A DNA stretch of 64,000 nucleotides from Corythucha ciliata (taxonomy: Eukaryota > Arthropoda > Insecta > Hemiptera > Tingidae). The stretch spans positions 30,046,940 through 30,110,939 of the forward strand of contig CM075940.1 of the NCBI GenBank assembly GCA_038030265.1, written 5' to 3'. Made by a program: the position numbers and the translations under genes. Positions 1 through 64,000 of the stretch are shown here, in pieces (within the stretch, counting starts at the first letter, position 1; each line of letters starts with the position of its first letter). Under the pieces are notes generated by a model. It was not told where the DNA came from. It searched no databases and was given only the letters and a program-made list of their open reading frames with translations.

Positions 1-2847
1 CTCCAAGGTACGGCTTGTTTCCATCAGAGGAGAAATAGGTCTTCAAGTTTAAAAAAAAAAAAAAAAAAAATCCAATGAGGGAAAGTGTTGGAATTGGAAC
101 CATTTTTGATTGTCCAATCCAGCATTGTTATTTTTTTTTAATCAGATTTTTTTGTTTACTTTCGTCAATGTTTTTCTTAGAGAAGAAAAAAAAAAATAAA
201 GATTCCATTTTCCTTTTTTTTATTAAATTGCTGCAAAACTTATTACTCCCAAGATCAAATCCTAGATCCGCCACTGATGTCATTCGACAAATTCCAGGCT
301 TCTTCCAATCATGAGAAAGTTTCATGGGTCACAACTTATTCGTAAATTTATTTTTTAAGATTTATTTATGCTAAAATAGAGCATAAATCGGCATCCGTTC
401 GTAAAATAACCCAACACTGGATAAATACGCGATTTTTGAAGTTTTCAAAAATCACGCCAATTTCAATCACGCCAGCCATACAGGGTGTTTCAGAATAATT
501 CTTTTTTTTAAAAAATTGGGTGAAAGTATACCTGATTTGCGATCGAAAAGACGAAATACGCCATGGTCCGGAACGCAATATTTTTTCAGCTATTTTTGCA
601 ATGAAATGCGATTTGGTCATTTTCAAGCGAACGTTTCGCAAATTCTGTTGCGAGATTCGAAAAGAGCACACAAGTATGTTTTGCACCGAAACTGAGATTT
701 GTCGGCGTGTTTACGAAAATATAGTCACTTTGACGCTTTTTGGAATTGTCAAAATCCAAGAATCTGCCATGCAGTATCTGGGTACTAAGAATTGTACATA
801 GCTAATTAAAGTCATTAATTTGGGACATGAATTTAACCAAACGAACATAGTCCTGAAACTGCTCTCATTCGACCTGTTTTATAGAGCTGAATACGAATTA
901 TGAGCGTGTGCCGGCGTCTGCCTGGGACATTCGCCCTCAGTGCCCAGTCAAACTCCCATATATGAGGCATGATTAAACCGGAAGAACTTAGGTATATATA
1001 TGTGTAGTCTCAGTCAACAGGTTTCATGGAGCCAAACCCTTTAAAAATAGCAAATCTTCACCCACCCTAAAACCCCTAAATTTCCACAGGAAATTTGAGA
1101 GGAAAACTCGTGTAAAACATACTTAGCACAGCGGAGCAACACCTTAAAATTTCATCGACTTTGGAACTGTTTTCGGATACTCCCAAAATTTTTACCTGAC
1201 TACCAACTTCCAAACTTCCAGGGCACATTGAGCTTCGTAAGTTGGTACACGTGTTCATAGGGCATCAAGATTGATTGTGTGAAGGTTTTGGGCCTAAAAA
1301 AATATAAATTGGCGGTTTTGGGTAATTTTTCCAGAAAACCCGGATTTTGAAGATTTTTTTTTTAATATCGCGAAAAAAAATGCAAAATTTTTCGCAGCAG
1401 TTTTCATCATGCTGGAATCGCATTCTGGGCATGTGGAAAAAATATAAAAAAATGTGCACTTGCGATAAAATATTTCGAAAACTCGGCCGGGTACAGTCAA
1501 TTGATGGAATTCGTCGGAGCCCAATTTTGACCAAGCTTGCGCATGGGCAATTTTGAACCATGACTTTTGTCCTTCTGGATATCGATAGTCACGACTCTGA
1601 CCTTACAAACACATTTTTATTTTTCTCGATATCTCAATTCAGGTAACGCAATTGCGCAATTTGTGTGTCAACTTTCCAACTTTTTAATTTATTGATCAAT
1701 GGGGGGGGGGGGGGTTCAACTTGAAGAAACCCTCCCACGATCGATGTAGAAATCCCTGTGTCAAGAAACCTGATATTTCCCCTTAAATTGAGAAGAGAGG
1801 GTAAACTATCCTCTTTTCAGGCAATTTTTTCAACGTATTTTGATTTTTGAGTCCCACAGTCAATGATCATACTGACAAGTTCAGCCGGGCACGGTCAGAA
1901 CGCCTCAAGACGTTCTTTAAACTAGCCGAAATTGAGCGTTTTGTCTGGTCGTGGAACTTTGTAAATTTTCTCGGCTCCAGAGCAGCCTATCAAGGTTCGT
2001 GGGAGTCGATTGGGCGACAGGCGCTGGTGGGAAAATTCGTACCGCCCCTGTGGCCAAGTGGCCAAACATGATGACATGAAAAGGAGAACCCTTTTAACGG
2101 CTCGTCTGATTAAAAAAAAAATCGCCACACTAGAAAACGTAATAAATAAGAATGACGAAACTTAAGATTTTACTTAAAAATATATTCAATAAGTTTTTTT
2201 CAGATTACCGAGTAGAGTAATTACATTTAAAACAGGTAGACCGCGATTCATGAAGCGCCAGAACTATGATTATTTGTCTTTCAGTCAAAAATAATCGCTG
2301 GCAATAGCAAATCAAGCATAACGATCATCAATTAAATTTTTGCGTACGAAAAAATGCTCGTCAAAACTATATAATGATCGATGAGGTTAAATCACAGCCA
2401 AAATATACGATGTCACGAAACAACCATCAAGGTTACGGTTTTGGGCGCATTGCATTACAATTATGTCTTTTCAGATAATTTGAAGCACAGCTTTGATTGA
2501 GCAGCAATGGAATTAGTTCGATAATTCAGTGCAGTCAACTTACAAAAATAAAGATAGTTTTGAGCTTTTTTTAAAGTCTCTTCGATTGAGACTCTAGTAT
2601 TTGATTGTGTTTGTCATGAAAAAAGTACAGAATGGCACAAAGCAATAAAAAAAAAAAAAAAAACAACAAAATCTGGTGAAACAAACACCGACGGAGTACA
2701 CGAATTCGTATGGTAAAAAATGGCTATACAAAATCATACCCAATTAAAGATAAAAAATTTCGCATTGAATGACCCCCCCCCCTCCCACATTACGACGATT
2801 CAATGCATTCACATTAAAAGAATGACTCAAATAAGCTCAACAGAGTG
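1..2847. other. Intergenic DNA without a recognised gene
   Basis: No reading frame here resembles a known protein and I found no splice-consistent exon chain. The stretch contains A/T homopolymers (about 52-70 and 2648-2664), a G run near 1702 and a C run near 2771. At 481 the phrase CAGGGTGTTTCAG occurs; the same phrase without its first base recurs near 12577 and resembles the ends of the 1.17-kb inverted-repeat element at 35650, so it may be one end of a decayed DNA transposon. The last part (about 2700-2847) is probably the 3' UTR and flank of the gene that follows on the minus strand. Confidence 0.4.
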
Positions 2848-4114
2848 TCAATTTTCAGGATTGAAACGGTTCCATGAAGCACCGGCCACGCCTGGTGAGT
2901 CATCCAATCCTGGGAGATTTTCGTAATTTTCTCTCGGGGGAAGGTCATAACGAGCAGCACCAGAGCTTAAATTAAATCCAGCCACTCTAAAGAAAAAAAA
3001 ATAGTGGGGAAACAATTGCAAAGGGGTAATAATGCAGCCTTTACTTACAGAAGAAACCGAGAGAGAGAAAAAATTGAATACTTACGGTGGGGTGTTCGGG
3101 ATTTCAGAGTAAAAATGGTGAGGAACGTTGCCATACGTGGGACAACTGTCCGTGCTAATATTGGCAAAACTAGGCGGATCAGAGCGTATGGGTGACGTAC
3201 CAGGACTGGTGTAGGGTGGAGGAGCACTCGTTCGATGAGAGTGTCTTTTATAGCAGTGAACCTCTTCTTTGGCCTTGTTCACCGATCTTTTCGATATCTC
3301 CGATCCTTAGGAGAAGAAAAAAACTCGATTAATCCTGAAGACATTGTCGATAGATGACCTTGCCTCACCAGTATACTTTATGTCCTGAATGTCAATCCCT
3401 GCGACACTAGGAAGGCACTGCGCTACCTCTTTATGAGAAGAAAATACGATCATCATTTTGTCCGCTAATTCGATAAAAGTCTCAGATACATCAATCATTC
3501 CCTCTTTGATTTTATTGTTTTTTAAGGTTTCGTTTTCAACCGCCTTAGCACTGACTAAATCCATGAAAAGAGTCACATAACAGTTCATAACAATTCTTTT
3601 CCTGAATAATTTACCTTCGTGTTGAGCAGCTCGAACAGTTTCTGACGCGTGACGCAGATCGTTGGCCAACTTGTTACGTTCGATCAACTTGTAGGGAGCG
3701 TGTTCTTCACTCTTTTTGAGTTCTTTAGTTAATTTTGACTCTTTCTGCTCACAAGAAGTCAAGTGCATTCGCGATTTATTCAATAGTGTTTCTGATTCCA
3801 AAATAATTTCGAATTGATGTTGAAGCGATTTTATTCCACCTAAACAAAAATACACATAGAAGGGTGGTAATCAAGGAAAAAATATCAAGCGAAAATAAAG
3901 ATGAAAAACTCACCCATAAATTCTCTTTGCACCTCATACCACAAGTCGTTGAGTTCGGACAAATAATTAAAAGTCTCGAGAACGGCCAAATTACTTTCCC
4001 GCGAGGCCCACGACGACATGTCCTGCCACGCTTGTTTTTGAGCTTTAGCGAACTTTTTATATGTAGATTTCACCTCACCCAGCTCAGATATTATTAAATT
4101 CAATTCGCCATTGC
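2848..4114 (-). CDS. BAR-like coiled-coil protein with proline-rich PPxY tail (partial, last four exons)
   Basis: Four exons splice in frame on the minus strand: 3914-4114, 3369-3839, 3086-3305 and 2848-2986, with introns of 74, 63 and 99 bp. All junctions are GT-AG (phases 1, 1, 2), giving about 343 residues. The first two exons are helical and charged (segments SSWASRESNLAV, ELNDLWYEVQREF, EQKESKLTKELKK), with many K/E and heptad-like hydrophobics, as in membrane-curving BAR proteins; the order recalls the FAM92 and Pil1/Lsp1 groups, but I cannot assign a family. The last two exons are a low-complexity tail rich in Pro/Ser with APPPYTSP, a PPxY motif that binds WW domains, and the protein ends in FNPEN. 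The acceptor at 4115 shows that at least one 5' exon lies upstream; I did not find it in the repeats beyond 4140. Coding status is well supported by splice and frame agreement; the BAR assignment is inference. Confidence 0.78.
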
Positions 4115-4234
4115 CTGAATTGAACGAACGAAGTCGTACGCTGGTTCTGTCGAATAATAATATCTATTATTATTATTACTATTATTTTGTATGGAGGGTG
4201 TGAAACGCAAATATGTTAATTAGGAGGATCCCTA

Positions 4235-4660
4235 CCACGTTTATAAGTGTGGCTAATGACTTTATCGGGTTGGTGAAAATGACTAAACTGACTATTCGCA
4301 CCATGCAAATGTTTGAACTGACTATTTCTACCCTGATAATGGCCAAATAGACCATTCCACACACTTGAAAATTGCCAAACTGAAAAATTCGTGCCCTAAA
4401 ATAACCTAAGTCGTAAAAATGTCAATCTTCAAAGTGTTTCGCTCTAATAAACAGCGAACTGGTCATTCGAGCTCACAGATTCGCGCCTTGAAAAGGCTTA
4501 AAAAACTGACGAACATGTGACCTTGAAATAGCAAAAACGAACCACTCGCACTCCAAAAATGGCCAAAACTGACCATTTGTGCCATGAAAATGGCTGAACT
4601 GATGATTCGTGCCCTGACGATCGCCAAAATGACTATTCACGCTCTAAAAATTGTAAACTT
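4235..4660. repeat. Degenerate minisatellite, family 4 (unit about 30 bp)
   Basis: Irregular repeats of the type CTGACTATTCGTGCCCTGAA followed by AATGGCCAAA, about 30 bp per unit. Units differ at many positions, so the array is old. It lies just upstream of the BAR-like gene, probably in its intron or promoter region. Confidence 0.7.
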
Positions 4661-4799
4661 AGGCCCATTTTAACCAACAAAATTGATCTCGTTTAAAGTT
4701 GATCGTGATTAGTTGCCAATAACGACCCATATGAATTCTGATATAGATATAAGTGTTTACATTTTAATCCTGGTTTAAGAAGTTGGTGAAATCGGGCCT

Positions 4800-6527
4800 T
4801 AGTCATCAGATATCATCAAGGACAACATTAGAACATACAATCATTCGAACAATGACGACACTAAAATATTGAACAATCTTAGTAGGAAACTGGGGAGTGA
4901 CACAATCATAACGAAAGCAGATAAAGGACACACGGCAGTACTAATGGACAAACAACAATACATTCAAAAAACGGACGAATTCATAACAAAAATCAGGGGC
5001 CATCAAATTACACGCAGACCCAACAGAACAGTTTCAGGAACACATCCGTCAAGTCATTAAAGAATCACACAGTCTAATACACCCAGCACAATCAAAATTC
5101 TACATTAACATGAACCCTAAAGCACCTACACTAAACTCACAACCGAAACTCCACAAACTAGATGTACCGATCGTCCTGTGGTTAACTACACTACCGCACC
5201 AGCTTACAAGTTAGCAAAATTCACCGCACAATTAAAACAAAAAATACAGTACAATCACACTTACGCTGTTAAAAATTCACTCGAACTAACTAACAAACTA
5301 CAAAATATACACATAAACGAAAATTCTGTTCTTGTGTCGTTTGATATCAAGGACTTGTACACATCCATACCAGTCAATCAAACACTCGCAATAGTCAAAG
5401 ACTTGTTACGTACAAATTGCGACAACACTACAGCTAACACATTATTCAACATGACATTGGCCACTGTGAAACAGAACTACTTTAAATTCAACAACAAAGT
5501 TTATCGATAGTTGGACGGACTAGGAATGGGAAACCCCACTTCTGGAGTCTTGGCCGAGACCTTTCTAAACCACTTAGAAAGTAAGTTCGTCCAACAACTC
5601 TACGACGACTTTAACATAACATTTTACGCAAGATATGTAGACGACGTTATCTGCATACTGTCTCAGGACAACTCAACACAAATACTACAATTCCTCAATA
5701 CTATACACCCAAAATTAACATTTACACTTGAAACAGAACAAAACAACTCTATTAATTTCCTCGACATCACTGTGACGAAAGATATATAGTCAGGTAACTT
5801 ACAATTTAAAATCTACAGAAAACCCACTTCATCCGACTCAGTTATTCACGCCACATCTAACCATCCTATCCAACACAAACTATCAGCATTTAGGTACATG
5901 ATACACCGTTTACACACCATACCAGTGACACAGCAGGATCAGACAAACGAACTCAACATAATCTACCAGATCGCCACAAATAACGGATACAGCAAAGCAA
6001 CAATAGATAGACTCAGATCACGAAGACAGAACAATCACAGTAACGAACCAACAAACAGTACCGACATAAAAAGAAGGACCTCATTCACGTACACAGGTAA
6101 AGAAATTAACCGAATCACAAACTTCTTCAAAAATAAGAGACTCAACATAGCCATCAGCACCAACAACACGATAAAAAATACTCTCAACACTAAAATAGAC
6201 AAAAACAACAAATATGACCAAAACGGGGTTTACAAACTAACATGTACCTGCAACGAGGTTTACATAGGACAAACTGGTAGGAAACTTAGACAACGATACA
6301 AAGAACACATCGCATCATATAACAAAAACAAAGACGACTCAAATTTCGCACACAAAAACATAAACCTCAACCCATAACACAGGTCATGACCTTAATACAC
6401 TCACAAAACAAGGGTAGGAAACTTAACATACTCGAAAATTTAGAAATATACAAACAAAGGACATTCGGGGGGAACATAATCAACGAACAACTCAACACAA
6501 CGTCAGATACTATCTTCACACCACTCG
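4800..6527 (+). pseudogene. Penelope-like reverse transcriptase / GIY-YIG endonuclease, broken
   Basis: The coding sequence is interrupted. A frame change near 5017 separates the N-terminal part; another lesion near 5170 precedes the RT core; an in-frame TAG sits at 5508 just before the conserved GLGMGNPTSGVLAE block; another TAG sits at 5788. The RT catalytic pair (YVDD) and the GIY-YIG residues (GVYKL, YIGQT, following Arg) are still present, so the damage is by frameshift and nonsense rather than loss of motifs. The C-terminal part continues after the R1-like insertion, at 8582-8756. Confidence 0.85.
6512..6525. repeat. Target-site duplication, left copy
   Basis: ATCTTCACACCACT, identical to 8568-8581, flanks the R1-like insertion. 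This proves that the retroposon landed inside the Penelope-like element. Confidence 0.92.
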
Positions 6528-8567
6528 GTGGCCCAGAAAGAGTACGAGTTGGCTCTTTTTTTGGATATTGATGAAGGGGCATTTAATAGGGTACATAGGG
6601 AGTGTATTGTGGCAACTCTAGGGCACTTTGGGGTGGAGACGAGGCTGATTCAATGGATAGACTACTCGCTGAGTCATAGGTGGGTGGTCGCTAAGGTGGG
6701 CGGCGATAGGGTGGAAAAACGAGCCAGTAGGGGGGTGCCCCAGGGCTCAAGTCTCTCGCCTCTTCTCTGGATACTTGTGGTAGATAGTCTTATAAGGGAA
6801 TTAGTGGAAAAGGGCTATTATGCGCAATTTTTTGCGGATGACGGAGCCATAGTGGTTAGGGGGAAAGACTTATCCACACTGTGTTCCCTCATGAGGGGGG
6901 CGGTGGGGATAGTCGAGGCATGGTGTAGGCCTAGGGGTCTCACAATAAACCCTAGTAAGATGAATATGATGTTGTTCACTCACAAGAGAAAAAGGGAGGG
7001 ATGGCAATCAATCCACTTTCGGGGAGAGGCCACCGCTCTCTCTAAACAGGTTAAATATTTGGGAGTCATATTGGATGAGAAGTTAAGGTGGAAGGAACAC
7101 GTAGACAGCGTTTATAATAAAGCTGTGGTGGCCTTTCACCAATGTAGACAAATCGTAGGGAAGACCTGGGGCCTGAAACCACGGGTCATGAAGTGGATAT
7201 ACACAGGAATCATCCGACCGCGCATCCTGCACGGGGCGGTCGCATGGTGGAGGGGGATAGAGAAGGGAGGGGGGCGGATAGGCTCGCAAAAATACAAAGG
7301 CTTGCTTGCCTGTCGATTTTGGGGCCATTCCGGACAACCCCTACGAGGGCCATGGAAAGATTACTAGGCCTGAAGCCCTTGGACATTGAAGTCAGGGGTC
7401 GGGCACTTGAAGTTGCCTACAGGTTGAGATGCCAGGGAGGCCTAAAGAGGCCTAGGCAGGGCCAATGGGACTGGGAAGGGGAACTAAATAGAGTATCCCC
7501 ATCCTCGGCACTTAGGCCGGATTACGTGGTTAAAAGGAATGACTTCTCGACCAAAATCAAACAGAGAGTCATTATGAGAGAAGAAGGTTGGGAATCCCGG
7601 CAAGGGGAGCTGGTGTGTTACACGGACGGCTCCAAGAAGGGTCAGGAAGGGCCGACCGGAGCTGGAATTTTCGTGCCGGAGCTGGGGGCGGAAATAAGTA
7701 TCCCGCTAGGGGGACACGCCACAGTTTTCCAGGCCGAGGTGGTAGCGATCGATGCTTGTATTCGGGAGCTACTGAAGCGGAAAGTGACAGGTAGGGCGAT
7801 CGGCATCTACTCTGATAGCAGGGCGGCGCTGGGGGCGATCACCAAACCCGCGGTGGACTCAGCGGCCGTGGCGAGTTGCAGAGTAGGGATACGGGACCTC
7901 CAGGGCGAAGGGAACTCCCTAACGTTGGGATGGATCCCGGGTCATAGAGGATGGCAGGGAAATGAAAAAGCAGACGAGCTGGCCAAGCGTGGCGCGGACC
8001 AGCTGGTGATAGGACCTGAACCACCGGTGGGCATTGCCCGAAGGGTGGTCTTGAGGGGGTCACTGGCCTGGGCCAGTGACCAAGCCCTGAGGAGATGGCG
8101 GACTGAACCCGGGTGCCGGCAAGCAAAACTGGGAATCAATGAGGAAGACCAGGAAGCTTCGGCATGGTTGCTGGGACTAACACGGGTTAAGCTTAGGCGG
8201 ATAGTAGGGATGTATACAGGACATTACGCCCTTAATAGGCATCTGTCAATCAAGGGGGCAGTAGGGGAGCCCGACTGCGAAAGGTGTGGGGAGGCTGAGG
8301 AAACCGCGGAGCACGTCGTATGCGAGTGTGACGGCTACGCGGCGGCCAGATACAACATTTTTGGTGACGATAGGATATCCTTCCCCAGCTTCTCAAAGGA
8401 GAATGGGACCCGTCTCCTGAGTTTGCTGGAAAGGATAAATAGGTTTGAGGAGCCGTACTAGGCTCTCCCGAGTCCGGGCCCCAAGTGGGTATGGTGTATG
8501 GGCCGAAAGGCTTTTGGCACCTTCGGAGTCGGGAGACCGTCCGAGCCCTCAAAAAAAAAAAAAAAAA
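6526..8567 (+). mobile_element. 5'-truncated R1/I-group non-LTR retrotransposon with poly(A) tail
   Basis: A 2042-bp insertion bounded by a 14-bp target-site duplication (6512-6525 and 8568-8581) and ending in an A-tract (8551-8568). It begins inside the reverse transcriptase at motif A, as expected from incomplete target-primed reverse transcription, and keeps the complete 3' end: RT, RNase H, cysteine-rich tail, short 3' UTR. The related antisense fragment at 47441-48650 belongs to the same group. Confidence 0.93.
6528..8461 (+). pseudogene. R1-like ORF2 fragment: reverse transcriptase plus RNase H, one frameshift
   Basis: The frame opens inside the RT palm (LFLDIDEGAFNRV), then RGVPQGSSLSPLLW and the catalytic FFADDGA. 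After the thumb the frame shifts between about 7260 and 7290, in a G-rich run. It continues with KIQRLACLSILGPFRTTP, then an RNase H with YTDGSK, FQAEVVAI, YSDSRAAL and WIPGHRGWQGNEKAD, so all acidic positions are kept. The end carries a CxxC...HxxxxC cluster (CERCGE to HVVCEC), usual for this group. The stop is at 8459-8461. It is a dead 5'-truncated copy because of the missing front and the frameshift. Confidence 0.9.
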
Positions 8568-8581
8568 ATCTTCACACCACT
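8568..8581. repeat. Target-site duplication, right copy
   Basis: Same 14 bases as 6512-6525, directly after the poly(A) tail; the first A overlaps the tail. The Penelope-like reading frame resumes here. Confidence 0.92.
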
Positions 8582-8756
8582 AAAGGATTTATACCCGACA
8601 AAAAGAAAGGCACATACCATCATCTCACCCGAAGCAAAAAGACACAAAAATAACACGCACACCACACACAGGATACCACCACAAAACTCAACACAGCCAC
8701 CAATCAAGAAACAGAAAATAACGGACTTTTTTGTCCAAACAACACCTGCAAAGTGA
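8582..8756 (+). pseudogene. C-terminal tail of the Penelope-like ORF
   Basis: Continuation of the split Penelope frame: a basic tail containing SPEAKRHKNN and KKQKITDFF, ending at a TGA in 8754-8756. The frame is continuous with the sequence left of 6525, which supports the nested-insertion reading. Confidence 0.7.
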
Positions 8757-8843
8757 AGGGAACAGGGAAAACCCGGGGGGGGGGGGGGTACATAAGGGGA
8801 CACACACACGACGGTAACTCAGTTTTCAGTAGACGTTCAAACA

Positions 8844-8878
8844 CTGAAGATGCCGAACAGGCGAAACCGGTCTGTCTT
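8844..8878 (+). ncRNA. Possible hammerhead-like ribozyme core at the Penelope 3' end
   Basis: CTGAAGA at 8844-8850 fits the hammerhead CUGANGA box. It is followed by a small stem-loop (GCC GAACA GGC, 8852-8862) and then GAAAC at 8863-8867, with GTC triplets just after. Hammerhead ribozymes are known in Penelope-like terminal repeats. The fit is imperfect: one extra T before the stem and no clear third stem. This is a candidate only. Confidence 0.35.
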
Positions 8879-8981
8879 GGACCCACCTCAACAAGGTATG
8901 ACTGACAACGCAGGCAACTACGGCTACTTATCTAATTTGTATTAATCATTTACGATAATTCGGGTTCAGAGCTGTAAATTT

Positions 8982-8989
8982 CCCAAGCC
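8982..8989. repeat. 8-bp target-site duplication of element E1 (left)
   Basis: CCCAAGCC, matched by TCCAAGCC at 11552-11559 (7 of 8). Confidence 0.75.
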
Positions 8990-9149
8990 CAGTGCCGGCT
9001 TTAAGGGGGGGGGCGAGCCCCGTGCCGGCCTTAAGGGGGGGGGGCGAGCCCAGTGCCGGCGAGTAAGGGGCGCGTCCAGCAAAATGGGAAGGGGGGGGAG
9101 AATGACCTAAGAAACGCATTTGATTTACGAATATTTCAAAACTACACAT

Positions 9150-10380
9150 TAGACGAAAATTGGATTTTTTTCAATTTCAGCCGATCAATTAGCGTTTTTA
9201 TCCCATGTTAGCGATTTTTCTCAATTTTTGCCATGAATTTAAGTTTTCCTCGATTTTTGCAGTAAATTAGCGATTTTTACCTTTTCAGCAGTGAATTAGC
9301 ACTTTGAGCATCAAGAGTATAGCGTTTTACGTTAATTTCAGCCGCAATAATTAGTGATTATTCTCAATATTGCCCGCAAATTAGCGGTGTATGAACTATT
9401 TTTGCCCCGTATTGACCATTTTTCAAGAAATTTTACCTATGGACCGCTTTCTCTCAATTTTAGGCCCGAAGTTGCCTCCAGAAACCACGGATTTCTGTTT
9501 TCCAAAATTTTAGCCCCGAGTCAGCGTTATTACTAAATTTTAGTCGAGAATTAGCGTTTTTCTCAATTTTAGCCGAGAATTAACCGGTTTTTTTCATTTT
9601 ACGATTCGCGAATTAACGTTTTTTCACGATTCTATCCGCGAATTAATTAGCGAATCTTTTCAGTTGTATCCGCGAAATAGGACTGTTCCAAGTTTAGCCG
9701 CTAATAGCGCATCATTAGTGAATTAGCAATTGTTGTCAATTTTTGCCGTGGATTAGCGTTTGTCCAGATTTATGCAGCTAATTAGCCATTCTTCTTTTGA
9801 GTCGTGAATTAGCATTTTTCGAAAAATTAGCTTCGAATTAGAGGCTTTTCACTTTTTTATCCGAATGGGCGATTTTTTTTTCAATTTCAGTAGCGAATTT
9901 GCATTTTTTCTCAATTTTAGCCCAGAATTAGCGTGTTTTTTCTAATGTACAGCCGTAGCGGGTTTTTTGCTTTTTCTAAGCCTTGTTTTTGCCTTTTAGG
10001 TCTTGTAGAAAAGCAAAAACCGGGCCACGTCTCAATATTACCAAAAATAACAGCACATTAGCGGTTTTTTTTGCGTTTGTTGTGCGTTGTCTATACACCG
10101 CGAATCGGCGATTTTTTTCTCAATTTCCGTCTCGATGTTTCATATCGGCATACCGGGAATGAACGCTATTCAACAGTTTTACCCACAAATATTAGCGCTT
10201 TTTCCAAACTTTTTGCTGCGTACTTGGCCGCAGGAACAGCATATTAGTGCGCCTTCTCGTCTTCATCCGGTTAAGGACCTAAATAACTGGGGAGCAGCGC
10301 ATTTTCTCTATTTTAGCCGCGAAGTTACCCCCGGAAGGCCGCATTTTCTCTCAATTTGAGCCTACAGAATAGAGCTTTCG
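9150..10380 (+). repeat. Degenerate minisatellite, family 1, sense orientation
   Basis: About forty units of roughly 30 bp. The unit is close to GCGAATTAGCGCTTTTTCTC followed by AATTTTAGCC, with each copy differing at several positions and in length. It is too diverged for recent expansion. It lies inside element E1. Confidence 0.85.
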
Positions 10381-10599
10381 TGGGTTAAATAGAATATTCA
10401 GCTACACTCCTTCCTGATCACCTGCAAAGTTCCAGTGACGGCTACAATTAAGAAAAATACTTAGCTACTTGCTATTTCGCGGCCAAAGTTTCCTTAAAGC
10501 TTCCGCGGATAAAGTACAGAAAAAGTGCTAATTAGAGGATAGAAGTATAGAAACGACAATTTTTGACTTTTGAAGGCAAGTTCGTGTCTCAAACTGAGA

Positions 10600-11480
10600 A
10601 AAAGCACTAAATCAGCGCTAAAAGCGAAAAAAATGCTAAATTTGAAGCTAAAATTGAAAAAAAATGCTAATTCATGGATTAAATTGAGAAAAATGGCTCA
10701 TTAGCGGTTAAAATTAGGGAAAAAAACGAATTCACTACAATGATTAAGAAAAATCGCTTATTCGCGGCTAAAATGGTGAAAAATGCATGCAAAAATCAAA
10801 TCGTAGCCGTAGGAGCCTACGTCGTCAGTCTTTCCTCGTCGAGGTGCATAATCGACAACAAGCAGCCGAAACCGGTCCGTCGATGAAACACCTCGACGAG
10901 GGAAGACTGACACGACTCTCACGGCTACGATTTTTTGCATGCACTACTTACTAACCCTCGTAGCATAAGCTTCTGCTAACAATTGCTAACGCGAAAACTT
11001 CAAATTCGCGGCTTCTGAACGTGACTTAGTGCCAGAAAAAGAAAAATTTCGCGAATCCATGGCAAAATTCAGAAAAAGCACTAGGTAATTGGGGAAAAAC
11101 TCTAGTTCGTGGCTGAAATATAGACGAATCTATGATTTTAGCGGCTAACATGAGAAAAAACGCTAATGTGTTGTTGTTAAAATCAAGATAAATGGCTAAT
11201 TGGGAGTTAAATTGAGAAAAAGTCGCTAATTTAAAGAAAATTGAGAAAATGGCGAGCCGCTTATCTGGAGGTAACTTCGTGAACAATTAGCAAAAAGCGC
11301 TAATTTTCGGCATAAATTGAGAAAATCGCTAACTCGCGCTAAAATGGAGACAAATCGCTTATTCACAGCTAAAATGGGGGAAAATATCTAATTCATCGAT
11401 GAAATTGAGAAGAACGCTGAAGTTTTGAAAAAACGCTAATTCGTGGTTAACGTGGAGGAAACGCCAAATCGTGGCTTAAT
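10600..11480 (-). repeat. Degenerate minisatellite, family 1, antisense orientation
   Basis: The same unit as the preceding array but reverse complemented (GGCTAAAATTGAGAAAAA, CGCTAATTCGC). It is interrupted by the fold-back element at 10784-10943. Confidence 0.82.
10784..10943. mobile_element. Fold-back element with arms of about 60 bp
   Basis: The ends are TGCATGCA and its complement. The left arm contains ATCGTAGCCGTAGGAG and CCTCGTCGAGGTG; the right arm contains the reverse complements with a few mismatches and small gaps. The loop holds GCCGAAACCGGTCCGTC, which resembles the phrase at the Penelope 3' end (8861-8874), so this may be a rearranged Penelope terminus. A partial relative lies at about 33150-33205. 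Confidence 0.75.
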
Positions 11481-11551
11481 CTGAACGGTGACTTCATGGG
11501 GGCACTGGTGAAAGATTCGCCCGGGGGCGAATATGTCTAAGGCCGGCACTG

Positions 11552-11559
11552 TCCAAGCC
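11552..11559. repeat. 8-bp target-site duplication of element E1 (right)
   Basis: TCCAAGCC, one mismatch from the left copy. Confidence 0.75.
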
Positions 11560-12310
11560 CTCCCTCGAAAATTGTCAATTTCGTTCTAGGAACTGTCAAA
11601 TTCGTTCTTCAAACTATCAATTTCACCCTCAGGAACTGAAAGTTTCGACTCGGAAATTGTCAATTTCGTTCTACGTCATAACAAAAGATCCCAAACCGAG
11701 GGAGACATCAGACAATTCGGGCTCAGACCAAGCCCGTTCACCGGAAACCGTCGAGTAGGTACTACTGTCAATTTCGACCTTGAAACTGTCAATTCCGTCC
11801 CAGAAATGTCAATTTCGTCGTTTGAAACTTCAATTTCGTCTTGGAAAGCATCAGTGGACATTTGTCCCAAAAACTGACTATTTCGTCTCATGAACTGTCA
11901 ATTTCGAATTAAAACTGTCCATTTCACCAGAAATGTCAATTTCTTCATTCGCAACTGTAATTTTTGTCGTTCAAAACTGTCAATTTCGTTCGAGAAACTG
12001 TCAATTTTGTCCTATAAATGTCAATTTCCTCATTCAAAACTATTGATCCCATCCTAGAAACTTTCAATTTTGTCCAATAGACCGTCCATTTCGTCACTCA
12101 AAATCGTAAATTTTTTCGCCGTTCAAAACTATCAATGTCGTCCTGGGAACTGTCAATTTTATCCTGTTAACTATCAATTTCGTCTCATATATTGGAAATT
12201 TCCTCCTGGAAACTACCGATTTCGCCCTGAAAACGATCAATGCCCTCCTACATTACTGTCAATTTTTTCTTGAAAAGTTCCCAAGTGGCCTGAAAACTGA
12301 TAATTCTAGT
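11560..12310. repeat. Degenerate minisatellite, family 3 (unit about 20 bp)
   Basis: Repeats of AAACTGTCAATTTCGTCCT and variants at about 20-bp spacing. The phrase CTGTAAATTTC also occurs left of E1 at about 8972, so E1 seems to have landed at the edge of this array. The same family recurs reverse-complemented at 53390-53740. Confidence 0.85.
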
Positions 12311-14800
12311 GAAAAATTTTGAAATTGAGCCTCTGAAGCTCCAATATATAGAAAAATTGGTGATTTAGCCGGGAGAAGTCGGCAAAAATTTGGAAACTTT
12401 GTTCAGAAATCTTAGTTTTCGGCACAAGTGAACTGTTACTGTGTAAAGTGTACTGTTTAGCTCACCGAGCCTACAACCGCGCGGGTTTTCCGATTGAATC
12501 GTCGCTCCGTGGCGAAAATTGTCTGCAATTTGGGATATAAAAAGTTGTATGTGGCTAAACTATTCTGTTTACGGATAGGGTGTTTCAGAACTTTACGGCA
12601 TCCTTTTACAGGCTTATTCCTGACCTGAAAATATTACGATTTGGTGAAATAAGCGTTGGTCAAAAACAATTTCCAACAAATATACGGGTAATTTTGCATT
12701 TTTGAAAATTTAGACTATTTTACTGGGAAAAGTTCAATTTCTGGACTTTTAATTGTCCAAAATCCATTAATGACCTCATTTTCGGAAGCCTCGTGAAAAT
12801 TCCCATAGGATATAACCATTATCATTCGATATAATTGACTGTAAGACTGACAGTCGGCAATCTAAGCGGGACGCAATTATTCGGCATTACAATCTGCCCC
12901 CTAAACGCTCAATGATTTCACCCCTCTTGTTTTGGGCTCGGAAACTCCAAATTCACCGAACATTGCCCCATTCAATAAGCTTCAAATTTATGTAATGCAA
13001 TTTGTGGATTACTGCATTAGAATTAGAGTTAATTCACTTTTAATACAAAAAATCATGCATACGTGACTGACAGTTCACACTTCCCAATTCTTCACTTCCA
13101 AACGCGGTCGCGATGTGTTTTTTGTGTATTTAAGTCACAGACAAAAGAGAAAAGAATCTTCTGAACTAAAAAGATCGGTGTACTTCTTTTCTGTCGGTGC
13201 TCTCTGGGCCTTCCATGTTCAATTTTGTTAATTTAGTAAGACTTTTTGTTTGATTTTATGTATTGCTCAACAAAAATGGTCCTTTGCTCTTTTTATGAGC
13301 AAGCTGACGCCGATGAAGCTTTTCATGAGCTGTAAGTACATTTATGCGTGTCATAACGCCTTTACTTCGTTCTTCGTCAGCAACGTTCTGACTGCTGTAC
13401 CCATTTTACCCGTGTTTGGGGCGGTGGATCTCTTTCACGGACTGTGAAAGGATACATTTTTTTTCTCTCCAATTTTCAACGCTTTGGAGCACGACGTTGA
13501 TCAGACGGGTCTGTCGACCGTCAGTTGTCCTACTCGAACCTGTCTTCACTGACTGCGCCCAACGGTCACTGGTGAAGGTGTGCCCTGCATAAGGTAATCA
13601 GACGTCTTACTTTCCCCGAAATGTTCTTCTTTTTGGAGCGTACGGGCTCATTTTTAAGGTGTCCGGGGAGAGTATATTTTGTCGTACTTTTCGGTCTCAA
13701 TTTGTAACGCCTAGTGCCAGTAGCGTAACGAGTTACGGGCGAGGGGGCGGACCATCCCGGTCACTCAATCAGGGTCTTAGGGGAATTAAGACCGGAGACA
13801 GTCAATTTCACGTATATTCGGCCAGGAAACTTGTACACGACAGGAACAGGAAAAACCCACCTTGTTTTTCGACTGATTGGGAAGCTTCTGATCTTGAGGT
13901 GCATTCGTGTTCAATTCACACCCACACCCATGTGCATAAGAGGTATCTTGAAACTCTAAACTCTTATAATTCATCAATTAAAACGGTAGGAAGCAAAAAA
14001 TAATGAAATCACCTTCTCAGAGCAGCATTTGCCTTGTCCATAGTTCGTAACTGAAGTTTCCTCAGGTAATAATTTTTTATCACTGGAGCTACAAATCCGG
14101 TTCCGATAAATCATAAAATGGCTAAGATCTCAGCCTGCATTTCAATTTTTTAAAAATACGTTAGTATCAGTAATAATTACAAAGAAAACAGTCGAAAATT
14201 AGTCAAATAGCTAACAGACCTCAAATCTTGGAGATACAAACATACAACAAACGCTAAATGATAAAAATCTGATATCTTTGCCACTGATTACTGATGTCAT
14301 CAGTCTCGTTTGGCTTAATTAGAGAAGCAAGTGAATGAGTCACGCCTGCAGTTTTTTTTTTTTTCTCACAAAGAACTTGCGACATGAGTCTGATAAAAGA
14401 GGAAAAATAAAAATCGAAAGGTGAAGTGGCGCAGACAGGAATTTTCATGGGGATGAACAACTGTAAACTAGGCGGAATCTAGAGCCCGTGTGCCACCTAC
14501 TACATTACACGAAGGGTAGAAAAAACATCTCGCGTCGGAGGCAAAATACCTGAGTATGTGGTTGAAATTGCCGTTTGACGTGGACCACCCACATTAAAGA
14601 GTCGTAACGTCATTGGCGTAGTCAGGGGAGGGGGCAGAAGTGGGCAATTGCCCTCCCATATCAACCGCCTGTCAGTCTGTGCCAGACGTCTCGCTCTGGC
14701 TCACCCTTGGACATCAGTGAAAAGTAAGGCAACTACACAACCGAGTAAACTCATCGTCCCAACGTCAATTTTTGGGTGGATGAAATTCTACGTGAATGGA
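12311..14800. other. Unannotated intergenic DNA
   Basis: No convincing coding exon, RNA gene or complete element was found. GGGTGTTTCAGAA near 12579 resembles the phrase at 483 and may be a transposon end. CATTGGCGTAGTCAGGGGAG at about 14611 resembles the CAGTGGCGTA-type ends seen at 62321 and 33207, so a decayed hAT-type terminus may lie here. Confidence 0.4.
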
Positions 14801-14808
14801 GGTAGAAA
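14801..14808. repeat. 8-bp target-site duplication of element E2 (left)
   Basis: GGTAGAAA, identical to 18329-18336. Confidence 0.88.
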
Positions 14809-15479
14809 TAGGGTTGCCGGGTCTCCGGGCCTGGGACCCGATCTCAGGTCTCCGGCCGGGCCGAGAATATCTCCGGGTCAAAAAATATTTCGCTTTAGTT
14901 CAGAAAGTAACAACAAAACCGTTGGATTTATTTCGGCTATCTCTTCAAAAGGTTCAAACAACAAAAAAGTATCGACCACACAATGTTCCAACCCCAAGAA
15001 AGTTCTGTCCAAATATGGGCCTGTTCTCATCCCTTACCGCATGCGAAGAAAATATAAAATTTCCCCGAGACCCTGTTGAGGCAGCTCGTACAAAATTTAA
15101 TTATAACTAAACGGTCTGCTTTTCCAATTAAAACGTCAACAAATCCTACTCTCTGAACATATTTACCGGAAAATTAGCCCGAACTTTCGTTTAAGAAATT
15201 AAAGGATTTTTCTTCCCCCAATAAAGATGATATTTGGCCTAAAAAATTGCGAATTTTGCTTCCCAATAACTCACATGGGACGAAAACCGTTAAATAATCA
15301 CTGAAATTGCTTATTTGACCATGAAATCGCCCCAACTGGTTGATCCAAGATCCAAAGGCCTATATGTCGTAGTGTAACCACCGGTGAAACTACACATGAG
15401 GGCCTGGGACTGCAATCTCAATGAGACCTCTCAGTCTCAATACAATCGAGGAATATAAATTTACGTAGCGTTAAATGGA

Positions 15480-16650
15480 TTTTGCTGAATTTTAGCCACC
15501 AGAAATCGTGAATTGGTGTTCTCTCAATTTTATGTATACGAATGAGACATTTTTGTCTCTAATTTAGCTACAAATTAGCGAATTTCTTAATTTCAGTAGT
15601 GAATTAGCAATTCTTTTGACTTTTAGCCATGAATTAGCGCTTTATTTTTAGAGCTTTTTATCATTGTTAGCAGCGATTCAGAGCTTTTTCTCAGTTTTAG
15701 CAGCGAAATGTCAATGTTTTTAGGCACGAATTAACGATTTTTCTCAATTTCAGCAGTGAATTAGCCATTTTTCACATTTATAGCCACGAATTAGCGCTTC
15801 TTCTCAATTTTCAAGTTGCCTTCGGAAATTTTGAATTTGCGTTATCTCAATTTTAGCTGTGAATAAGCGGTTTATATCTCAATTTTAGCCACGAAAATGC
15901 GCTTTTCTCAACTTCAACACCAAATCAACTGTGTCTTCCAGCTAGAACTACGAATTAGCGCTATATCGCTTTCAAACTAGCAGAATATTAGCGACTTCTT
16001 CACATTTATCGATGATTTGGATCTTTTTCTCCATTTTAGCGGTGAATTAGCGCTATTCCCCAATTTTAGCAGCAAATTTCGCTTTTTCTTCGGTATTGTC
16101 AGCGAATTGGTGATGTGGTCTCATAATAGCAACAAATTAGTACTTTATCTCCATTTTAGCCCCGAATTAACGTTGTTGTTCCCCCCCCCCAATTTTAGCC
16201 GTGAAAGCGCCTCCAGAAATCGCGGTTTGGTGTTTTCTTAATTTTACCTTTGCATTATCGCTTTTTCTCAATTATAGCGCCGAATTAGCGTTTTTCCATT
16301 TGGGAGTAAGTTAGCGTTTTTTCTATATTTTAGAAGCAAATTAGCGATGTTTCTCAATTTGAGCACTCAATATTTGCGCTCACTTTTATAGCCACGAATT
16401 AACGCTTTATTCCCTCAACTTCAGCAGTTAATCAGCGATGTCGTTACGTTTAGCCATGAATTAGCGCTTTTTCTCAATTTCAGCCATGAAGTTGTCCCCA
16501 GAAATCGCGAATTGGTGATTTCTCAACTTTAGCTTTAAATGAGCGCCTTTCCTCAATCTCCCAGTTTGAGCAAAGTTTTTCTCAATTTTGCAGCGAATTA
16601 GTACTTATATTCATTTTAACAGCGAATCAACGATGTATTCACATATATGT
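15480..16650 (+). repeat. Degenerate minisatellite, family 1, inside E2
   Basis: Same roughly 30-bp unit as at 9150-10380 (GAATTAGCG then TTTTTCTCAATTTTAGCC). Units are strongly diverged. Confidence 0.85.
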
Positions 16651-16969
16651 AGAGACGAATTAGCTCCGAACACCAAAAGCTCGAAACACAAGACTCAGAT
16701 TTAACCGCAGGCGCTGATTCAGAGTTCAGCTCAAGCGACTGCGCATAAAGAAGCCCCGTCCCCACCTCGTGTGACAAACCAACCAAGGAAAACTCATGCC
16801 AGGATTTCATGTTTTCCCAGGAATTTAAACGTTCCGAGGGGGACAGGAGCGCACCTAAAGGGATAAAAAAAGGGGCACACGCCACCAGCGACAACCACAC
16901 AGTTGCAGCTTTTTCTCTCTTTCACACTCTCTCTCTCTCTTAGATAGCAGCAGATATGGGTCTCAACTC

Positions 16970-17585
16970 GGAATTTGTAGTTGAAAGTGCCAAATCCGCG
17001 AAAAAAAAGTTTCTGAAAGGGCCAAATCCACGAAATTAAGGGTTTGAATGAGCTAAATCCGCAGTTAAGAGATTATTTAAATGAGAAAAACCCTCGAAAT
17101 TGCTTTAAACATCGCAAATTCCGTGAAATTGCTTGCTTACTTGGGTGAGTCAACCCCGTAAATTGGTTTTTAAAGAGCCAAAATTGCAAAATTTCATTTT
17201 TGAAAATGACAGATATACACCCCCCCCCCCGCCTTCGAGTTTTCTCTAAACCCGAAATTATTTCTTTTTGGCGAGCGAATTCCACGAAGTTCGGGGCCAA
17301 CCCCTCCGAAATTTGGTTTTTGAAAGTTGGACCCACGAAATTTCTCTTCAATATGAGCGAATGTCCGGAAGTTTTGATTTTGAAGGCGTGAAACCCGTGA
17401 AGTTGACTTTTTTTAAGGGGAGGTTGACCACTCGAAATTGGTTTCTTACGTGCTGATACGCTGAATCGGCTTTTTGAATGAGCAAAACCCGAGAAATTTG
17501 GTTGCGCAAGTGCCAATAATCCGTGAAATTCGAGTTTAATGGGGGAAGAAAGCCGTGAATTGTAGCCATGTCTTGGGTCAAAATG
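16970..17585. repeat. Degenerate minisatellite, family 2 (unit about 30 bp), inside E2
   Basis: The unit is near AAATTTGGTTTTTGAAAGAG followed by CCAAATCCGCG. A run of ten C bases lies at 17221. The same family fills 27040-28250 and 63220-63830. Confidence 0.82.
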
Positions 17586-18006
17586 TTTTTTTGACCCGAG
17601 TGTTACATTTCAGAGCTTAACAGCACGCGCTGTAAACTTTATTTGTACAGAAATTTCGATTCTTTGAGTTAATAAATTAAACTTTGAAGACATAATTCTG
17701 CCTTGAAGGCGAACAGGCCAGTTTTGGATCACCAAATCGCGGGTCAAAGTTTTCTGAGTTTTTGACTAACTGGAATGGCCAATAGGTGGGGGCGAGCCCC
17801 CTCTGGATCCACTGTAGACTCTAACCACAAGAAGCACTAAACAAAAAGACTCATCACTCGCCAGAATGTTGGCGCAGATGAGCATAAAATGAATGAGCGA
17901 AGTATTTGGACCTTTGGATTGACAAAAACATATGTGATTGGGTGAAAGATTACTTGCAGATTGGCCCTAAAAACATGCTCGAGAAATTTCATAGCGTTTG
18001 CAATTC

Positions 18007-18126
18007 ACATAAAATTCCGCTCTGAAGCCGAGCAATCGAGCATGTCCACCCGTCTTCTCTTAATTATATCATATGGTAACAGAGAAGACGGGTGGAAATG
18101 CTCGGCTCCAGAGAGGAATTGTATGT
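18007..18126. mobile_element. Fold-back MITE
   Basis: The left arm starts ACATAAAATTCC and contains GAAGCCGAGC and CCACCCGTCTTCTCT; the right arm is its complement with few mismatches. The loop is about 20 bp of A/T. Arms are about 46 bp on the right and about 54 bp on the left, with an 8-bp extra segment in the left arm. Confidence 0.8.
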
Positions 18127-18328
18127 AAATGTAAAACGCCATCAGTTTGGCCCCACTGATTTAGGACCTCTAACCGCTTTCAGATTATCCCTTTGGTCCA
18201 ATTAATCCAGATCGGCTCTTGTGTTCAAATAGTGCAGATGTGCCTTTTGGGCGCTCAGGTGTCGATATGAAACCCCCCCCCCCCAACCGAATCTCCGGGC
18301 GAAGATCCTCGGCTATCTGGCAACCCTA

Positions 18329-18336
18329 GGTAGAAA
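18329..18336. repeat. 8-bp target-site duplication of element E2 (right)
   Basis: GGTAGAAA, identical to the left copy at 14801-14808. Confidence 0.88.
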
Positions 18337-19592
18337 TACCGTGGAGAAGCCCAAGAGGTCTTTGAAGCGGTGGCGAAATTATTCCCAGCAGTTCGGTCGT
18401 ACCAATGCCCCAAAAGTTCGGTACGCTCACCTGCTTTGGTTCTCTAGTGAAAAGTATAAACCCTACGGGGTCGCCTCATGTGGTTCATCAAATGTGAAAT
18501 AGTAGGAGTGTAATATTTGTAAGCTCATGCAACTTGCACACAAATTAACTGTACCCCCCCCCCCCAACAAAATTGATAATTTCGGCTTCCCCTTGACAAC
18601 CACTCAGTTTGCCATATAGGGACACGCTATAAAGCCAAAATAGCTCACCAGAGTACGCCAATTTACTCGCCTGGAACAATTTGTTCCAGTTAAATCCCCC
18701 TTTCATGAGACGACCCTCCAACCGGCACTTTCCCACACAAATCTGCATATGTTTGCTGAAAATGCATATTGTTTGCCAATCAAAGTTTTGAATTTGCCGA
18801 AAGAAGTGAGAAGCGTGCCCAGAAAATGTCAGAATTTTTAGGCTCCATATTGCCAAAACTTGGTCGTTACCTCTTTCGAAATTAAGCACTGTAGCACGCT
18901 GTTTAGATCACCAAACTGAGAATTATAGGACCCCCACCCTACTGGGGGATGCAAACGAAGGTGTGAGTGGGGCGATTGCCCCTCATTTTTTTCCAAGCTC
19001 TCTACTCTTTTGGCCAAAAAATAAGATTATGAGGCGTAATTTCTAGATACCTGGCGGATTATTCAATTCCCGAAGCGAAATCATTAATAAACTCATCCCT
19101 GACCACTAAGAATCATTTGAGACAAGTATCAGTTTCAGGCAGATTTATGACCTCGCGGTAAAAAGCATTTGGAGTATTCTCCAGTTCTCTGACAGAACTA
19201 TATACGCATTTCTTGCGTTATTGATCAGCTTTAGGGGACGGGAAACACTAATGTTGCAGCTAAAGTGGCTCTTTAAATGAGTGCAGCGACCTAGAAGTTC
19301 CGGTGAGAGGTAGTTCATGAAAAAATAATTGAAATTGACAAATTTCAGGAGTCAGGGGGAAGTTCAGGGGCGGGGTGAATTCGATGGAGTTCGACTGAGG
19401 TCCCGCAACAGGCCTATGTCTTTGACCGAAGAAAGTTCTCAAACCCTAAAAATTGCACGGCCCAGCCTCCGTTCCGACCTCAGACCTTTAGCTACCAGAA
19501 CTACTCGGTCTCATCAGACCGGCTATAAGTAATATTCCCCATTATGGTTAATTTGATATTGAATAGGGAATAGGCATGCATAATTCTCAGTC
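18337..19592. other. Intergenic DNA
   Basis: No gene recognised. A run of about 13 C bases lies near 18556. The segment separates element E2 from the 3' end of the PRMT3-like gene. Confidence 0.4.
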
Positions 19593-19598
19593 TTTATT
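19593..19598 (-). terminator. Poly(A) signal of the PRMT3-like gene
   Basis: AATAAA on the minus strand, about 70 bp after the stop codon. Confidence 0.7.
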
Positions 19599-19665
19599 TG
19601 TTCAGATTTAGGGTGCATGGAAGTAACGTAATTACGAAAGATCAAAAATTGTTTAAAATAAGTGA

Positions 19666-21466
19666 TTAAGGCAAAGGAAATTCGTAGGAATGATTTTTAG
19701 AGTTGATACTCAGTAGAATAATAAAATTACTAGGCTTTCTCGGATGCACCAAGCATTTTAAACGGCAATGCAGAATAGACCCTTCAAAAGTAAAAATATT
19801 AAGATGGTAAAATCGAGTACGTAATGGTAGCAGACAACCAACCTTTTTCACACGGCTCCTTTTCACTCAAGTGAAAAACAGTCTGTTCCCAACGAGACGG
19901 GTGAGCGTGAGGTGAAGTCGACACCAGGGGCGGATGAGTACGACGCTCGTCAACGAAAGCTTCGAAGTATCCAACCAGAGCAGTAACATCGGAACATCGT
20001 TGGCCGTGAAGAACGAAATCAGTTTCGAAACACAAGTCACTTTTAGTAAACGTTCTCAAGTCCATTGAGTAAATAACAGCGGAGTCGGTGATTATATCGG
20101 ACACGTTAACCGCTTGGCGAACCGGTTTTATCAGTTCCGGTTTAATCATACAACCGAGGTTGTAATTAGCAATGCGAAGTTCAGTGGGAAGATTTCCTGC
20201 GAAATTCGAAGAGAATTCAGCATAAAATATTCTGCCAACGATTATTTAGTTGTACACCTACCGTCGTTGATTCCAAACATGGAAATAGAGAATTTACTAG
20301 GAACGATACGGCCATTAGGAGCCAGAAGTTTATCACGAGCGAACAATGCCGAATCAAGTTTGTTTTCAAAAAATAAAAAGTGACCCATCCAATCGCACAA
20401 GACGAAGTCGAATTGGCGGGTCGAGCTTTCATCGTCTTCGACAAGGTTAAGCCGTTCGGACAGATTATTTTCAGACGTGACTCGGCGGAAAAGTTGAACT
20501 TCGTCGATGTCACGAGCGAGAACGCCTACCGATTGAGCTTCCGCGTCAAGGGCGAGCAAAGCTAGACTGATAGAACCCCAGCCGGCGGCAAGAACAGTTT
20601 TGCCGGACAGAATCACAGAGCATGCTAGAGCGGAGCCAAATGACCGAACGTGATCCTAAAGACAAAATTTAAATCTTAATAAATATTAAAATAAAATAAT
20701 ACCAATAACATGACTCACTCGAGCACACAAATATTCCCTTTGCCAGCTGCAAGAAACAGTTTTATTTTGACCGTCAACACACTGACTGGGTGGTCCAGAA
20801 TCAAAGTAACGCTCTTGAGCATCATTTATTTCACGTCCCATCTCTTTCACTTTGTCCGACAGTTCTTGAAGGCGCTTTTGGAGTTCTAAGAAGTGGTGTA
20901 CGAACATCACAACTTTACCACTTTCAGAGTTGACATACTTTGGCATGGGATCATCGCACTTTGATTTAAGGCCCACGATATCTACGGTGGAAAACACTGA
21001 TAGCTCACACGAGTCATTTGAGTTAATGACGTGCACTGCTCACCATTGATGAGCCAAAGATCATTCTTAAGGTAGACTCTTGTACAGTTCGCCTTTTTCC
21101 ATACTGGTCTATTGCACTGGTTTAAAGCCGAAGCGTTTGGTTTCTTCGTTCTGATGTAGTTGATAAAACGCGTGTACTCCGTTCGAGTCATACTGAACTT
21201 TTCCTTAGAAGAGAAAAAGATCGAGTGACAAAATGGCACCTTTTCAATACAATCTTGTAAAAACGTACCACCATTTCAAAAACGTCGAAATTATGATCAG
21301 TCTTACAGTGGTTTAGCGCGTCAACCACGTTTTCCATTATTTTATGACAAAAAAGACACTTGTTTCCTTCACGATTCCACAAACGCGAGCGACGATCAAT
21401 CAAACTGTCTGAGTCCGAGGACGAGTAGTCGGATGATGATGACGATGATGAATCTGATTCGTCCAT
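19666..21466 (-). CDS. PRMT3: PRMT3-like protein arginine methyltransferase, altered catalytic motifs
   Basis: Six exons: 21269-21466, 21044-21203, 20719-20981, 20262-20655, 19843-20196 and 19666-19781. The introns are 61-65 bp with GT-AG ends, phases agree throughout, and the protein has 494 residues (PRMT3 is usually about 530). An acidic Ser-rich start is followed by a C2H2 finger (C37, C40, H53, H58), the PRMT3 hallmark that binds ribosomal protein S2. Then comes a coiled-coil linker (ELQKRLQELSDKVKEM), a SAM-binding fold, and a beta-barrel with ALVGYFEAFVDE and SRWEQTVF (THW position). Divergences: the SAM loop reads AAGWGS (228-235) instead of the usual GxGxG type; the first acid of the double-E loop is D295 (CDWMG), while the second, E304, is kept; the YFxxY motif reads YFDSG. 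The reading frame is clean, so it is probably a functional divergent paralog, perhaps with weak or no activity. Confidence 0.9.
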
Positions 21467-21479
21467 TGTTTAAATGTGT

Positions 21480-22100
21480 GGCAAAAACTAGAACAAAGAA
21501 ATATAAACACTCGTATTAAAATAATGCAGAGATAGTGAAATGGAGCGTGAAAAATCTATGGGACGAAGGAAACGTGTCTGGGAAAAGACCGGACGCAAAC
21601 TTCATGGACCAAAAAGTTGGAAATATGAATCCAAACCGAGACTCCTCAACCCTTGAAGAAAAACAGTTTCCTGACAGGGTTATAAACCACGTTTTCGAGA
21701 CGTTTTGTTCCAAGAATAGAATTGCTTCAAAAAGGCGTTATTTAGGCTATTTATGCTAAATTCAATTTGCGCGTATCTACACACTTATAAATCATCTTAC
21801 CAAAGGTTTCACACCGGTGAAACTCATAGATTTAGTGGGAGGGGAGAAGGTCTCTATGATGTAGCAAGCATTTTAGCCTAAAATTATTTCAGTTCACATA
21901 TGGCTTCCTTCAGCTAGTTGAATGAGAGCTCATAGTCTAGAAACCCAAGTGACACAGGAGAGTGAATGTTGGGGTTCACGGTCGAATGGTTAGGTGACAG
22001 CGAAGTGAGCCAGAACACACCAGTTGATGGGCCTGGAAGAACAATTCCAACTGGCTATGGCAAAAACTATCTTGTCTCTGCCAGAATAGTTAATGTCAGG
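21480..22100. other. Upstream region of the PRMT3-like gene
   Basis: No second gene is recognised. The start codon of the methyltransferase is the first ATG of the exon with the acidic Ser run. I see no clear TATA box. Confidence 0.35.
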
Positions 22101-22109
22101 GAAGAAATT

Positions 22110-22250
22110 ACTTAGAGCCTTTTCACACTACGAGAAAAAAAGACGCCGACACGCGAGTCTAATGTGAAAGGTCCCGAAGAGTTCTATGTGTTTTTACAGC
22201 TGACGCGCGCGTCGGCGTCTTGCTTCTTCTAGTGTGAGAGGGGCATAATT
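22110..22250. mobile_element. MITE with TTTTCACACTA ends
   Basis: The left arm is CCTTTTCACACTACGAGAA plus AGACGCCGACACGCGAGTC; the right arm is the imperfect complement, ending TAGTGTGAGAGGGGC. About 140 bp. A target duplication is not clear. Confidence 0.7.
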
Positions 22251-22467
22251 GCGTCCAAAGTACTTCGTGTCCCGGGGCATCGGCGTCTAATCGAATTTTT
22301 TTTTTTTTTTTTTATTTATCACGGCCACAATGCCCTTAACACGCTACGCTGAGCTACGCTTCCCATTGGTCAGGGGATACGAGGGAATTGAACATTTCTG
22401 AGGTTCATTATCGTAACAGACAGAGTCAAATTTATGAAGAAAACCGATTAAGGGGGCATACAATACT

Positions 22468-22475
22468 ACCCCTCG
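22468..22475. repeat. 8-bp target-site duplication of element E3 (left)
   Basis: CCCCTCGC, identical to 28524-28531. Confidence 0.9.
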
Positions 22476-22588
22476 CCAGGGGCGGTTTTATGGAGGGGCG
22501 ATCGCCACCCCCGTCAGGTCAGCCACCCTCAGTGATACGGTGGGAAACCGGGGGGAGGGGTATAAGTAAAGGAAGGGAAAGTGAAAAG

Positions 22589-22592
22589 ATAC
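22589..22592. repeat. 4-bp target-site duplication of gypsy element (left)
   Basis: ATAC, repeated at 26912-26915. Confidence 0.7.
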
Positions 22593-22626
22593 TGTAGCGA
22601 CACCATAATTTACGCTAGCCCGTACA
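22593..22626 (+). repeat. 5' LTR of gypsy, internally deleted
   Basis: Starts TGTAGCGACACCATAATT and ends CTAGCCCGTACA; compared with the 124-bp 3' LTR it lacks about 90 bp of the middle. Confidence 0.75.
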
Positions 22627-22642
22627 AGCTGGTGACCCCAAC

Positions 22643-25560
22643 GTGATTCTTCGCAAACGTCTCGAACATCATCGTTCCAATTCACGTGATCGTCATCAAA
22701 ACCAACCTCGCCGACAAAACTCCCCGAGCCCGACGACTTTTACCCCAGAGTTTGGCTATTATCACTCGAGATTCGGTAACCAAGCCCAAAATTGTCGCCC
22801 ACCGTGCTTCTTTCCCAAGAAAACGACTTCTCGCTCCCAGGTAGCAGCTAGTGATCGCCGTAATTCCACAAACCGTCTTTTTATCACCGACAAGGTGACT
22901 CGTTTTTTAATAGACTCGGGCGCGGAAGTTAGCGTTTTACCACTCACTCGGCGCGAAAAACAGAATTCGCCTCAGAAGTTCACACTTTTCACTGCCAAAG
23001 GTGCACCCCACCTCGATCTCGACCTCCGGCGTCCGTTTCGCTGGCCCTTCGTCATCGCCGAAGTCACACATCCCATTATCGGCGCCGACTTCTTGAAATA
23101 TTTCAACCTAATCGTCGATCTCAGCAGCAATCGGCTAATCGATAGTAACACCCGTCTTTTTACTCTCGCCATCAATGCTCCAATATCAGCTTCTTGGCCC
23201 GTCGCACTTCAATCAATCGCAAACTCAGATAATAAATTCGCAAAATTCTTCAGCAGTATACCGATAAAACTCGTCTTTCACACCACACAATCCCCCCACA
23301 ACACCCAACATGTGATCGATACGCATGGAGCCCCATTTCGCTCACGCTTTCGCCGTCTTCCTCCCGAAAAACTCAATGCAGCCAAAGTAGAGTTTCAAAT
23401 CTTACTTGATCTCGGCATATGTAGAACTTCAAAGTCAAGCTGGTCTAGCCCCCTTCACATGGTTCCCAAAAAAGATGGGAGCTGGCGCCCTTGCGGCGAC
23501 TTCAGACGTTTAAACGCCGTTACGAAACCCGACCGCTACCCCTTACCCCATATCCACGATTTTGCAGCTAACTTAAGAGGTGCCAAAATTTTCTCGAAGC
23601 TCGACCTTCTACGTGCGTACAATCAAATCCCTATTGCGCCCCCGGACATCGAAAAGACCGTCATCATCACTCCATTTGGCCTTTTCAAATTTTCCATGAT
23701 GATATTCGGCCTTAGGAACGCCGGCCCAACTTTCCAAAGATTCACGGATGAAGTCCTTCGAGACCTACCCTTTGCTTTCAGCTACCTCGACAACGTTCTA
23801 CTAGCCTCTCGATCCCACGAAGAACATATAGAACACCTATCGCTTGTCTTTCAACGCTTTCGGAGCTACGGTGTTTGTCTAAACACGAATAAATGTGTTT
23901 TCGGCGTCGAAGAAATTGATTTTCTCAGCTTCCGTATAACACCGTCCGGTATCTCACCTCTCACCTCTCCCTCATCGCATCCACGATCTAACACAGGCCG
24001 AACGACCATCCACCTTTCGAGCTCTTCGCCGGTTCCTCGGAACTCTTAATTTCTATCGACGCTTTATGCCTCACGCAGCTTCATCTCAAGTTGCTCTTCG
24101 AGACGCTCTCACAGCTCGAAAAACCGATAATTCTCTTATCGTTTGGACCGATGAACTCATCACAGCCTACAACGAATGCATCACAGGCCTTGCTAACGCT
24201 ACAATTCTCGTCCACCCGAAGCCAGACTCTCCCCTCATTCTTCGAGTCGATGCTTCAGACATTTGACAGTACCGCTCAGCCGCTGGCCTTCTTTTCTCGA
24301 AAACTAACCGACGCGGAAAAACGATATAGTGCTTATGACAAAGAGATCCTCGCTATTTATGGTTCCATAAAACACTTCCGCCATTTCGTCGAAGGACAAC
24401 ATCTTACCATCTACACAGATCACAGGCCCCTCACTTTCGCTTTCAACCAAAACCCTGACAAAGCCTCGCCCCGCCAGTATCGTCATCTGGACTTTATAGC
24501 GCAGTTTACGACTGACATTCGCCATATCAGAGGAAAAGACAACGTCGTAGCCGATTGTCTTTCCAGACTCGAATCGGTTTCTCTCTTTGATTTCGCCGAA
24601 GTCGCTAAACTTCAAAAAGACGACTTCGAAGTAAAAAAACTCCTTTCATCTCACGATTCGTCCCTCAATCTTCATCTCACAACATTTCCTGGCCGCGACT
24701 ACTCACTTTACTGTGACGACAAACGACGCGTTTTCATCCCCACTCCTCTTCGTCGTCAAGCTTTTTCTCTCTTTCATAACTCATCTCATCCGTCTTCCAG
24801 AACTTCCGATACATTTTTACGATGATAGACCTATTTTCATCCTGGCTGGAAGCAACACCATCCCTGACTGTCGCTGAAACTTTCCTCACAGAGTGGATCG
24901 CTCGTTACGGTACACCCTCTTGACTCATCACTGACAGAGGCCGACAGTTTGACAATCTTTTCCGTAGCATTAACGAACTCCTACGCATTCGACATTTCCT
25001 CACCACTGCCTACCACCCTCAATCCAACGGGAAAGTCGAACGATGGCACAGATCCCTCAAAGCCGCTCTCAAGTGCCACGAATCTCCCGATTGGTACTCC
25101 AGACTGCCAACAGTTCTCCTCGGTTTACGCACGGTTACCAATAGCGGCGATTACACGGCAGCCGAACTGCACCTTGGAACTCCTTTACGTACGCCGGATG
25201 CATCTTCGATCCAACTCATCCTTTGCCCACCAACCCAAATCCATTCCTTCACCGTCTAAGAGCCTTCTTCGATGATGCACAACCTATCAACATCACACGA
25301 AATAATTCGAGGAAAACGTTCGTGCATTCTGATTTACCTACTTCTCGTCACGTTTAAGGCCGGGTCGACTCCGTCAAGAAACCTCTTCAACAACCATACG
25401 AAGGACCCTACCTCGTGATTACCAAATACGACAAATATTTCACTCTCGACAAAAACGGAAAACACGTCGTTATTTCGGTCGATCATCTGAAGCCTGCATT
25501 CCTTCTCCAGGAGCACAATTCTCTCGCTCAACTCACCGCTGACAGTTCGCGTCTTACAAC
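22643..25560 (+). pseudogene. Gypsy gag tail-protease-RT-RNase H-integrase, broken
   Basis: Order: the end of gag with a damaged zinc knuckle (first Cys replaced in [14 protein letters not shown]), protease [15 protein letters not shown] with [11 protein letters not shown] and [12 protein letters not shown], RNase H (YSAYDKEILAIY, YTDHRPLTF), integrase core (TDRGRQF, HPQSNGKVERW). The second catalytic Asp of RT is replaced: SYLDNVLL instead of the usual YLDD. Frames change near 23940-24260, a deletion near 24800 removes the integrase zinc-binding part, and a TGA precedes the integrase TDRG motif. This copy cannot make an active polyprotein. Confidence 0.88.
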
Positions 25561-25579
25561 TCATGTTCCGCCTCTGGAA

Positions 25580-26740
25580 TCAGCTGAGCAATAATCGAAT
25601 TGCGGGAATACCAGAGATCGAATAAGCAATTTTCTCACAGCAATCGGCAGAGACTCCTTTATCGAGGAAAGCTGGGCAAGGATTCGGAAGACACTTCGAC
25701 ACACGGATGAGACGTGCGAATCCCAGACAAGACCCTGATCCAGAGTCACACCGAGCGTAGTCACGCTGGATGCCCACGGAATCGCACAGCCGCCCACCAC
25801 CACACTGGGAATGTCACCCTCAGACAATGCCGATAGAAAATATCTAGTCCCAAACAATATAGCCTGAGTCTTTTGTCGATTAATTATAAGGTCGTTCCTT
25901 CGTGCCCAACCAGGAATGACAGTCACATCACTGTTCAGTTTTTCCACTGCATCACAAATAAGATGTGGCTCAAACGAAAAGTACAGCTTAACATCGTCCG
26001 CATACATGTGGTACTTGGAGTGCGTAATACAAGCGGGTAGGTCACACTCGTAAACTGAAAACAAAAGTGGCCCCAAAACCGACCCCTGCGGAACGCCACT
26101 CTCAGGAAGCAAGAAAGAGGACAATGAGCGGTCCGAAGAGGACACGACAGCCTGTCTGCACCAGTCAGATACGACAAAAACCAAACACACGCACCACGAG
26201 ACAATCCAATGCCAGTAAGCTTAACCAACAGTTTACCATGATTAACTCTATCAAAAGCTCGACTAAAATCGAGTTGAACCATCGCAGTCACCTTATACTC
26301 ATCAACTGCGCCAACTACGTCAGACGTCATCTTAAGCAAAGCCGTCTGAGTTCCATGATGTGCACGAAATCCACTTTGATATCGATCAGTGAGTCCCGCC
26401 GATTCCAAAAATTTCGACAACTGACCATAAACGCACTTTTCAAGAGCCTTCGCCAAACAACAAAGCAATGAAATAGGGCGAAAATCCTCCATCTGCACCG
26501 CATTTCTTTTCTTCGGCAGGGGCAGCACCAAGGCAGACTTCCACGACACTGGATAAACAGACCCCTGGAGTGAGGTGTTGAATATTTCTTCTAATGGCTC
26601 GAGAATGCATGGAAGGGATAGCTTAATGAAAGACAACTGCAAGCCGTCACTACCACACTGGAATCTGAACTAACCGACACAACCGCATCCACGATCTCCT
26701 CCCGAGAAACCATATTATTATACCACTACATTCACCAATC
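25580..26740 (-). mobile_element. Jockey/CR1-like non-LTR reverse transcriptase fragment, antisense within gypsy
   Basis: On the minus strand: a region with REEIVDAV, a frameshift, then FIKLSLPCILEPL, DFRPISLLC, motif A QLDFSRAFDRVNH, a frameshift near 26170, then GVPQGSVLGPLLF, MYADDVKLYF and the thumb down to FPQFDYC. Both ends are missing, including the 3' end that a simple retrotransposed copy would keep. It occupies the space between integrase and the purine tract of the gypsy element. I see no target duplication. Confidence 0.85.
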
Positions 26741-26787
26741 TCGACATCGCTCACGCACCGTCCAAGCCTTCACTGAAAGGAGGGTAG

Positions 26788-26911
26788 TGTAGCGACGCCA
26801 TAATTAATTCCATTAATTATTGAATTTGATAAAACAAAAATAAAATCATCAGTTGTGTTTGTTCCACGAACAGAAATTTTCTTATTGTACCGTCTTACGC
26901 TATCCCGTACA
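26788..26911 (+). repeat. 3' LTR of gypsy
   Basis: 124 bp, TGTAGCGACGCC to CCCGTACA. It contains AATAAAATC (about 26840), a likely poly(A) signal. It is followed by ATAC, the 4-bp target duplication. Confidence 0.82.
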
Positions 26912-27039
26912 ATACAAATGTTAGAGAAAGAAAATCGTATCTAGATCCTACAGAAAGCAAATCGTATCCAGATCCTATAGAACTAGGAAGTAAGAAAATT
27001 ACTTATTTTAATATTACTTAGTAGTACACCATTTGCGGA

Positions 27040-28250
27040 GAAATTGGATTGTGAAGGGACCGAATCCGAGACATTTGGTTATGGGAGAGCGAAAATCAGC
27101 AGAAATTGTGGTATGAAAGAGCCAAAATCTCGACATTTGGTTTTTAATGAACCACATTAGTTTTTTAATTAGCCAAAATTATACAAAAGGCTGCATGAAG
27201 CCATGAAACTTGTTTTAAACATAAATCCCGAAAGTTGGATTTGAAGGAGTCAAATCCAAAAAAAAGTTGGGTTTGAAAGAGTGAAAGTATGCGAAATTGT
27301 GGTTTTGTAAAAGCCAAATCCACGAAATTTGGCTCTTGAAAAGCATAGTTTTCGGAATAAAAGAGTAAAATCGGCGGAACTTGGGATTTCAAGGGGACGA
27401 GTGCGGAGGTTTTTCTCAAGAAATCCGTGTAACTGGGGCTTTTAATAGCCAAAATAACAAAATTTGGCTTTTTAAGTTACCCAAATAAAAAAATTGTATT
27501 TGAAAAAAATAAATTTGTTTTCTAATTAGTAAAAGCTGCTAAAACAAGTTTAGAAAGAGCTAAAGCCACACAAATTTTGTTGATTTTGTTTTTCTTTGTT
27601 TTTGAAAGAGGAAAAACCGCGAAATTGGTGTTTAAAATGACCAATTCTGTTTTGAAGAAGCCGAATCCAAGACATTTGGTTTTGGACGAGCCGAAGTCAC
27701 GCCATTTGGTTTTCAAATGGGCCAGACTATTTTTTCGTATTAAAAAAATATATAGAAAGAGTGTTTGCCCTAAAATTTGGTTTATCATGAATTGTAAATC
27801 GCCAAAATTGAGTTTTGAAAGAGCCAAATCCAAAAAAAAAAAAAAAAATTGGTTTTCAAAGAGTGAAAATCCTCGAAATTAGGGTTTAAGGGACCAAGTT
27901 CACGAAATTGGGGTTTGAAAGAGCTAAAGTTCGTGAAATTGGTTTTTGAAAGAGCAAAACAAACGAAATTCGGGTATAGGAAAGAGTAAACTTCACGATA
28001 TCGGGGTCTGAACAAGAAGAATTCGCAAAATTCAGTTTTAAGAAGAGCAAATGACCGCGAAATTGAGGTTTGGAAGATCAAAACTAACGAAATTTTGTTT
28101 TAGAGAGATAAAAAATCCCTAAAATTTGGATTTAAACGATCGAAATCCGTAAAATTTGGTTTTGAGAGAGCAAAAATCAGATTAATAATAGACTCAAATG
28201 CGATATTTCGTTTTTTAAAGGGCCAAACGCGCAGAACCTGTTTTGGACCT
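27040..28250. repeat. Degenerate minisatellite, family 2, inside E3
   Basis: About forty units of AAATTTGGTTTTTGAAAGAG followed by CCAAATCCACG, about 30 bp each, strongly diverged. The apparent open frames here are by-products of the repeat. Confidence 0.85.
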
Positions 28251-28523
28251 GGTTTTTTGGTAGAATATTCTAGATTCCAAGGCAGTATTCCAAGATTTTT
28301 GGTTTTAATCAAATTGCCAGCACGACATTCGCTCAGATTCTTAAGCAGATATCAGACACTGCAATATAAAATCCGGGTTTTGGGAAACAAAGACAGTGCG
28401 CTTTCGGGCTACTTTTTTTTATATAAGAAAATTAAGAAATTAGGCCAATGAGATAAGTTGGGGGGGGGGGGTGAGAACACATTCTATCGCCACCCCCGTC
28501 ACGGAGGCCTAAAGCCGCCCCTG

Positions 28524-28531
28524 CCCCTCGC
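28524..28531. repeat. 8-bp target-site duplication of element E3 (right)
   Basis: CCCCTCGC, identical to 22468-22475. Confidence 0.9.
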
Positions 28532-28576
28532 CCATTATTCCCTCACCGTTATACGCGTAGTGTTTGGAATATTTTA

Positions 28577-28789
28577 TTTTTTATGGTCTCAAATGAAACC
28601 TTATAGGCCTGAGGCAAGGCCAGCAGAGCCTGAATTTCAATTTTGACTTTCCTTTAATCTTAAATCAACTTGATATAATTACTAGAACTTTTATGAATTT
28701 AATTTAAAATTCGAGGAAAGTCAAAATTGAAATTCAGGCTCTGCTGGCCTTGTCTCACGCCTATAAGGTAACATATGAGACCATAAAAA
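28577..28789. mobile_element. Fold-back MITE with arms of about 75 bp
   Basis: The left arm begins TTTTTATGGTCTCA and holds GGCAAGGCCAGCAGAGCC; the right arm (from about 28713) is the reverse complement with a handful of mismatches. The loop is about 50 bp of A/T. A transcript would fold into a long hairpin. Element E4 begins eight bases after it. Confidence 0.88.
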
Positions 28790-28796
28790 TTGAAAT
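28789..28796. repeat. 8-bp target-site duplication of element E4 (left)
   Basis: ATTGAAAT, identical to 34134-34141. Confidence 0.78.
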
Positions 28797-29359
28797 CAGG
28801 TGCGTAGTTACGGGGGGGGGGGATTTGGGGGATAGATCCCGCCCCCCAGAGCTACAAGTATACGAACGAAGGGGCACTATAGTACCAACGAAGAGCCCCA
28901 TATAAAATCTCCAAAAATGAACGTTTCGCGTAGAGGTTAGGTTTAGCAGATTTTCTGGACTTGAAGCAGCTCGAGAAGGTCAGAGTACGTCCAGCTGTTT
29001 CCTTCGAATCAGACCCCACGCAGTAGCGTACCGTGGTAAGGGTGAGGGGGGGGGGGTTCGCCCCGGACCCTCTATCAGACGGGGCCCCCGAAAAGCTTAA
29101 ATAAAGAAAATTACTATTTATAGGTTATCCATGGATGTAGGTATGTGAATGGGTCGTACGGTTGGAAAGCGATTTGGCTCCTTTCTACGAATTTCAGTCT
29201 ATCCGACCTGGAGAATATAACGTTGCAAGTAATATCAGCAAAGAGTGTGCGAGCTGAATATTCGATTGAGCCCCCGAAAGCGCTAGTTTTATAGTAGCTA
29301 TAACCAGTTATATCAGCTGCAATCTGCTAAAAAGCGATGATTCGTGGTCCCGCGATGCA

Positions 29360-30395
29360 ACTTCCAGACTAAAATTAAGAAAAAATCGCTGATTCGCGGT
29401 GCATGGAGGCCATTCTATGAATAAATTATGGAAATCAACGCAAAAGTGTAGTATTTGGCCCAACCCCGCGGTTAAAGTTTAGAAAACACGCTATAATATT
29501 GACACAAAAAATAGGTACGTTTTCACGTTAAATTGGACAAAAATGGCAAATTCACAACTGAAATGGCGTAAAATCGCCCATTCGCGCATGAAAAAGGGAA
29601 TAGGATGCTGAATGGCCGCAAAAATGAGCACAAAACGCTATTTCACAGCTGAAATTGGGAAACATCGCTAATTTGCAACTTGCAGATATGAAGTTGTGGA
29701 AAAACGTTACTTCGCGGATACAAATAAAGAAAATCACTAATTCCCGACAAAAATTGAAAAAATCACAAATTTTGCAGCTAAAATTAAGAAAAACGTTAAT
29801 TTTCAGTTGAAATTGGGGAAAAGTGCTAATTCTCAGTTGAACATGGAAAAAATTGCTAATTTGCAGCTTAAATTGAGTCAAACGCCAATTCTTTGAAAAA
29901 ATGGACAAAACTCGGTAGGTAATGCACAGGTTGAAAACGCTACAACGCTGCTAAAATCTAGAAAAAGCGAAAATTCGCTGCTAAAATTGAGAAACATCAC
30001 TAATTCTCGAATAAATGATGATTTTTTGACAGAAATGGATGGATAGAAGTAAATTTTTTGGTTTGAAAAAAAAACATTTATAATTTAAATTCGAACCTAG
30101 AAATTCGGAAAAATAGCAAATTCATGTATGGCTATAGTGTAATGTTAAAAAATACGCTAATTATCACAGCTAGAACTGAAATGAAGCAATAATCTATACC
30201 TATAAAAGTTATAAAAAAATGGCTAATGCGATGGTAAAATGTGAAAACCCGCTAATTTGCGGGTATTATTTAGAAAATAAAATAAATAGCCTGGTCAAAA
30301 TTTAGAGAAAGGTTAATTTTAAGCCTAAAAATTGAGAAAATTCCTAATTCGCAGCTAAAAATGGAAAAAATCGCCAATTTACAGCTAAAATTGGA
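29360..30395 (-). repeat. Degenerate minisatellite, family 1, antisense, inside E4
   Basis: Units of GGCTAAAATTGAGAAAAA with CGCTAATTCGC. The part 29371-29870 is nearly identical to 36997-37482 seven kilobases away, far more alike than units within the array. Confidence 0.85.
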
Positions 30396-30484
30396 CGGAT
30401 ATAATGAATAAATCTGTCGCCGGTATTTTAATTAATAAATTAATTAGACTGATATTATCCGGACGACGATGGAAGGGCATATAG

Positions 30485-31430
30485 CTAGTGTTGAATCGAT
30501 ACCAGTAAATAGAGTAAAATATCGATACTTTTCAATCGATAGTTTTGGTATCGATAATTTTTTTCGATACCAAGTACTATTTCGATACTTTGATTCGATA
30601 CTGGGAAATGAGTACTTCAGGAACCGATATTTTTCATTCGATACTGAGTACGATTCGATACTTATTAATCAATACCGAGTATTTTTTATTTTTTTACATT
30701 TTTTAAATTAATTTAAACACGTGAACTCCCGGCATCGGAAACGTACCGTTTGAAATGAGTACTTTAATTGGTATCGAATGGGTATTGATTAAAACTAGTA
30801 CGATACTGAATCAATACCCATTCGATACCAAGTAAAAGTACTCATTTGAAACGATACCGAATCAATACCCATTCGATACCGAGTATTTACTTGTTTGAAT
30901 CAATACCCATTCGATACCGAGTAAAAGTACTCATTTGAATCAATACCCATTCGATACCGAGTAAAAGTACTCATTTGAAACGATACCCATTCGATACCGA
31001 GTTTTTACTCGCTTGAATCAATACCCATTCGAGTACTTCTACTCGGTATCGAATGGGTATTGATTCAAATGAGTACTTTTACTCGGTATCGAATGGGTAT
31101 TGATTCGGTATCGTTTCAAATGAGTACTTTTACTCGGTATCGAATGGGTATTGATTCAAACAAGTAAATACTCGGTATCGAATGGGTACTGATTCGGTAT
31201 CGTTTGAAATGAGTACTTTTACTCGGTATCGAATGGGTATTGATTCAAACAAGTAAATACTCGGTATCGAATGGGTATCGTTTCAAATGAGTACTTTTAC
31301 TCGGTATCGAATGGGTATTGATTCAAACAAGTAAATACTCGGTATCGAATGGGTGTTGATTCAAATGAGTAGATATTCGGTATCGGGTATATTCATTCGG
31401 TATCGTAAAAGTAACGGTTAAGTAAGAGAG
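30485..31430. repeat. GGTATCGAATGGGTATTGAT satellite forming a giant palindrome
   Basis: Units of about 35-45 bp built from ACTCGGTATCGAATGGGTAT, TGATTCAAA and GAGTACTTTT. Left of about 31027 the units run in one orientation; right of it they run in the other, with arms of roughly 280 and 370 bp. Units are far more alike than those of the 30-bp families, so this array is young. Related, less regular units lie at 31715-31950. Confidence 0.9.
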
Positions 31431-31432
31431 TT

Positions 31433-31583
31433 ATAAGCTCGGTGCACACTATGCATTTTTCGTAGCATATTGCTATTTATTTGGAGGTTGAAATGAAATA
31501 TATGGTCCCCGGTAGTGACCGGATAATTTTTAAAACCGGTAGGCAATCCTATTTCAAAAGTTGCATAGCGTGCATCGAGCTTA
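31433..31583. mobile_element. Small MITE inside the TATCGATA region
   Basis: The ends are TAAGCTCGGTGCACACTATGCA and, reverse complemented, TAAGCTCGATGCACGCTATGCA, a 22-bp inverted repeat with two mismatches; total about 150 bp. Confidence 0.75.
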
Positions 31584-31990
31584 AGTAGTCATTGTGTTTC
31601 AATTAAAATGAATCTCTTTTTGTATAAGGGAGTAGTGATTGACGACTCGATAAATCATTAGAGATGGTAGTGCTTTTGGCTTTCGTTGGTTGGTGATGGA
31701 GGGGTTTTATTACAAGCTTGTTGAATCGATACCACTACGGTATCGATACTTTTGAATCAATACCAAGTACTTTTGGTATCGGTACTTCTGTACCGATACC
31801 GAGTATATATCGATACTTTTTATACGATACTGTAAACAAGTTATATGAGTATCGATACTTTTCATTCGATACCAAATACCATTCGATACTTCTCATTCGA
31901 TACTTCAAATGAGTAAAGTATCGATACTTTGTTGGTATCGATTCAACACTACATATAGCCCAACACGATTCGAGTTTCGAGAAAAAAATG

Positions 31991-32063
31991 GCTCCCCGGC
32001 GGGATTTGAACCCGCAACCTCTGGATTACCAGTCCAGCACGCTGCCATTTGCGCCACGGAGAC
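31991..32063 (-). tRNA. tRNA-Thr-like gene (anticodon GGT) with Pol III terminator
   Basis: Read on the minus strand: acceptor GTCTCCG with CGGGGAG, A box GTGGCGCAAATGGCAGC, anticodon stem CTGGA/TCCAG with loop CTGGTAA (GGT), T arm GCGGG TTCAAAT CCCGC containing the B box GGTTCAAATCC, then a T run as terminator. Pair 1-72 is a G-G mismatch and 4-69 is T-G. Animals normally decode threonine with AGT, TGT and CGT, so GGT is unusual. It is either a tRNA pseudogene/SINE head or a divergent tRNA. Confidence 0.65.
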
Positions 32064-32256
32064 GCCTATGAGAGTCGTACTCCGAGGGATAAGCTAAGCC
32101 GAACCCCACCCAGGTCCATTGTTTCTAGAAACTCTAGGCGCTTCTCCTGATCGGTAAACCACGCCGAATTTTATCTTATCTAGATGTTGTTAGATGGATA
32201 TAATGAATAAATCAATCAGTCTAATTAATTCATTAATTAAAATACCGGCGACATGG

Positions 32257-32325
32257 TTGCGGGTTCAAATCCCGCCGGGGAGCCATTTTTTCTCGAAACT
32301 CGAATCGTGTTGGGCTATGCCCTTC
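32257..32325 (+). pseudogene. Truncated inverted copy of the tRNA-like 3' half
   Basis: GGTTGCGGGTTCAAATCCCG, the rest of the tRNA 3' half and about 35 bp of its 3' flank repeat the unit at 31955-32018 in opposite orientation. The shared flank shows that the tRNA and its trailer were copied together. Confidence 0.8.
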
Positions 32326-32339
32326 CATCGTCTAATTAA

Positions 32340-32960
32340 TTTATTAGCTAAAATTGCGCCAAACGCCATTTTGTGACTGAAATCGAGAAAATTCGCTAAT
32401 TCACAAGTTTGAAACGCTACGACGCGTCGCCGCTGCAATTTAAAAAAAAAGCGCTAATTCGCGGTTGAAATTGAGAAAAATTCTAATTTTCGCCAAAAAC
32501 TGAATATACGCCAATTTGCGGATTCTGAAGGCAACTTTTCAGGCTGAAATTGAAAAAAAGCGACAATTCATGGCAATAGGCGGAGAAACCGCTAGTTTGC
32601 GAGTAAACTGAGAAAAACCGCTCATGCATTGCGTATGGTGAACCAAAAAAAAATCCTAATTCGTGAAAACACTTAAGAAAACGTTAATGTACAGCTAAAA
32701 CTGAGAAAAGTGCTAATCCCCTGGAAAAAAAAATTCAAGAAGTCGCTAATATGCTGCTAAAATTGGATAAATAAGAAACATCGCTCACGGGATAAAAACG
32801 ATACTTTGCTGCTAAAGTTGAGAAAATGCGCAAATTCATGGCTATGGGAGGTGGTGGGGCAAGACCGCTAGTCTGCGGCTGAAATTGAGAAGAACGATAT
32901 ACTCGGCCAAAATTGAGAAAAGCGCTAATTTGCGGGTAGAGTCCAAAACTCGCCCTTAAC
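32340..32960 (-). repeat. Degenerate minisatellite, family 1, antisense
   Basis: The same GCTAAAATTGAGAAA/CGCTAATT units. The part from about 32765 is duplicated at 33787-34000, together with the subterminal segment. Confidence 0.8.
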
Positions 32961-32977
32961 TAAGAGATTGAGGCAAT

Positions 32978-33345
32978 GATGAGGCAAGCAAGATGTCCAG
33001 ATTCAAGAGTGTGCTGGCTGGGTGGAATGATGACTAAAATGTGAATTACCCCCCTCCCCTCACCCTTACGAGATTTCAATCTCACCCTCCCCCTACAGGA
33101 CAAATTCCTACCTACGCCACTAATTGTAAGTAAAGTTCGCTTAAACTACGAGGGTTAGTAGGTAATGCATGCATAAAGTTGCAACCGTAGGAGCCTACAT
33201 TGTCAGCAGTGGTGTAGGTAGGAATTTGTCCTAGAGGGGGGGGGGATCAGATTAAAATCTAGTTGCGGTGAGGGGAGGGGGTAATTTCACATTTTAGCCA
33301 TCATTCCACCCAGCCTCCACACTCTTAAATCTATCGGACATCTTT
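32978..33345. repeat. Inverted pair of subterminal segments, third copy at 33995-34133
   Basis: Segment 32978-33122 (GATGTCCAGATTCAAGAGTG ... CCTACCTACGCCACTA) is repeated in reverse at 33207-33345 and directly at about 33995-34133. Each ends in the CAGTGGCGTAGGTAGG-like phrase. The pair can form a long hairpin. Confidence 0.82.
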
Positions 33346-33786
33346 CTGGCCCCATCATAGCCTTGCCCGAGAACAAAATTACTATTAATCCCTGATTCAT
33401 CCAGACATTCCAGAATTTTCTTTTCGATAAATCGTTATGTAATGAGTAGAGTAGAGGCTAGTCTGCTAGTCTCATGAAGTTCTCCCGGATGCAGATCGAC
33501 GAATTCGATGATACGAGTGCAAACGCACACTTTTACCCAATTCAAGGGACAGTGGTGGCCACTCTATGATGTTGGTAAGGAAACCGCGTACGTTGGTCAA
33601 TTGAGCATATCTCCACGCGACGCATACTTTCGGCTCAAATTGAAATACTCAGAAAAAATGACTCTAGAAATCTCTCAGTTGGGCGATTTTTTAGAGGAAA
33701 CGGCTAAAATTTAGAAATGGATGAAACCGCGTATCGTGGGGTCACTGGCGGACCTACACCTATCGGGGCCCCAATCGCTCGTGGAT

Positions 33787-34133
33787 AATTATGAAACATC
33801 GCTTACGGGATAAAAACGATACTTTGCTGCTAAAGTTGAGAAAATGATCAAATTCATGGCTATGGGAGGGGGAAGGTCAAAACCGCTAATCTGCGGCTGA
33901 AATTGAGAAGAACGATACACTCGGCCAAAAGTGAGAAACGCGCTAATTTGCGGGTAGAGTCAAAAAAATCGCCCTTAACTGAGAGATTGAGGCCAGCAAG
34001 ATGTCCAGATTCAAGAGTGTGCTGGCTGGGTGGAATGATGACTAAAATGTGAAATTACCCCCTCCCCTCATCGTTACAAGATTTCAATCTGATCCCCCAC
34101 CCCCCCAAGGACAAATTCCTACCTACGCCTCTG
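33787..34133. repeat. Direct duplicate of 32765-33122
   Basis: GGGATAAAAACGATACTTTG, then family-1 units, then the subterminal segment, about 90% alike by eye. It forms the right end of E4. Confidence 0.8.
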
Positions 34134-34141
34134 ATTGAAAT
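34134..34141. repeat. 8-bp target-site duplication of element E4 (right)
   Basis: ATTGAAAT, identical to 28789-28796. Confidence 0.78.
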
Positions 34142-34715
34142 ATCCCAAATACTTTGCGCGTAAAACGTTGAGGGGTAGTACTTGTATGCCCTCTTAATGT
34201 TTGAGAAATAATACCAATGACTCCCCCCCTTCCCAAATATTCAATTCAGGCTCATTACATAAATTTATGGCTTCAGGGGCAAGATAGCCCGATCGTGAAA
34301 GCTAAGAGTCCTCGCCTGATGCCGACTACATTGGCGATAGGTTTACACGAGTTACTGTAGACCTCATAATCAACTCAACTTTGGCCATCCGTGGTGGAAG
34401 CTTGCCTCATCATGACAGATGACAACATGGCAAGCTAACTTGCAGCGCCAACCAAACCATTCTCGCTCACTGCGCGGTTTATAAGGTCAGGTGAGTTCGA
34501 AGACTGAAATGAGGTGTGCGAAAAAGCGACAAGATATCAGAATCACACGTATGATCTCAAGAAAAATGTTGGAATGCAGCATCCAAGATCAGAACATTAA
34601 CGTCGTATTTTAAACACCTAAATAAGTCAATTTTTGAAGTAGGTATCTTAGAAAAGACACAAAATTATGAAGGCTGAATTGGGAGCTTGGGGTCATACGT
34701 GGGGCGGATCATCAT
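34142..34715. other. Unannotated DNA between E4 and the duplicated block
   Basis: No gene, RNA or repeat recognised. Confidence 0.35.
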
Positions 34716-36866
34716 AAAATTGGACGGCAGTTTTAATCAGTTGAACACGATAAACAAAGGCTTACCAGGTGGAAGTGTTCTAATTACAAGAAATCTCGGA
34801 TGTCTTCGAAAGTACCTACAGGTAAATTGCCGTCGGAAAAGAGGAACGTTTAATTAACCAGCTAAGCTTCGTTAGTCATAGTCACAGTTGATAGCAATAC
34901 TTTCAGGCGAGTTTGTCATGTTATCTGTGTAATCACTAGCTCCCGCTCAAGTGCTGCTCACGATGACGGTTGATTCTCAGCTTTTAGTTTTCAAAAATCA
35001 TGAAAGAGAGTCCTCGAGGTCTTAAAAGAGCTCTCGCCGCTGAAACATTTGTACTTTTGTTTCAAATCTTCAAGCATAGCTGAAAAATTGAGGAAACTAA
35101 AACATTTTGCCAACGATAAGCGAACCTGTTTGTGAGGGGGGACCAAATCCCGGGAAAACTTTGGCGGCAAATTCTGCATGGCGGCTAAATTTGAGTAGAT
35201 AATCTTCAAATTTCGAATATTATGACGACAGTGTTCGACGAGACTTAAGCGTACGCGCCATCAGACCGAGATAAACTCACTCACGTCCACAACCAACTAT
35301 TCAATTTATTTGCGACTAATAAGATATATTGCCGAACAAAAAAATGTATTTGGTACAGAAAAACCACAAATCGAGGCAAAATTGACGGTTCCTCGACGGA
35401 TTTTAGCCAGTGCAAGGGGCATCTACATATATTGTGTACAGTTGCCTGTCCGCCGCGTCAGCTTCTAATGAAAAGTAACTCTGAGGCGAACAGTCTGTTT
35501 CTGGTGACTGGTTCTGGTTTTAAATAATAAACGATAATCATTCGTACTCAAATAAAACCTTCAAATATACAGCAGTGGTGGAGCAATAAATTGAAGTCAT
35601 CCCGCAGTAACCCCCCCACACACACCTCATCTGACATGAGCAGACCTTATACAGGGTGGTTCGGGATAAGTGTGGCAACATTTTCGGTAAAACTACGTCA
35701 AAATTGGAGTAGAATGTGACCTTCGCGGATGTCCTATCTTCATTTTCCTAGGAGTTATGATTTTTTTTAGTGTTTTTATTTCCAATAAACTGAATTTGCT
35801 CCAGAAAAACGAAGATTGCTCGACTGCTGTTACAATTTCCTCGAATGTGACCACATTTTCCGAAAATACGGAAGATTTCCTGTGCAATGATTGTCATTAC
35901 ATTCTTCAAATTCAAAAGCATCACAAACCCCCAAACATCTGGCATTTTTACCATGGAATTCCCAAAATCTCTAGTTTTATGGGCTAGAAAAACATATGCC
36001 ATTTCCAGAAGGTTACTTAAACGTCTGGCCAAGTGTCACAAAAACTTGCCCAGTGTCTGAACTTTCCAATGGTACCCTGACGATCCAAATCATCAATCTC
36101 CTTGGAAGCAAAAATCCCTTTTTAGATTAAAAACCGTGAGGTTTTTTGTAGCCAAAATGTCAGCTGTTTTTTACTCTTCCGGTAGTTTTTTTTTCCTTCG
36201 TTTTCATCTTCTTCTTGAGACGTGTCAGAAACTGACAATTTTATGATTTGGCAACAACACCTGCTCATTTGCTATCTCTCTCTAATAAATTCAGTTCCAT
36301 GGACCGTGCGATTACCATGACGGCGAAAATATTGTTTCCTTGATATTTTCCTAGTAGGTTCAATATGGCTCATTTTGACGTTTTTCACTGGTTTCCCAAA
36401 CGTTTGGTATGATATCTCAGTGAAAACTCAACGGATTTCAATTTTTTTTTTTAGACCAATCGAAAGCTTACAATATGGGCATGTTTTTACTATGTTCGGT
36501 CGATGCTCGACCCATCATGAATTTAACTAAAATAGCCCCTTAAAGACAAGCGAAAATTAAATATCACTCTTTTTCGCTTTTTCGAGTAATAATAAATAAA
36601 CATACCTAAAGACGACTTTTGCGTTATGGTGTAGAGTTTTCGAAAGCGAAATTTTGTGCTCTTTACAAAAATGTCACTCACTTTGCTCAATTTTGAAAGG
36701 TTAACCCATCAGAGACGATTTTTGTTGGAAAGAGGTGGTTTGGCTTAAAAAGTACGAAAAACACTGAAACTCCGAAACGAAGCGTTTGCGACCCTATGTC
36801 CATAGGGAACACCCTGTATATTGGACACTTTATTTATACTTATTATGGGCCAATTATTTCAAAGCT
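34716..36866. repeat. Duplicated block, copy A (2.15 kb)
   Basis: Starts AAAATTGGACGGCAG and ends TTATTTCAAAGCT. It matches 37524-39484 with few substitutions and several indels, notably a segment of about 200 bp (about 35545-35745) absent from copy B. Contains the inverted-repeat element at 35650-36819. No gene is recognised inside; short frames occur on both strands in both copies. Confidence 0.9.
35650..36819. mobile_element. Possible DNA transposon with ATACAGGGTG ends
   Basis: The left end is TATACAGGGTGGTTCGGG; the reverse complement of the right end is TATACAGGGTGTTCCC. A TA dinucleotide at each flank would fit a TA-duplicating family. About 1.17 kb, no transposase recognised. In copy B of the duplicated block the left end has been deleted. 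Confidence 0.6.
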
Positions 36867-37523
36867 GAAATTGGGAAAAATCGCTAATTTGCAACTTGCA
36901 GATATGAAGTTGTGGAAAAACGTTACTTCGCGGATACAAATAAAGAAAATCACTAATTCCCGACAAAAATTGAAAAAATCACAAATTTTGCAGCTAAAAT
37001 TAAGAAAAAATCGCTGATTCGCGGTGCATGGAGGCCATTCTACGAATAAATTATGGAAATCAACGCAAAAGTGTAGTATTTGGCCCAACCCCGCGGTTAA
37101 AGTTTAGAAAACACGCTATAATATTGACACAAAAAATAGGTACGTTTTCACGTTAAATTGGACAAAAATGGCAAATTCACAACTGAAATGGCGTAAAATC
37201 GCCCATTCGCGCATGAAAAAGGGAATAGGATGCTGAATGGCCGCAAAAATGAGCACAAAACGCTATTTCACAGCTGAAATTGGGAAAAATCGCTAATTTG
37301 CAACTTGCAGATATGAAGTTGTGGAAAAACGTTACTTCGCGGATACAAATAAAGAAAATCACTAATTCCCGACAAAAATTGAAAAAATCACAAATTTTGC
37401 AGCTAAAATTAAGAAAAACGTTAATTTTCAGTTGAAATTGGGGAAAAGTGCTAATTCTCAGTTGAACATGGAAAAAATTGCTAATTCGCAGCTAAAAATG
37501 GAAAAAATCGCCAATTTACAGCT
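36867..37523 (-). repeat. Family-1 minisatellite between the duplicated blocks
   Basis: Made of near-identical copies of the E4 array: 36997-37482 matches 29371-29870, and 36862-37003 matches part of it again (about 29651-29790). Recent copying, not independent decay. Confidence 0.85.
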
Positions 37524-39484
37524 AAAATTGGACGGCAGTTTTAATCAGTTGAACACGATAAACAAAAGCTTACCAGGTGGAAGTGTTCTAATTACAAGAA
37601 ATCTCGGATGTCTTCGAAAGTACCTACAGGTAAATTGCCGTCGGAAAAGAGGAACGTTTAATTAACCAGCTAAGCTTCGTTAGTCATAGTCACAGTTGAT
37701 AGCAAATTCAGACGAGTTTGTCATGTTATCTGTGTAATCACTAGCTCCCGCTCAAGTGCTGCTCACGATGACGGTTGATTCTCAGCTTTTAGTTTTCAAA
37801 AATCATGAAAGAGAGTCCTCGAGGTCTTAAAAGAGCTCTCGCCGCTGAAACATTTGTACTTTTGTTTCAAATCTTCAAGCATAGCTGAAAAATTGAGGAA
37901 ACTAAAACATTTTGCCACCGATAAGCGAACCTGTTTGTGAGGGGGGACCAAATCCCGGGAAAACTTTGGCGGCAAATTCTGCATGGCGGCTAAATTTGAG
38001 TAGATAATCTTCAAATTTCGAATATTATGATGACAGTGTTCGACGTGACTTACGCTTACGCGCCATCAGACCGAGATAAGCTCACTCACGTCCACAACCA
38101 ACTAGGTATTCAATAAGATATATTGCCGAACAAAAAAATGTATTTGGTACCGAAAAACCACAAATCGAGGCAAAATTGACGGTTCCTCGACGGACTTTAG
38201 CCAGTGCAAGGGGCATCTACATATATTGTGTGCAGTTGCCTGTCCACCGCGTCAGCTTCTAATGAAAAGTAACTCTCTGAGGCGAACAGTCTGTTTCTGG
38301 TGGCTGGTTCTGGTTTTAAATAATAAACGATAATCATTCGTACTTTTCGATAATCTTCATTTTCCTAAGAGTTATGATTTTTTTTAGTGTTTTTATTTCC
38401 AAACTGAATTTGCTCCAGAAAAACGAAGATTGCTCGACTGCTGTTACAATTTCCTCGAAAGTGACCACATTTTCCGAAAATACGGAAGATTTCCTGTGCA
38501 ATGATTGTCATTACATTCTTCAAATGCATCACAAACCCCCAAACATCTGGCATTTTTACCATGGAATTCCCAAAATCTCTAGTTTTGTGGGCTAGAAAAA
38601 CATATGCCATTTCCAGAAGGTTACAAAAACTTCCAAAGTGTCACAAAAACTTGCCCAGTGTCTGAACTTTCCAATGGTACACTGACGATCCAAATCATCA
38701 ATCTCGTTCGAAGCAAAAATCCCTTTTTAGATTAAAAACCGTGAGGTTTTTTGTAGCCAAAATGTCGGCTGTTTTTTACTCTTCCGGTAGTTTTTTCCTT
38801 CGTTTTCATCTTCTTCTTCTTGAGACGTGTCAGAAACTGAAAATTTTATTATTTGTCAACAAGACCTACTCATTTGCTATCTCTCTCTAACTATCTCTCT
38901 CTAATAAATTCAGTTCCATGGACCGTGCGATTACCATGACGGCGAAAATATTGTTTTCTTGATATTTTCCTAGTAGGTTCAATATGGCTCATTTTGACGT
39001 TTTTCACTGGTTTCCCAAACGTTTGGTATGATATCTCAGTGAAAACTCAACGGATTTCAATTTTTTTTTTAGACCAATCGAAAGCTTACAATATGGGCAT
39101 GTTTTTACTATGTTCGGTCGATGCTCGACCCATCATGAATTTAACTAAAATAGCCCCTTAAAGACAAGCGAAAATTAATTATCACTCTTTTTCGCTTTTT
39201 CGAGTAATAATAAATAAACATACCTAAAGACGACTTTTGCGTTATGGTGTAGTGTTTTCGAAAGCGAAATTTTGTGCTCTTTACAAAAATGTCACTCACT
39301 TTGCTCAATTTTGAAAGGTTAACCCATCAGAGACGATTTTTGTTGGAAAGAGGTGGTTTGGCTTAAAAAGTACGAAAAACACTGAAACTCCGAAACGAAG
39401 CGTTTGCGACCCTATGTCCATAGGGAACACCCTGTATATTGGACACTTTATTTATACTTATTATGGGCCAATTATTTCAAAGCT
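37524..39484. repeat. Duplicated block, copy B (1.96 kb)
   Basis: See copy A at 34716. It ends TTATTTCAAAGCT immediately before the sequence leading to the gag-protease ORF. Confidence 0.9.
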
Positions 39485-39712
39485 CGCGGGGTAAACAGCG
39501 AGTTATGGCGATTACTCGTCTTATAGGTTATTTATTTTTATTATTCAGTGGGCCCGCACCCGGCCTAGCCGAGCCCGAAGCGCTTAAGCCGTTACCGGCT
39601 CATACGCCATACCCTTAGGGTCGGACTCGGAAAAGCCTAATGCGGGTCCGCAAACCTATCTACGGCATTCACAAACTGAAGGACTCGGACCCCCTCGGCC
39701 CTCGAGAATGTG
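39485..39712 (+). other. Leader of the gag-protease ORF
   Basis: GC-rich compared with its left neighbour. An in-frame stop at 39677 separates it from the ORF. TTATTATTCAG near 39540 could be a 3' splice site. No 5' LTR is visible. Confidence 0.35.
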
Positions 39713-42055
39713 ATGCCTGGCAACCTATCTGTCCGGGAGGAGGGACCGTCTATTCGTCAGTTTTTCACGCTTCTCGAAAACACGACCAATGACTTTACCG
39801 AACAACAAAAGTTGTCCCTTTTACAGTCTAAGCTGAAACGAGGAGCCCTGGATTATTACCTGACTTTAAAAGACCTCTGGACCGAAGAACAGCCCTTTAC
39901 TCGCGTACGAGACGCCCTCATTGACCGATTTTCCGACACCAAAACCCCTGAGGAATCCCTTAGAACTTTATTCGAAACCAAACAACGACCCGATGAAACC
40001 CCTCGCAAGTACGCTGAACGTCTCACTTTGCTGGCTGAAAGAACGTTGACTCCCCTCGAAGCTCGACAAACTCCCCAAGACCAACCTCAAGCCATCCAAC
40101 AGCGAGCATTACATGCCTTCGTTACGGGCCTCAAAAATGGCAATTCCGGAATAATGGCTGCCCTTGAACCTGTCAGTCTCGAAGACGCGGTACGCCGCGC
40201 TGAAAAGTTAGAAAAACAAAAAACTCGTGAAGAAGAAACTGACATTCCCCACCTTTTCAGCGTACAGCAGTCCTTTCCCCATACGGGTTCACAACAAAGG
40301 AATACCCAGATGACCTCCGTCCGGTGTTTTGTGTGTAATGAAGTGGGCCATGTGAAACGTAACTGTCCTAAAAATTCGTCAGAAACTAATTCGAGTTTTC
40401 CCAATTCCCCTCGTGACCCGAAACGGCTTGCTAAACCATCCAAACCGTGTATGTATTGTCAGTCCCTCGAGCATTTTCCGTCGAATTGTCCTCGCTTGCA
40501 TACCCCGTCGACCATCTCGTGTGACTATTGTGGATATTTGGGACATGACCAGAGTAAATGTAGGCAGTATCAAGCGGCAATAAGCAAGACAAGTTCCAGT
40601 CCAATGAATAGTGTTGAACCTCGAAACAAAGAGGTCAACGTCGTTATTGTTCCTCACGTACAAACCCCTGGTCCCCCACTTATAACCCTCCAAATGAAAA
40701 TTAACAACCGAGAGTATCAAATGATTGTCGATTCAGGAGCCCAGACTTCCATTCTTCCGCGAGCTCTACCGCATATTCCAATGGAACCCTCCACCCTTGT
40801 AGCCCGGCTAGCAGATGGCTCCGAGATGTTGCTTCCGGGAAGACAAACAGTCGACGTGACCATCCTCGGACTAACATTACGTCACTCTTTTGCCGTACCA
40901 TCCACCTCATGTTCTAGTTATGGACTGATGGGCCTAGACCTTCTCCGCAAATTACCCGTTTGGCTTGATCTTGCACGCGGGCGAGTCATATTAGAAGAGC
41001 CCAACTTTCAATCGACCCATTCCCCTGGCCGAAAGTTAATAACATCCACATCCGACACTTCGAAGGAGACTTTTTCGGGAACATGTGCCACTTTGGCGGG
41101 AATGTCTGTAAGGTCCGAACAAACAGACGGAACTCGCGAATATCCTACTAAGAGAAACATCGAGTCGCTCTCACCGTCGGAGGAAAATGACAGTCCCATT
41201 TCCCATGATCGAACCCCGAATCCTCTGCCCCTCCCAAAGGACGAAGTTGCAGACGCATGCCTTGATTCAACAAAACTTGACGGATTGGTTTCCCTCGAAA
41301 TTGAATCACCTGAGGAGACTAACTCAGAAACAGGGTCGTCCAACACAAACGATGCCGAACTTATAATAGAACAGAAACTGAGGATTCTGCCCGAACCATT
41401 CCGTAGCGTAGCCCAAGAGCTCTACACACAGTATGAGGAACTAGCCGGTTGGTTTGAAGCTCATCGACTACGAGTTGACGCTTTCGTGGAAAATATCAAT
41501 CAGAGACGAAGTCAGACAGAGTTGGAGATGCCACGGCGTGCGTTGGATTTGCCGACGCTCCTCTCGTGCATCACCAATCCGCCTCCTCCCCCTCCACCAG
41601 AACTGAATGAATTAAATGCCGATGGTAACGAATCTGATACTTCATCAGCTCCCTCTGTGGGACAACCCCGTCGCCGTCGGGCCTCTCGACATCTCAGAAG
41701 TACCAGCTCAGCAAGTCAACCGTCGACCGCGCCAGAACTGGAACAAGGGGACCGAAAGGATGAAAAAGTACAGCCTCAGCGCCGAACCGTTCGCCGTCGT
41801 AGCGAACCTACACGTGCCGGCCCGTCGCGATCGTCGTCCCTAATCGACTGTCCCGTATGTCGGCTAAGGAAAAGAGCCCGAGTAAAAACGCGGTGTTACT
41901 CCTGCGAATATTTACTTCGCCTAGACGATCGTGAGCGTCTGAAACATAATACCGAGAACCACACGGCAAACGGACAAGAGGATCTCCGGTGTTCAGCTTG
42001 CCTAGTGGCCCGCGCCCGACGCCTAAAGGGAGAACCCTCGGCGAAAGACGAATAG
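39713..42055 (+). CDS. Gag-protease ORF without reverse transcriptase, Cys-rich C-terminus (780 codons)
   Basis: A single uninterrupted frame from ATG 39713 to TAG 42055, in a neighbourhood where every other retroelement frame is broken. Order: capsid-like gag (IRQFFTLLENTTNDF, KRGALDYYLTLKDLW); three CCHC zinc knuckles at about residues 205, 246 and 270 (CFVCNEVGHVKRNC, CMYCQSLEHFPSNC, CDYCGYLGHDQSKC); a retropepsin-type aspartic protease with IVDSGAQTSILP near 337; then about 400 residues of unfamiliar sequence: an acidic linker, a helical segment (about 560-605), a proline run, a basic stretch and three CxxC pairs (CPVC, CYSC, CSAC, about 713-760). No RT, RNase H or integrase follows. A purine tract and LTR-like sequence follow directly, so it is part of an LTR element, probably non-autonomous; domestication is possible but not shown. 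Confidence 0.82.
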   Translation: MPGNLSVREEGPSIRQFFTLLENTTNDFTEQQKLSLLQSKLKRGALDYYLTLKDLWTEEQPFTRVRDALIDRFSDTKTPEESLRTLFETKQRPDETPRKYAERLTLLAERTLTPLEARQTPQDQPQAIQQRALHAFVTGLKNGNSGIMAALEPVSLEDAVRRAEKLEKQKTREEETDIPHLFSVQQSFPHTGSQQRNTQMTSVRCFVCNEVGHVKRNCPKNSSETNSSFPNSPRDPKRLAKPSKPCMYCQSLEHFPSNCPRLHTPSTISCDYCGYLGHDQSKCRQYQAAISKTSSSPMNSVEPRNKEVNVVIVPHVQTPGPPLITLQMKINNREYQMIVDSGAQTSILPRALPHIPMEPSTLVARLADGSEMLLPGRQTVDVTILGLTLRHSFAVPSTSCSSYGLMGLDLLRKLPVWLDLARGRVILEEPNFQSTHSPGRKLITSTSDTSKETFSGTCATLAGMSVRSEQTDGTREYPTKRNIESLSPSEENDSPISHDRTPNPLPLPKDEVADACLDSTKLDGLVSLEIESPEETNSETGSSNTNDAELIIEQKLRILPEPFRSVAQELYTQYEELAGWFEAHRLRVDAFVENINQRRSQTELEMPRRALDLPTLLSCITNPPPPPPPELNELNADGNESDTSSAPSVGQPRRRRASRHLRSTSSASQPSTAPELEQGDRKDEKVQPQRRTVRRRSEPTRAGPSRSSSLIDCPVCRLRKRARVKTRCYSCEYLLRLDDRERLKHNTENHTANGQEDLRCSACLVARARRLKGEPSAKDE

Positions 42056-42089
42056 ATCGCCGTTTCGCCGTCTTCGGTGAAGGGAGGGA

Positions 42090-43495
42090 TGTGAAGGGTC
42101 ACGGCCCCCCCCCCCTCTTTTTGGATATATGTTATTAGTTATAAGTTTATACAAAAGAATTAGTTGTAGTTTATAGGATTCGATTTGAGTTCAGTAGTTT
42201 ATAATAATATAAGGGGAGACAGAAGTCCCAAAAGGAACTATATTTTAGATATAACAACTTCGTAATAAACTAGTTAATTATCAGGCAGTCAAATTCGTTA
42301 ATCTCTAATTAATTCTGAGAAGGAAGAATGTTCACACCCCTCTTAAAATCTCCCCACCACTCCTCGATGACTTTTCCATTCTAACCTTTACCTCACCCAA
42401 CCAAACCAAAAAGCAGACAGTTGCTCGTAGACCGTCTTGGAGAGTAGTGAAGACTCCATACGCCCTTGAGATTCCCGGTGGTAGGGAAAATTGGTTCATC
42501 AAGTCGGTACGTGTAAACGAGCAGTTTGTCAGCGAGTGGTGCAAGTTTACGCAGTCTCGTTCAGTCCTCGCTGTGTGTTGTCATTCTCGTCGTGTTGCCA
42601 GTGCGTACGCTTGCGCAGTCTCGTTCAGTTCTCGCTGTGTGTTGTCGTCCTCGTCGTGTTGCCAGTGTGTACGTCTACGCAGTCTCATTCAGTTCTCGCG
42701 GTGTGTTAGTATCCTCGTTGTGACCGTCAGTGCGTGTTTTACGCAATACTCGTCTTGTCTTCTCCAAACTTCGTCGTTTCGTCGGTGCGTACTTTTACGC
42801 AGCCCTCTCCAGTACTCGTCAGTGCGTGTTTTACGCAATACTCGTCTTGTCTTCCCCAAACTTCGTCGTTTCGTCGGTGCGTACTTTTACGCAGCCCTCT
42901 CCAGTACTCGTCAGTGCGTGTTTTACGCAATACTCGTCTTGTCTCCTCCAAGTTCGTCGTGCGTACTTTTACGCAGTCCTCCCCCAGTATTCGTCAGTGC
43001 GTGTTTTACGCAGTACTCGTCTTGTCTCATCCAAGTCTCCAAGTTTCGTCGGTGTGTAATTTTACGCAGTCCTTCTCCAGTTCTCGTCCAAGTTTCGTCG
43101 GCGCGTACTATTGCGCCCTTCCTCGTCATCCGCCGTACATTAACACGTTGGACCGATTCTGAACCGAAACCCATTACTGATCAGTGAGTACTGTCTGTTC
43201 TCCTTTCGATAACCCCGTTTTTCTCATGTCCTGGGGAACCAGTGAACATTCTTGAATAAAATACTAGATCAATTTATTATCGTAAATTCATTGTGTTCTT
43301 TTTAAGTCGTTTCGTTTCATTAATTATTTGATGGTGATTTAAATTTCAAGTCATTATTCGTAGCTAGAGGAAGATTTCGAAAATAACGTTTAAATAAAAG
43401 AAGTTAAGCACAATTAAGTCTACATTTCATTACTCCTCTCCTAACAGCCTCTCCACAGGGTAAGACTCCCCACGTCGTGGTAAAATCTTACCACA
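42090..43495 (+). repeat. Long terminal repeat-like sequence (1.4 kb) after the gag-protease ORF
   Basis: A purine tract GAAGGGAGGGA ends at 42089; the next bases are TGTGAAGGGTC, a typical LTR start. The segment ends TTACCACA at 43495 (TGTG...CACA). It contains AATAAA at 43255-43260 and the tandem hairpin block at 42535-43110. The right border is inferred from the point where copia gag coding starts. No second copy exists in the window. Confidence 0.6.
42535..43110 (+). repeat. Tandem repeat block with about twelve TGCGT...ACGCA hairpins
   Basis: Three units of about 64 bp (42547-42730, CGCAGTCTCGTTCAG ... CTCGTCGTGTTGCCAG) are followed by four units of 83-92 bp starting near 42733, 42825, 42917 and 43000. 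Every half-unit contains GTGCGTACTTTTACGCAG or GTGCGTGTTTTACGCAA, a 5-6-bp stem with a short loop. The long open frames here follow from the repeat and are not proteins. Confidence 0.88.
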
Positions 43496-43496
43496 G

Positions 43497-44386
43497 ACGA
43501 TCCTAAGAAGGACAGGAAAGCTCGTTCTGAGATTATCCTCGCTGTGGATAAAGTAATTTATCCCCATATCATGAAGACTACGACGGCGAAAGAATGCTGG
43601 GAAGCACTAAATCGTGCATTTGAAGACTCGGGGCTAAACTAGACGTATCTCGTTACTACAATCGTTGCTCGTCAAGCTCAACGATTTCCCCAACGTCGAG
43701 GAGTATTGTAACCACATTCTTACGACCGCTCAGAAACTTAATGAAATTAAGTTTGACGTCAGTGACGAGTGGATCGGTTCCCTGCTCCTAGCTGGTCTCC
43801 CCGAAGAGTACCGACCTATGATCATGGGACTTGAGAGCTCCGGCACCAAAATTACATCTGACTCTGTAAAGGTCAAGCTCCTTCAAGAAATCGGTCATCA
43901 TGACAAAAATACGGATCAATCGACTAGTGATAACGCTTTCTACTCCAAGCCAAATCACAGGATTGACAAGCCAGCCAAAGTGTGACAAGTGCCATCGTTT
44001 AGGCCATTATGCCTCACATTGTCGCGCCAGACAGTGTAATCGTTATCAGTCTGAACAAAATCAGTCAGCTGCCAACCATCGATACAAAAACAAGAAAAAA
44101 AACGTTCTTCGCTTGTGGTTTTACTGCCATGACTAGAGGATCAACGAAATCCTGGTTTTTGGATTCCGCCGCCTCGTCACATATCACTAATGATACTAAA
44201 AACTTTGTGCCTCATGCCACGTCTGACACACAAATTCTCGGTGTTGACAACCAAAATCTGACTGCTACTTCCACAGGCACAGTGAATTTTTCGGTAACTG
44301 CTTTTCGGACCCACTCGACTCAACCGATATTGAGGTCAATAATGTCCTTTACGCACCAAATGCTGCCGCCAACCTCCTGTCTGTGA
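43497..44386 (+). pseudogene. Copia gag and protease, broken
   Basis: A gag part (TTTAKECWEALNRAFEDSG, ILTTAQKLNEIKFDV, LLAGLPEEYRPMI), a CCHC knuckle CDKCHRLGHYASHC, and the protease WFLDSAASSHITND. A TAG after the first gag block and at least three frame changes (near 43640, 43980, 44100) break it; the protease part loses frame again before 44390. Confidence 0.85.
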
Positions 44387-45912
44387 GTCGCATCGTCAAG
44401 AAAGGCAACACAGTCGTATTCAATAAAGATGGTGGTCACATTTACGACGAAAATGGTCAAATATTCGCTACAGCTCACGAGATCAACGGGATTTATCGAA
44501 TGAATGTTCCAATGAAGACAGCATTCTTCTCCCGCGATAATGACGCCCTCTGGCACCGCCGCTTAGGTCACCTCAATGCCAAAGGAATCGCCATCCTAAA
44601 AAGCCACTCCATTGGCATAACAGGAAACACAGAAGTTTCAGGAACATGTGAGTTATGCATGATCGGCAAACAAACCAGATTTCCATTTAAGTCAAAAGGA
44701 AATCGCTCAAATGAACTTCTTAATTTAATTGTAAGCGATCTTTGTGGTCCCATGGAACAGAAATCCATAGGAGGAAGTTCGTACTTTTTGACACTAATTG
44801 ACGACCATTCTCGTTACGTCACAGTTTACTTCTTGACTCATAAAAGTCAAGCTGCAGACTGCATTAAACAGTACTGCACAATGGTCCAACGTCAAAAAGA
44901 TAAAAAAATCAAGATTTTTCGAAGCGACCAAGGGTCAGAATACTTAAATGAAAAAGTGAAGACATATTTCAAAAATGTTGGCATTGTTCAACAAACCACG
45001 CACCGTTACTCGCCATCTTCAAACGGCTTAGCTGAGCGTATGAATCGTACGTTAGTCGAAAAAGCGAGAACTATGCTCGCTGATGCTGGCCTAGGCAAAG
45101 AATATTGGGCAGAAGCCATCGCCACGGCTGCGTATCTCGTAAACAGATCTCCTGCTCGTGCACTCAATGGCACGACCCCGTATGAATTGTGGGAAGGATC
45201 AAGGCCAAACCTGGCCAACCTCAGGATTTTCGGGTGCGACGCTATGGTTCACATTCCAAAGGAGCGTCGCAAGAAATGGGACCGAAAGTCGGAAAAAATG
45301 CTTTTTGTAGGCTACTGTACGGAGACAAATGGTTATCGACTCATCAACCCTTCAACAAAGGCCGTCACAATCAGTCGAGACGTCGTGTTTCTAGAAGATT
45401 CCGACACAAAACCTTCTATCAAGCCAACTTCGACAATTATAACCGCGCTCTCTCCCAGAAGTAATGCGCCACCCACAAAAATTATTCCTACTACGACAAT
45501 TCCTTTGGATTCAATGGAAATACAAGCTGCGGAGGACACTTCTAGTATTGATGATCAATCATCGATCTCAAATTGCACAGTCGTACTTAACGACGATGAC
45601 ACAGACGACATTTACGAGGTTCCCCCTGAAAACGTTGATGAGCCCACACAGGCCGCTCCGGTGCGACGATCAGAGCGCACGCCTAAACCAGTCGTCTGGA
45701 CTGACTTTATCTCTTTCCTCGCAGAAGAAGACTTGGACTTTCCCATGACCTACCAAGAGGCTATGGACAGCAACAATTCTTCCGAATGGGCAGCAGCAAT
45801 GAAAGACGAATTTGTTTCATTCAAAAAGAACAATACATTCACCGTAGCTGACCTTCCTCCAGGAAAAAAAGCTTTATCTACCAAATGGGTACCTATACAA
45901 GGTGAAAAATGA
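44383..45912 (+). pseudogene. Copia integrase and start of RT
   Basis: A 509-codon open stretch: gag-pre-integrase zinc motif (WHRRLGHL ... CELCMIGKQ), integrase core with SDLCGPM, FRSDQGSEY and SSNGLAERMNRTL (the D, D, E positions are all present), the GCDAMVHIP region, an acidic linker, and the beginning of RT (EWAAAMKDEF, ALSTKWV). The frame is lost at about 45893. Confidence 0.9.
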
Positions 45913-46002
45913 CGGCGACCGCAAACGTTTCAAGGCTAGACTCGTTGTTCGCGGATGCTCCCAAAAATCTGGTATTGACTACGCCGAAACCTATCACCGG
46001 TT

Positions 46003-47196
46003 GTGAAATACACTTCAATTAGATTTCTCTTGGCCTTCGCCGCTCAAAACAACTTGGACATCGACCACCTTGATGTCAAGACTGCCTATCTCTATGGAGA
46101 TTTACCGGAAGAAATTTACGTCTCTCCTCCTCCAGAATTTCTCGAACCCCATGAAAGAGGAAAAGTCTGGCGTCTTAACAAATCCATGTACGGGCTTAAA
46201 CAGTCCGGACGATGTTGGAACACAAAAATTGACTCTGTCTTGCGAGAGCTTCAGTTCACCCGTTCAGCCGCCGATCCTTGTATTTATTCCCGTTCGAGCG
46301 AGAAGAGGATGGCTGTAATCGCTCTCTACGTCGACGATCTCATTCTTCTTTCCGACAATAAAAAAATTAAGGAAGAAATCAAACACCGGCTTCATCAAGA
46401 GTTCGAAATGAACAACCTCGGAAGCCTGAAAAACTGCCTTGGAATGGACATCAGTCGTGACCGAGATTCCGGAAAGCTTTGGATCTCCCAGAAGAGCAAG
46501 TCTAACGAGCCCTTCGATAGAAACGTCCCTTATCAAGAGGCTATTGGTACACTACTGTATGTATCTCTAATATCCCGACCTTACATCGTTTTTGCAGTTA
46601 ATGTTCTTAGCCGTTTCAATACCAACTTTCAAAAAAGACATTGGATTGCTGTGAAACGAATACTGAGATATCTTAAAGGTTCTCTCGACCTAAAACTTGA
46701 ATACTCCAAGACTCAAAATTTCGAACTATTCACTTACAGTGATGCAGACTGGGGAAACAAATTGAACGAAAGATCTTCAGTTACCGGCTGTTGTTCGGAA
46801 ATCGGAAACAATTTTATCTCTTGGGCTAGTCGTAAACAGAAATCAATCTCAATTTGTACCAACGAAGCTGAGTACATGGCACTATCCCTCAGTATCCAAG
46901 AAACCATTTGGCTAAGACGACTGACTTCAGAATTTTACCCTAATATTGAGAAGAAGCCTACGATTGTATTTTGTGATAACTCGGGTGCGACAAATTGGGC
47001 TCACAACGACATGATCACCCAAAGAAGCAAACACATCGACATCAGATACCATTTCGTTCGCGACCATATAAAAAGTGGAACCATCGTTGTCAAATATATG
47101 CCAACGGAAAACATGATGGCAGATGTTTTCACGAAAGCATTGCCGGGACCAACGCATGCTCGATTTGTGAAATTAGTAGGGCTCAAAAATGTTTAG
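46003..47196 (+). pseudogene. Copia reverse transcriptase and RNase H
   Basis: Continues the copia pol with DVKTAYLYGDLPEEIYV, KSMYGLKQSGRCW, catalytic YVDDLILLS, TNEAEYMALS and HIDIRYHFVRD. The connecting piece from 45913 to 46002 is in other frames, so two lesions separate it from the integrase part. Motif residues are intact. Confidence 0.9.
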
Positions 47197-47254
47197 TCTC
47201 CAAGTAATTTGTGTTTTGTAATTTTCAATTGTTCGCATATCATTCGAGGGGGCG

Positions 47255-47440
47255 TGTTGGATTTTATTGCTTCACAGTAGCAAATGTTATGCTCCCTTCA
47301 GTCAGAACTTTAAGAGACCCCTCCAACTTCTTATATAAAAATTGTGATTGCTATCGTGCTTTTATGAAAAATGTTGTTCCCAAGTTCACACAGTTTTTCT
47401 TTCTTTAAATAATACAATTTTGATAAAATTGTCCTAGCTT
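47255..47440 (+). repeat. Start of copia 3' LTR, truncated
   Basis: TGTTGGATTTTATTG directly after the purine tract; a TATATAAAAA box at about 47332. The right part is missing where the minus-strand R1-like fragment begins. Confidence 0.72.
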
Positions 47441-48650
47441 TTTATGCGCATCTGCAACAACCGGCCTGGTCACCGCTCCCAGGGCTGCGCGGCTGTCCGC
47501 GTAGATCACCACTTCCCTGAACCTCACATGCTTCCTAATTAGCTCCAGGACACAGTCATTTATCGCCACGACCTCTGCCTGAAAAACCGTGGCCAACTTT
47601 CCTAGGGGCCTACAGTTCCCACCTTCAAACTCCGGTATCCAGAACCCAGATCCTGTCATCCCCGATTCCAACTTAGACCCATCCGTGAAGCAATTCATGG
47701 TTCCCTCTTGCACCCTGAATTCCTCTCTCGTACTAACTCGAATCCGTATCTTCCTTCCCAAGTCCAATCGCTTCACGGTTTTGTCACTCCTCATCTGGGT
47801 GACAGGCGCCACCCGCTGGAGCTCCGTCACCACTTCCCTGTGTCCCAAATCTCTCCCCCTAACCGCCCATTTCCCATGGACTTGCAACCCATAACATGTT
47901 TCCATTGCGCGCATCTTGACCTCCAAATATAGGGGTCGCAGCCGAAGCAACATTTCCATCGCTGCCGTTGGAGTCGTCCTGAAGGCCCCCAGAGCCGCCA
48001 GACAGGCCAGACGCTGGACCCTGCCGAGCAACTCCCGCCCCCAGGACCACTCCACCACTTTCCACCAAGCCAAAGCGCCATACAATATTCTGGGCCTAAT
48101 TATACCTGTGTATAGCCACAGCATCCGTTGGGGGGTTAAGCCCCAGGTACTCCCCACTACTCGCCTACATTGATGAAATGTCCTCACCGCTCGTTTACAC
48201 ACATTGTCCACGTGGGTCCTCCACGACAGTTTACCGTTCAGGGTCACCCCCAAATATTTAGCTTCTGACACCCTTTCTATTTCTCTTCCGTTCATCCTAA
48301 TCGGCCCCCACCCTGCCAAGCTCCTCTTCTTCGTAAAGAGTATAAGCTTGGCTTTTTCCGGGTTTACCGCAAGTCCTCTGCCTGCACACCAGTTATTCAT
48401 TACGTGAACCGCCTGATTCATGAGACCACACTAGGTGCTCAAGTCCTTCCCCCTCACCAATATCACCCCATCATCCGCAAAGAACTGACAATAAATACCC
48501 TCTCTCTCCAAAACTCGTATGAGCCCCTCTATGACCAAACACCAGAGCAGGGGGAAAGGCAGGAGCCTTGAGGGGTTCCCCTCTCAGCCTTCACCTCCAC
48601 TTCCACACCCCCCAGCACCACCACCACCCATCTATTCTGCAGCATTACCT
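47441..48650 (-). mobile_element. R1-like non-LTR fragment (RT and part of RNase H), antisense
   Basis: On the minus strand: RGTPQGSCLSPLLW and FFADDGV near 48450-48560 (frame broken at about 48430), then GLAVNPEKAKLILFTKK, GIIRPRILYGALAWW, RLACLAALGAFRTTP, and an RNase H start with CFTDGSK, FQAEVVAI and YADSRAAL. It stops after the third RNase H acid; the 3' end is missing. Same group as the element at 6526-8567, but clearly a different, older copy. Confidence 0.87.
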
Positions 48651-50147
48651 CCACGAAGATATTTATATTTATGAAAAATCTTATTTATAAAAATAATATT
48701 TTTGGACGAAGTTTCCTGTTTTAAGGCGTAGAGGATTGCTGGGGCCCGCGTTGGACAGCTATAACCGTGGGTTATAGAGCAGTCCAGTTTGAAGGAGTCA
48801 CCCCCCCCCCCCCCAAACCCCATTCATTATCCACGTTTGTTTCCAAAATGGCCAGTTTTTGGGCGATGATACTCAGCTTTATTGCTTTAACAACGAATTG
48901 TTACGTAAATTGGCCCATAAATGGCCAGTGTAATTGGGACGATGCTATACTCAGTGGCCTAAATAGTCATCTATGATACCTACTAATTGCTCGTGATAAT
49001 GGTTATAGTTTTGGCCTGAGAACATTTAATTTTGCAGGCTCTACAGCGCATTGTGTCGTACTAGGCCAATAAACGAGTTTCGGGCTGAAAATATTCAGTT
49101 TTGTGGGCTAACCAGCGCAGAGGTGTCTACACATCGGACGCTAGTGGGGGGGGGGGAGCTAAACGTCGTCAATGGAAGTTATTCGAGGTGGTGGGGAAGT
49201 GTATAAAAAACTCGCGGGGGTGGGGGGGGGATGCTGTCCGAAACTTCTTCGTTGGTGTGTGCACGAAGAGGGGGAGTAATCCAGGACAAAGCACGACAGC
49301 ATTGGACTAGGATTTTATCAGTGGGTGGGGGGGGCAAGGTTTATTTGGCCGCACACTGGTAACGAGGGCCCAAGCATTATATTACCGCCCCTAAGGTGCC
49401 GGGGGAATTATTTCATTCAGCTTGATTCATCATTCACATGATTGTTACTTTATCAGGCGAAGTTTTCGAAGGGTCTTCCCTGCGACTCAACCACTTGACG
49501 CTGAAGCGGGGGGGAAGGTGGAAGCAGCTGGTGAAACGGAGTCTTGGATACGGTTGGGCGGGGATTTGGCTCCTTTCGACGAATTTCAGTCCATCTGACT
49601 AGGAGGATAGAGCATTAAAAGGTGCCAGGCGCGGATCCAGGGTCGGCTTAAGGAGGAGGCCATGATTTCGTGGCCTTAAAATTGGCGATTCGCGTGAGTG
49701 TTTCCCAGAATGTTGCGTTTTGCCCACAGTGGGGCATTCTGTGCAAATTCCTCTTCGAATGCGACAATTCGCGTAAATGCTGCCTGTAGAATGCGCAGTT
49801 TTGCATGGATTTTGACCTTAATGATCGCCCGAATGAAGCCTTACGCTTAAATATTGGCCTGGATGTGACGTTTCGCTCTGAAATGGGGAATTCTTCATAT
49901 TAATGACGCCTTCATTGTTGCGTTTTACGTGAATTATTTCCCATTTTCGGCTCCAAATAGATAATTTTCTCATGATAGCAACACTGAAATTGCCAATTCC
50001 TCATAATATACAGTTTGCGAGTTGCGCGCATGAGTGTTTCCCTCTCTCCTAACAAATGGAGGAGGGGTATGGGCCGTGTAGTGGCGAGGGCACGGTCTTA
50101 AAAGAACTCGCTACCAACCCAAGGCGTTATGCGATCCGTGCCGAAGG
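48651..50147. other. Unannotated DNA with G/C runs and one hAT-type end phrase
   Basis: Runs of C at about 48801 and of G near 49147, 49212 and 49328. At about 49630 CAGGCGCGGATCCAGGGTCG resembles a hAT-type left end, but I find no partner. 49660-50010 has faint repeats (GCGACAATTCGCGTAAATG). No coding exon recognised. Confidence 0.4.
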
Positions 50148-51612
50148 GTGCGTGACACAGGGTTAGCTGTGTATCTAACGGAGGGATACCAGGCGACCTC
50201 CCTGAGTATTAAGCCTTCCCACGGCATGCGGGCCTCTGCCGTGGGTGACTTTTATTTCCCTAGCTGCTTCGTGGGACTGTTTATGGATCGCGATCGAATT
50301 ACTTTGTCAAACCCGGGGTTTAAAACCCTGGAGCAGGTTGAGGACGAGCTTCTCAGTAGCCCTCAGCCTGCTCAGTCCGGCACCGCGGAGATGACGAGGG
50401 AGACCACCTCAATGGAGGTGGTTGAGCCCGGAACCTCCGGTGGTGTCGCTGAGGGAGTAGTACCCGAATTACAAGCGGGTCAGGGAACGGTATCCGAACC
50501 CGTCGATCCCGCAACAGCGGTGCCTGGAGACCAGGAGATCGCTGATTTCGACAAGTACGTCTCTGGCCTGAACAGGGATCAGAGGCGACGCTTTTTGTGG
50601 CTGGTTCGGAAGAAGGGAAAGGAACCGGAAGCCGCCAGGGCGAGTGCTCTGCAGATGGTAGAGAAGAGGAAGAAGGGGAGAGCCTCTGCAGAGACGACTC
50701 CGGAGGGAGCCGTGAAAAAGAAGCGAAGGACGACCGCACAGGGTCCTTCGTACACCGGAGCGCTCAAGGGAAGGAAGCTTGGTGTGGTTCATAGAGACTA
50801 CCTAGCAGCTCTCCTCTTGGACGACCAGCTTGAGGCCCTGGAAAGGAGCATTGAAGCTGCCATTGTTGCGCTGGAACCTAAAGCTGGGGAGGTAGTGCCC
50901 CAGTTTGATGGTCTGGTGCGAAGGAGGGGATGGCTATCCATCACCTGCGAGGACGACGGGACGGCTGTTTGGATAAAGTCGCTCGTTGAAAGTATTGTAC
51001 CCTGGGAGGGGGCAAGGTTGAAGGTGGTTGAGGGGAGTGACCTGCCCAAGCCCAGGGTGGCGGTTGCATTTCTCTTGAAGTGCGCGGATCTGGGGAATGA
51101 GCAAGTCCTTCAGTTCCTCGTGCGCCAAAATCGGGGGTTAAATGTGGGACAGTAAGGTACTGTCCAGGAGTGTGCCTCAAGGCACGCCGGCTTTGATGAT
51201 GACCCTGCTCATCGATGAAAAGTCGGCGAAGATCCTGGAAAGGAATAATGTAGTCCACATCAGGTTCGGCAAGGGGACCATCCGGCCTAAGGCTCGGAAG
51301 GGGGAAGGATCATCCTCCGGCCCCCGGCAGCAGCCGATGGAGGTGGATCAGGTAGCCACTGCTGTGCGGGGTACCACCCCCGCACCGCGGCAGGAAGTTC
51401 TATCTGTGGGAACAACAGTTGGCGCCACGGCATCCGGGCAGTCAACGCAGGTAGCTCCCTCATACGCTAGGCCATCTACTAGCAAGGCGTGGGAGAGAGG
51501 TGATAGTGTCGGACCAGAGGGGGATGAAAGAGTCCCGAAGGTGGCAGGTCGGGCACGGAAACCACACCCTACTCCGAGTAAGGCGATGCTGGAGAAGCAA
51601 TCGCGGAGATAA
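50148..51612 (+). pseudogene. R1-like ORF1 protein (DUF4780-type), one frameshift
   Basis: The first frame is 50148-51155 (an internal ATG at 50226 is a possible true start). It has an acidic Pro/Thr-rich N-terminus, a basic segment (KKKRRTTAQ) and the DUF4780-like block LVRRRGWLSITCEDDG, then WEGARLKVVEGSDLPKPRV. A stop at 51153-51155 and a change to the frame opening at 51142 (DSKVLSRSVPQGTPALM) split the domain; the second frame ends at 51612. DUF4780 proteins are the ORF1 products of many arthropod non-LTR elements and probably bind the element RNA. Confidence 0.8.
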
Positions 51613-51624
51613 GGGGAATAAGTG

Positions 51625-53386
51625 ACCGCTACGGGGTTGCGCTTCCTCCAGGTGAATCTGCATCGTGCGGCAGTGGCATCGGCCGTCTTGAGCAGGGTGT
51701 TCACTGGGGGAAGCTATGACGTCGCCATGGGCATGGGAGAGGCAGGTCAAGGGCCTCTCTGCGACAGCAGGTAATTTGGTTTACTGTAGGGATGAGGAGC
51801 GGCCGCGAATTGCGCTGCTTCTAAGTCCCACAGTGAAATTTTCAACTATGCCAGAATTTCTGTGCAGAGATTTGACAGCTGTCATCCTGGAAGCCAAGGA
51901 CGAGGACCGGCCCCGGAGGTGTGTGGTAGCTTCCGCGTACTTACCGGGGGACGCTGAGGTGACGCCGCCGGAGGAGCTTCAGCGTTTGGTCCTGTACTGC
52001 AGCGCGAGGAACCTGCAGCTGATTGTGGGTTGTGATGCGAGTGCTCTCCATACCATCTGGGGAAGTACAGATGTCAACGCCAGGGGGTGAGTACTCTTTC
52101 AATTTTTGATGACGCATGAACTGGTGGTGGTAAATCAGGGCTCGATCCCTACTTTCGTGACAAGTGCGAGGAGTCAGGTCCTGGATTTTACTCTGGCCAG
52201 CCAGTTTTTTTCCAATAGAGATTGGAAAGTCATGTCAGAAACATCAATGTCTGACCATAGGCTGATCTCGTTTGAGGTCGAGTTTCCTAGGGTTAGAAGT
52301 ACAGCGTACCGGAATCCCAAAAACGCGGATTGGGAAGTCTTTAAGGGGCATCTTGAACAGGAATTGTCTGAGATCGACCTTGACATTCAGTGCCAAGCCG
52401 ACCTTGATAGGGCGGTGGAGGCGATCAATTCAGCGGTCCTCAGTGCGTATGAGGAAAGCTGTCCTGTTAAGGTGAAGAAGGAGAACAGGGAAGTCCCTTG
52501 GTGGAACAATGAGCTGGAGATGCTCAGAAGAGAAACGAGGAGGCTTTACAATAGGGCCAGATCACGTGGGGAGTGGGAGGCTTATAGGCACTCCCTCACG
52601 GAGTATAACAAGGCCCTTAGGAAAGCAAAGCGGGCCACGTGGAGGACCTTCTGTGAGGGGATGGAGAATGTGTCCGTTATGAGCAGACTGCAGAGGGTCC
52701 TGTCCAAAGAGAGCCCGGGCCAAATTGGTCTAATGAAAAGGGCAGATGGGGCGTATACCGAGAGCGCTAAAGAGACCCTGGAGGTCCTCCTGCGTAGTCA
52801 TTTCCCTGATTCTAGGGATGCAGGGGCCTCAGATGTTCAGGGCGAAGTGGTGGCTGACTGCCAGCCAGCAAATAATGCAATATGGAGCGCATCGAGGAAA
52901 TTGTACGCCCGCGAAAATTAAATGGGCTATTGGCTCATTTAAGCCCTATAAATCCCCTGGGCCGGACGGGATATTCCCGGTCGTGCTACAGCGTGGCCTG
53001 CAGGTCCTGGAGCCACGCCTCAGAAGGATATTTAGGGCGAGTTATGCATTATCGTATATACCGAAGGCATGGAGGGAGGTCCGGGTTGTGTTCATTCCTA
53101 AGTCGGGAGCAATAAACTCCTCGGCCCAGGCAAAGGCGTACCGACCCATAAGCCTCACGTTCTTCCTCCTTAAAACAATGGAAAAGGTAATTGACCTGGA
53201 TATCAAGGACGGTTGCCTTAAAATTAAACCAATCCAGAGGGGGGGCAGCATGCCTACCAGTCGGGCAAGTCTACTGAGACCGCCCTAAACGAACTGGTGG
53301 GTAAGGTTGAAAAATCTCTGGAGGCGAAAGAAACTGCGCTGGGCTGCTTCCTGGACATAGGTGGTGCTTTTGATAACACCGCCTAT
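51625..53386 (+). pseudogene. R1-like ORF2: endonuclease and N-terminal RT, several frameshifts
   Basis: Pieces in changing frames: FLQVNLHRAAVA, a middle endonuclease part with ASAYLPGD and IVGCDASALH, then MTHELVVVNQGSIPTF and the SDHRLISFEVE motif of EEP nucleases (52106-52921), then the RT start with YKSPGPDGIFPVVLQ, YRPISLT and FLDIGGAFDNT. Frames change near 51770, 52090, 52920 and 53240. Not functional. Confidence 0.85.
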
Positions 53387-53389
53387 GAA

Positions 53390-53740
53390 CGACAAAATTG
53401 ACATTGTAGGACGGAATTGACCGTTTTGAACGACAACTTTTACAGTTTTGAACGACGAAATTGACAGTTTTGGCTGACGAAATTGACATTTCTTGGTCGA
53501 ATTTTACATTTTTAAGGACGCATTTGACAGTTCAGAACGGTGAAATTGACATTCATAGGGTGAAATTGACCATTTAGAAATTTAAAGTTTATATGACGAA
53601 ATTGACAGTTCCATGGACGAAATTTATGGACTGTTTTTATGACGAAATTGACAGTCTTGAATGACGAAGTTGACAATTCCAGGACAAAATTGACAGTTTC
53701 AAGGTCGAATTTGCCAGTCAGTTTCTAATATTCGACTGTT
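53390..53740 (-). repeat. Degenerate minisatellite, family 3, antisense
   Basis: GACGAAATTGACAGTTTTGA units of about 20 bp, reverse complement of the array at 11560-12310. It abuts the broken end of the R1-like element. Confidence 0.85.
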
Positions 53741-53899
53741 TCCGGTGAAGGGTTCTTACAAATCCTTGGAAATTACGGTTTGGGATCTTTTGTTATGTGT
53801 GAGGAAATAGAAGACAGTTTCCAAGTCACAAAGTATGCCAGTTCCTGGGGGGAAATTGACAGTTTAAAGGGCGAACATCTTCTAGAGGGTGAGTGGGTC

Positions 53900-55590
53900 C
53901 TTTTTCGGTCCAGTTTCGACTCTATTTTAGTCGTGAATTCGCCGATTTTTTTCATTTTGATCCGCGAAAATTATGTTTTTCACCATTTTAAGCTGAAAAT
54001 GAGTGCTTTTTGTCAACTTTAGGCGGGAATTACGCTTATTTCAATTAATACCGGGAAATTAAAAGGTCTTTCTCAGTTATAGCCGCGAATTATTTCTCAA
54101 CTTTATGCGACAATCACCGCTTTAACTCAATTTTAGCAGTGAATTCACAAATTTTCTCTTTTTGATCCTCGAATTAGCGTTTGTATCCATTTTTTTTGTA
54201 CGGACGAGAGTTTTATCCTAATTTTAATCAGCGTTTTTTTCCTCAATTTTAGCAGCAATTTATTTTCCTAGTTTCAGCCGCGAAGTACCTACCATTTTTA
54301 TTCAATTTTAGCCTCGGGAAATCAACGACTTTTCTCAAATTGATTTTTTATTTAATTTTAGCTGCGAATGACTGCTTTTTGACAACCTTAGTAGATTTTA
54401 CGAATTTTTTCCATTTTAGCCGTCAATTTCGGGTGCTTTTCTCAAACTGTCCGTGAATTAACATTATTTTATAAAATGGTGGCCGTGAATTAGCGCTTAA
54501 TTTTAGCCGCGACGAGCGATTCTCATCGCTGCTTTTTCTCAATTTTATTGCCTCGAATTAGCGGGTTTTTCTCAAGCATGACCGTGATTTCGCGTTTTTC
54601 ATAATTTTGAGCCCTCAAATTCGTGAGTTTGTCGCATTTTGCTAGGAATTAGCGCTTTTCCTCTGCATCAGCCGCGAATATTAGTAATTGTACTAAAAAT
54701 TTTGTCACGTACTTGCCCATAGATCAGCACACTTGCAAGCTTTCTCAATTTAGCCTCGAATTAATGGTCTAAACAAAAATTATGGTTTGCGCATTTTCTT
54801 TATTTTAGTAGCGAATATGCCTTCAGATAACCAGGCCGTGCTGGTTATCTTAAGAATTGGTGTATTTTCCTTAATTTTAGAGGCAAATGAGCTCTTTTTC
54901 TCAATATTACCCGCGAATCAGTGCTTTAAAACCAAAAATTTAAGTTAGTAGTGTAAGTTAGTCACGAAGTTGCCTCTAGAAACCATTAATTGGATTTTTT
55001 AAAAATAATAGCTAATCCTGCTGAGCGATTCATCGCAGCTTTTTCTCAAAGTTATAGCTGTGAATTAGAAATAAATCTTGATTTTAGCCACAATTTCGCA
55101 TTTTATCTGTTTTAGCGGCCAATAACTGGCGTTTTCCTTAATTTTAGCCCTAAATGAGTAATTTTTTTTGTCAATTTCAGCTGTTTATTAGCAATTTTCT
55201 TAATTTTAGTCATGATTTAACGTTTTGCCAGCGAATTGGCGTTTTCCTTAATTTCAGCCGTGAATTAGTGATATTTAGTCAATTTAGCGTTTTTCTACGC
55301 TTTATCCACTAATCGGTGTTTTTTCTCAATTTATTCGCAAATTAGTCGTTTTTCTCAATATTAGCCGCGAAACAATGCTTTCAAACCAAAAGTTTCAGTT
55401 AAGTAGCAAAGTTTAGTCACGAAGTTGCCTCGAGAAAATTGACTTTTTTCAACATTAGGTGAGCGTGCTGAAGTGACTAACCGCTGCTTTTTCTCTCGTT
55501 GTTATTGCAGATTTTGGAAAATGTGTTACTTCCTTATTAGGTAAAACGCTAATTCGCGGCTAAAATCAAGAAAAATTGCCAATTAAGGGT
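53900..55590 (+). repeat. Degenerate minisatellite, family 1, long array
   Basis: More than fifty diverged units of GCGAATTAGCG then TTTTTCTCAATTTTAGCC. The last units (55541-55580) are inverted. A clean 10-bp stem (AGATAACCAG, loop GCCGTG) lies at about 54834-54859. I found no hAT-type end pair for this array. Confidence 0.85.
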
Positions 55591-55816
55591 TGTGCAGTAT
55601 CGCCATCTTTTTTTTTGGACCGATTCACCAGTTTTCTGATCATAACAAGAGATGTGTCTTGATACCGTGGAGAGAGGGGAGGGGAAATAAATTGAAGTTT
55701 ATACGCGTCTAAGATGACACCTATTACATTAAAAAAGTACCTGCAATACAACATGGTCCTCCAAATTTAGGAAGGATGTGCGCGCGCCGCAAGGACGCTC
55801 CGTCTTTTTTTGTGTG

Positions 55817-55824
55817 TATATAAG
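55817..55824 (+). promoter_or_regulatory. TATA box of the glycine-rich protein gene
   Basis: TATATAAG, 63 bp before the ATG. A start site about 30 bp downstream would fall near TTATTCAAGTT (about 55850). Confidence 0.82.
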
Positions 55825-55879
55825 AGCGTAAGAAGGGAAGATGAAAGATATTATTCAAGTTGAGTCCGAGCACGGCGAA

Positions 55880-56390
55880 ATGAACTTCAAAATTCAGGTG
55901 AGCCCGTAATTGTGGTTTTTGTAAAACTATTGCATTTTTCGAATGATATCAAAACGTGGATTAAAGTTTTCTTGAATTTGTATTCATGACTGATCGTATG
56001 ACAAATTCTTGAACGGGGAAAATTAATGAACGGGCGTTCTTTAATATTTTGTCTTAAAGCTGCTGTCTTACTGAAAAAACATTGATTTCGAAATTGTTAA
56101 TACTTTCGTTGCAGGTCTTCTTCGCTTTTGTCACGCTGGCCGTTGCCTTCGCGGCGCCATCATCCGACGATCTCGAGTCGTCCGAAACCGGCTGGGGTCA
56201 CAAAGGATGGGGCTGGGGCGGCGGATGGCACAAGGGATTCGGCATTGGATGGCACAAGGGCTTCGGCGGCGGTGGTTGGGGCTACGGAGGCTACGGCGGT
56301 GGATACGGAGGCGGCTGGGGCGGTGGTGGATGGAATCGAGGCTATGGCAAATATGGCGGATTCGGCTGGGGCGGTGGATACGGCTGGTAA
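55880..56390 (+). CDS. Secreted glycine/tryptophan-rich protein (cuticle-like), two exons
   Basis: Exon 1 55880-55897 encodes MNFKIQ; donor GTGAGC; acceptor TTTCGTTGCAG; exon 2 56115-56390. The spliced product has 97 residues. The intron interrupts a signal peptide (MNFKIQVFFAFVTLAVAFAA), with probable cleavage around AFA-AP. The mature part has a short acidic segment (SSDDLESSE) and then only Gly, Trp, Tyr, His, Lys and Phe repeats such as GWHKGFG and GYGGYGGG. A short first exon that splits the signal peptide and a low-complexity glycine-rich body are typical of arthropod cuticular proteins; a glycine-rich antimicrobial peptide is the main alternative. The unspliced frame from 56082 also begins with ATG but lacks the TATA-to-ATG geometry. 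Confidence 0.88.
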
Positions 56391-56451
56391 AAGCCTCCGG
56401 GGCATATTTGTCTCTCTCACACTGCCAAATTCGCTCTCTTTTCTATAGTGA

Positions 56452-56457
56452 AATAAA
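56452..56457 (+). terminator. Poly(A) signal of the glycine-rich protein gene
   Basis: AATAAA 62 bp after the stop codon. Confidence 0.82.
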
Positions 56458-57680
56458 CACTGGACCAATATAATTATTCATTCATGTTTAATTTATTCAT
56501 TAATTTACCTTCATATTCTCAATTTTGTCTCGAAAATGTCAGATTTATGGCAAACTCTCCATACGGTATTGTCCTCGCCTCTAATTTTTCCGCAGCGTTG
56601 TAGTGAAAGTGTCGAACGACTCGCGTATCAGGGCGTGCCATATAGGAAGAGCGAATTACATGAAATTAATATTTATTACTGAAAGCATATACAGCGCAGA
56701 GTAAATGCATTTTTACACCAACAAAGAGTGACGCATCACGAAAATTCATAACGTTTAATCTTACAGTGTAAAATTAACATATTTTATAAGTTGATTGTTC
56801 AACTTTTTTTCTTCTGTCGTACACACTGTAGCACCAGTGGAGTAACATGGCGCAAAAATTTGAAGTGCATTTTATTTAAAGTGCAAAAGGAAGTCGTAGC
56901 CGATTTTACTCACGTTGAACATCAAAACTCCTACAAATACAAATAATTCACGTATTGAAAAGAAAAAGGTAGAAAATGTTTGAATGAAATATTAAAAAAA
57001 AATCAAGTAACTGTTAGGCCCATTCGCTACGTTTTACCATCAGAAAAACTCAAAAATGCTCAGCCAAGTTCTTCATGATTAAAAAATTGTCAGAAAGGCA
57101 CTTTTGATTTCATTCCACGCAATGGGCGCTGAAAAAAGATAAAATACAAACAGCACAGAGAATCAGCCAGTTTTTTCCTCCCTGTCAGTGGGTAAGGTAA
57201 GGGGTGGCAATTCTTTTAAAATTAATAAACATTTTAAACCAGGGGTTATTTTAAAGCGAGAAGGGTTATGATGCTCTTGTGCGTAATACAAAAATTTTAC
57301 GCTTCGATGGGATGTTAACCGTGACGCACGAGTTAAAAAAAGGTTTTTAGGCCCGCGGTATTCCGAAATACACTCGAATAGCCCGATTGCAATGTGAGCT
57401 TCTTTTTTTTTTAACATGAAATTGAACAAAAGTGCTTTAAAACGCAATACAAAGAGAAAATTCGTATAGTTGTCAATGCCTGATTGAAATCCACTGGATT
57501 GAATTAATTTTAGTGTAAAGCTTCAGTACGTTATGAGCTTGAATAATTTTTTACGAACGTACTAACTAAATAACAAAATAACAACGAATATAATTACTTT
57601 GAAATAAATGACAAAATCAGCGTCGGATCAGATTCACGTGTTTTAAACTTATCATTTGGTCGTTATTTTTGTTTGTCTCT
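56458..57680. other. Intergenic DNA between two convergent genes
   Basis: A/T-rich, without coding signal. It should contain the 3' UTR of the nuclear receptor gene (minus strand); no canonical AATAAA on that strand was found close to the stop. Confidence 0.4.
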
Positions 57681-59720
57681 CTAGTTCTTGTACATGTCGC
57701 ATAGGACTTTCTCCATCGGAGTGTTTCCTATTGTTTTCTGGAAAAAAATATGCTCGACGCGGTGCGTCGGGACAGCCTTAAGCAACGGTATCATGAGAAG
57801 CAGGCGACCGAACCGAGTACCCAGATTTGGACTTCGGGTTCGGGCGTGGGAGCAAAGCATGACTTGCGCTTGGTCTTGTAGATTTTCAACTTGAAGAGGA
57901 TCCTTCAAGCCTCTGGTTTCTAAAACAAAAAACAATGACGATAATATTTAGGGATTTTTTTTTTTGAAATGAATGAAAAAGAGGAGGTTGTTACCTGCTC
58001 TGAAAATGACAATAGCTTTAAGGTAGGCGAATTCCGCCGCGTCCACAGCCACAGTTCGATATCTTTGGTAGATGTCATTAAGGATTCGAACGTCGACGGC
58101 TATGTGTCGACTATTCGACCCCGACATGGCGTGGTTAGCAACGCAAAACAGAGGGTTTGGGTCAAGAGGTAGACACCACTGAACGGCGTTCAAAATAAAC
58201 AGTTCCGCCCAACACTCTTCCAACAGTATCACCTTGTGGACGACGGGTACTGCGTTAACATCTTCGTGAAAATTTGTTTAAAATTAAATTTGACAGTACT
58301 TGATCTCTGAATGGAAGAAGGGCGAATGATGGGAGATTTTTCGCCCATTTGACGGCCATGAATAGGAGTCTGGCTGCAGTCTCGTAGACAGTCTCTTGGA
58401 CCTGAGGATAGAATTGGTCGGGGTGGAAGCCGGTTGAACTGCCTCTAAACTCAGGTTTGACTGGAGGCTCGTCAGCAGTTACATCAATGGGATCATCTGA
58501 GAAAATTTCATTTGTTAGAAAGTAATACACCAATTATACTAGAGCCCCTATACAGTCAACCTCCTATAACTTCTCAAAAGGAAATTCTTTACGTAAGAGG
58601 ATGCTCTTACGAGAGCCTTGTTCGTTTTTTAAAATAAAGTGAAATAATGGTAAACTGTTTACAGATCCGTTTACCCCCAAAAACAAAAAAACAAAAAAAG
58701 TCGAAGGACGAAGCACAAACCTTTTAAAAAAGCATTTATTATCCTAAAATTAATGCACGTCCGGCTTTCCAAAGCATGGCCTTCGAAGGTTGAGAACTTG
58801 TTTAAAAGGTCAGAGCTTTGCTAATCTTTGGGTTATGACCAGGAGGAAATGATGTTCTAGTCGATACAATGTATACATAATAATGTTTATAAAACGTCAA
58901 TATTACCGAAATCACCTAAAGAGAAAACGTGGACCAGTGACCCAAGACTAAACGAGGCTAATTAGCGAGTCAAAACGAAATACCGAGGGTCACTTTGCAT
59001 TAATCGGAGAACAAAGAAAGGCCTAAAGAGGCTTTTTTTTTTTTTTTTTTTTTTTTTTTCCCCTTACGAAACCAACGAAATTTTTGTGAGGTTTTTAGGC
59101 TACACATTCGTCAAACAGAATGAGAGGGGTTTCGGAATTCCTGGACGTACTATATTGTCGTGGTGAGGGGTGGGGGGAGGCGGTTTCTCTTTTCATTTTA
59201 TGTGAATTCTTTCCTTGCTTAAAGGAAATCATGAGTCTAGAGACTTATGACGTGAGCCCCTAGGGATGAAAAAAATAAAAAAATAAATAAAAATATTTTA
59301 AGGATCTTCCCTGTGGTATAACCTTGGCGTCTGACTTCTGAGCCATGTGAAACGTAAAATAAACATTTCATGCCTCGAAGGAAATGAATAACGACCATAA
59401 TAACACCCCTTAATTGCGATCTCTAACTAAAAATTATTTGGGCAGAACCGACAGACACCCCCTCGAATACTCTCAGCACTTAAGACTAAAGATTACCATC
59501 ATCATTGTCTTCGTTTCCTGATGCTTGATGAGGCGACGAGACTTGACTGTACACGGCTATACTTTGATCTTCATTCTCCGAGCTGTTATTGTTACTATTG
59601 GCGAGCGTTGCGGTATTATTGCTTCGCGGTGACGATGACTCGGTGTTGCTTGGAAGGCTGCCCAACCTTCCGGGAAAGTGCATCGTTCCCAAATTGCCGA
59701 TAGCGGCAACCGCAGGAGGC
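57681..59720 (-). CDS. NR2E3: Nuclear receptor of the NR2E3/Hr51 (PNR) type: hinge and ligand-binding domain (partial)
   Basis: Exons on the minus strand: 59497-59720, 58300-58496, 57995-58232 and 57681-57919; introns 1000, 67 and 75 bp, GT-AG, frames continuous; about 298 residues. The first exon is a hinge (HFPGRLGSLPSN, Ser/Asn-rich, acidic DNDDDD). Then comes the ligand-binding domain: VYETAARLLFMAVKWAKN, LPFRDQ|VILLEECWAELFILN, AVQWCLPLDPNPLF, AAEFAYLKAIVIF, ETRGLKDPLQVENLQDQ, and the C-terminal TIGNTPMEKVLCDMYKN with the AF-2 helix. These blocks match NR2E3/Hr51 better than tailless or dissatisfaction. The acceptor at 59721 shows upstream exons; no zinc-finger DNA-binding domain is found up to 64000, so a large first intron with transposons must separate them. 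Confidence 0.92.
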
Positions 59721-60000
59721 CTAGATATTGAAAAAAACAAAAATGTTCGCATATAGTGATCATTTGGTGGATTTAAATCGTGCAAAACTGCTGGTTTTTA
59801 TCATAATTTCCAAGTAACAAAACACAGGTGAATTATATTAGCATTGTATGTAGTACAATTACAATTCCGCAGACAGAGAATCGAATGGTTTTCTATGCAT
59901 GTAAAGCCCGACCCATAACGCATACAATCACGAAAACGGTCCTATTCGTTTGTTTAACTAAGCATTTCAACTATACTTTTTAAAGAAAACAGATGGGTGC
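59721..60000. other. Probable intron of the nuclear receptor gene
   Basis: Non-coding; it begins at the splice acceptor of the hinge exon. The DNA up to the window end is probably all intron, filled by the elements listed below. Confidence 0.5.
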
Positions 60001-60002
60001 GG

Positions 60003-60340
60003 CCAACTTCACGTTATCCGACCCACGAACGGAATTGTTTGTTTAGCGCCATTTCTAAGCCTTGATATAGTTGGTTTAGTCGAAATTTCCGTGTATTTAG
60101 CCTTTCAAGCACTTTGAACAACAAACTAACTTGGGTGCCGCTAGGCTTCACGCTCCTTACACGTGAACGAAATCGTTTGTTCAGCCGCATATCTGGAATC
60201 GTTTGTCTACGTTTGCTTAGCCATATTTTTCGCCAAAAATTTCGTCTGAATAAACACGAAAAAAACTATAATTTCGACTGTACTTACAAACGGCGCTAAA
60301 CAAACGATTTTGTTCATGGGTCGGGGAGCGTGCAGCTATT
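60003..60340. mobile_element. Inverted-repeat element, about 340 bp
   Basis: GACCCACGAACGGAATTG plus TTTGTTTAGCGCC (about 60029-60050) pairs with GGCGCTAAACAAACGATTTT plus GTTCATGGGTC (about 60293-60323), 31-bp arms with few mismatches. A third, direct copy of the arm lies at about 60148-60190. Confidence 0.7.
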
Positions 60341-60578
60341 CGCACAGGGCGTGATTAAGGCTGTACGCTGTACGGGATAGGGATGGAAAACTGATTTTCA
60401 TTTCGGGCCATATTTAGACATTTTTTTATAACGGTATCTCTGGTGTCTGGTCGAAAGTAATAAAATTATTCTTAAATTTCAAAACTATATTATTGGGCGT
60501 TACTATCACCGGACGTAGTTACAATAGTAAAGTAAAAGTAGATAAATCCGCTCCCCACTCATCCATTCCACACATAGC

Positions 60579-61418
60579 ATGCTAGAGGTAGCTCTTCGGC
60601 TCAAAAAAGGCATCGCATGCTTGAGCGACAGTCATCCCAACCTGTTGGCTTTCAAACTCACGGCTGATGAGTGGACACTCCTTGAAGACGTTGACAAGTT
60701 TCTTGGGATGTTCTTCGAAGTTTCCCAGAAGCTCGGAGGGAAAAATTATATGACGCTCCCATCATTCATAATCAGCGTCAATATGCTCCTCGATAAAGTT
60801 GAGGAGAAGACAATGTTGCTTGACGACAAACCGGGTCGAACGGTAATTGATGAGAGGCTGATAATCGCTTATCAAACCACGAGAGACAAAATTCTCACCA
60901 ATTGGATCTATAGTTGCTGTTTTGGTTTTAGACCCCAGGCACAAAGTCGAAACGTTTGTCCTGGCAGAGTGGGGAAAAGATTTAAAAGAAACACCTTTAA
61001 ATAAATGCATGGAGATCTATCGCCAATATAAGCTTGAGAAAGGCAAATATCTTCCTCAACCGAAGGCGATGACGACGAATTCAATCTCGAAAGCCTATTC
61101 AAAAGTAAGAGGAAAAAAATTGCCGAGGAATTCGACGACGAATTCAAGCGATATGTTTCTCTGCCTCGGTGTGACAGCCATCAAGATATTCTAAGGTGGT
61201 GGCAGCACCACCAATCATCGTACCCGGTATTGAGCGCCATGGCACGAGATTTATTTTCAATAACTGCAATCTCAGTGCCCGTGGAAAGACTTTTTTCAAA
61301 AGCAGGGCTGGTGTTGAGGAAAGCAAGAAATCGGCTCAACAGTGAGTCAGCCCGAAGCCTTCACTGCCTCAATTCATGGATGAATTTTAAAACTTTAAAT
61401 GAACCATACGACGCCTGA
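60579..61418 (+). pseudogene. hAT transposase relic (C-terminal half), frameshifted
   Basis: Frame 1 (60579-61004): LADEWTLLEDVDKFL-like text (here LTADEWTLLEDVDKFLG), QKLGGKNYMTLPS, MLLDKVEEK. Frame 2 from about 60922: VLDPRHKVETFVLAEWG. Frame 3 (about 61140-61418): the hAT dimerisation region with WWQHHQSSYPVLSAMARD, SVPVERLFSKAG and RNRLNSESA. Two frame changes and a missing N-terminal zinc finger and catalytic front make it dead. TAGGGATGGAAAAC at about 60378 could be its left end; no right end found. It lies antisense in the presumed receptor intron. Confidence 0.85.
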
Positions 61419-62320
61419 GTTTATGTTCGCGGTCTTTTTCTTCTTTTTTGTTTCTTATTTTTTTCCTATTATATAAATTGTTTCGTTTATTTCATTAATG
61501 AACTTGTAATATAATTAAAACAGCTATCATAAACACCCGCTTGCAGTGGAGAGACCGGTAAGTAGAATTATATGAAACAACGAGTTTTTTCAACTTTCTT
61601 TAATCTTTAACCAGCAATTTTATACTGTGGGCTTGTTCGCAGTACAGTTTCGACCAGTTCTTGAATCTCTCACGCATACGTGGAAGCGATTTTAGAATTC
61701 TCAAATCCCACTGCCGCATCCGCGTGACGTTCAAGAACTGTTACGAACTGTACCGTGAATAAGCCTTGTATTAACGTAAACTCGATGCAGTTGTTTTCTG
61801 TAGTTCTTTAAAATGGATATGAAACACGCTGAAATAGTTCCTTGCAACTTGGGACTGGGAGGAACTATATCGCACTAACTGCAGCGATTTATAACTTTCA
61901 CCAAAATTGCAACATTTTGGAGCTGAAGAAGAAGAAATCCTGACGAGTACCAGTGAAATTGGAAGTTTCCTGGCTAGATGAATATCCACGGCAATTGCAT
62001 TTTTCGAGAATTCTAGCGAAAATGCATGCGAAATGCAGAAGAAGAAGTCTATGGGGCTAGAAAGCCCTCCTATCATGTTAGGTAGGGTATACAATGACTC
62101 CCCCACAGTGGGAGAGCCACTGCGGGGCCCTGGGCATACGTTTCATGCAGGGCCTTCGTCCACCCCCCTTCACCATCATCCATCAACGCTTTCTGTTCAA
62201 AGAAACCTCAGACCTCAGTCCTTCAAAGAAATGCTCAGTTACCGAAACGAACAACACATTCACGTACTAAGGGACACGAACCATTTGCAAAAAATAAGTG
62301 TATCGACAACCGTCCGTTTG
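61419..62320. other. Unannotated DNA
   Basis: No exon or element recognised. The direct left flank of E5 ends TCCGTTTG (62313-62320), which would be its target duplication. Confidence 0.35.
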
Positions 62321-62519
62321 CAGTGGCGTACCTACCTATACCTAGCGGGTCACAGTGCGGAAATCTCAAGCAGGCCCCTTTTTTTCGTGGGGCGCAGGTC
62401 CACAATTCCGTCAGGCACCAGAGCCCCATTATGAGCTTTGAAGCCCCTAGTCTCTAAAAGTCTATAAATAAACAAAGAAATATAATTTTCATGTACTCAC
62501 CGTTCAATCATGGTTTATT

Positions 62520-63215
62520 CCTAATTTTAGAAACAAATTGGCCTCCAGAAACCGCGAATTTTGGGGTTTTCTCAATTTTAGCCGTGAATTGGCGCTTTTT
62601 CTCATTTTTGCTGCTAATTAGCGGTTTTCCTCAATTTTAGTGGTAAATTAGAGCATTATACGTTATCTCAATTTTCAATTGTTTCCTACTTTAACCCTCA
62701 AATTAGCAATTTTTTCTTCAATTTCAGCCGCGAATTGGCGTTTTTCTCAATCTCAGCTGCAAACGCTGGTTTTTTCTCAATTGAGTGCCACGATTTTTCT
62801 TGAATTGAGCGTGGAATGAGCGGTTCTCACCCTGAAATTCAAAATTTTAGCTGCGAATGAGAGGTTTCATTGTCAGAGCCGAGAATGAATGCTTTTTGGC
62901 AATTCCAGCTGCGAGTGTACATTTTTCAAAATTTTACCTCTCGATTTGCGCTTTTTCCCACCTCTATTTGCGCTTTTTCCCACCTCTATTTGCGAACAAA
63001 CACATTTTCGCAATTTTTAGCCACGAGTATTAGCGCTTTTTCGGAACTTTTATCCGCATAGTTGTCCAACAGGGTACCAATAAGTTTCCTTTTCACGATC
63101 TCAATTTTATAAATTAACAATTTTTGCCGCTTTTGCCAAGTTTAAGCCGCAAATTACCGCTGTTCTATCACATTTTTAGCCGCAAATTAGAGGGCTTTCT
63201 CAATTTCAGCCGGGA
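62520..63215 (+). repeat. Degenerate minisatellite, family 1
   Basis: GCGAATTGGCG/TTTTCTCAATTTTAGCCG units, as in the other arrays. Confidence 0.83.
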
Positions 63216-63830
63216 TTCAGATCGGGTTTGAAAGAGCCGCACCATGTGATTGGTTGAAAAGAGCCAAAATCGTGAAATATAGCTTTGAAAGAGCCGAAGT
63301 CACGAAATTTACCGTTTGAACACGTGACATATAGTAATTTGTAGAGAGCTAAACCCGCAAAGTTGGGCTATCCGAGAGCTTATGAGTCCATTTTTTAGGA
63401 GCCAAAATATTGAAAGGTTTTGGTGTGAGAAAACTTCAAAATTGTTTTCTTTGGAGTGATACAAGACAGCCCCTTGCCCCCAATGTTGGCTGTTTGTTTT
63501 GGTAAGAGCAAACCCTGCTATAGTGGTTCTTCTGTTGAAAATTCTTGAAATTTGATAATAATACGATTCAAACCCACGAAATTTGATTTTCATAGAAGCC
63601 AAGATCGTGAAATTAGGTTTTTGCATTAGCGAAACCCTCGAAATTGTTGTTTATTATTACCTACATATTTAGTTTTTAAAATTCGGCTGTTAAGATTATT
63701 CGAATCCACGAAATATGTTTTTATTGTAGAGTCAAACCTGTTAAATGTAGTTTTTAAAACCCCTGACTCGCCTAATTTGGTTTTTCCAAAAGTGAAACTC
63801 GTGTTTCACGCGTTTGACTCGTAATGAAAC
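63216..63830. repeat. Degenerate minisatellite, family 2
   Basis: AAATTTGGTTTTTGAAAGAG and CCAAAATCGTGAAAT units, about 30 bp. It follows directly on family 1, the same order as in E2. Confidence 0.8.
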
Positions 63831-64000
63831 CTCATTTTACGCGGGATTGGTTCTCAGAAAAACCAATTTCGCGTGTTTGCCTCTTATTGAAACCAAATTT
63901 CTCCACGACCAACAAACTGACACTTTAGCTCCGGCAGTCAAAAATTTTGGTTGTGGTGAATTCCACCCACACCCACCCGCCACAAAAAGGAGAATGCATT

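Follow-up and report, generated by a model that had tools for sequence, protein, structure and literature searches.

Several end families of hAT-type elements probably carry an old, degenerate 30-bp minisatellite in the genome of Corythucha ciliata

Degenerate minisatellites with 30-bp units recur along a 64,000-nucleotide stretch of the Corythucha ciliata genome (contig CM075940.1, positions 30,046,940 to 30,110,939; hereafter the window), and many of these arrays lie between short inverted ends of the hAT kind. The locus thus raises the question of whether such arrays are dispersed by transposition, grow within the elements, or represent abundant DNA that transposon ends have come to enclose. 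As argued below, the four segments concerned, E1 to E4 (Table 1), are probably non-autonomous hAT-type elements that belong to several distinct end families and would be mobilised in trans; their bodies consist largely of an old module, F1 and F2, that has all but ceased to grow.

An unbiased scan of the window for CAG/TAG ends at least 8/10 alike, with 8-bp flanks differing by at most one mismatch and a spacing of 0.2-8 kb, returned six pairs: E1, E2, E3, E4, an element nested within E4 (N1), and a pair at 55229-57029. In 60 shuffles, the classes of E1, E2, E3 and N1 produced 0 pairs and that of E4 0.05 pairs per shuffle, while the class of the sixth pair gave 1.03. The first-pass annotation had described four transposase-free segments with hAT-type ends and 8-bp flanks, perfect in E2, E3 and E4 and 7/8 in E1, all containing F1 or F2 arrays, and this description stands: the quoted letters are present, and no hAT transposase lies inside E1-E4. 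Together these segments make up 27% of the window and contain 63% of its F1 bases and 72% of its F2 bases, shares as high being reached in 0.16% and 3.75% of circular shifts, respectively. Their arrays are built from the two 30-bp units; a 21-bp unit, F3, is found elsewhere.

Table 1. Coordinates, in the window, of the hAT-type elements, their arrays and associated features
Feature	Position	Strand	Details
E1, non-autonomous hAT-type element	8990..11551	.	ends CAGTGCCGGC 10/10, flanks CCCAAGCC/TCCAAGCC 7/8
F1 array in E1, degenerate	9076..10425	+	30-bp unit TTTTTCTCAATTTTAGCCGCGAATTAGCGM
Inverted F1 array in E1	10351..11550	-	
E2, hAT-type element	14809..18328	.	ends TAGGGTTGCC 10/10, duplication GGTAGAAA 8/8
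F1 array in E2	15451..16725	+	
F2 array in E2	16876..17625	+	30-bp unit TTTGGTTTTGAAAGAGCCAAATCCGCGAAA
E3, hAT-type element	22477..28523	.	ends CAGGGGCGGYTTTA 13/14, duplication CCCCTCGC 8/8
Gypsy-type retroelement (RVT_1, RNase H) nested in E3	22593..26920	+	approximate, by-eye limits from LTR-like ends
F2 array of E3	27001..28350	+	
Inner part of palindrome	28571..28796	.	left arm received E3, right arm E4
E4, composite hAT-type element	28797..34133	.	ends CAGGTGCGTAG/CAGAGGCGTAG 8/10, duplication ATTGAAAT 8/8
Left F1 array of E4	29251..30450	-	
N1, a further hAT-type element lying within E4	30486..31951	.	ends TAGTGTTGAA 10/10, duplication CATATAGC 8/8
Right F1 array of E4	32251..33000	-	
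Internal E4-family right end (at 33122) and inverted copy (from 33207)	33122..33207	.	flanks ATTGTAAG, ATTGTCAG (by eye)
F1 array adjoining right end of E4	33751..34050	-	
Partial copy of the F1 array of E4, lacking hAT ends	36855..37535	-	94-99% by piece; longest piece 98-99%
F1 array with short inverted part	53851..55650	+	82% relative in L016
E5, hAT-like left end followed by F1 and F2	62321..64000	+	left end CAGTGGCGTACC
F1 behind left end of E5	62476-63300		
F2 behind left end of E5	63151-63975		last part inverted

E1 has a foldback-like layout, with F1 in the plus orientation on the left and in the minus orientation on the right, and most of the 6 kb of E3 is taken up by a nested gypsy-type element together with a LINE reverse transcriptase fragment, located on the minus strand within the same region. 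E4 is regarded as composite because it holds an internal copy of the right end of its own family as well as an inverted copy of it; N1 holds its own 40-bp array, which is young (88-94% to consensus). E3 and E4 lie in opposite arms of a palindrome, so that each arm displays the empty site of the other's element, and removal of both, with one duplication copy kept, allows the palindrome to pair further, the local score rising from 146 to 180 and the residual differences consisting of one 15-bp indel and a small number of 1-2-bp gaps. Both sites therefore have a paralogous empty copy, the trace of insertion that the first-pass annotation had proposed to look for. A fifth member, suggested to start at 62321 (E5), has an end of the appropriate type, followed by F1 and F2, but the next 7.7 kb, of which 6 kb lie beyond the window, contain no convincing partner: the single weak candidate matches at 6/8 and 6/10.

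Genome-wide, the E4-type right-end 18-mer has 942 exact copies, and the E1-type and E2-type end patterns 335 and 312, with 0 for each reversed-pattern control; the E3 end has just 4, its own included. The notion of a single hAT family, under which E1-E4 had been grouped, is thus rejected: the E1-, E2- and E4-type ends are distinct, and at least three end families exist with hundreds of exact copies each. The first 100 listed E1-type ends include six inward pairs, all F1-rich and five of them having E1's inverted plan, and copies related to E1 are represented by L053-L058. F1 lies inward of eight of nine sampled E4-type ends (seven of eight in list order, plus L031), against a background of 22.5% of 400 random 1.2-kb stretches; L032 is without F1, and in L035 the array is non-collinear. 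Seven of the nine are 85-92% identical over ~740 bp, array included, to the internal E4 end copy of the window, and these seven are 86-95% identical to each other, with one degenerate array common to all, in register. E1-type copies likewise share an array in register among themselves, though a more diverged one (66-81%). Of the seven listed sites on C1 below 45.2 Mb that match the F1 consensus exactly, two lie inward of an E4-type end, at distances of 0.7 and 1.2 kb. F1 occurs within 2 kb of two of four E2-type ends, one E2-type pair carries F3, and E2 itself has a complete relative elsewhere in the genome (L044).

The 8-bp target-site duplication is complete at E2, E3, E4, N1 and the complete genomic copy L014, and 7/8 at E1 and at the complete copies L039+L050, L044 and L053. 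Other end pairs have no duplication (L031 and L045, 1/8; L042/L043, at most 2/8; L056-L058, 2-3/8), L040/L041 is an inverted duplication (16/16 flank letters), and no partner end of L038 was found in 4.7 kb. The 20-bp flanks of L053-L055 are nearly identical, which indicates one insertion copied with its surroundings and not three. The inverted ends start with CAG or TAG, as in hAT elements, the left-type end of L039+L050 starting CATGGGCG. Complete elements with duplications measure 1.6-6.0 kb, and not the some hundred base pairs of a MITE, and long, repeat-built inverted ends of the foldback kind are present in E1 and five of the six E1-type pairs and absent from E2, E3 and E4. All 150 places scored for a hAT dimerisation domain (of 655 candidates) exceed its cut-off, many of them in long open frames; none of the end families could be paired with a transposase, and it is hAT transposases acting in trans that would move E1-E4.

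The age of the arrays can be read from their units. Among the 193 F1 units of the window, neighbours are 0.648 identical as compared to 0.647 after shuffling, and identity does not change with distance and is much the same between elements; there has therefore been no recent local growth. Units within one array are ~64% alike, whereas in-register E4-type copies are 85-95% alike, so that array decay predates the insertion of the elements, and hAT movement copies the arrays. Had the duplications of E1-E4 diverged as far as the units, their 32 sites would differ at no more than one position with P=1.6e-5, a value biased by the scan having allowed at most one mismatch at each. A shared origin for the arrays of different elements is not claimed. 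In a first gapped-alignment test, 5 of 21 array pairs, E1/E4 and E1/E5 included, outscored every one of 100 shuffles, a signal that is distrusted because the null broke up long stretches, and unit-level tests (300 shuffles, and 200 with positive controls) gave nothing convincing, the lowest of the 21 pairs in the unit-order test standing at 7/200 shuffles. The latter test picks up common descent in simulations where each lineage has diverged by as much as 18%, as well as the real E4b/E4c duplication. A relation between F1 and F2 is not accepted either, the signal being weak (best of six comparisons, 6/500 shuffles).

Could the association with hAT ends be a by-product of abundance, F1 and F2 being an ordinary minisatellite spread by other means? 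In a random genome sample of 20 stretches of 10 kb (200 kb), F1 makes up 11-14% and F2 3%, and the one true hAT pair with a duplication contains ~1 of the 22 kb of F1. Arrays lying mostly outside inverted ends had been named beforehand as evidence against spread by hAT elements, and such arrays were in part found, so that carriage is established for part of F1 only. In the window, the F1 array at 53851-55650 has no hAT ends above chance, as measured against a shuffled null that covered this array alone, and pieces of the E4 array (Table 1) were copied outside hAT ends, between the two copies of a 2.8-kb tandem duplication; nor were convincing hAT ends seen for the duplication at 34.7-39.5 kb, a transposase relic or the F3 array at 11.6 kb. 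However, F1 fills most of the E1-type pairs, far exceeding its genome share, and its arrays recur in register within the E4 type and, at lower identity, the E1 type; for 19 of 28 random arrays, moreover, the ~300 kb compared contain a relative (for two of them within their own stretch) with 74% identity or more across 150 bp, although the weaker of these may be chance matches. Simple enclosure is thus unlikely, and the earlier proposal that hAT transposition spread the arrays is upheld by the E1-type pairs, the E4-type ends and the seven in-register copies, but for part of F1 only. The large fraction of sampled F1 with no visible hAT ends could also point to another kind of element, such as Helitrons, as the main carrier, from which hAT families acquired their share; no other ends were identified in a non-systematic search, and this origin is considered improbable. 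F1 was absent from prokaryotic contigs and, for the longer pattern, from viral ones (the shorter pattern giving one chance match in a tRNA), and an artificial F1 translation found no protein match.

A further possibility is that slippage grew each family's own array from a common seed unit. Three perfect tandem units at C6:1984255-1984344, with a near-perfect neighbour and inside a 2.6-kb degenerate array, are the single case of recent expansion, to which N1's young array may be added, and the arrays of different elements are non-collinear in the unit-order test, as separate growth predicts. Against it stand the absent neighbour similarity in the window, identity that is flat with distance in the random sample (0.643 within arrays, slightly above 0.626 between), and indels between E4-type copies of which 135 of 169 are just 1-7 bp. 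Such growth is therefore unlikely, and ongoing expansion as the main process, which the first-pass annotation had offered as an alternative in calling the elements "prone to expand short repeats inside", is rejected; the arrays may have expanded separately in ancient times. The module may, alternatively, be common to different hAT families through a benefit conferred by its helically phased A/T clusters or unit sites, such as protection from germline silencing or binding of a transposase or host factor. F1 arrays show an A/T spectral peak at 10.0-10.3 bp, ~4 times non-array DNA, and the unit consensus carries a 10-bp signal in F1 (0/5000 shuffles) and F2 (0.0094). Periodic An/Tn Clusters (PATCs) are A/T clusters phased at 10 bp, and F1 and F2, on the 10-bp signal just given, have clusters in about such a phase. 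Column conservation in the F1 unit is uneven, the TTAGC letters at two unit places being differently kept (p=2.6e-5 at the A, out of five comparisons), and F1 recurs across several end families. Yet the signal is not significant in F3 (0.15) or N1's unit (0.23), off-register spacings near multiples of 10 are in excess for one anchor (26/65 vs 15.5 expected) and hardly for the other (37/131 vs 31.2), and AT-biased mutation, CpG decay and old variants could produce the unevenness; a benefit of this kind has a small chance of being the explanation. A bolder version, to which a low probability is attached, would have F1/F2 as a portable phased A/T module, re-acquired by unrelated hAT families as useful, with selection on phase keeping the 30-bp period while the letters decay, and thus reaching over a tenth of the 400-Mb genome.

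The preferred reading remains that of hAT-type elements whose bodies would largely be an old minisatellite module (F1 and F2, with F3 in one E2-type pair) with its growth essentially ended, new families probably being born when hAT ends recaptured array DNA, possibly by way of composite ends and template switching in gap repair. Macrotransposons and composite Ac-Ds elements are composite transposons that move as one unit; E4 resembles them as a moving unit holding internal copies of its own end, but these are end copies and not two full elements. The PATCs of C. elegans occupy 6-10% of the genome according to the excerpted text of PMC7725773; F1 may be likened to them, both being non-coding phased A/T clusters of similar genome share, but F1 is a tandem array within transposons. 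Foldback elements such as Tetris and Galileo have repeat-bearing inverted ends, those of Galileo containing extra transposase-binding sites (PMC4079207, in excerpt), and E1-type elements share with them the inverted halves of tandem repeats; however, Tetris units are ~220 bp, while E1 has hAT-type ends and an 8-bp duplication, and E2 and E4 are asymmetrical. Xmix/Xstir and miDNA4 (Xenopus), CvA/Pearl (bivalves) and the (GTCY)n MITEs (Lepidoptera) are DNA transposons with tandem repeats, and the excerpted text of PMC9659126 that describes them names no hAT element with a minisatellite. The elements reported here are likewise class II, non-autonomous, and carry and disperse tandem repeats, but whereas each family in that excerpt has one repeat of its own, here one degenerate 30-bp unit is common to several hAT end families, takes up a large part of the element and accounts for more than a tenth of the sampled genome DNA. 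No title or abstract among the literature matches listed describes hAT families with a common degenerate minisatellite. As far as these excerpts go, transposon families with their own tandem repeat are already known; here a single repeat, old before it moved, is common to several hAT families whose ends differ, so that array age and insertion age can be separated in one genome. If the module was repeatedly recaptured, it would provide a natural experiment on the birth of non-autonomous families, and if the 10-bp phasing is the reason for its retention, the module would represent a directly testable counterpart of phased A/T DNA that is carried by transposons.

The four segments that the first-pass annotation had taken for hAT-type elements (E1-E4) possess the ends and flanks quoted there, and a scan blind to them, which required CAG/TAG ends alike at no fewer than 8 of 10 positions and tolerated a single mismatch in the 8-bp flanks, recovered six pairs in the window: E1-E4, an element nested in E4 (N1), and one pair at chance level. 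In sixty shuffled windows, the classes of E1, E2, E3, and N1 were empty, and that of E4 averaged 0.05 pairs per window. The duplications flanking E1-E4 carry one mismatch in 32 sites. E3 and E4 occupy opposite arms of one palindrome, the left and the right, and when both are deleted, with a single duplication copy retained, the pairing of the arms extends and its score rises from 146 to 180, the remaining interruptions being a 15-bp indel and a few gaps of 1-2 bp. Since the arms pair further without the two elements, each arm represents the empty site of the other; the paralogous empty sites that the annotation had proposed to look for thus exist for E3 and E4. Insertion of the elements was of the hAT type. 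The left end of E1, including its G-run, is present as a tandem repeat of ~2.5 copies (31 bp, 8986-9060).

The cargo consists of degenerate minisatellites with two 30-bp units, F1 (TTTTTCTCAATTTTAGCCGCGAATTAGCGM), present in E1, E2, and E4, and F2, present in E2 and E3; a 21-bp unit, F3, occurs outside E1-E4, beside E1 and at 53.3-54.0 kb. E3 additionally contains a retroelement of the gypsy type, together with a LINE fragment. E4 contains N1 and, in its interior at 33122 and 33207, further copies of its own right end; it is therefore a composite, and it moved as a whole. The N1 array (30807-31385), built of a 40-bp unit in two halves of inverted orientation and 88-94% identical to its consensus, is young, in contrast with F1. 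The GGT anticodon of the nearby tRNA gene is unusual among animal nuclear tRNAs. As initially claimed, no hAT transposase was found in E1-E4, in either listed or scanned open frames, and a search around the transposase relic located elsewhere in the window gave no convincing ends. Between the two copies of a 2.8-kb duplication lie pieces of the E4 F1 array (36.9-37.5 kb) that are 94-99% identical and have no hAT ends. Tandem repeats of 64 and 92 bp are found at 42545-43088, within a long open frame adjoining a gag-like ORF.

Coordinates of elements and other features, counted within the window
Feature	Position	Strand	Remarks
E1, hAT-type element	8990-11551
E2, hAT-type element	14809-18328
Exon of host protein arginine methyltransferase gene	19799-20245	-	PRMT_C 1.2e-17; between E2 and E3
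E3, hAT-type element	22477-28523
E4, hAT-type element	28797-34133
N1	30486-31951		nested in E4
tRNA-Thr gene, anticodon GGT	31990-32063	-	Rfam 58.7 bits; inside E4, ~40 bp from N1
2.8-kb tandem duplication	34715-39484		copies ~95-96% identical overall
hAT transposase relic	60546-61418		PF05699 in 61038-61418, 6.4e-22

The right end that defines the E4-type family has 942 exact copies in the genome (control, 0). Eight such ends were taken from contig C1 in list order, one close pair being omitted, together with a close pair further down (L031), and F1 was found inward of seven of the eight and of L031, against a background of 22.5% of random 1.2-kb stretches (400 draws). Being copies of one family, the nine ends reveal the cargo of that family and not nine independent events. 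Seven of them are 85-92% identical to the internal end copy of the window over ~740 bp, array included, and 86-95% identical to each other; the exceptions are L032, without F1, and L035, whose array is non-collinear. Two copies were extended, one of which has, at 2,641 bp and with a 7/8 duplication, a partner end similar to the E4 left end, and the other no partner end within 4.7 kb. Identical E4 ends also form three close pairs, none of them a simple element: an inverted duplication accounts for L040/L041, and the flanks of L031 and L042/L043 show no duplication. Seven exact F1 sites are listed for C1 below 45.2 Mb, of which two are internal to an E4-type end, at distances of 0.7 and 1.2 kb from it.

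Exact copies of the E1-, E2-, and E3-type ends number 335, 312, and 4, respectively (control, 0 each). The first 100 listed E1-type places include six inward pairs within 8 kb and no outward pair; all six are rich in F1 windows (14/20, 15/21, 15/20, 21/24, 25/31, 49/68), and five follow the F1(+)/F1(-) plan of E1. Three of them (L053-L055), at distant places on C1, have 7/8 duplications and are 94-95% identical; their near-same 20-bp flanks led to their being counted as one insertion, probably duplicated together with its surroundings. The flanks of the remaining pairs (L056-L058) match at only 2-3 of 8 positions, and L057 is 79-81% identical to E1 over 1,260, 606, and 424 bp. A complete 1.8-kb E2-type relative (L044) has a 7/8 duplication and, like E2, carries F1 followed by F2, with F1 beginning at ~20 bp from one terminus; another locus (L045) has E2-type ends with F3 inside and no duplication, and two of four further E2-type ends have F1 within 2 kb.

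The assembly comprises 400.9 Mb in 57 contigs and, judging by its retroelements and host-like open frames, appears to be that of an animal; its content was sampled through 20 random stretches of 10 kb from most of the seven largest contigs. F1 occupies 22.1 kb of these 200 kb by windows (11.1%) or 27.8 kb by profile (13.9%), F2 3.2%, and F3 0.9%; 12 of the 20 stretches hold F1, and 15 hold F1 or F2. The scan of this sample gave a single true hAT pair, enclosing F1 (L014, 3718-5972), and a pair composed of array letters (L019). Carriage by hAT elements is thus demonstrated for only part of the F1 in the genome, intact pairs holding ~5% of random-sample F1. Runs of G or C eight or more letters long number 63 in the sample and 19 in the window; 19% and 26% of them, respectively, lie outside F1/F2/F3 arrays by at most 300 bp, as do 11% and 5% of random positions (F3 counted in the sample only).

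F1 arrays are old and no longer change much. Among 193 units of the window (those with fewer than 20 aligned letters excluded), neighbours are 0.648 identical, as compared to 0.647 after shuffling (126/300 shuffles give a value at least as high); identity stays level over separations of up to 30 units, and is higher within than between arrays by only 0.006, equalled in 11/300 label shuffles. A unit-order test able to recover the real E4b/E4c duplication, as well as simulated shared descent to 18% divergence per lineage (3/3 at each of six levels), gave nothing convincing for 21 array pairs (lowest, 7/200 shuffles), and no linkage was detected between F1 columns (12/40 shuffles reach the observed value). 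In the random sample (474 units, 28 arrays), identity is also flat with distance (0.632-0.651), being 0.643 within arrays and 0.626 between; array means are overdispersed (chi2 103, 27 df), suggesting that decay was similar, not identical, across arrays. A relative at least 74% identical over 150 bp exists for 19 of the 28 (two within their own stretch; ~300 kb compared), although matches near 76% over this length could be due to chance. Indels in the F1 part of the seven E4-type copies (21 pairs, ~620 bp each) are mostly of 1-7 bp (135/169), larger ones including 57-61 bp six times and 78 bp eight times. The exact 29-nt F1 consensus has 70 genome matches (control, 0), with adjacent perfect units at one place only (L030, 3956-4045), where three in tandem and a near-perfect fourth constitute a recent small expansion inside an old array.

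The single mismatch in the duplications, set against the strongly diverged units, indicates that the arrays decayed before E1-E4 were inserted, with the caveat that the scan selects for intact duplications. Pre-aged arrays were spread by the E4 type, for which the demonstration is strongest, by the E1 type, with more diverged copies, and by the E2 type, of which few copies were seen. The original proposal that hAT transposition may have spread the arrays is thereby upheld for these families, E4-type copies sharing the array in register and all six inward E1-type pairs being F1-rich. Mobilisation would have depended on hAT transposases, which are abundant (150/150 scored places over the cut-off, among 655 candidates), and new families may be born when hAT ends recapture array DNA; circumstantial signs of the latter are the composite E4, the end-less E4 array copy, and the presence of one unit under different ends.

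F1 arrays have an A/T spectrum with its maximum at 10.0-10.3 bp (1.2 vs 0.3 in non-array DNA), and a 10-bp signal is present in the consensus units of F1 (0/5000 shuffles) and F2 (0.0094) and not significant in those of F3 (0.15) and N1 (0.23). Where spacings depart from the 30-bp register, they are close to multiples of 10 in 26/65 cases for one anchor (15.5 expected) and in 37/131 for the other (31.2 expected, hence barely above), and of the TTAGC letters at two places of the unit, the A is kept at 0.88 vs 0.71. This periodicity and uneven retention invite a functional reading of F1, but may be explained by mutation bias or old variants. Tandem repeats carried by class II elements are already known from earlier work (PMC9659126, PMC4079207, PMC6947457), and PATCs (PMC7725773) are also among the known kin.
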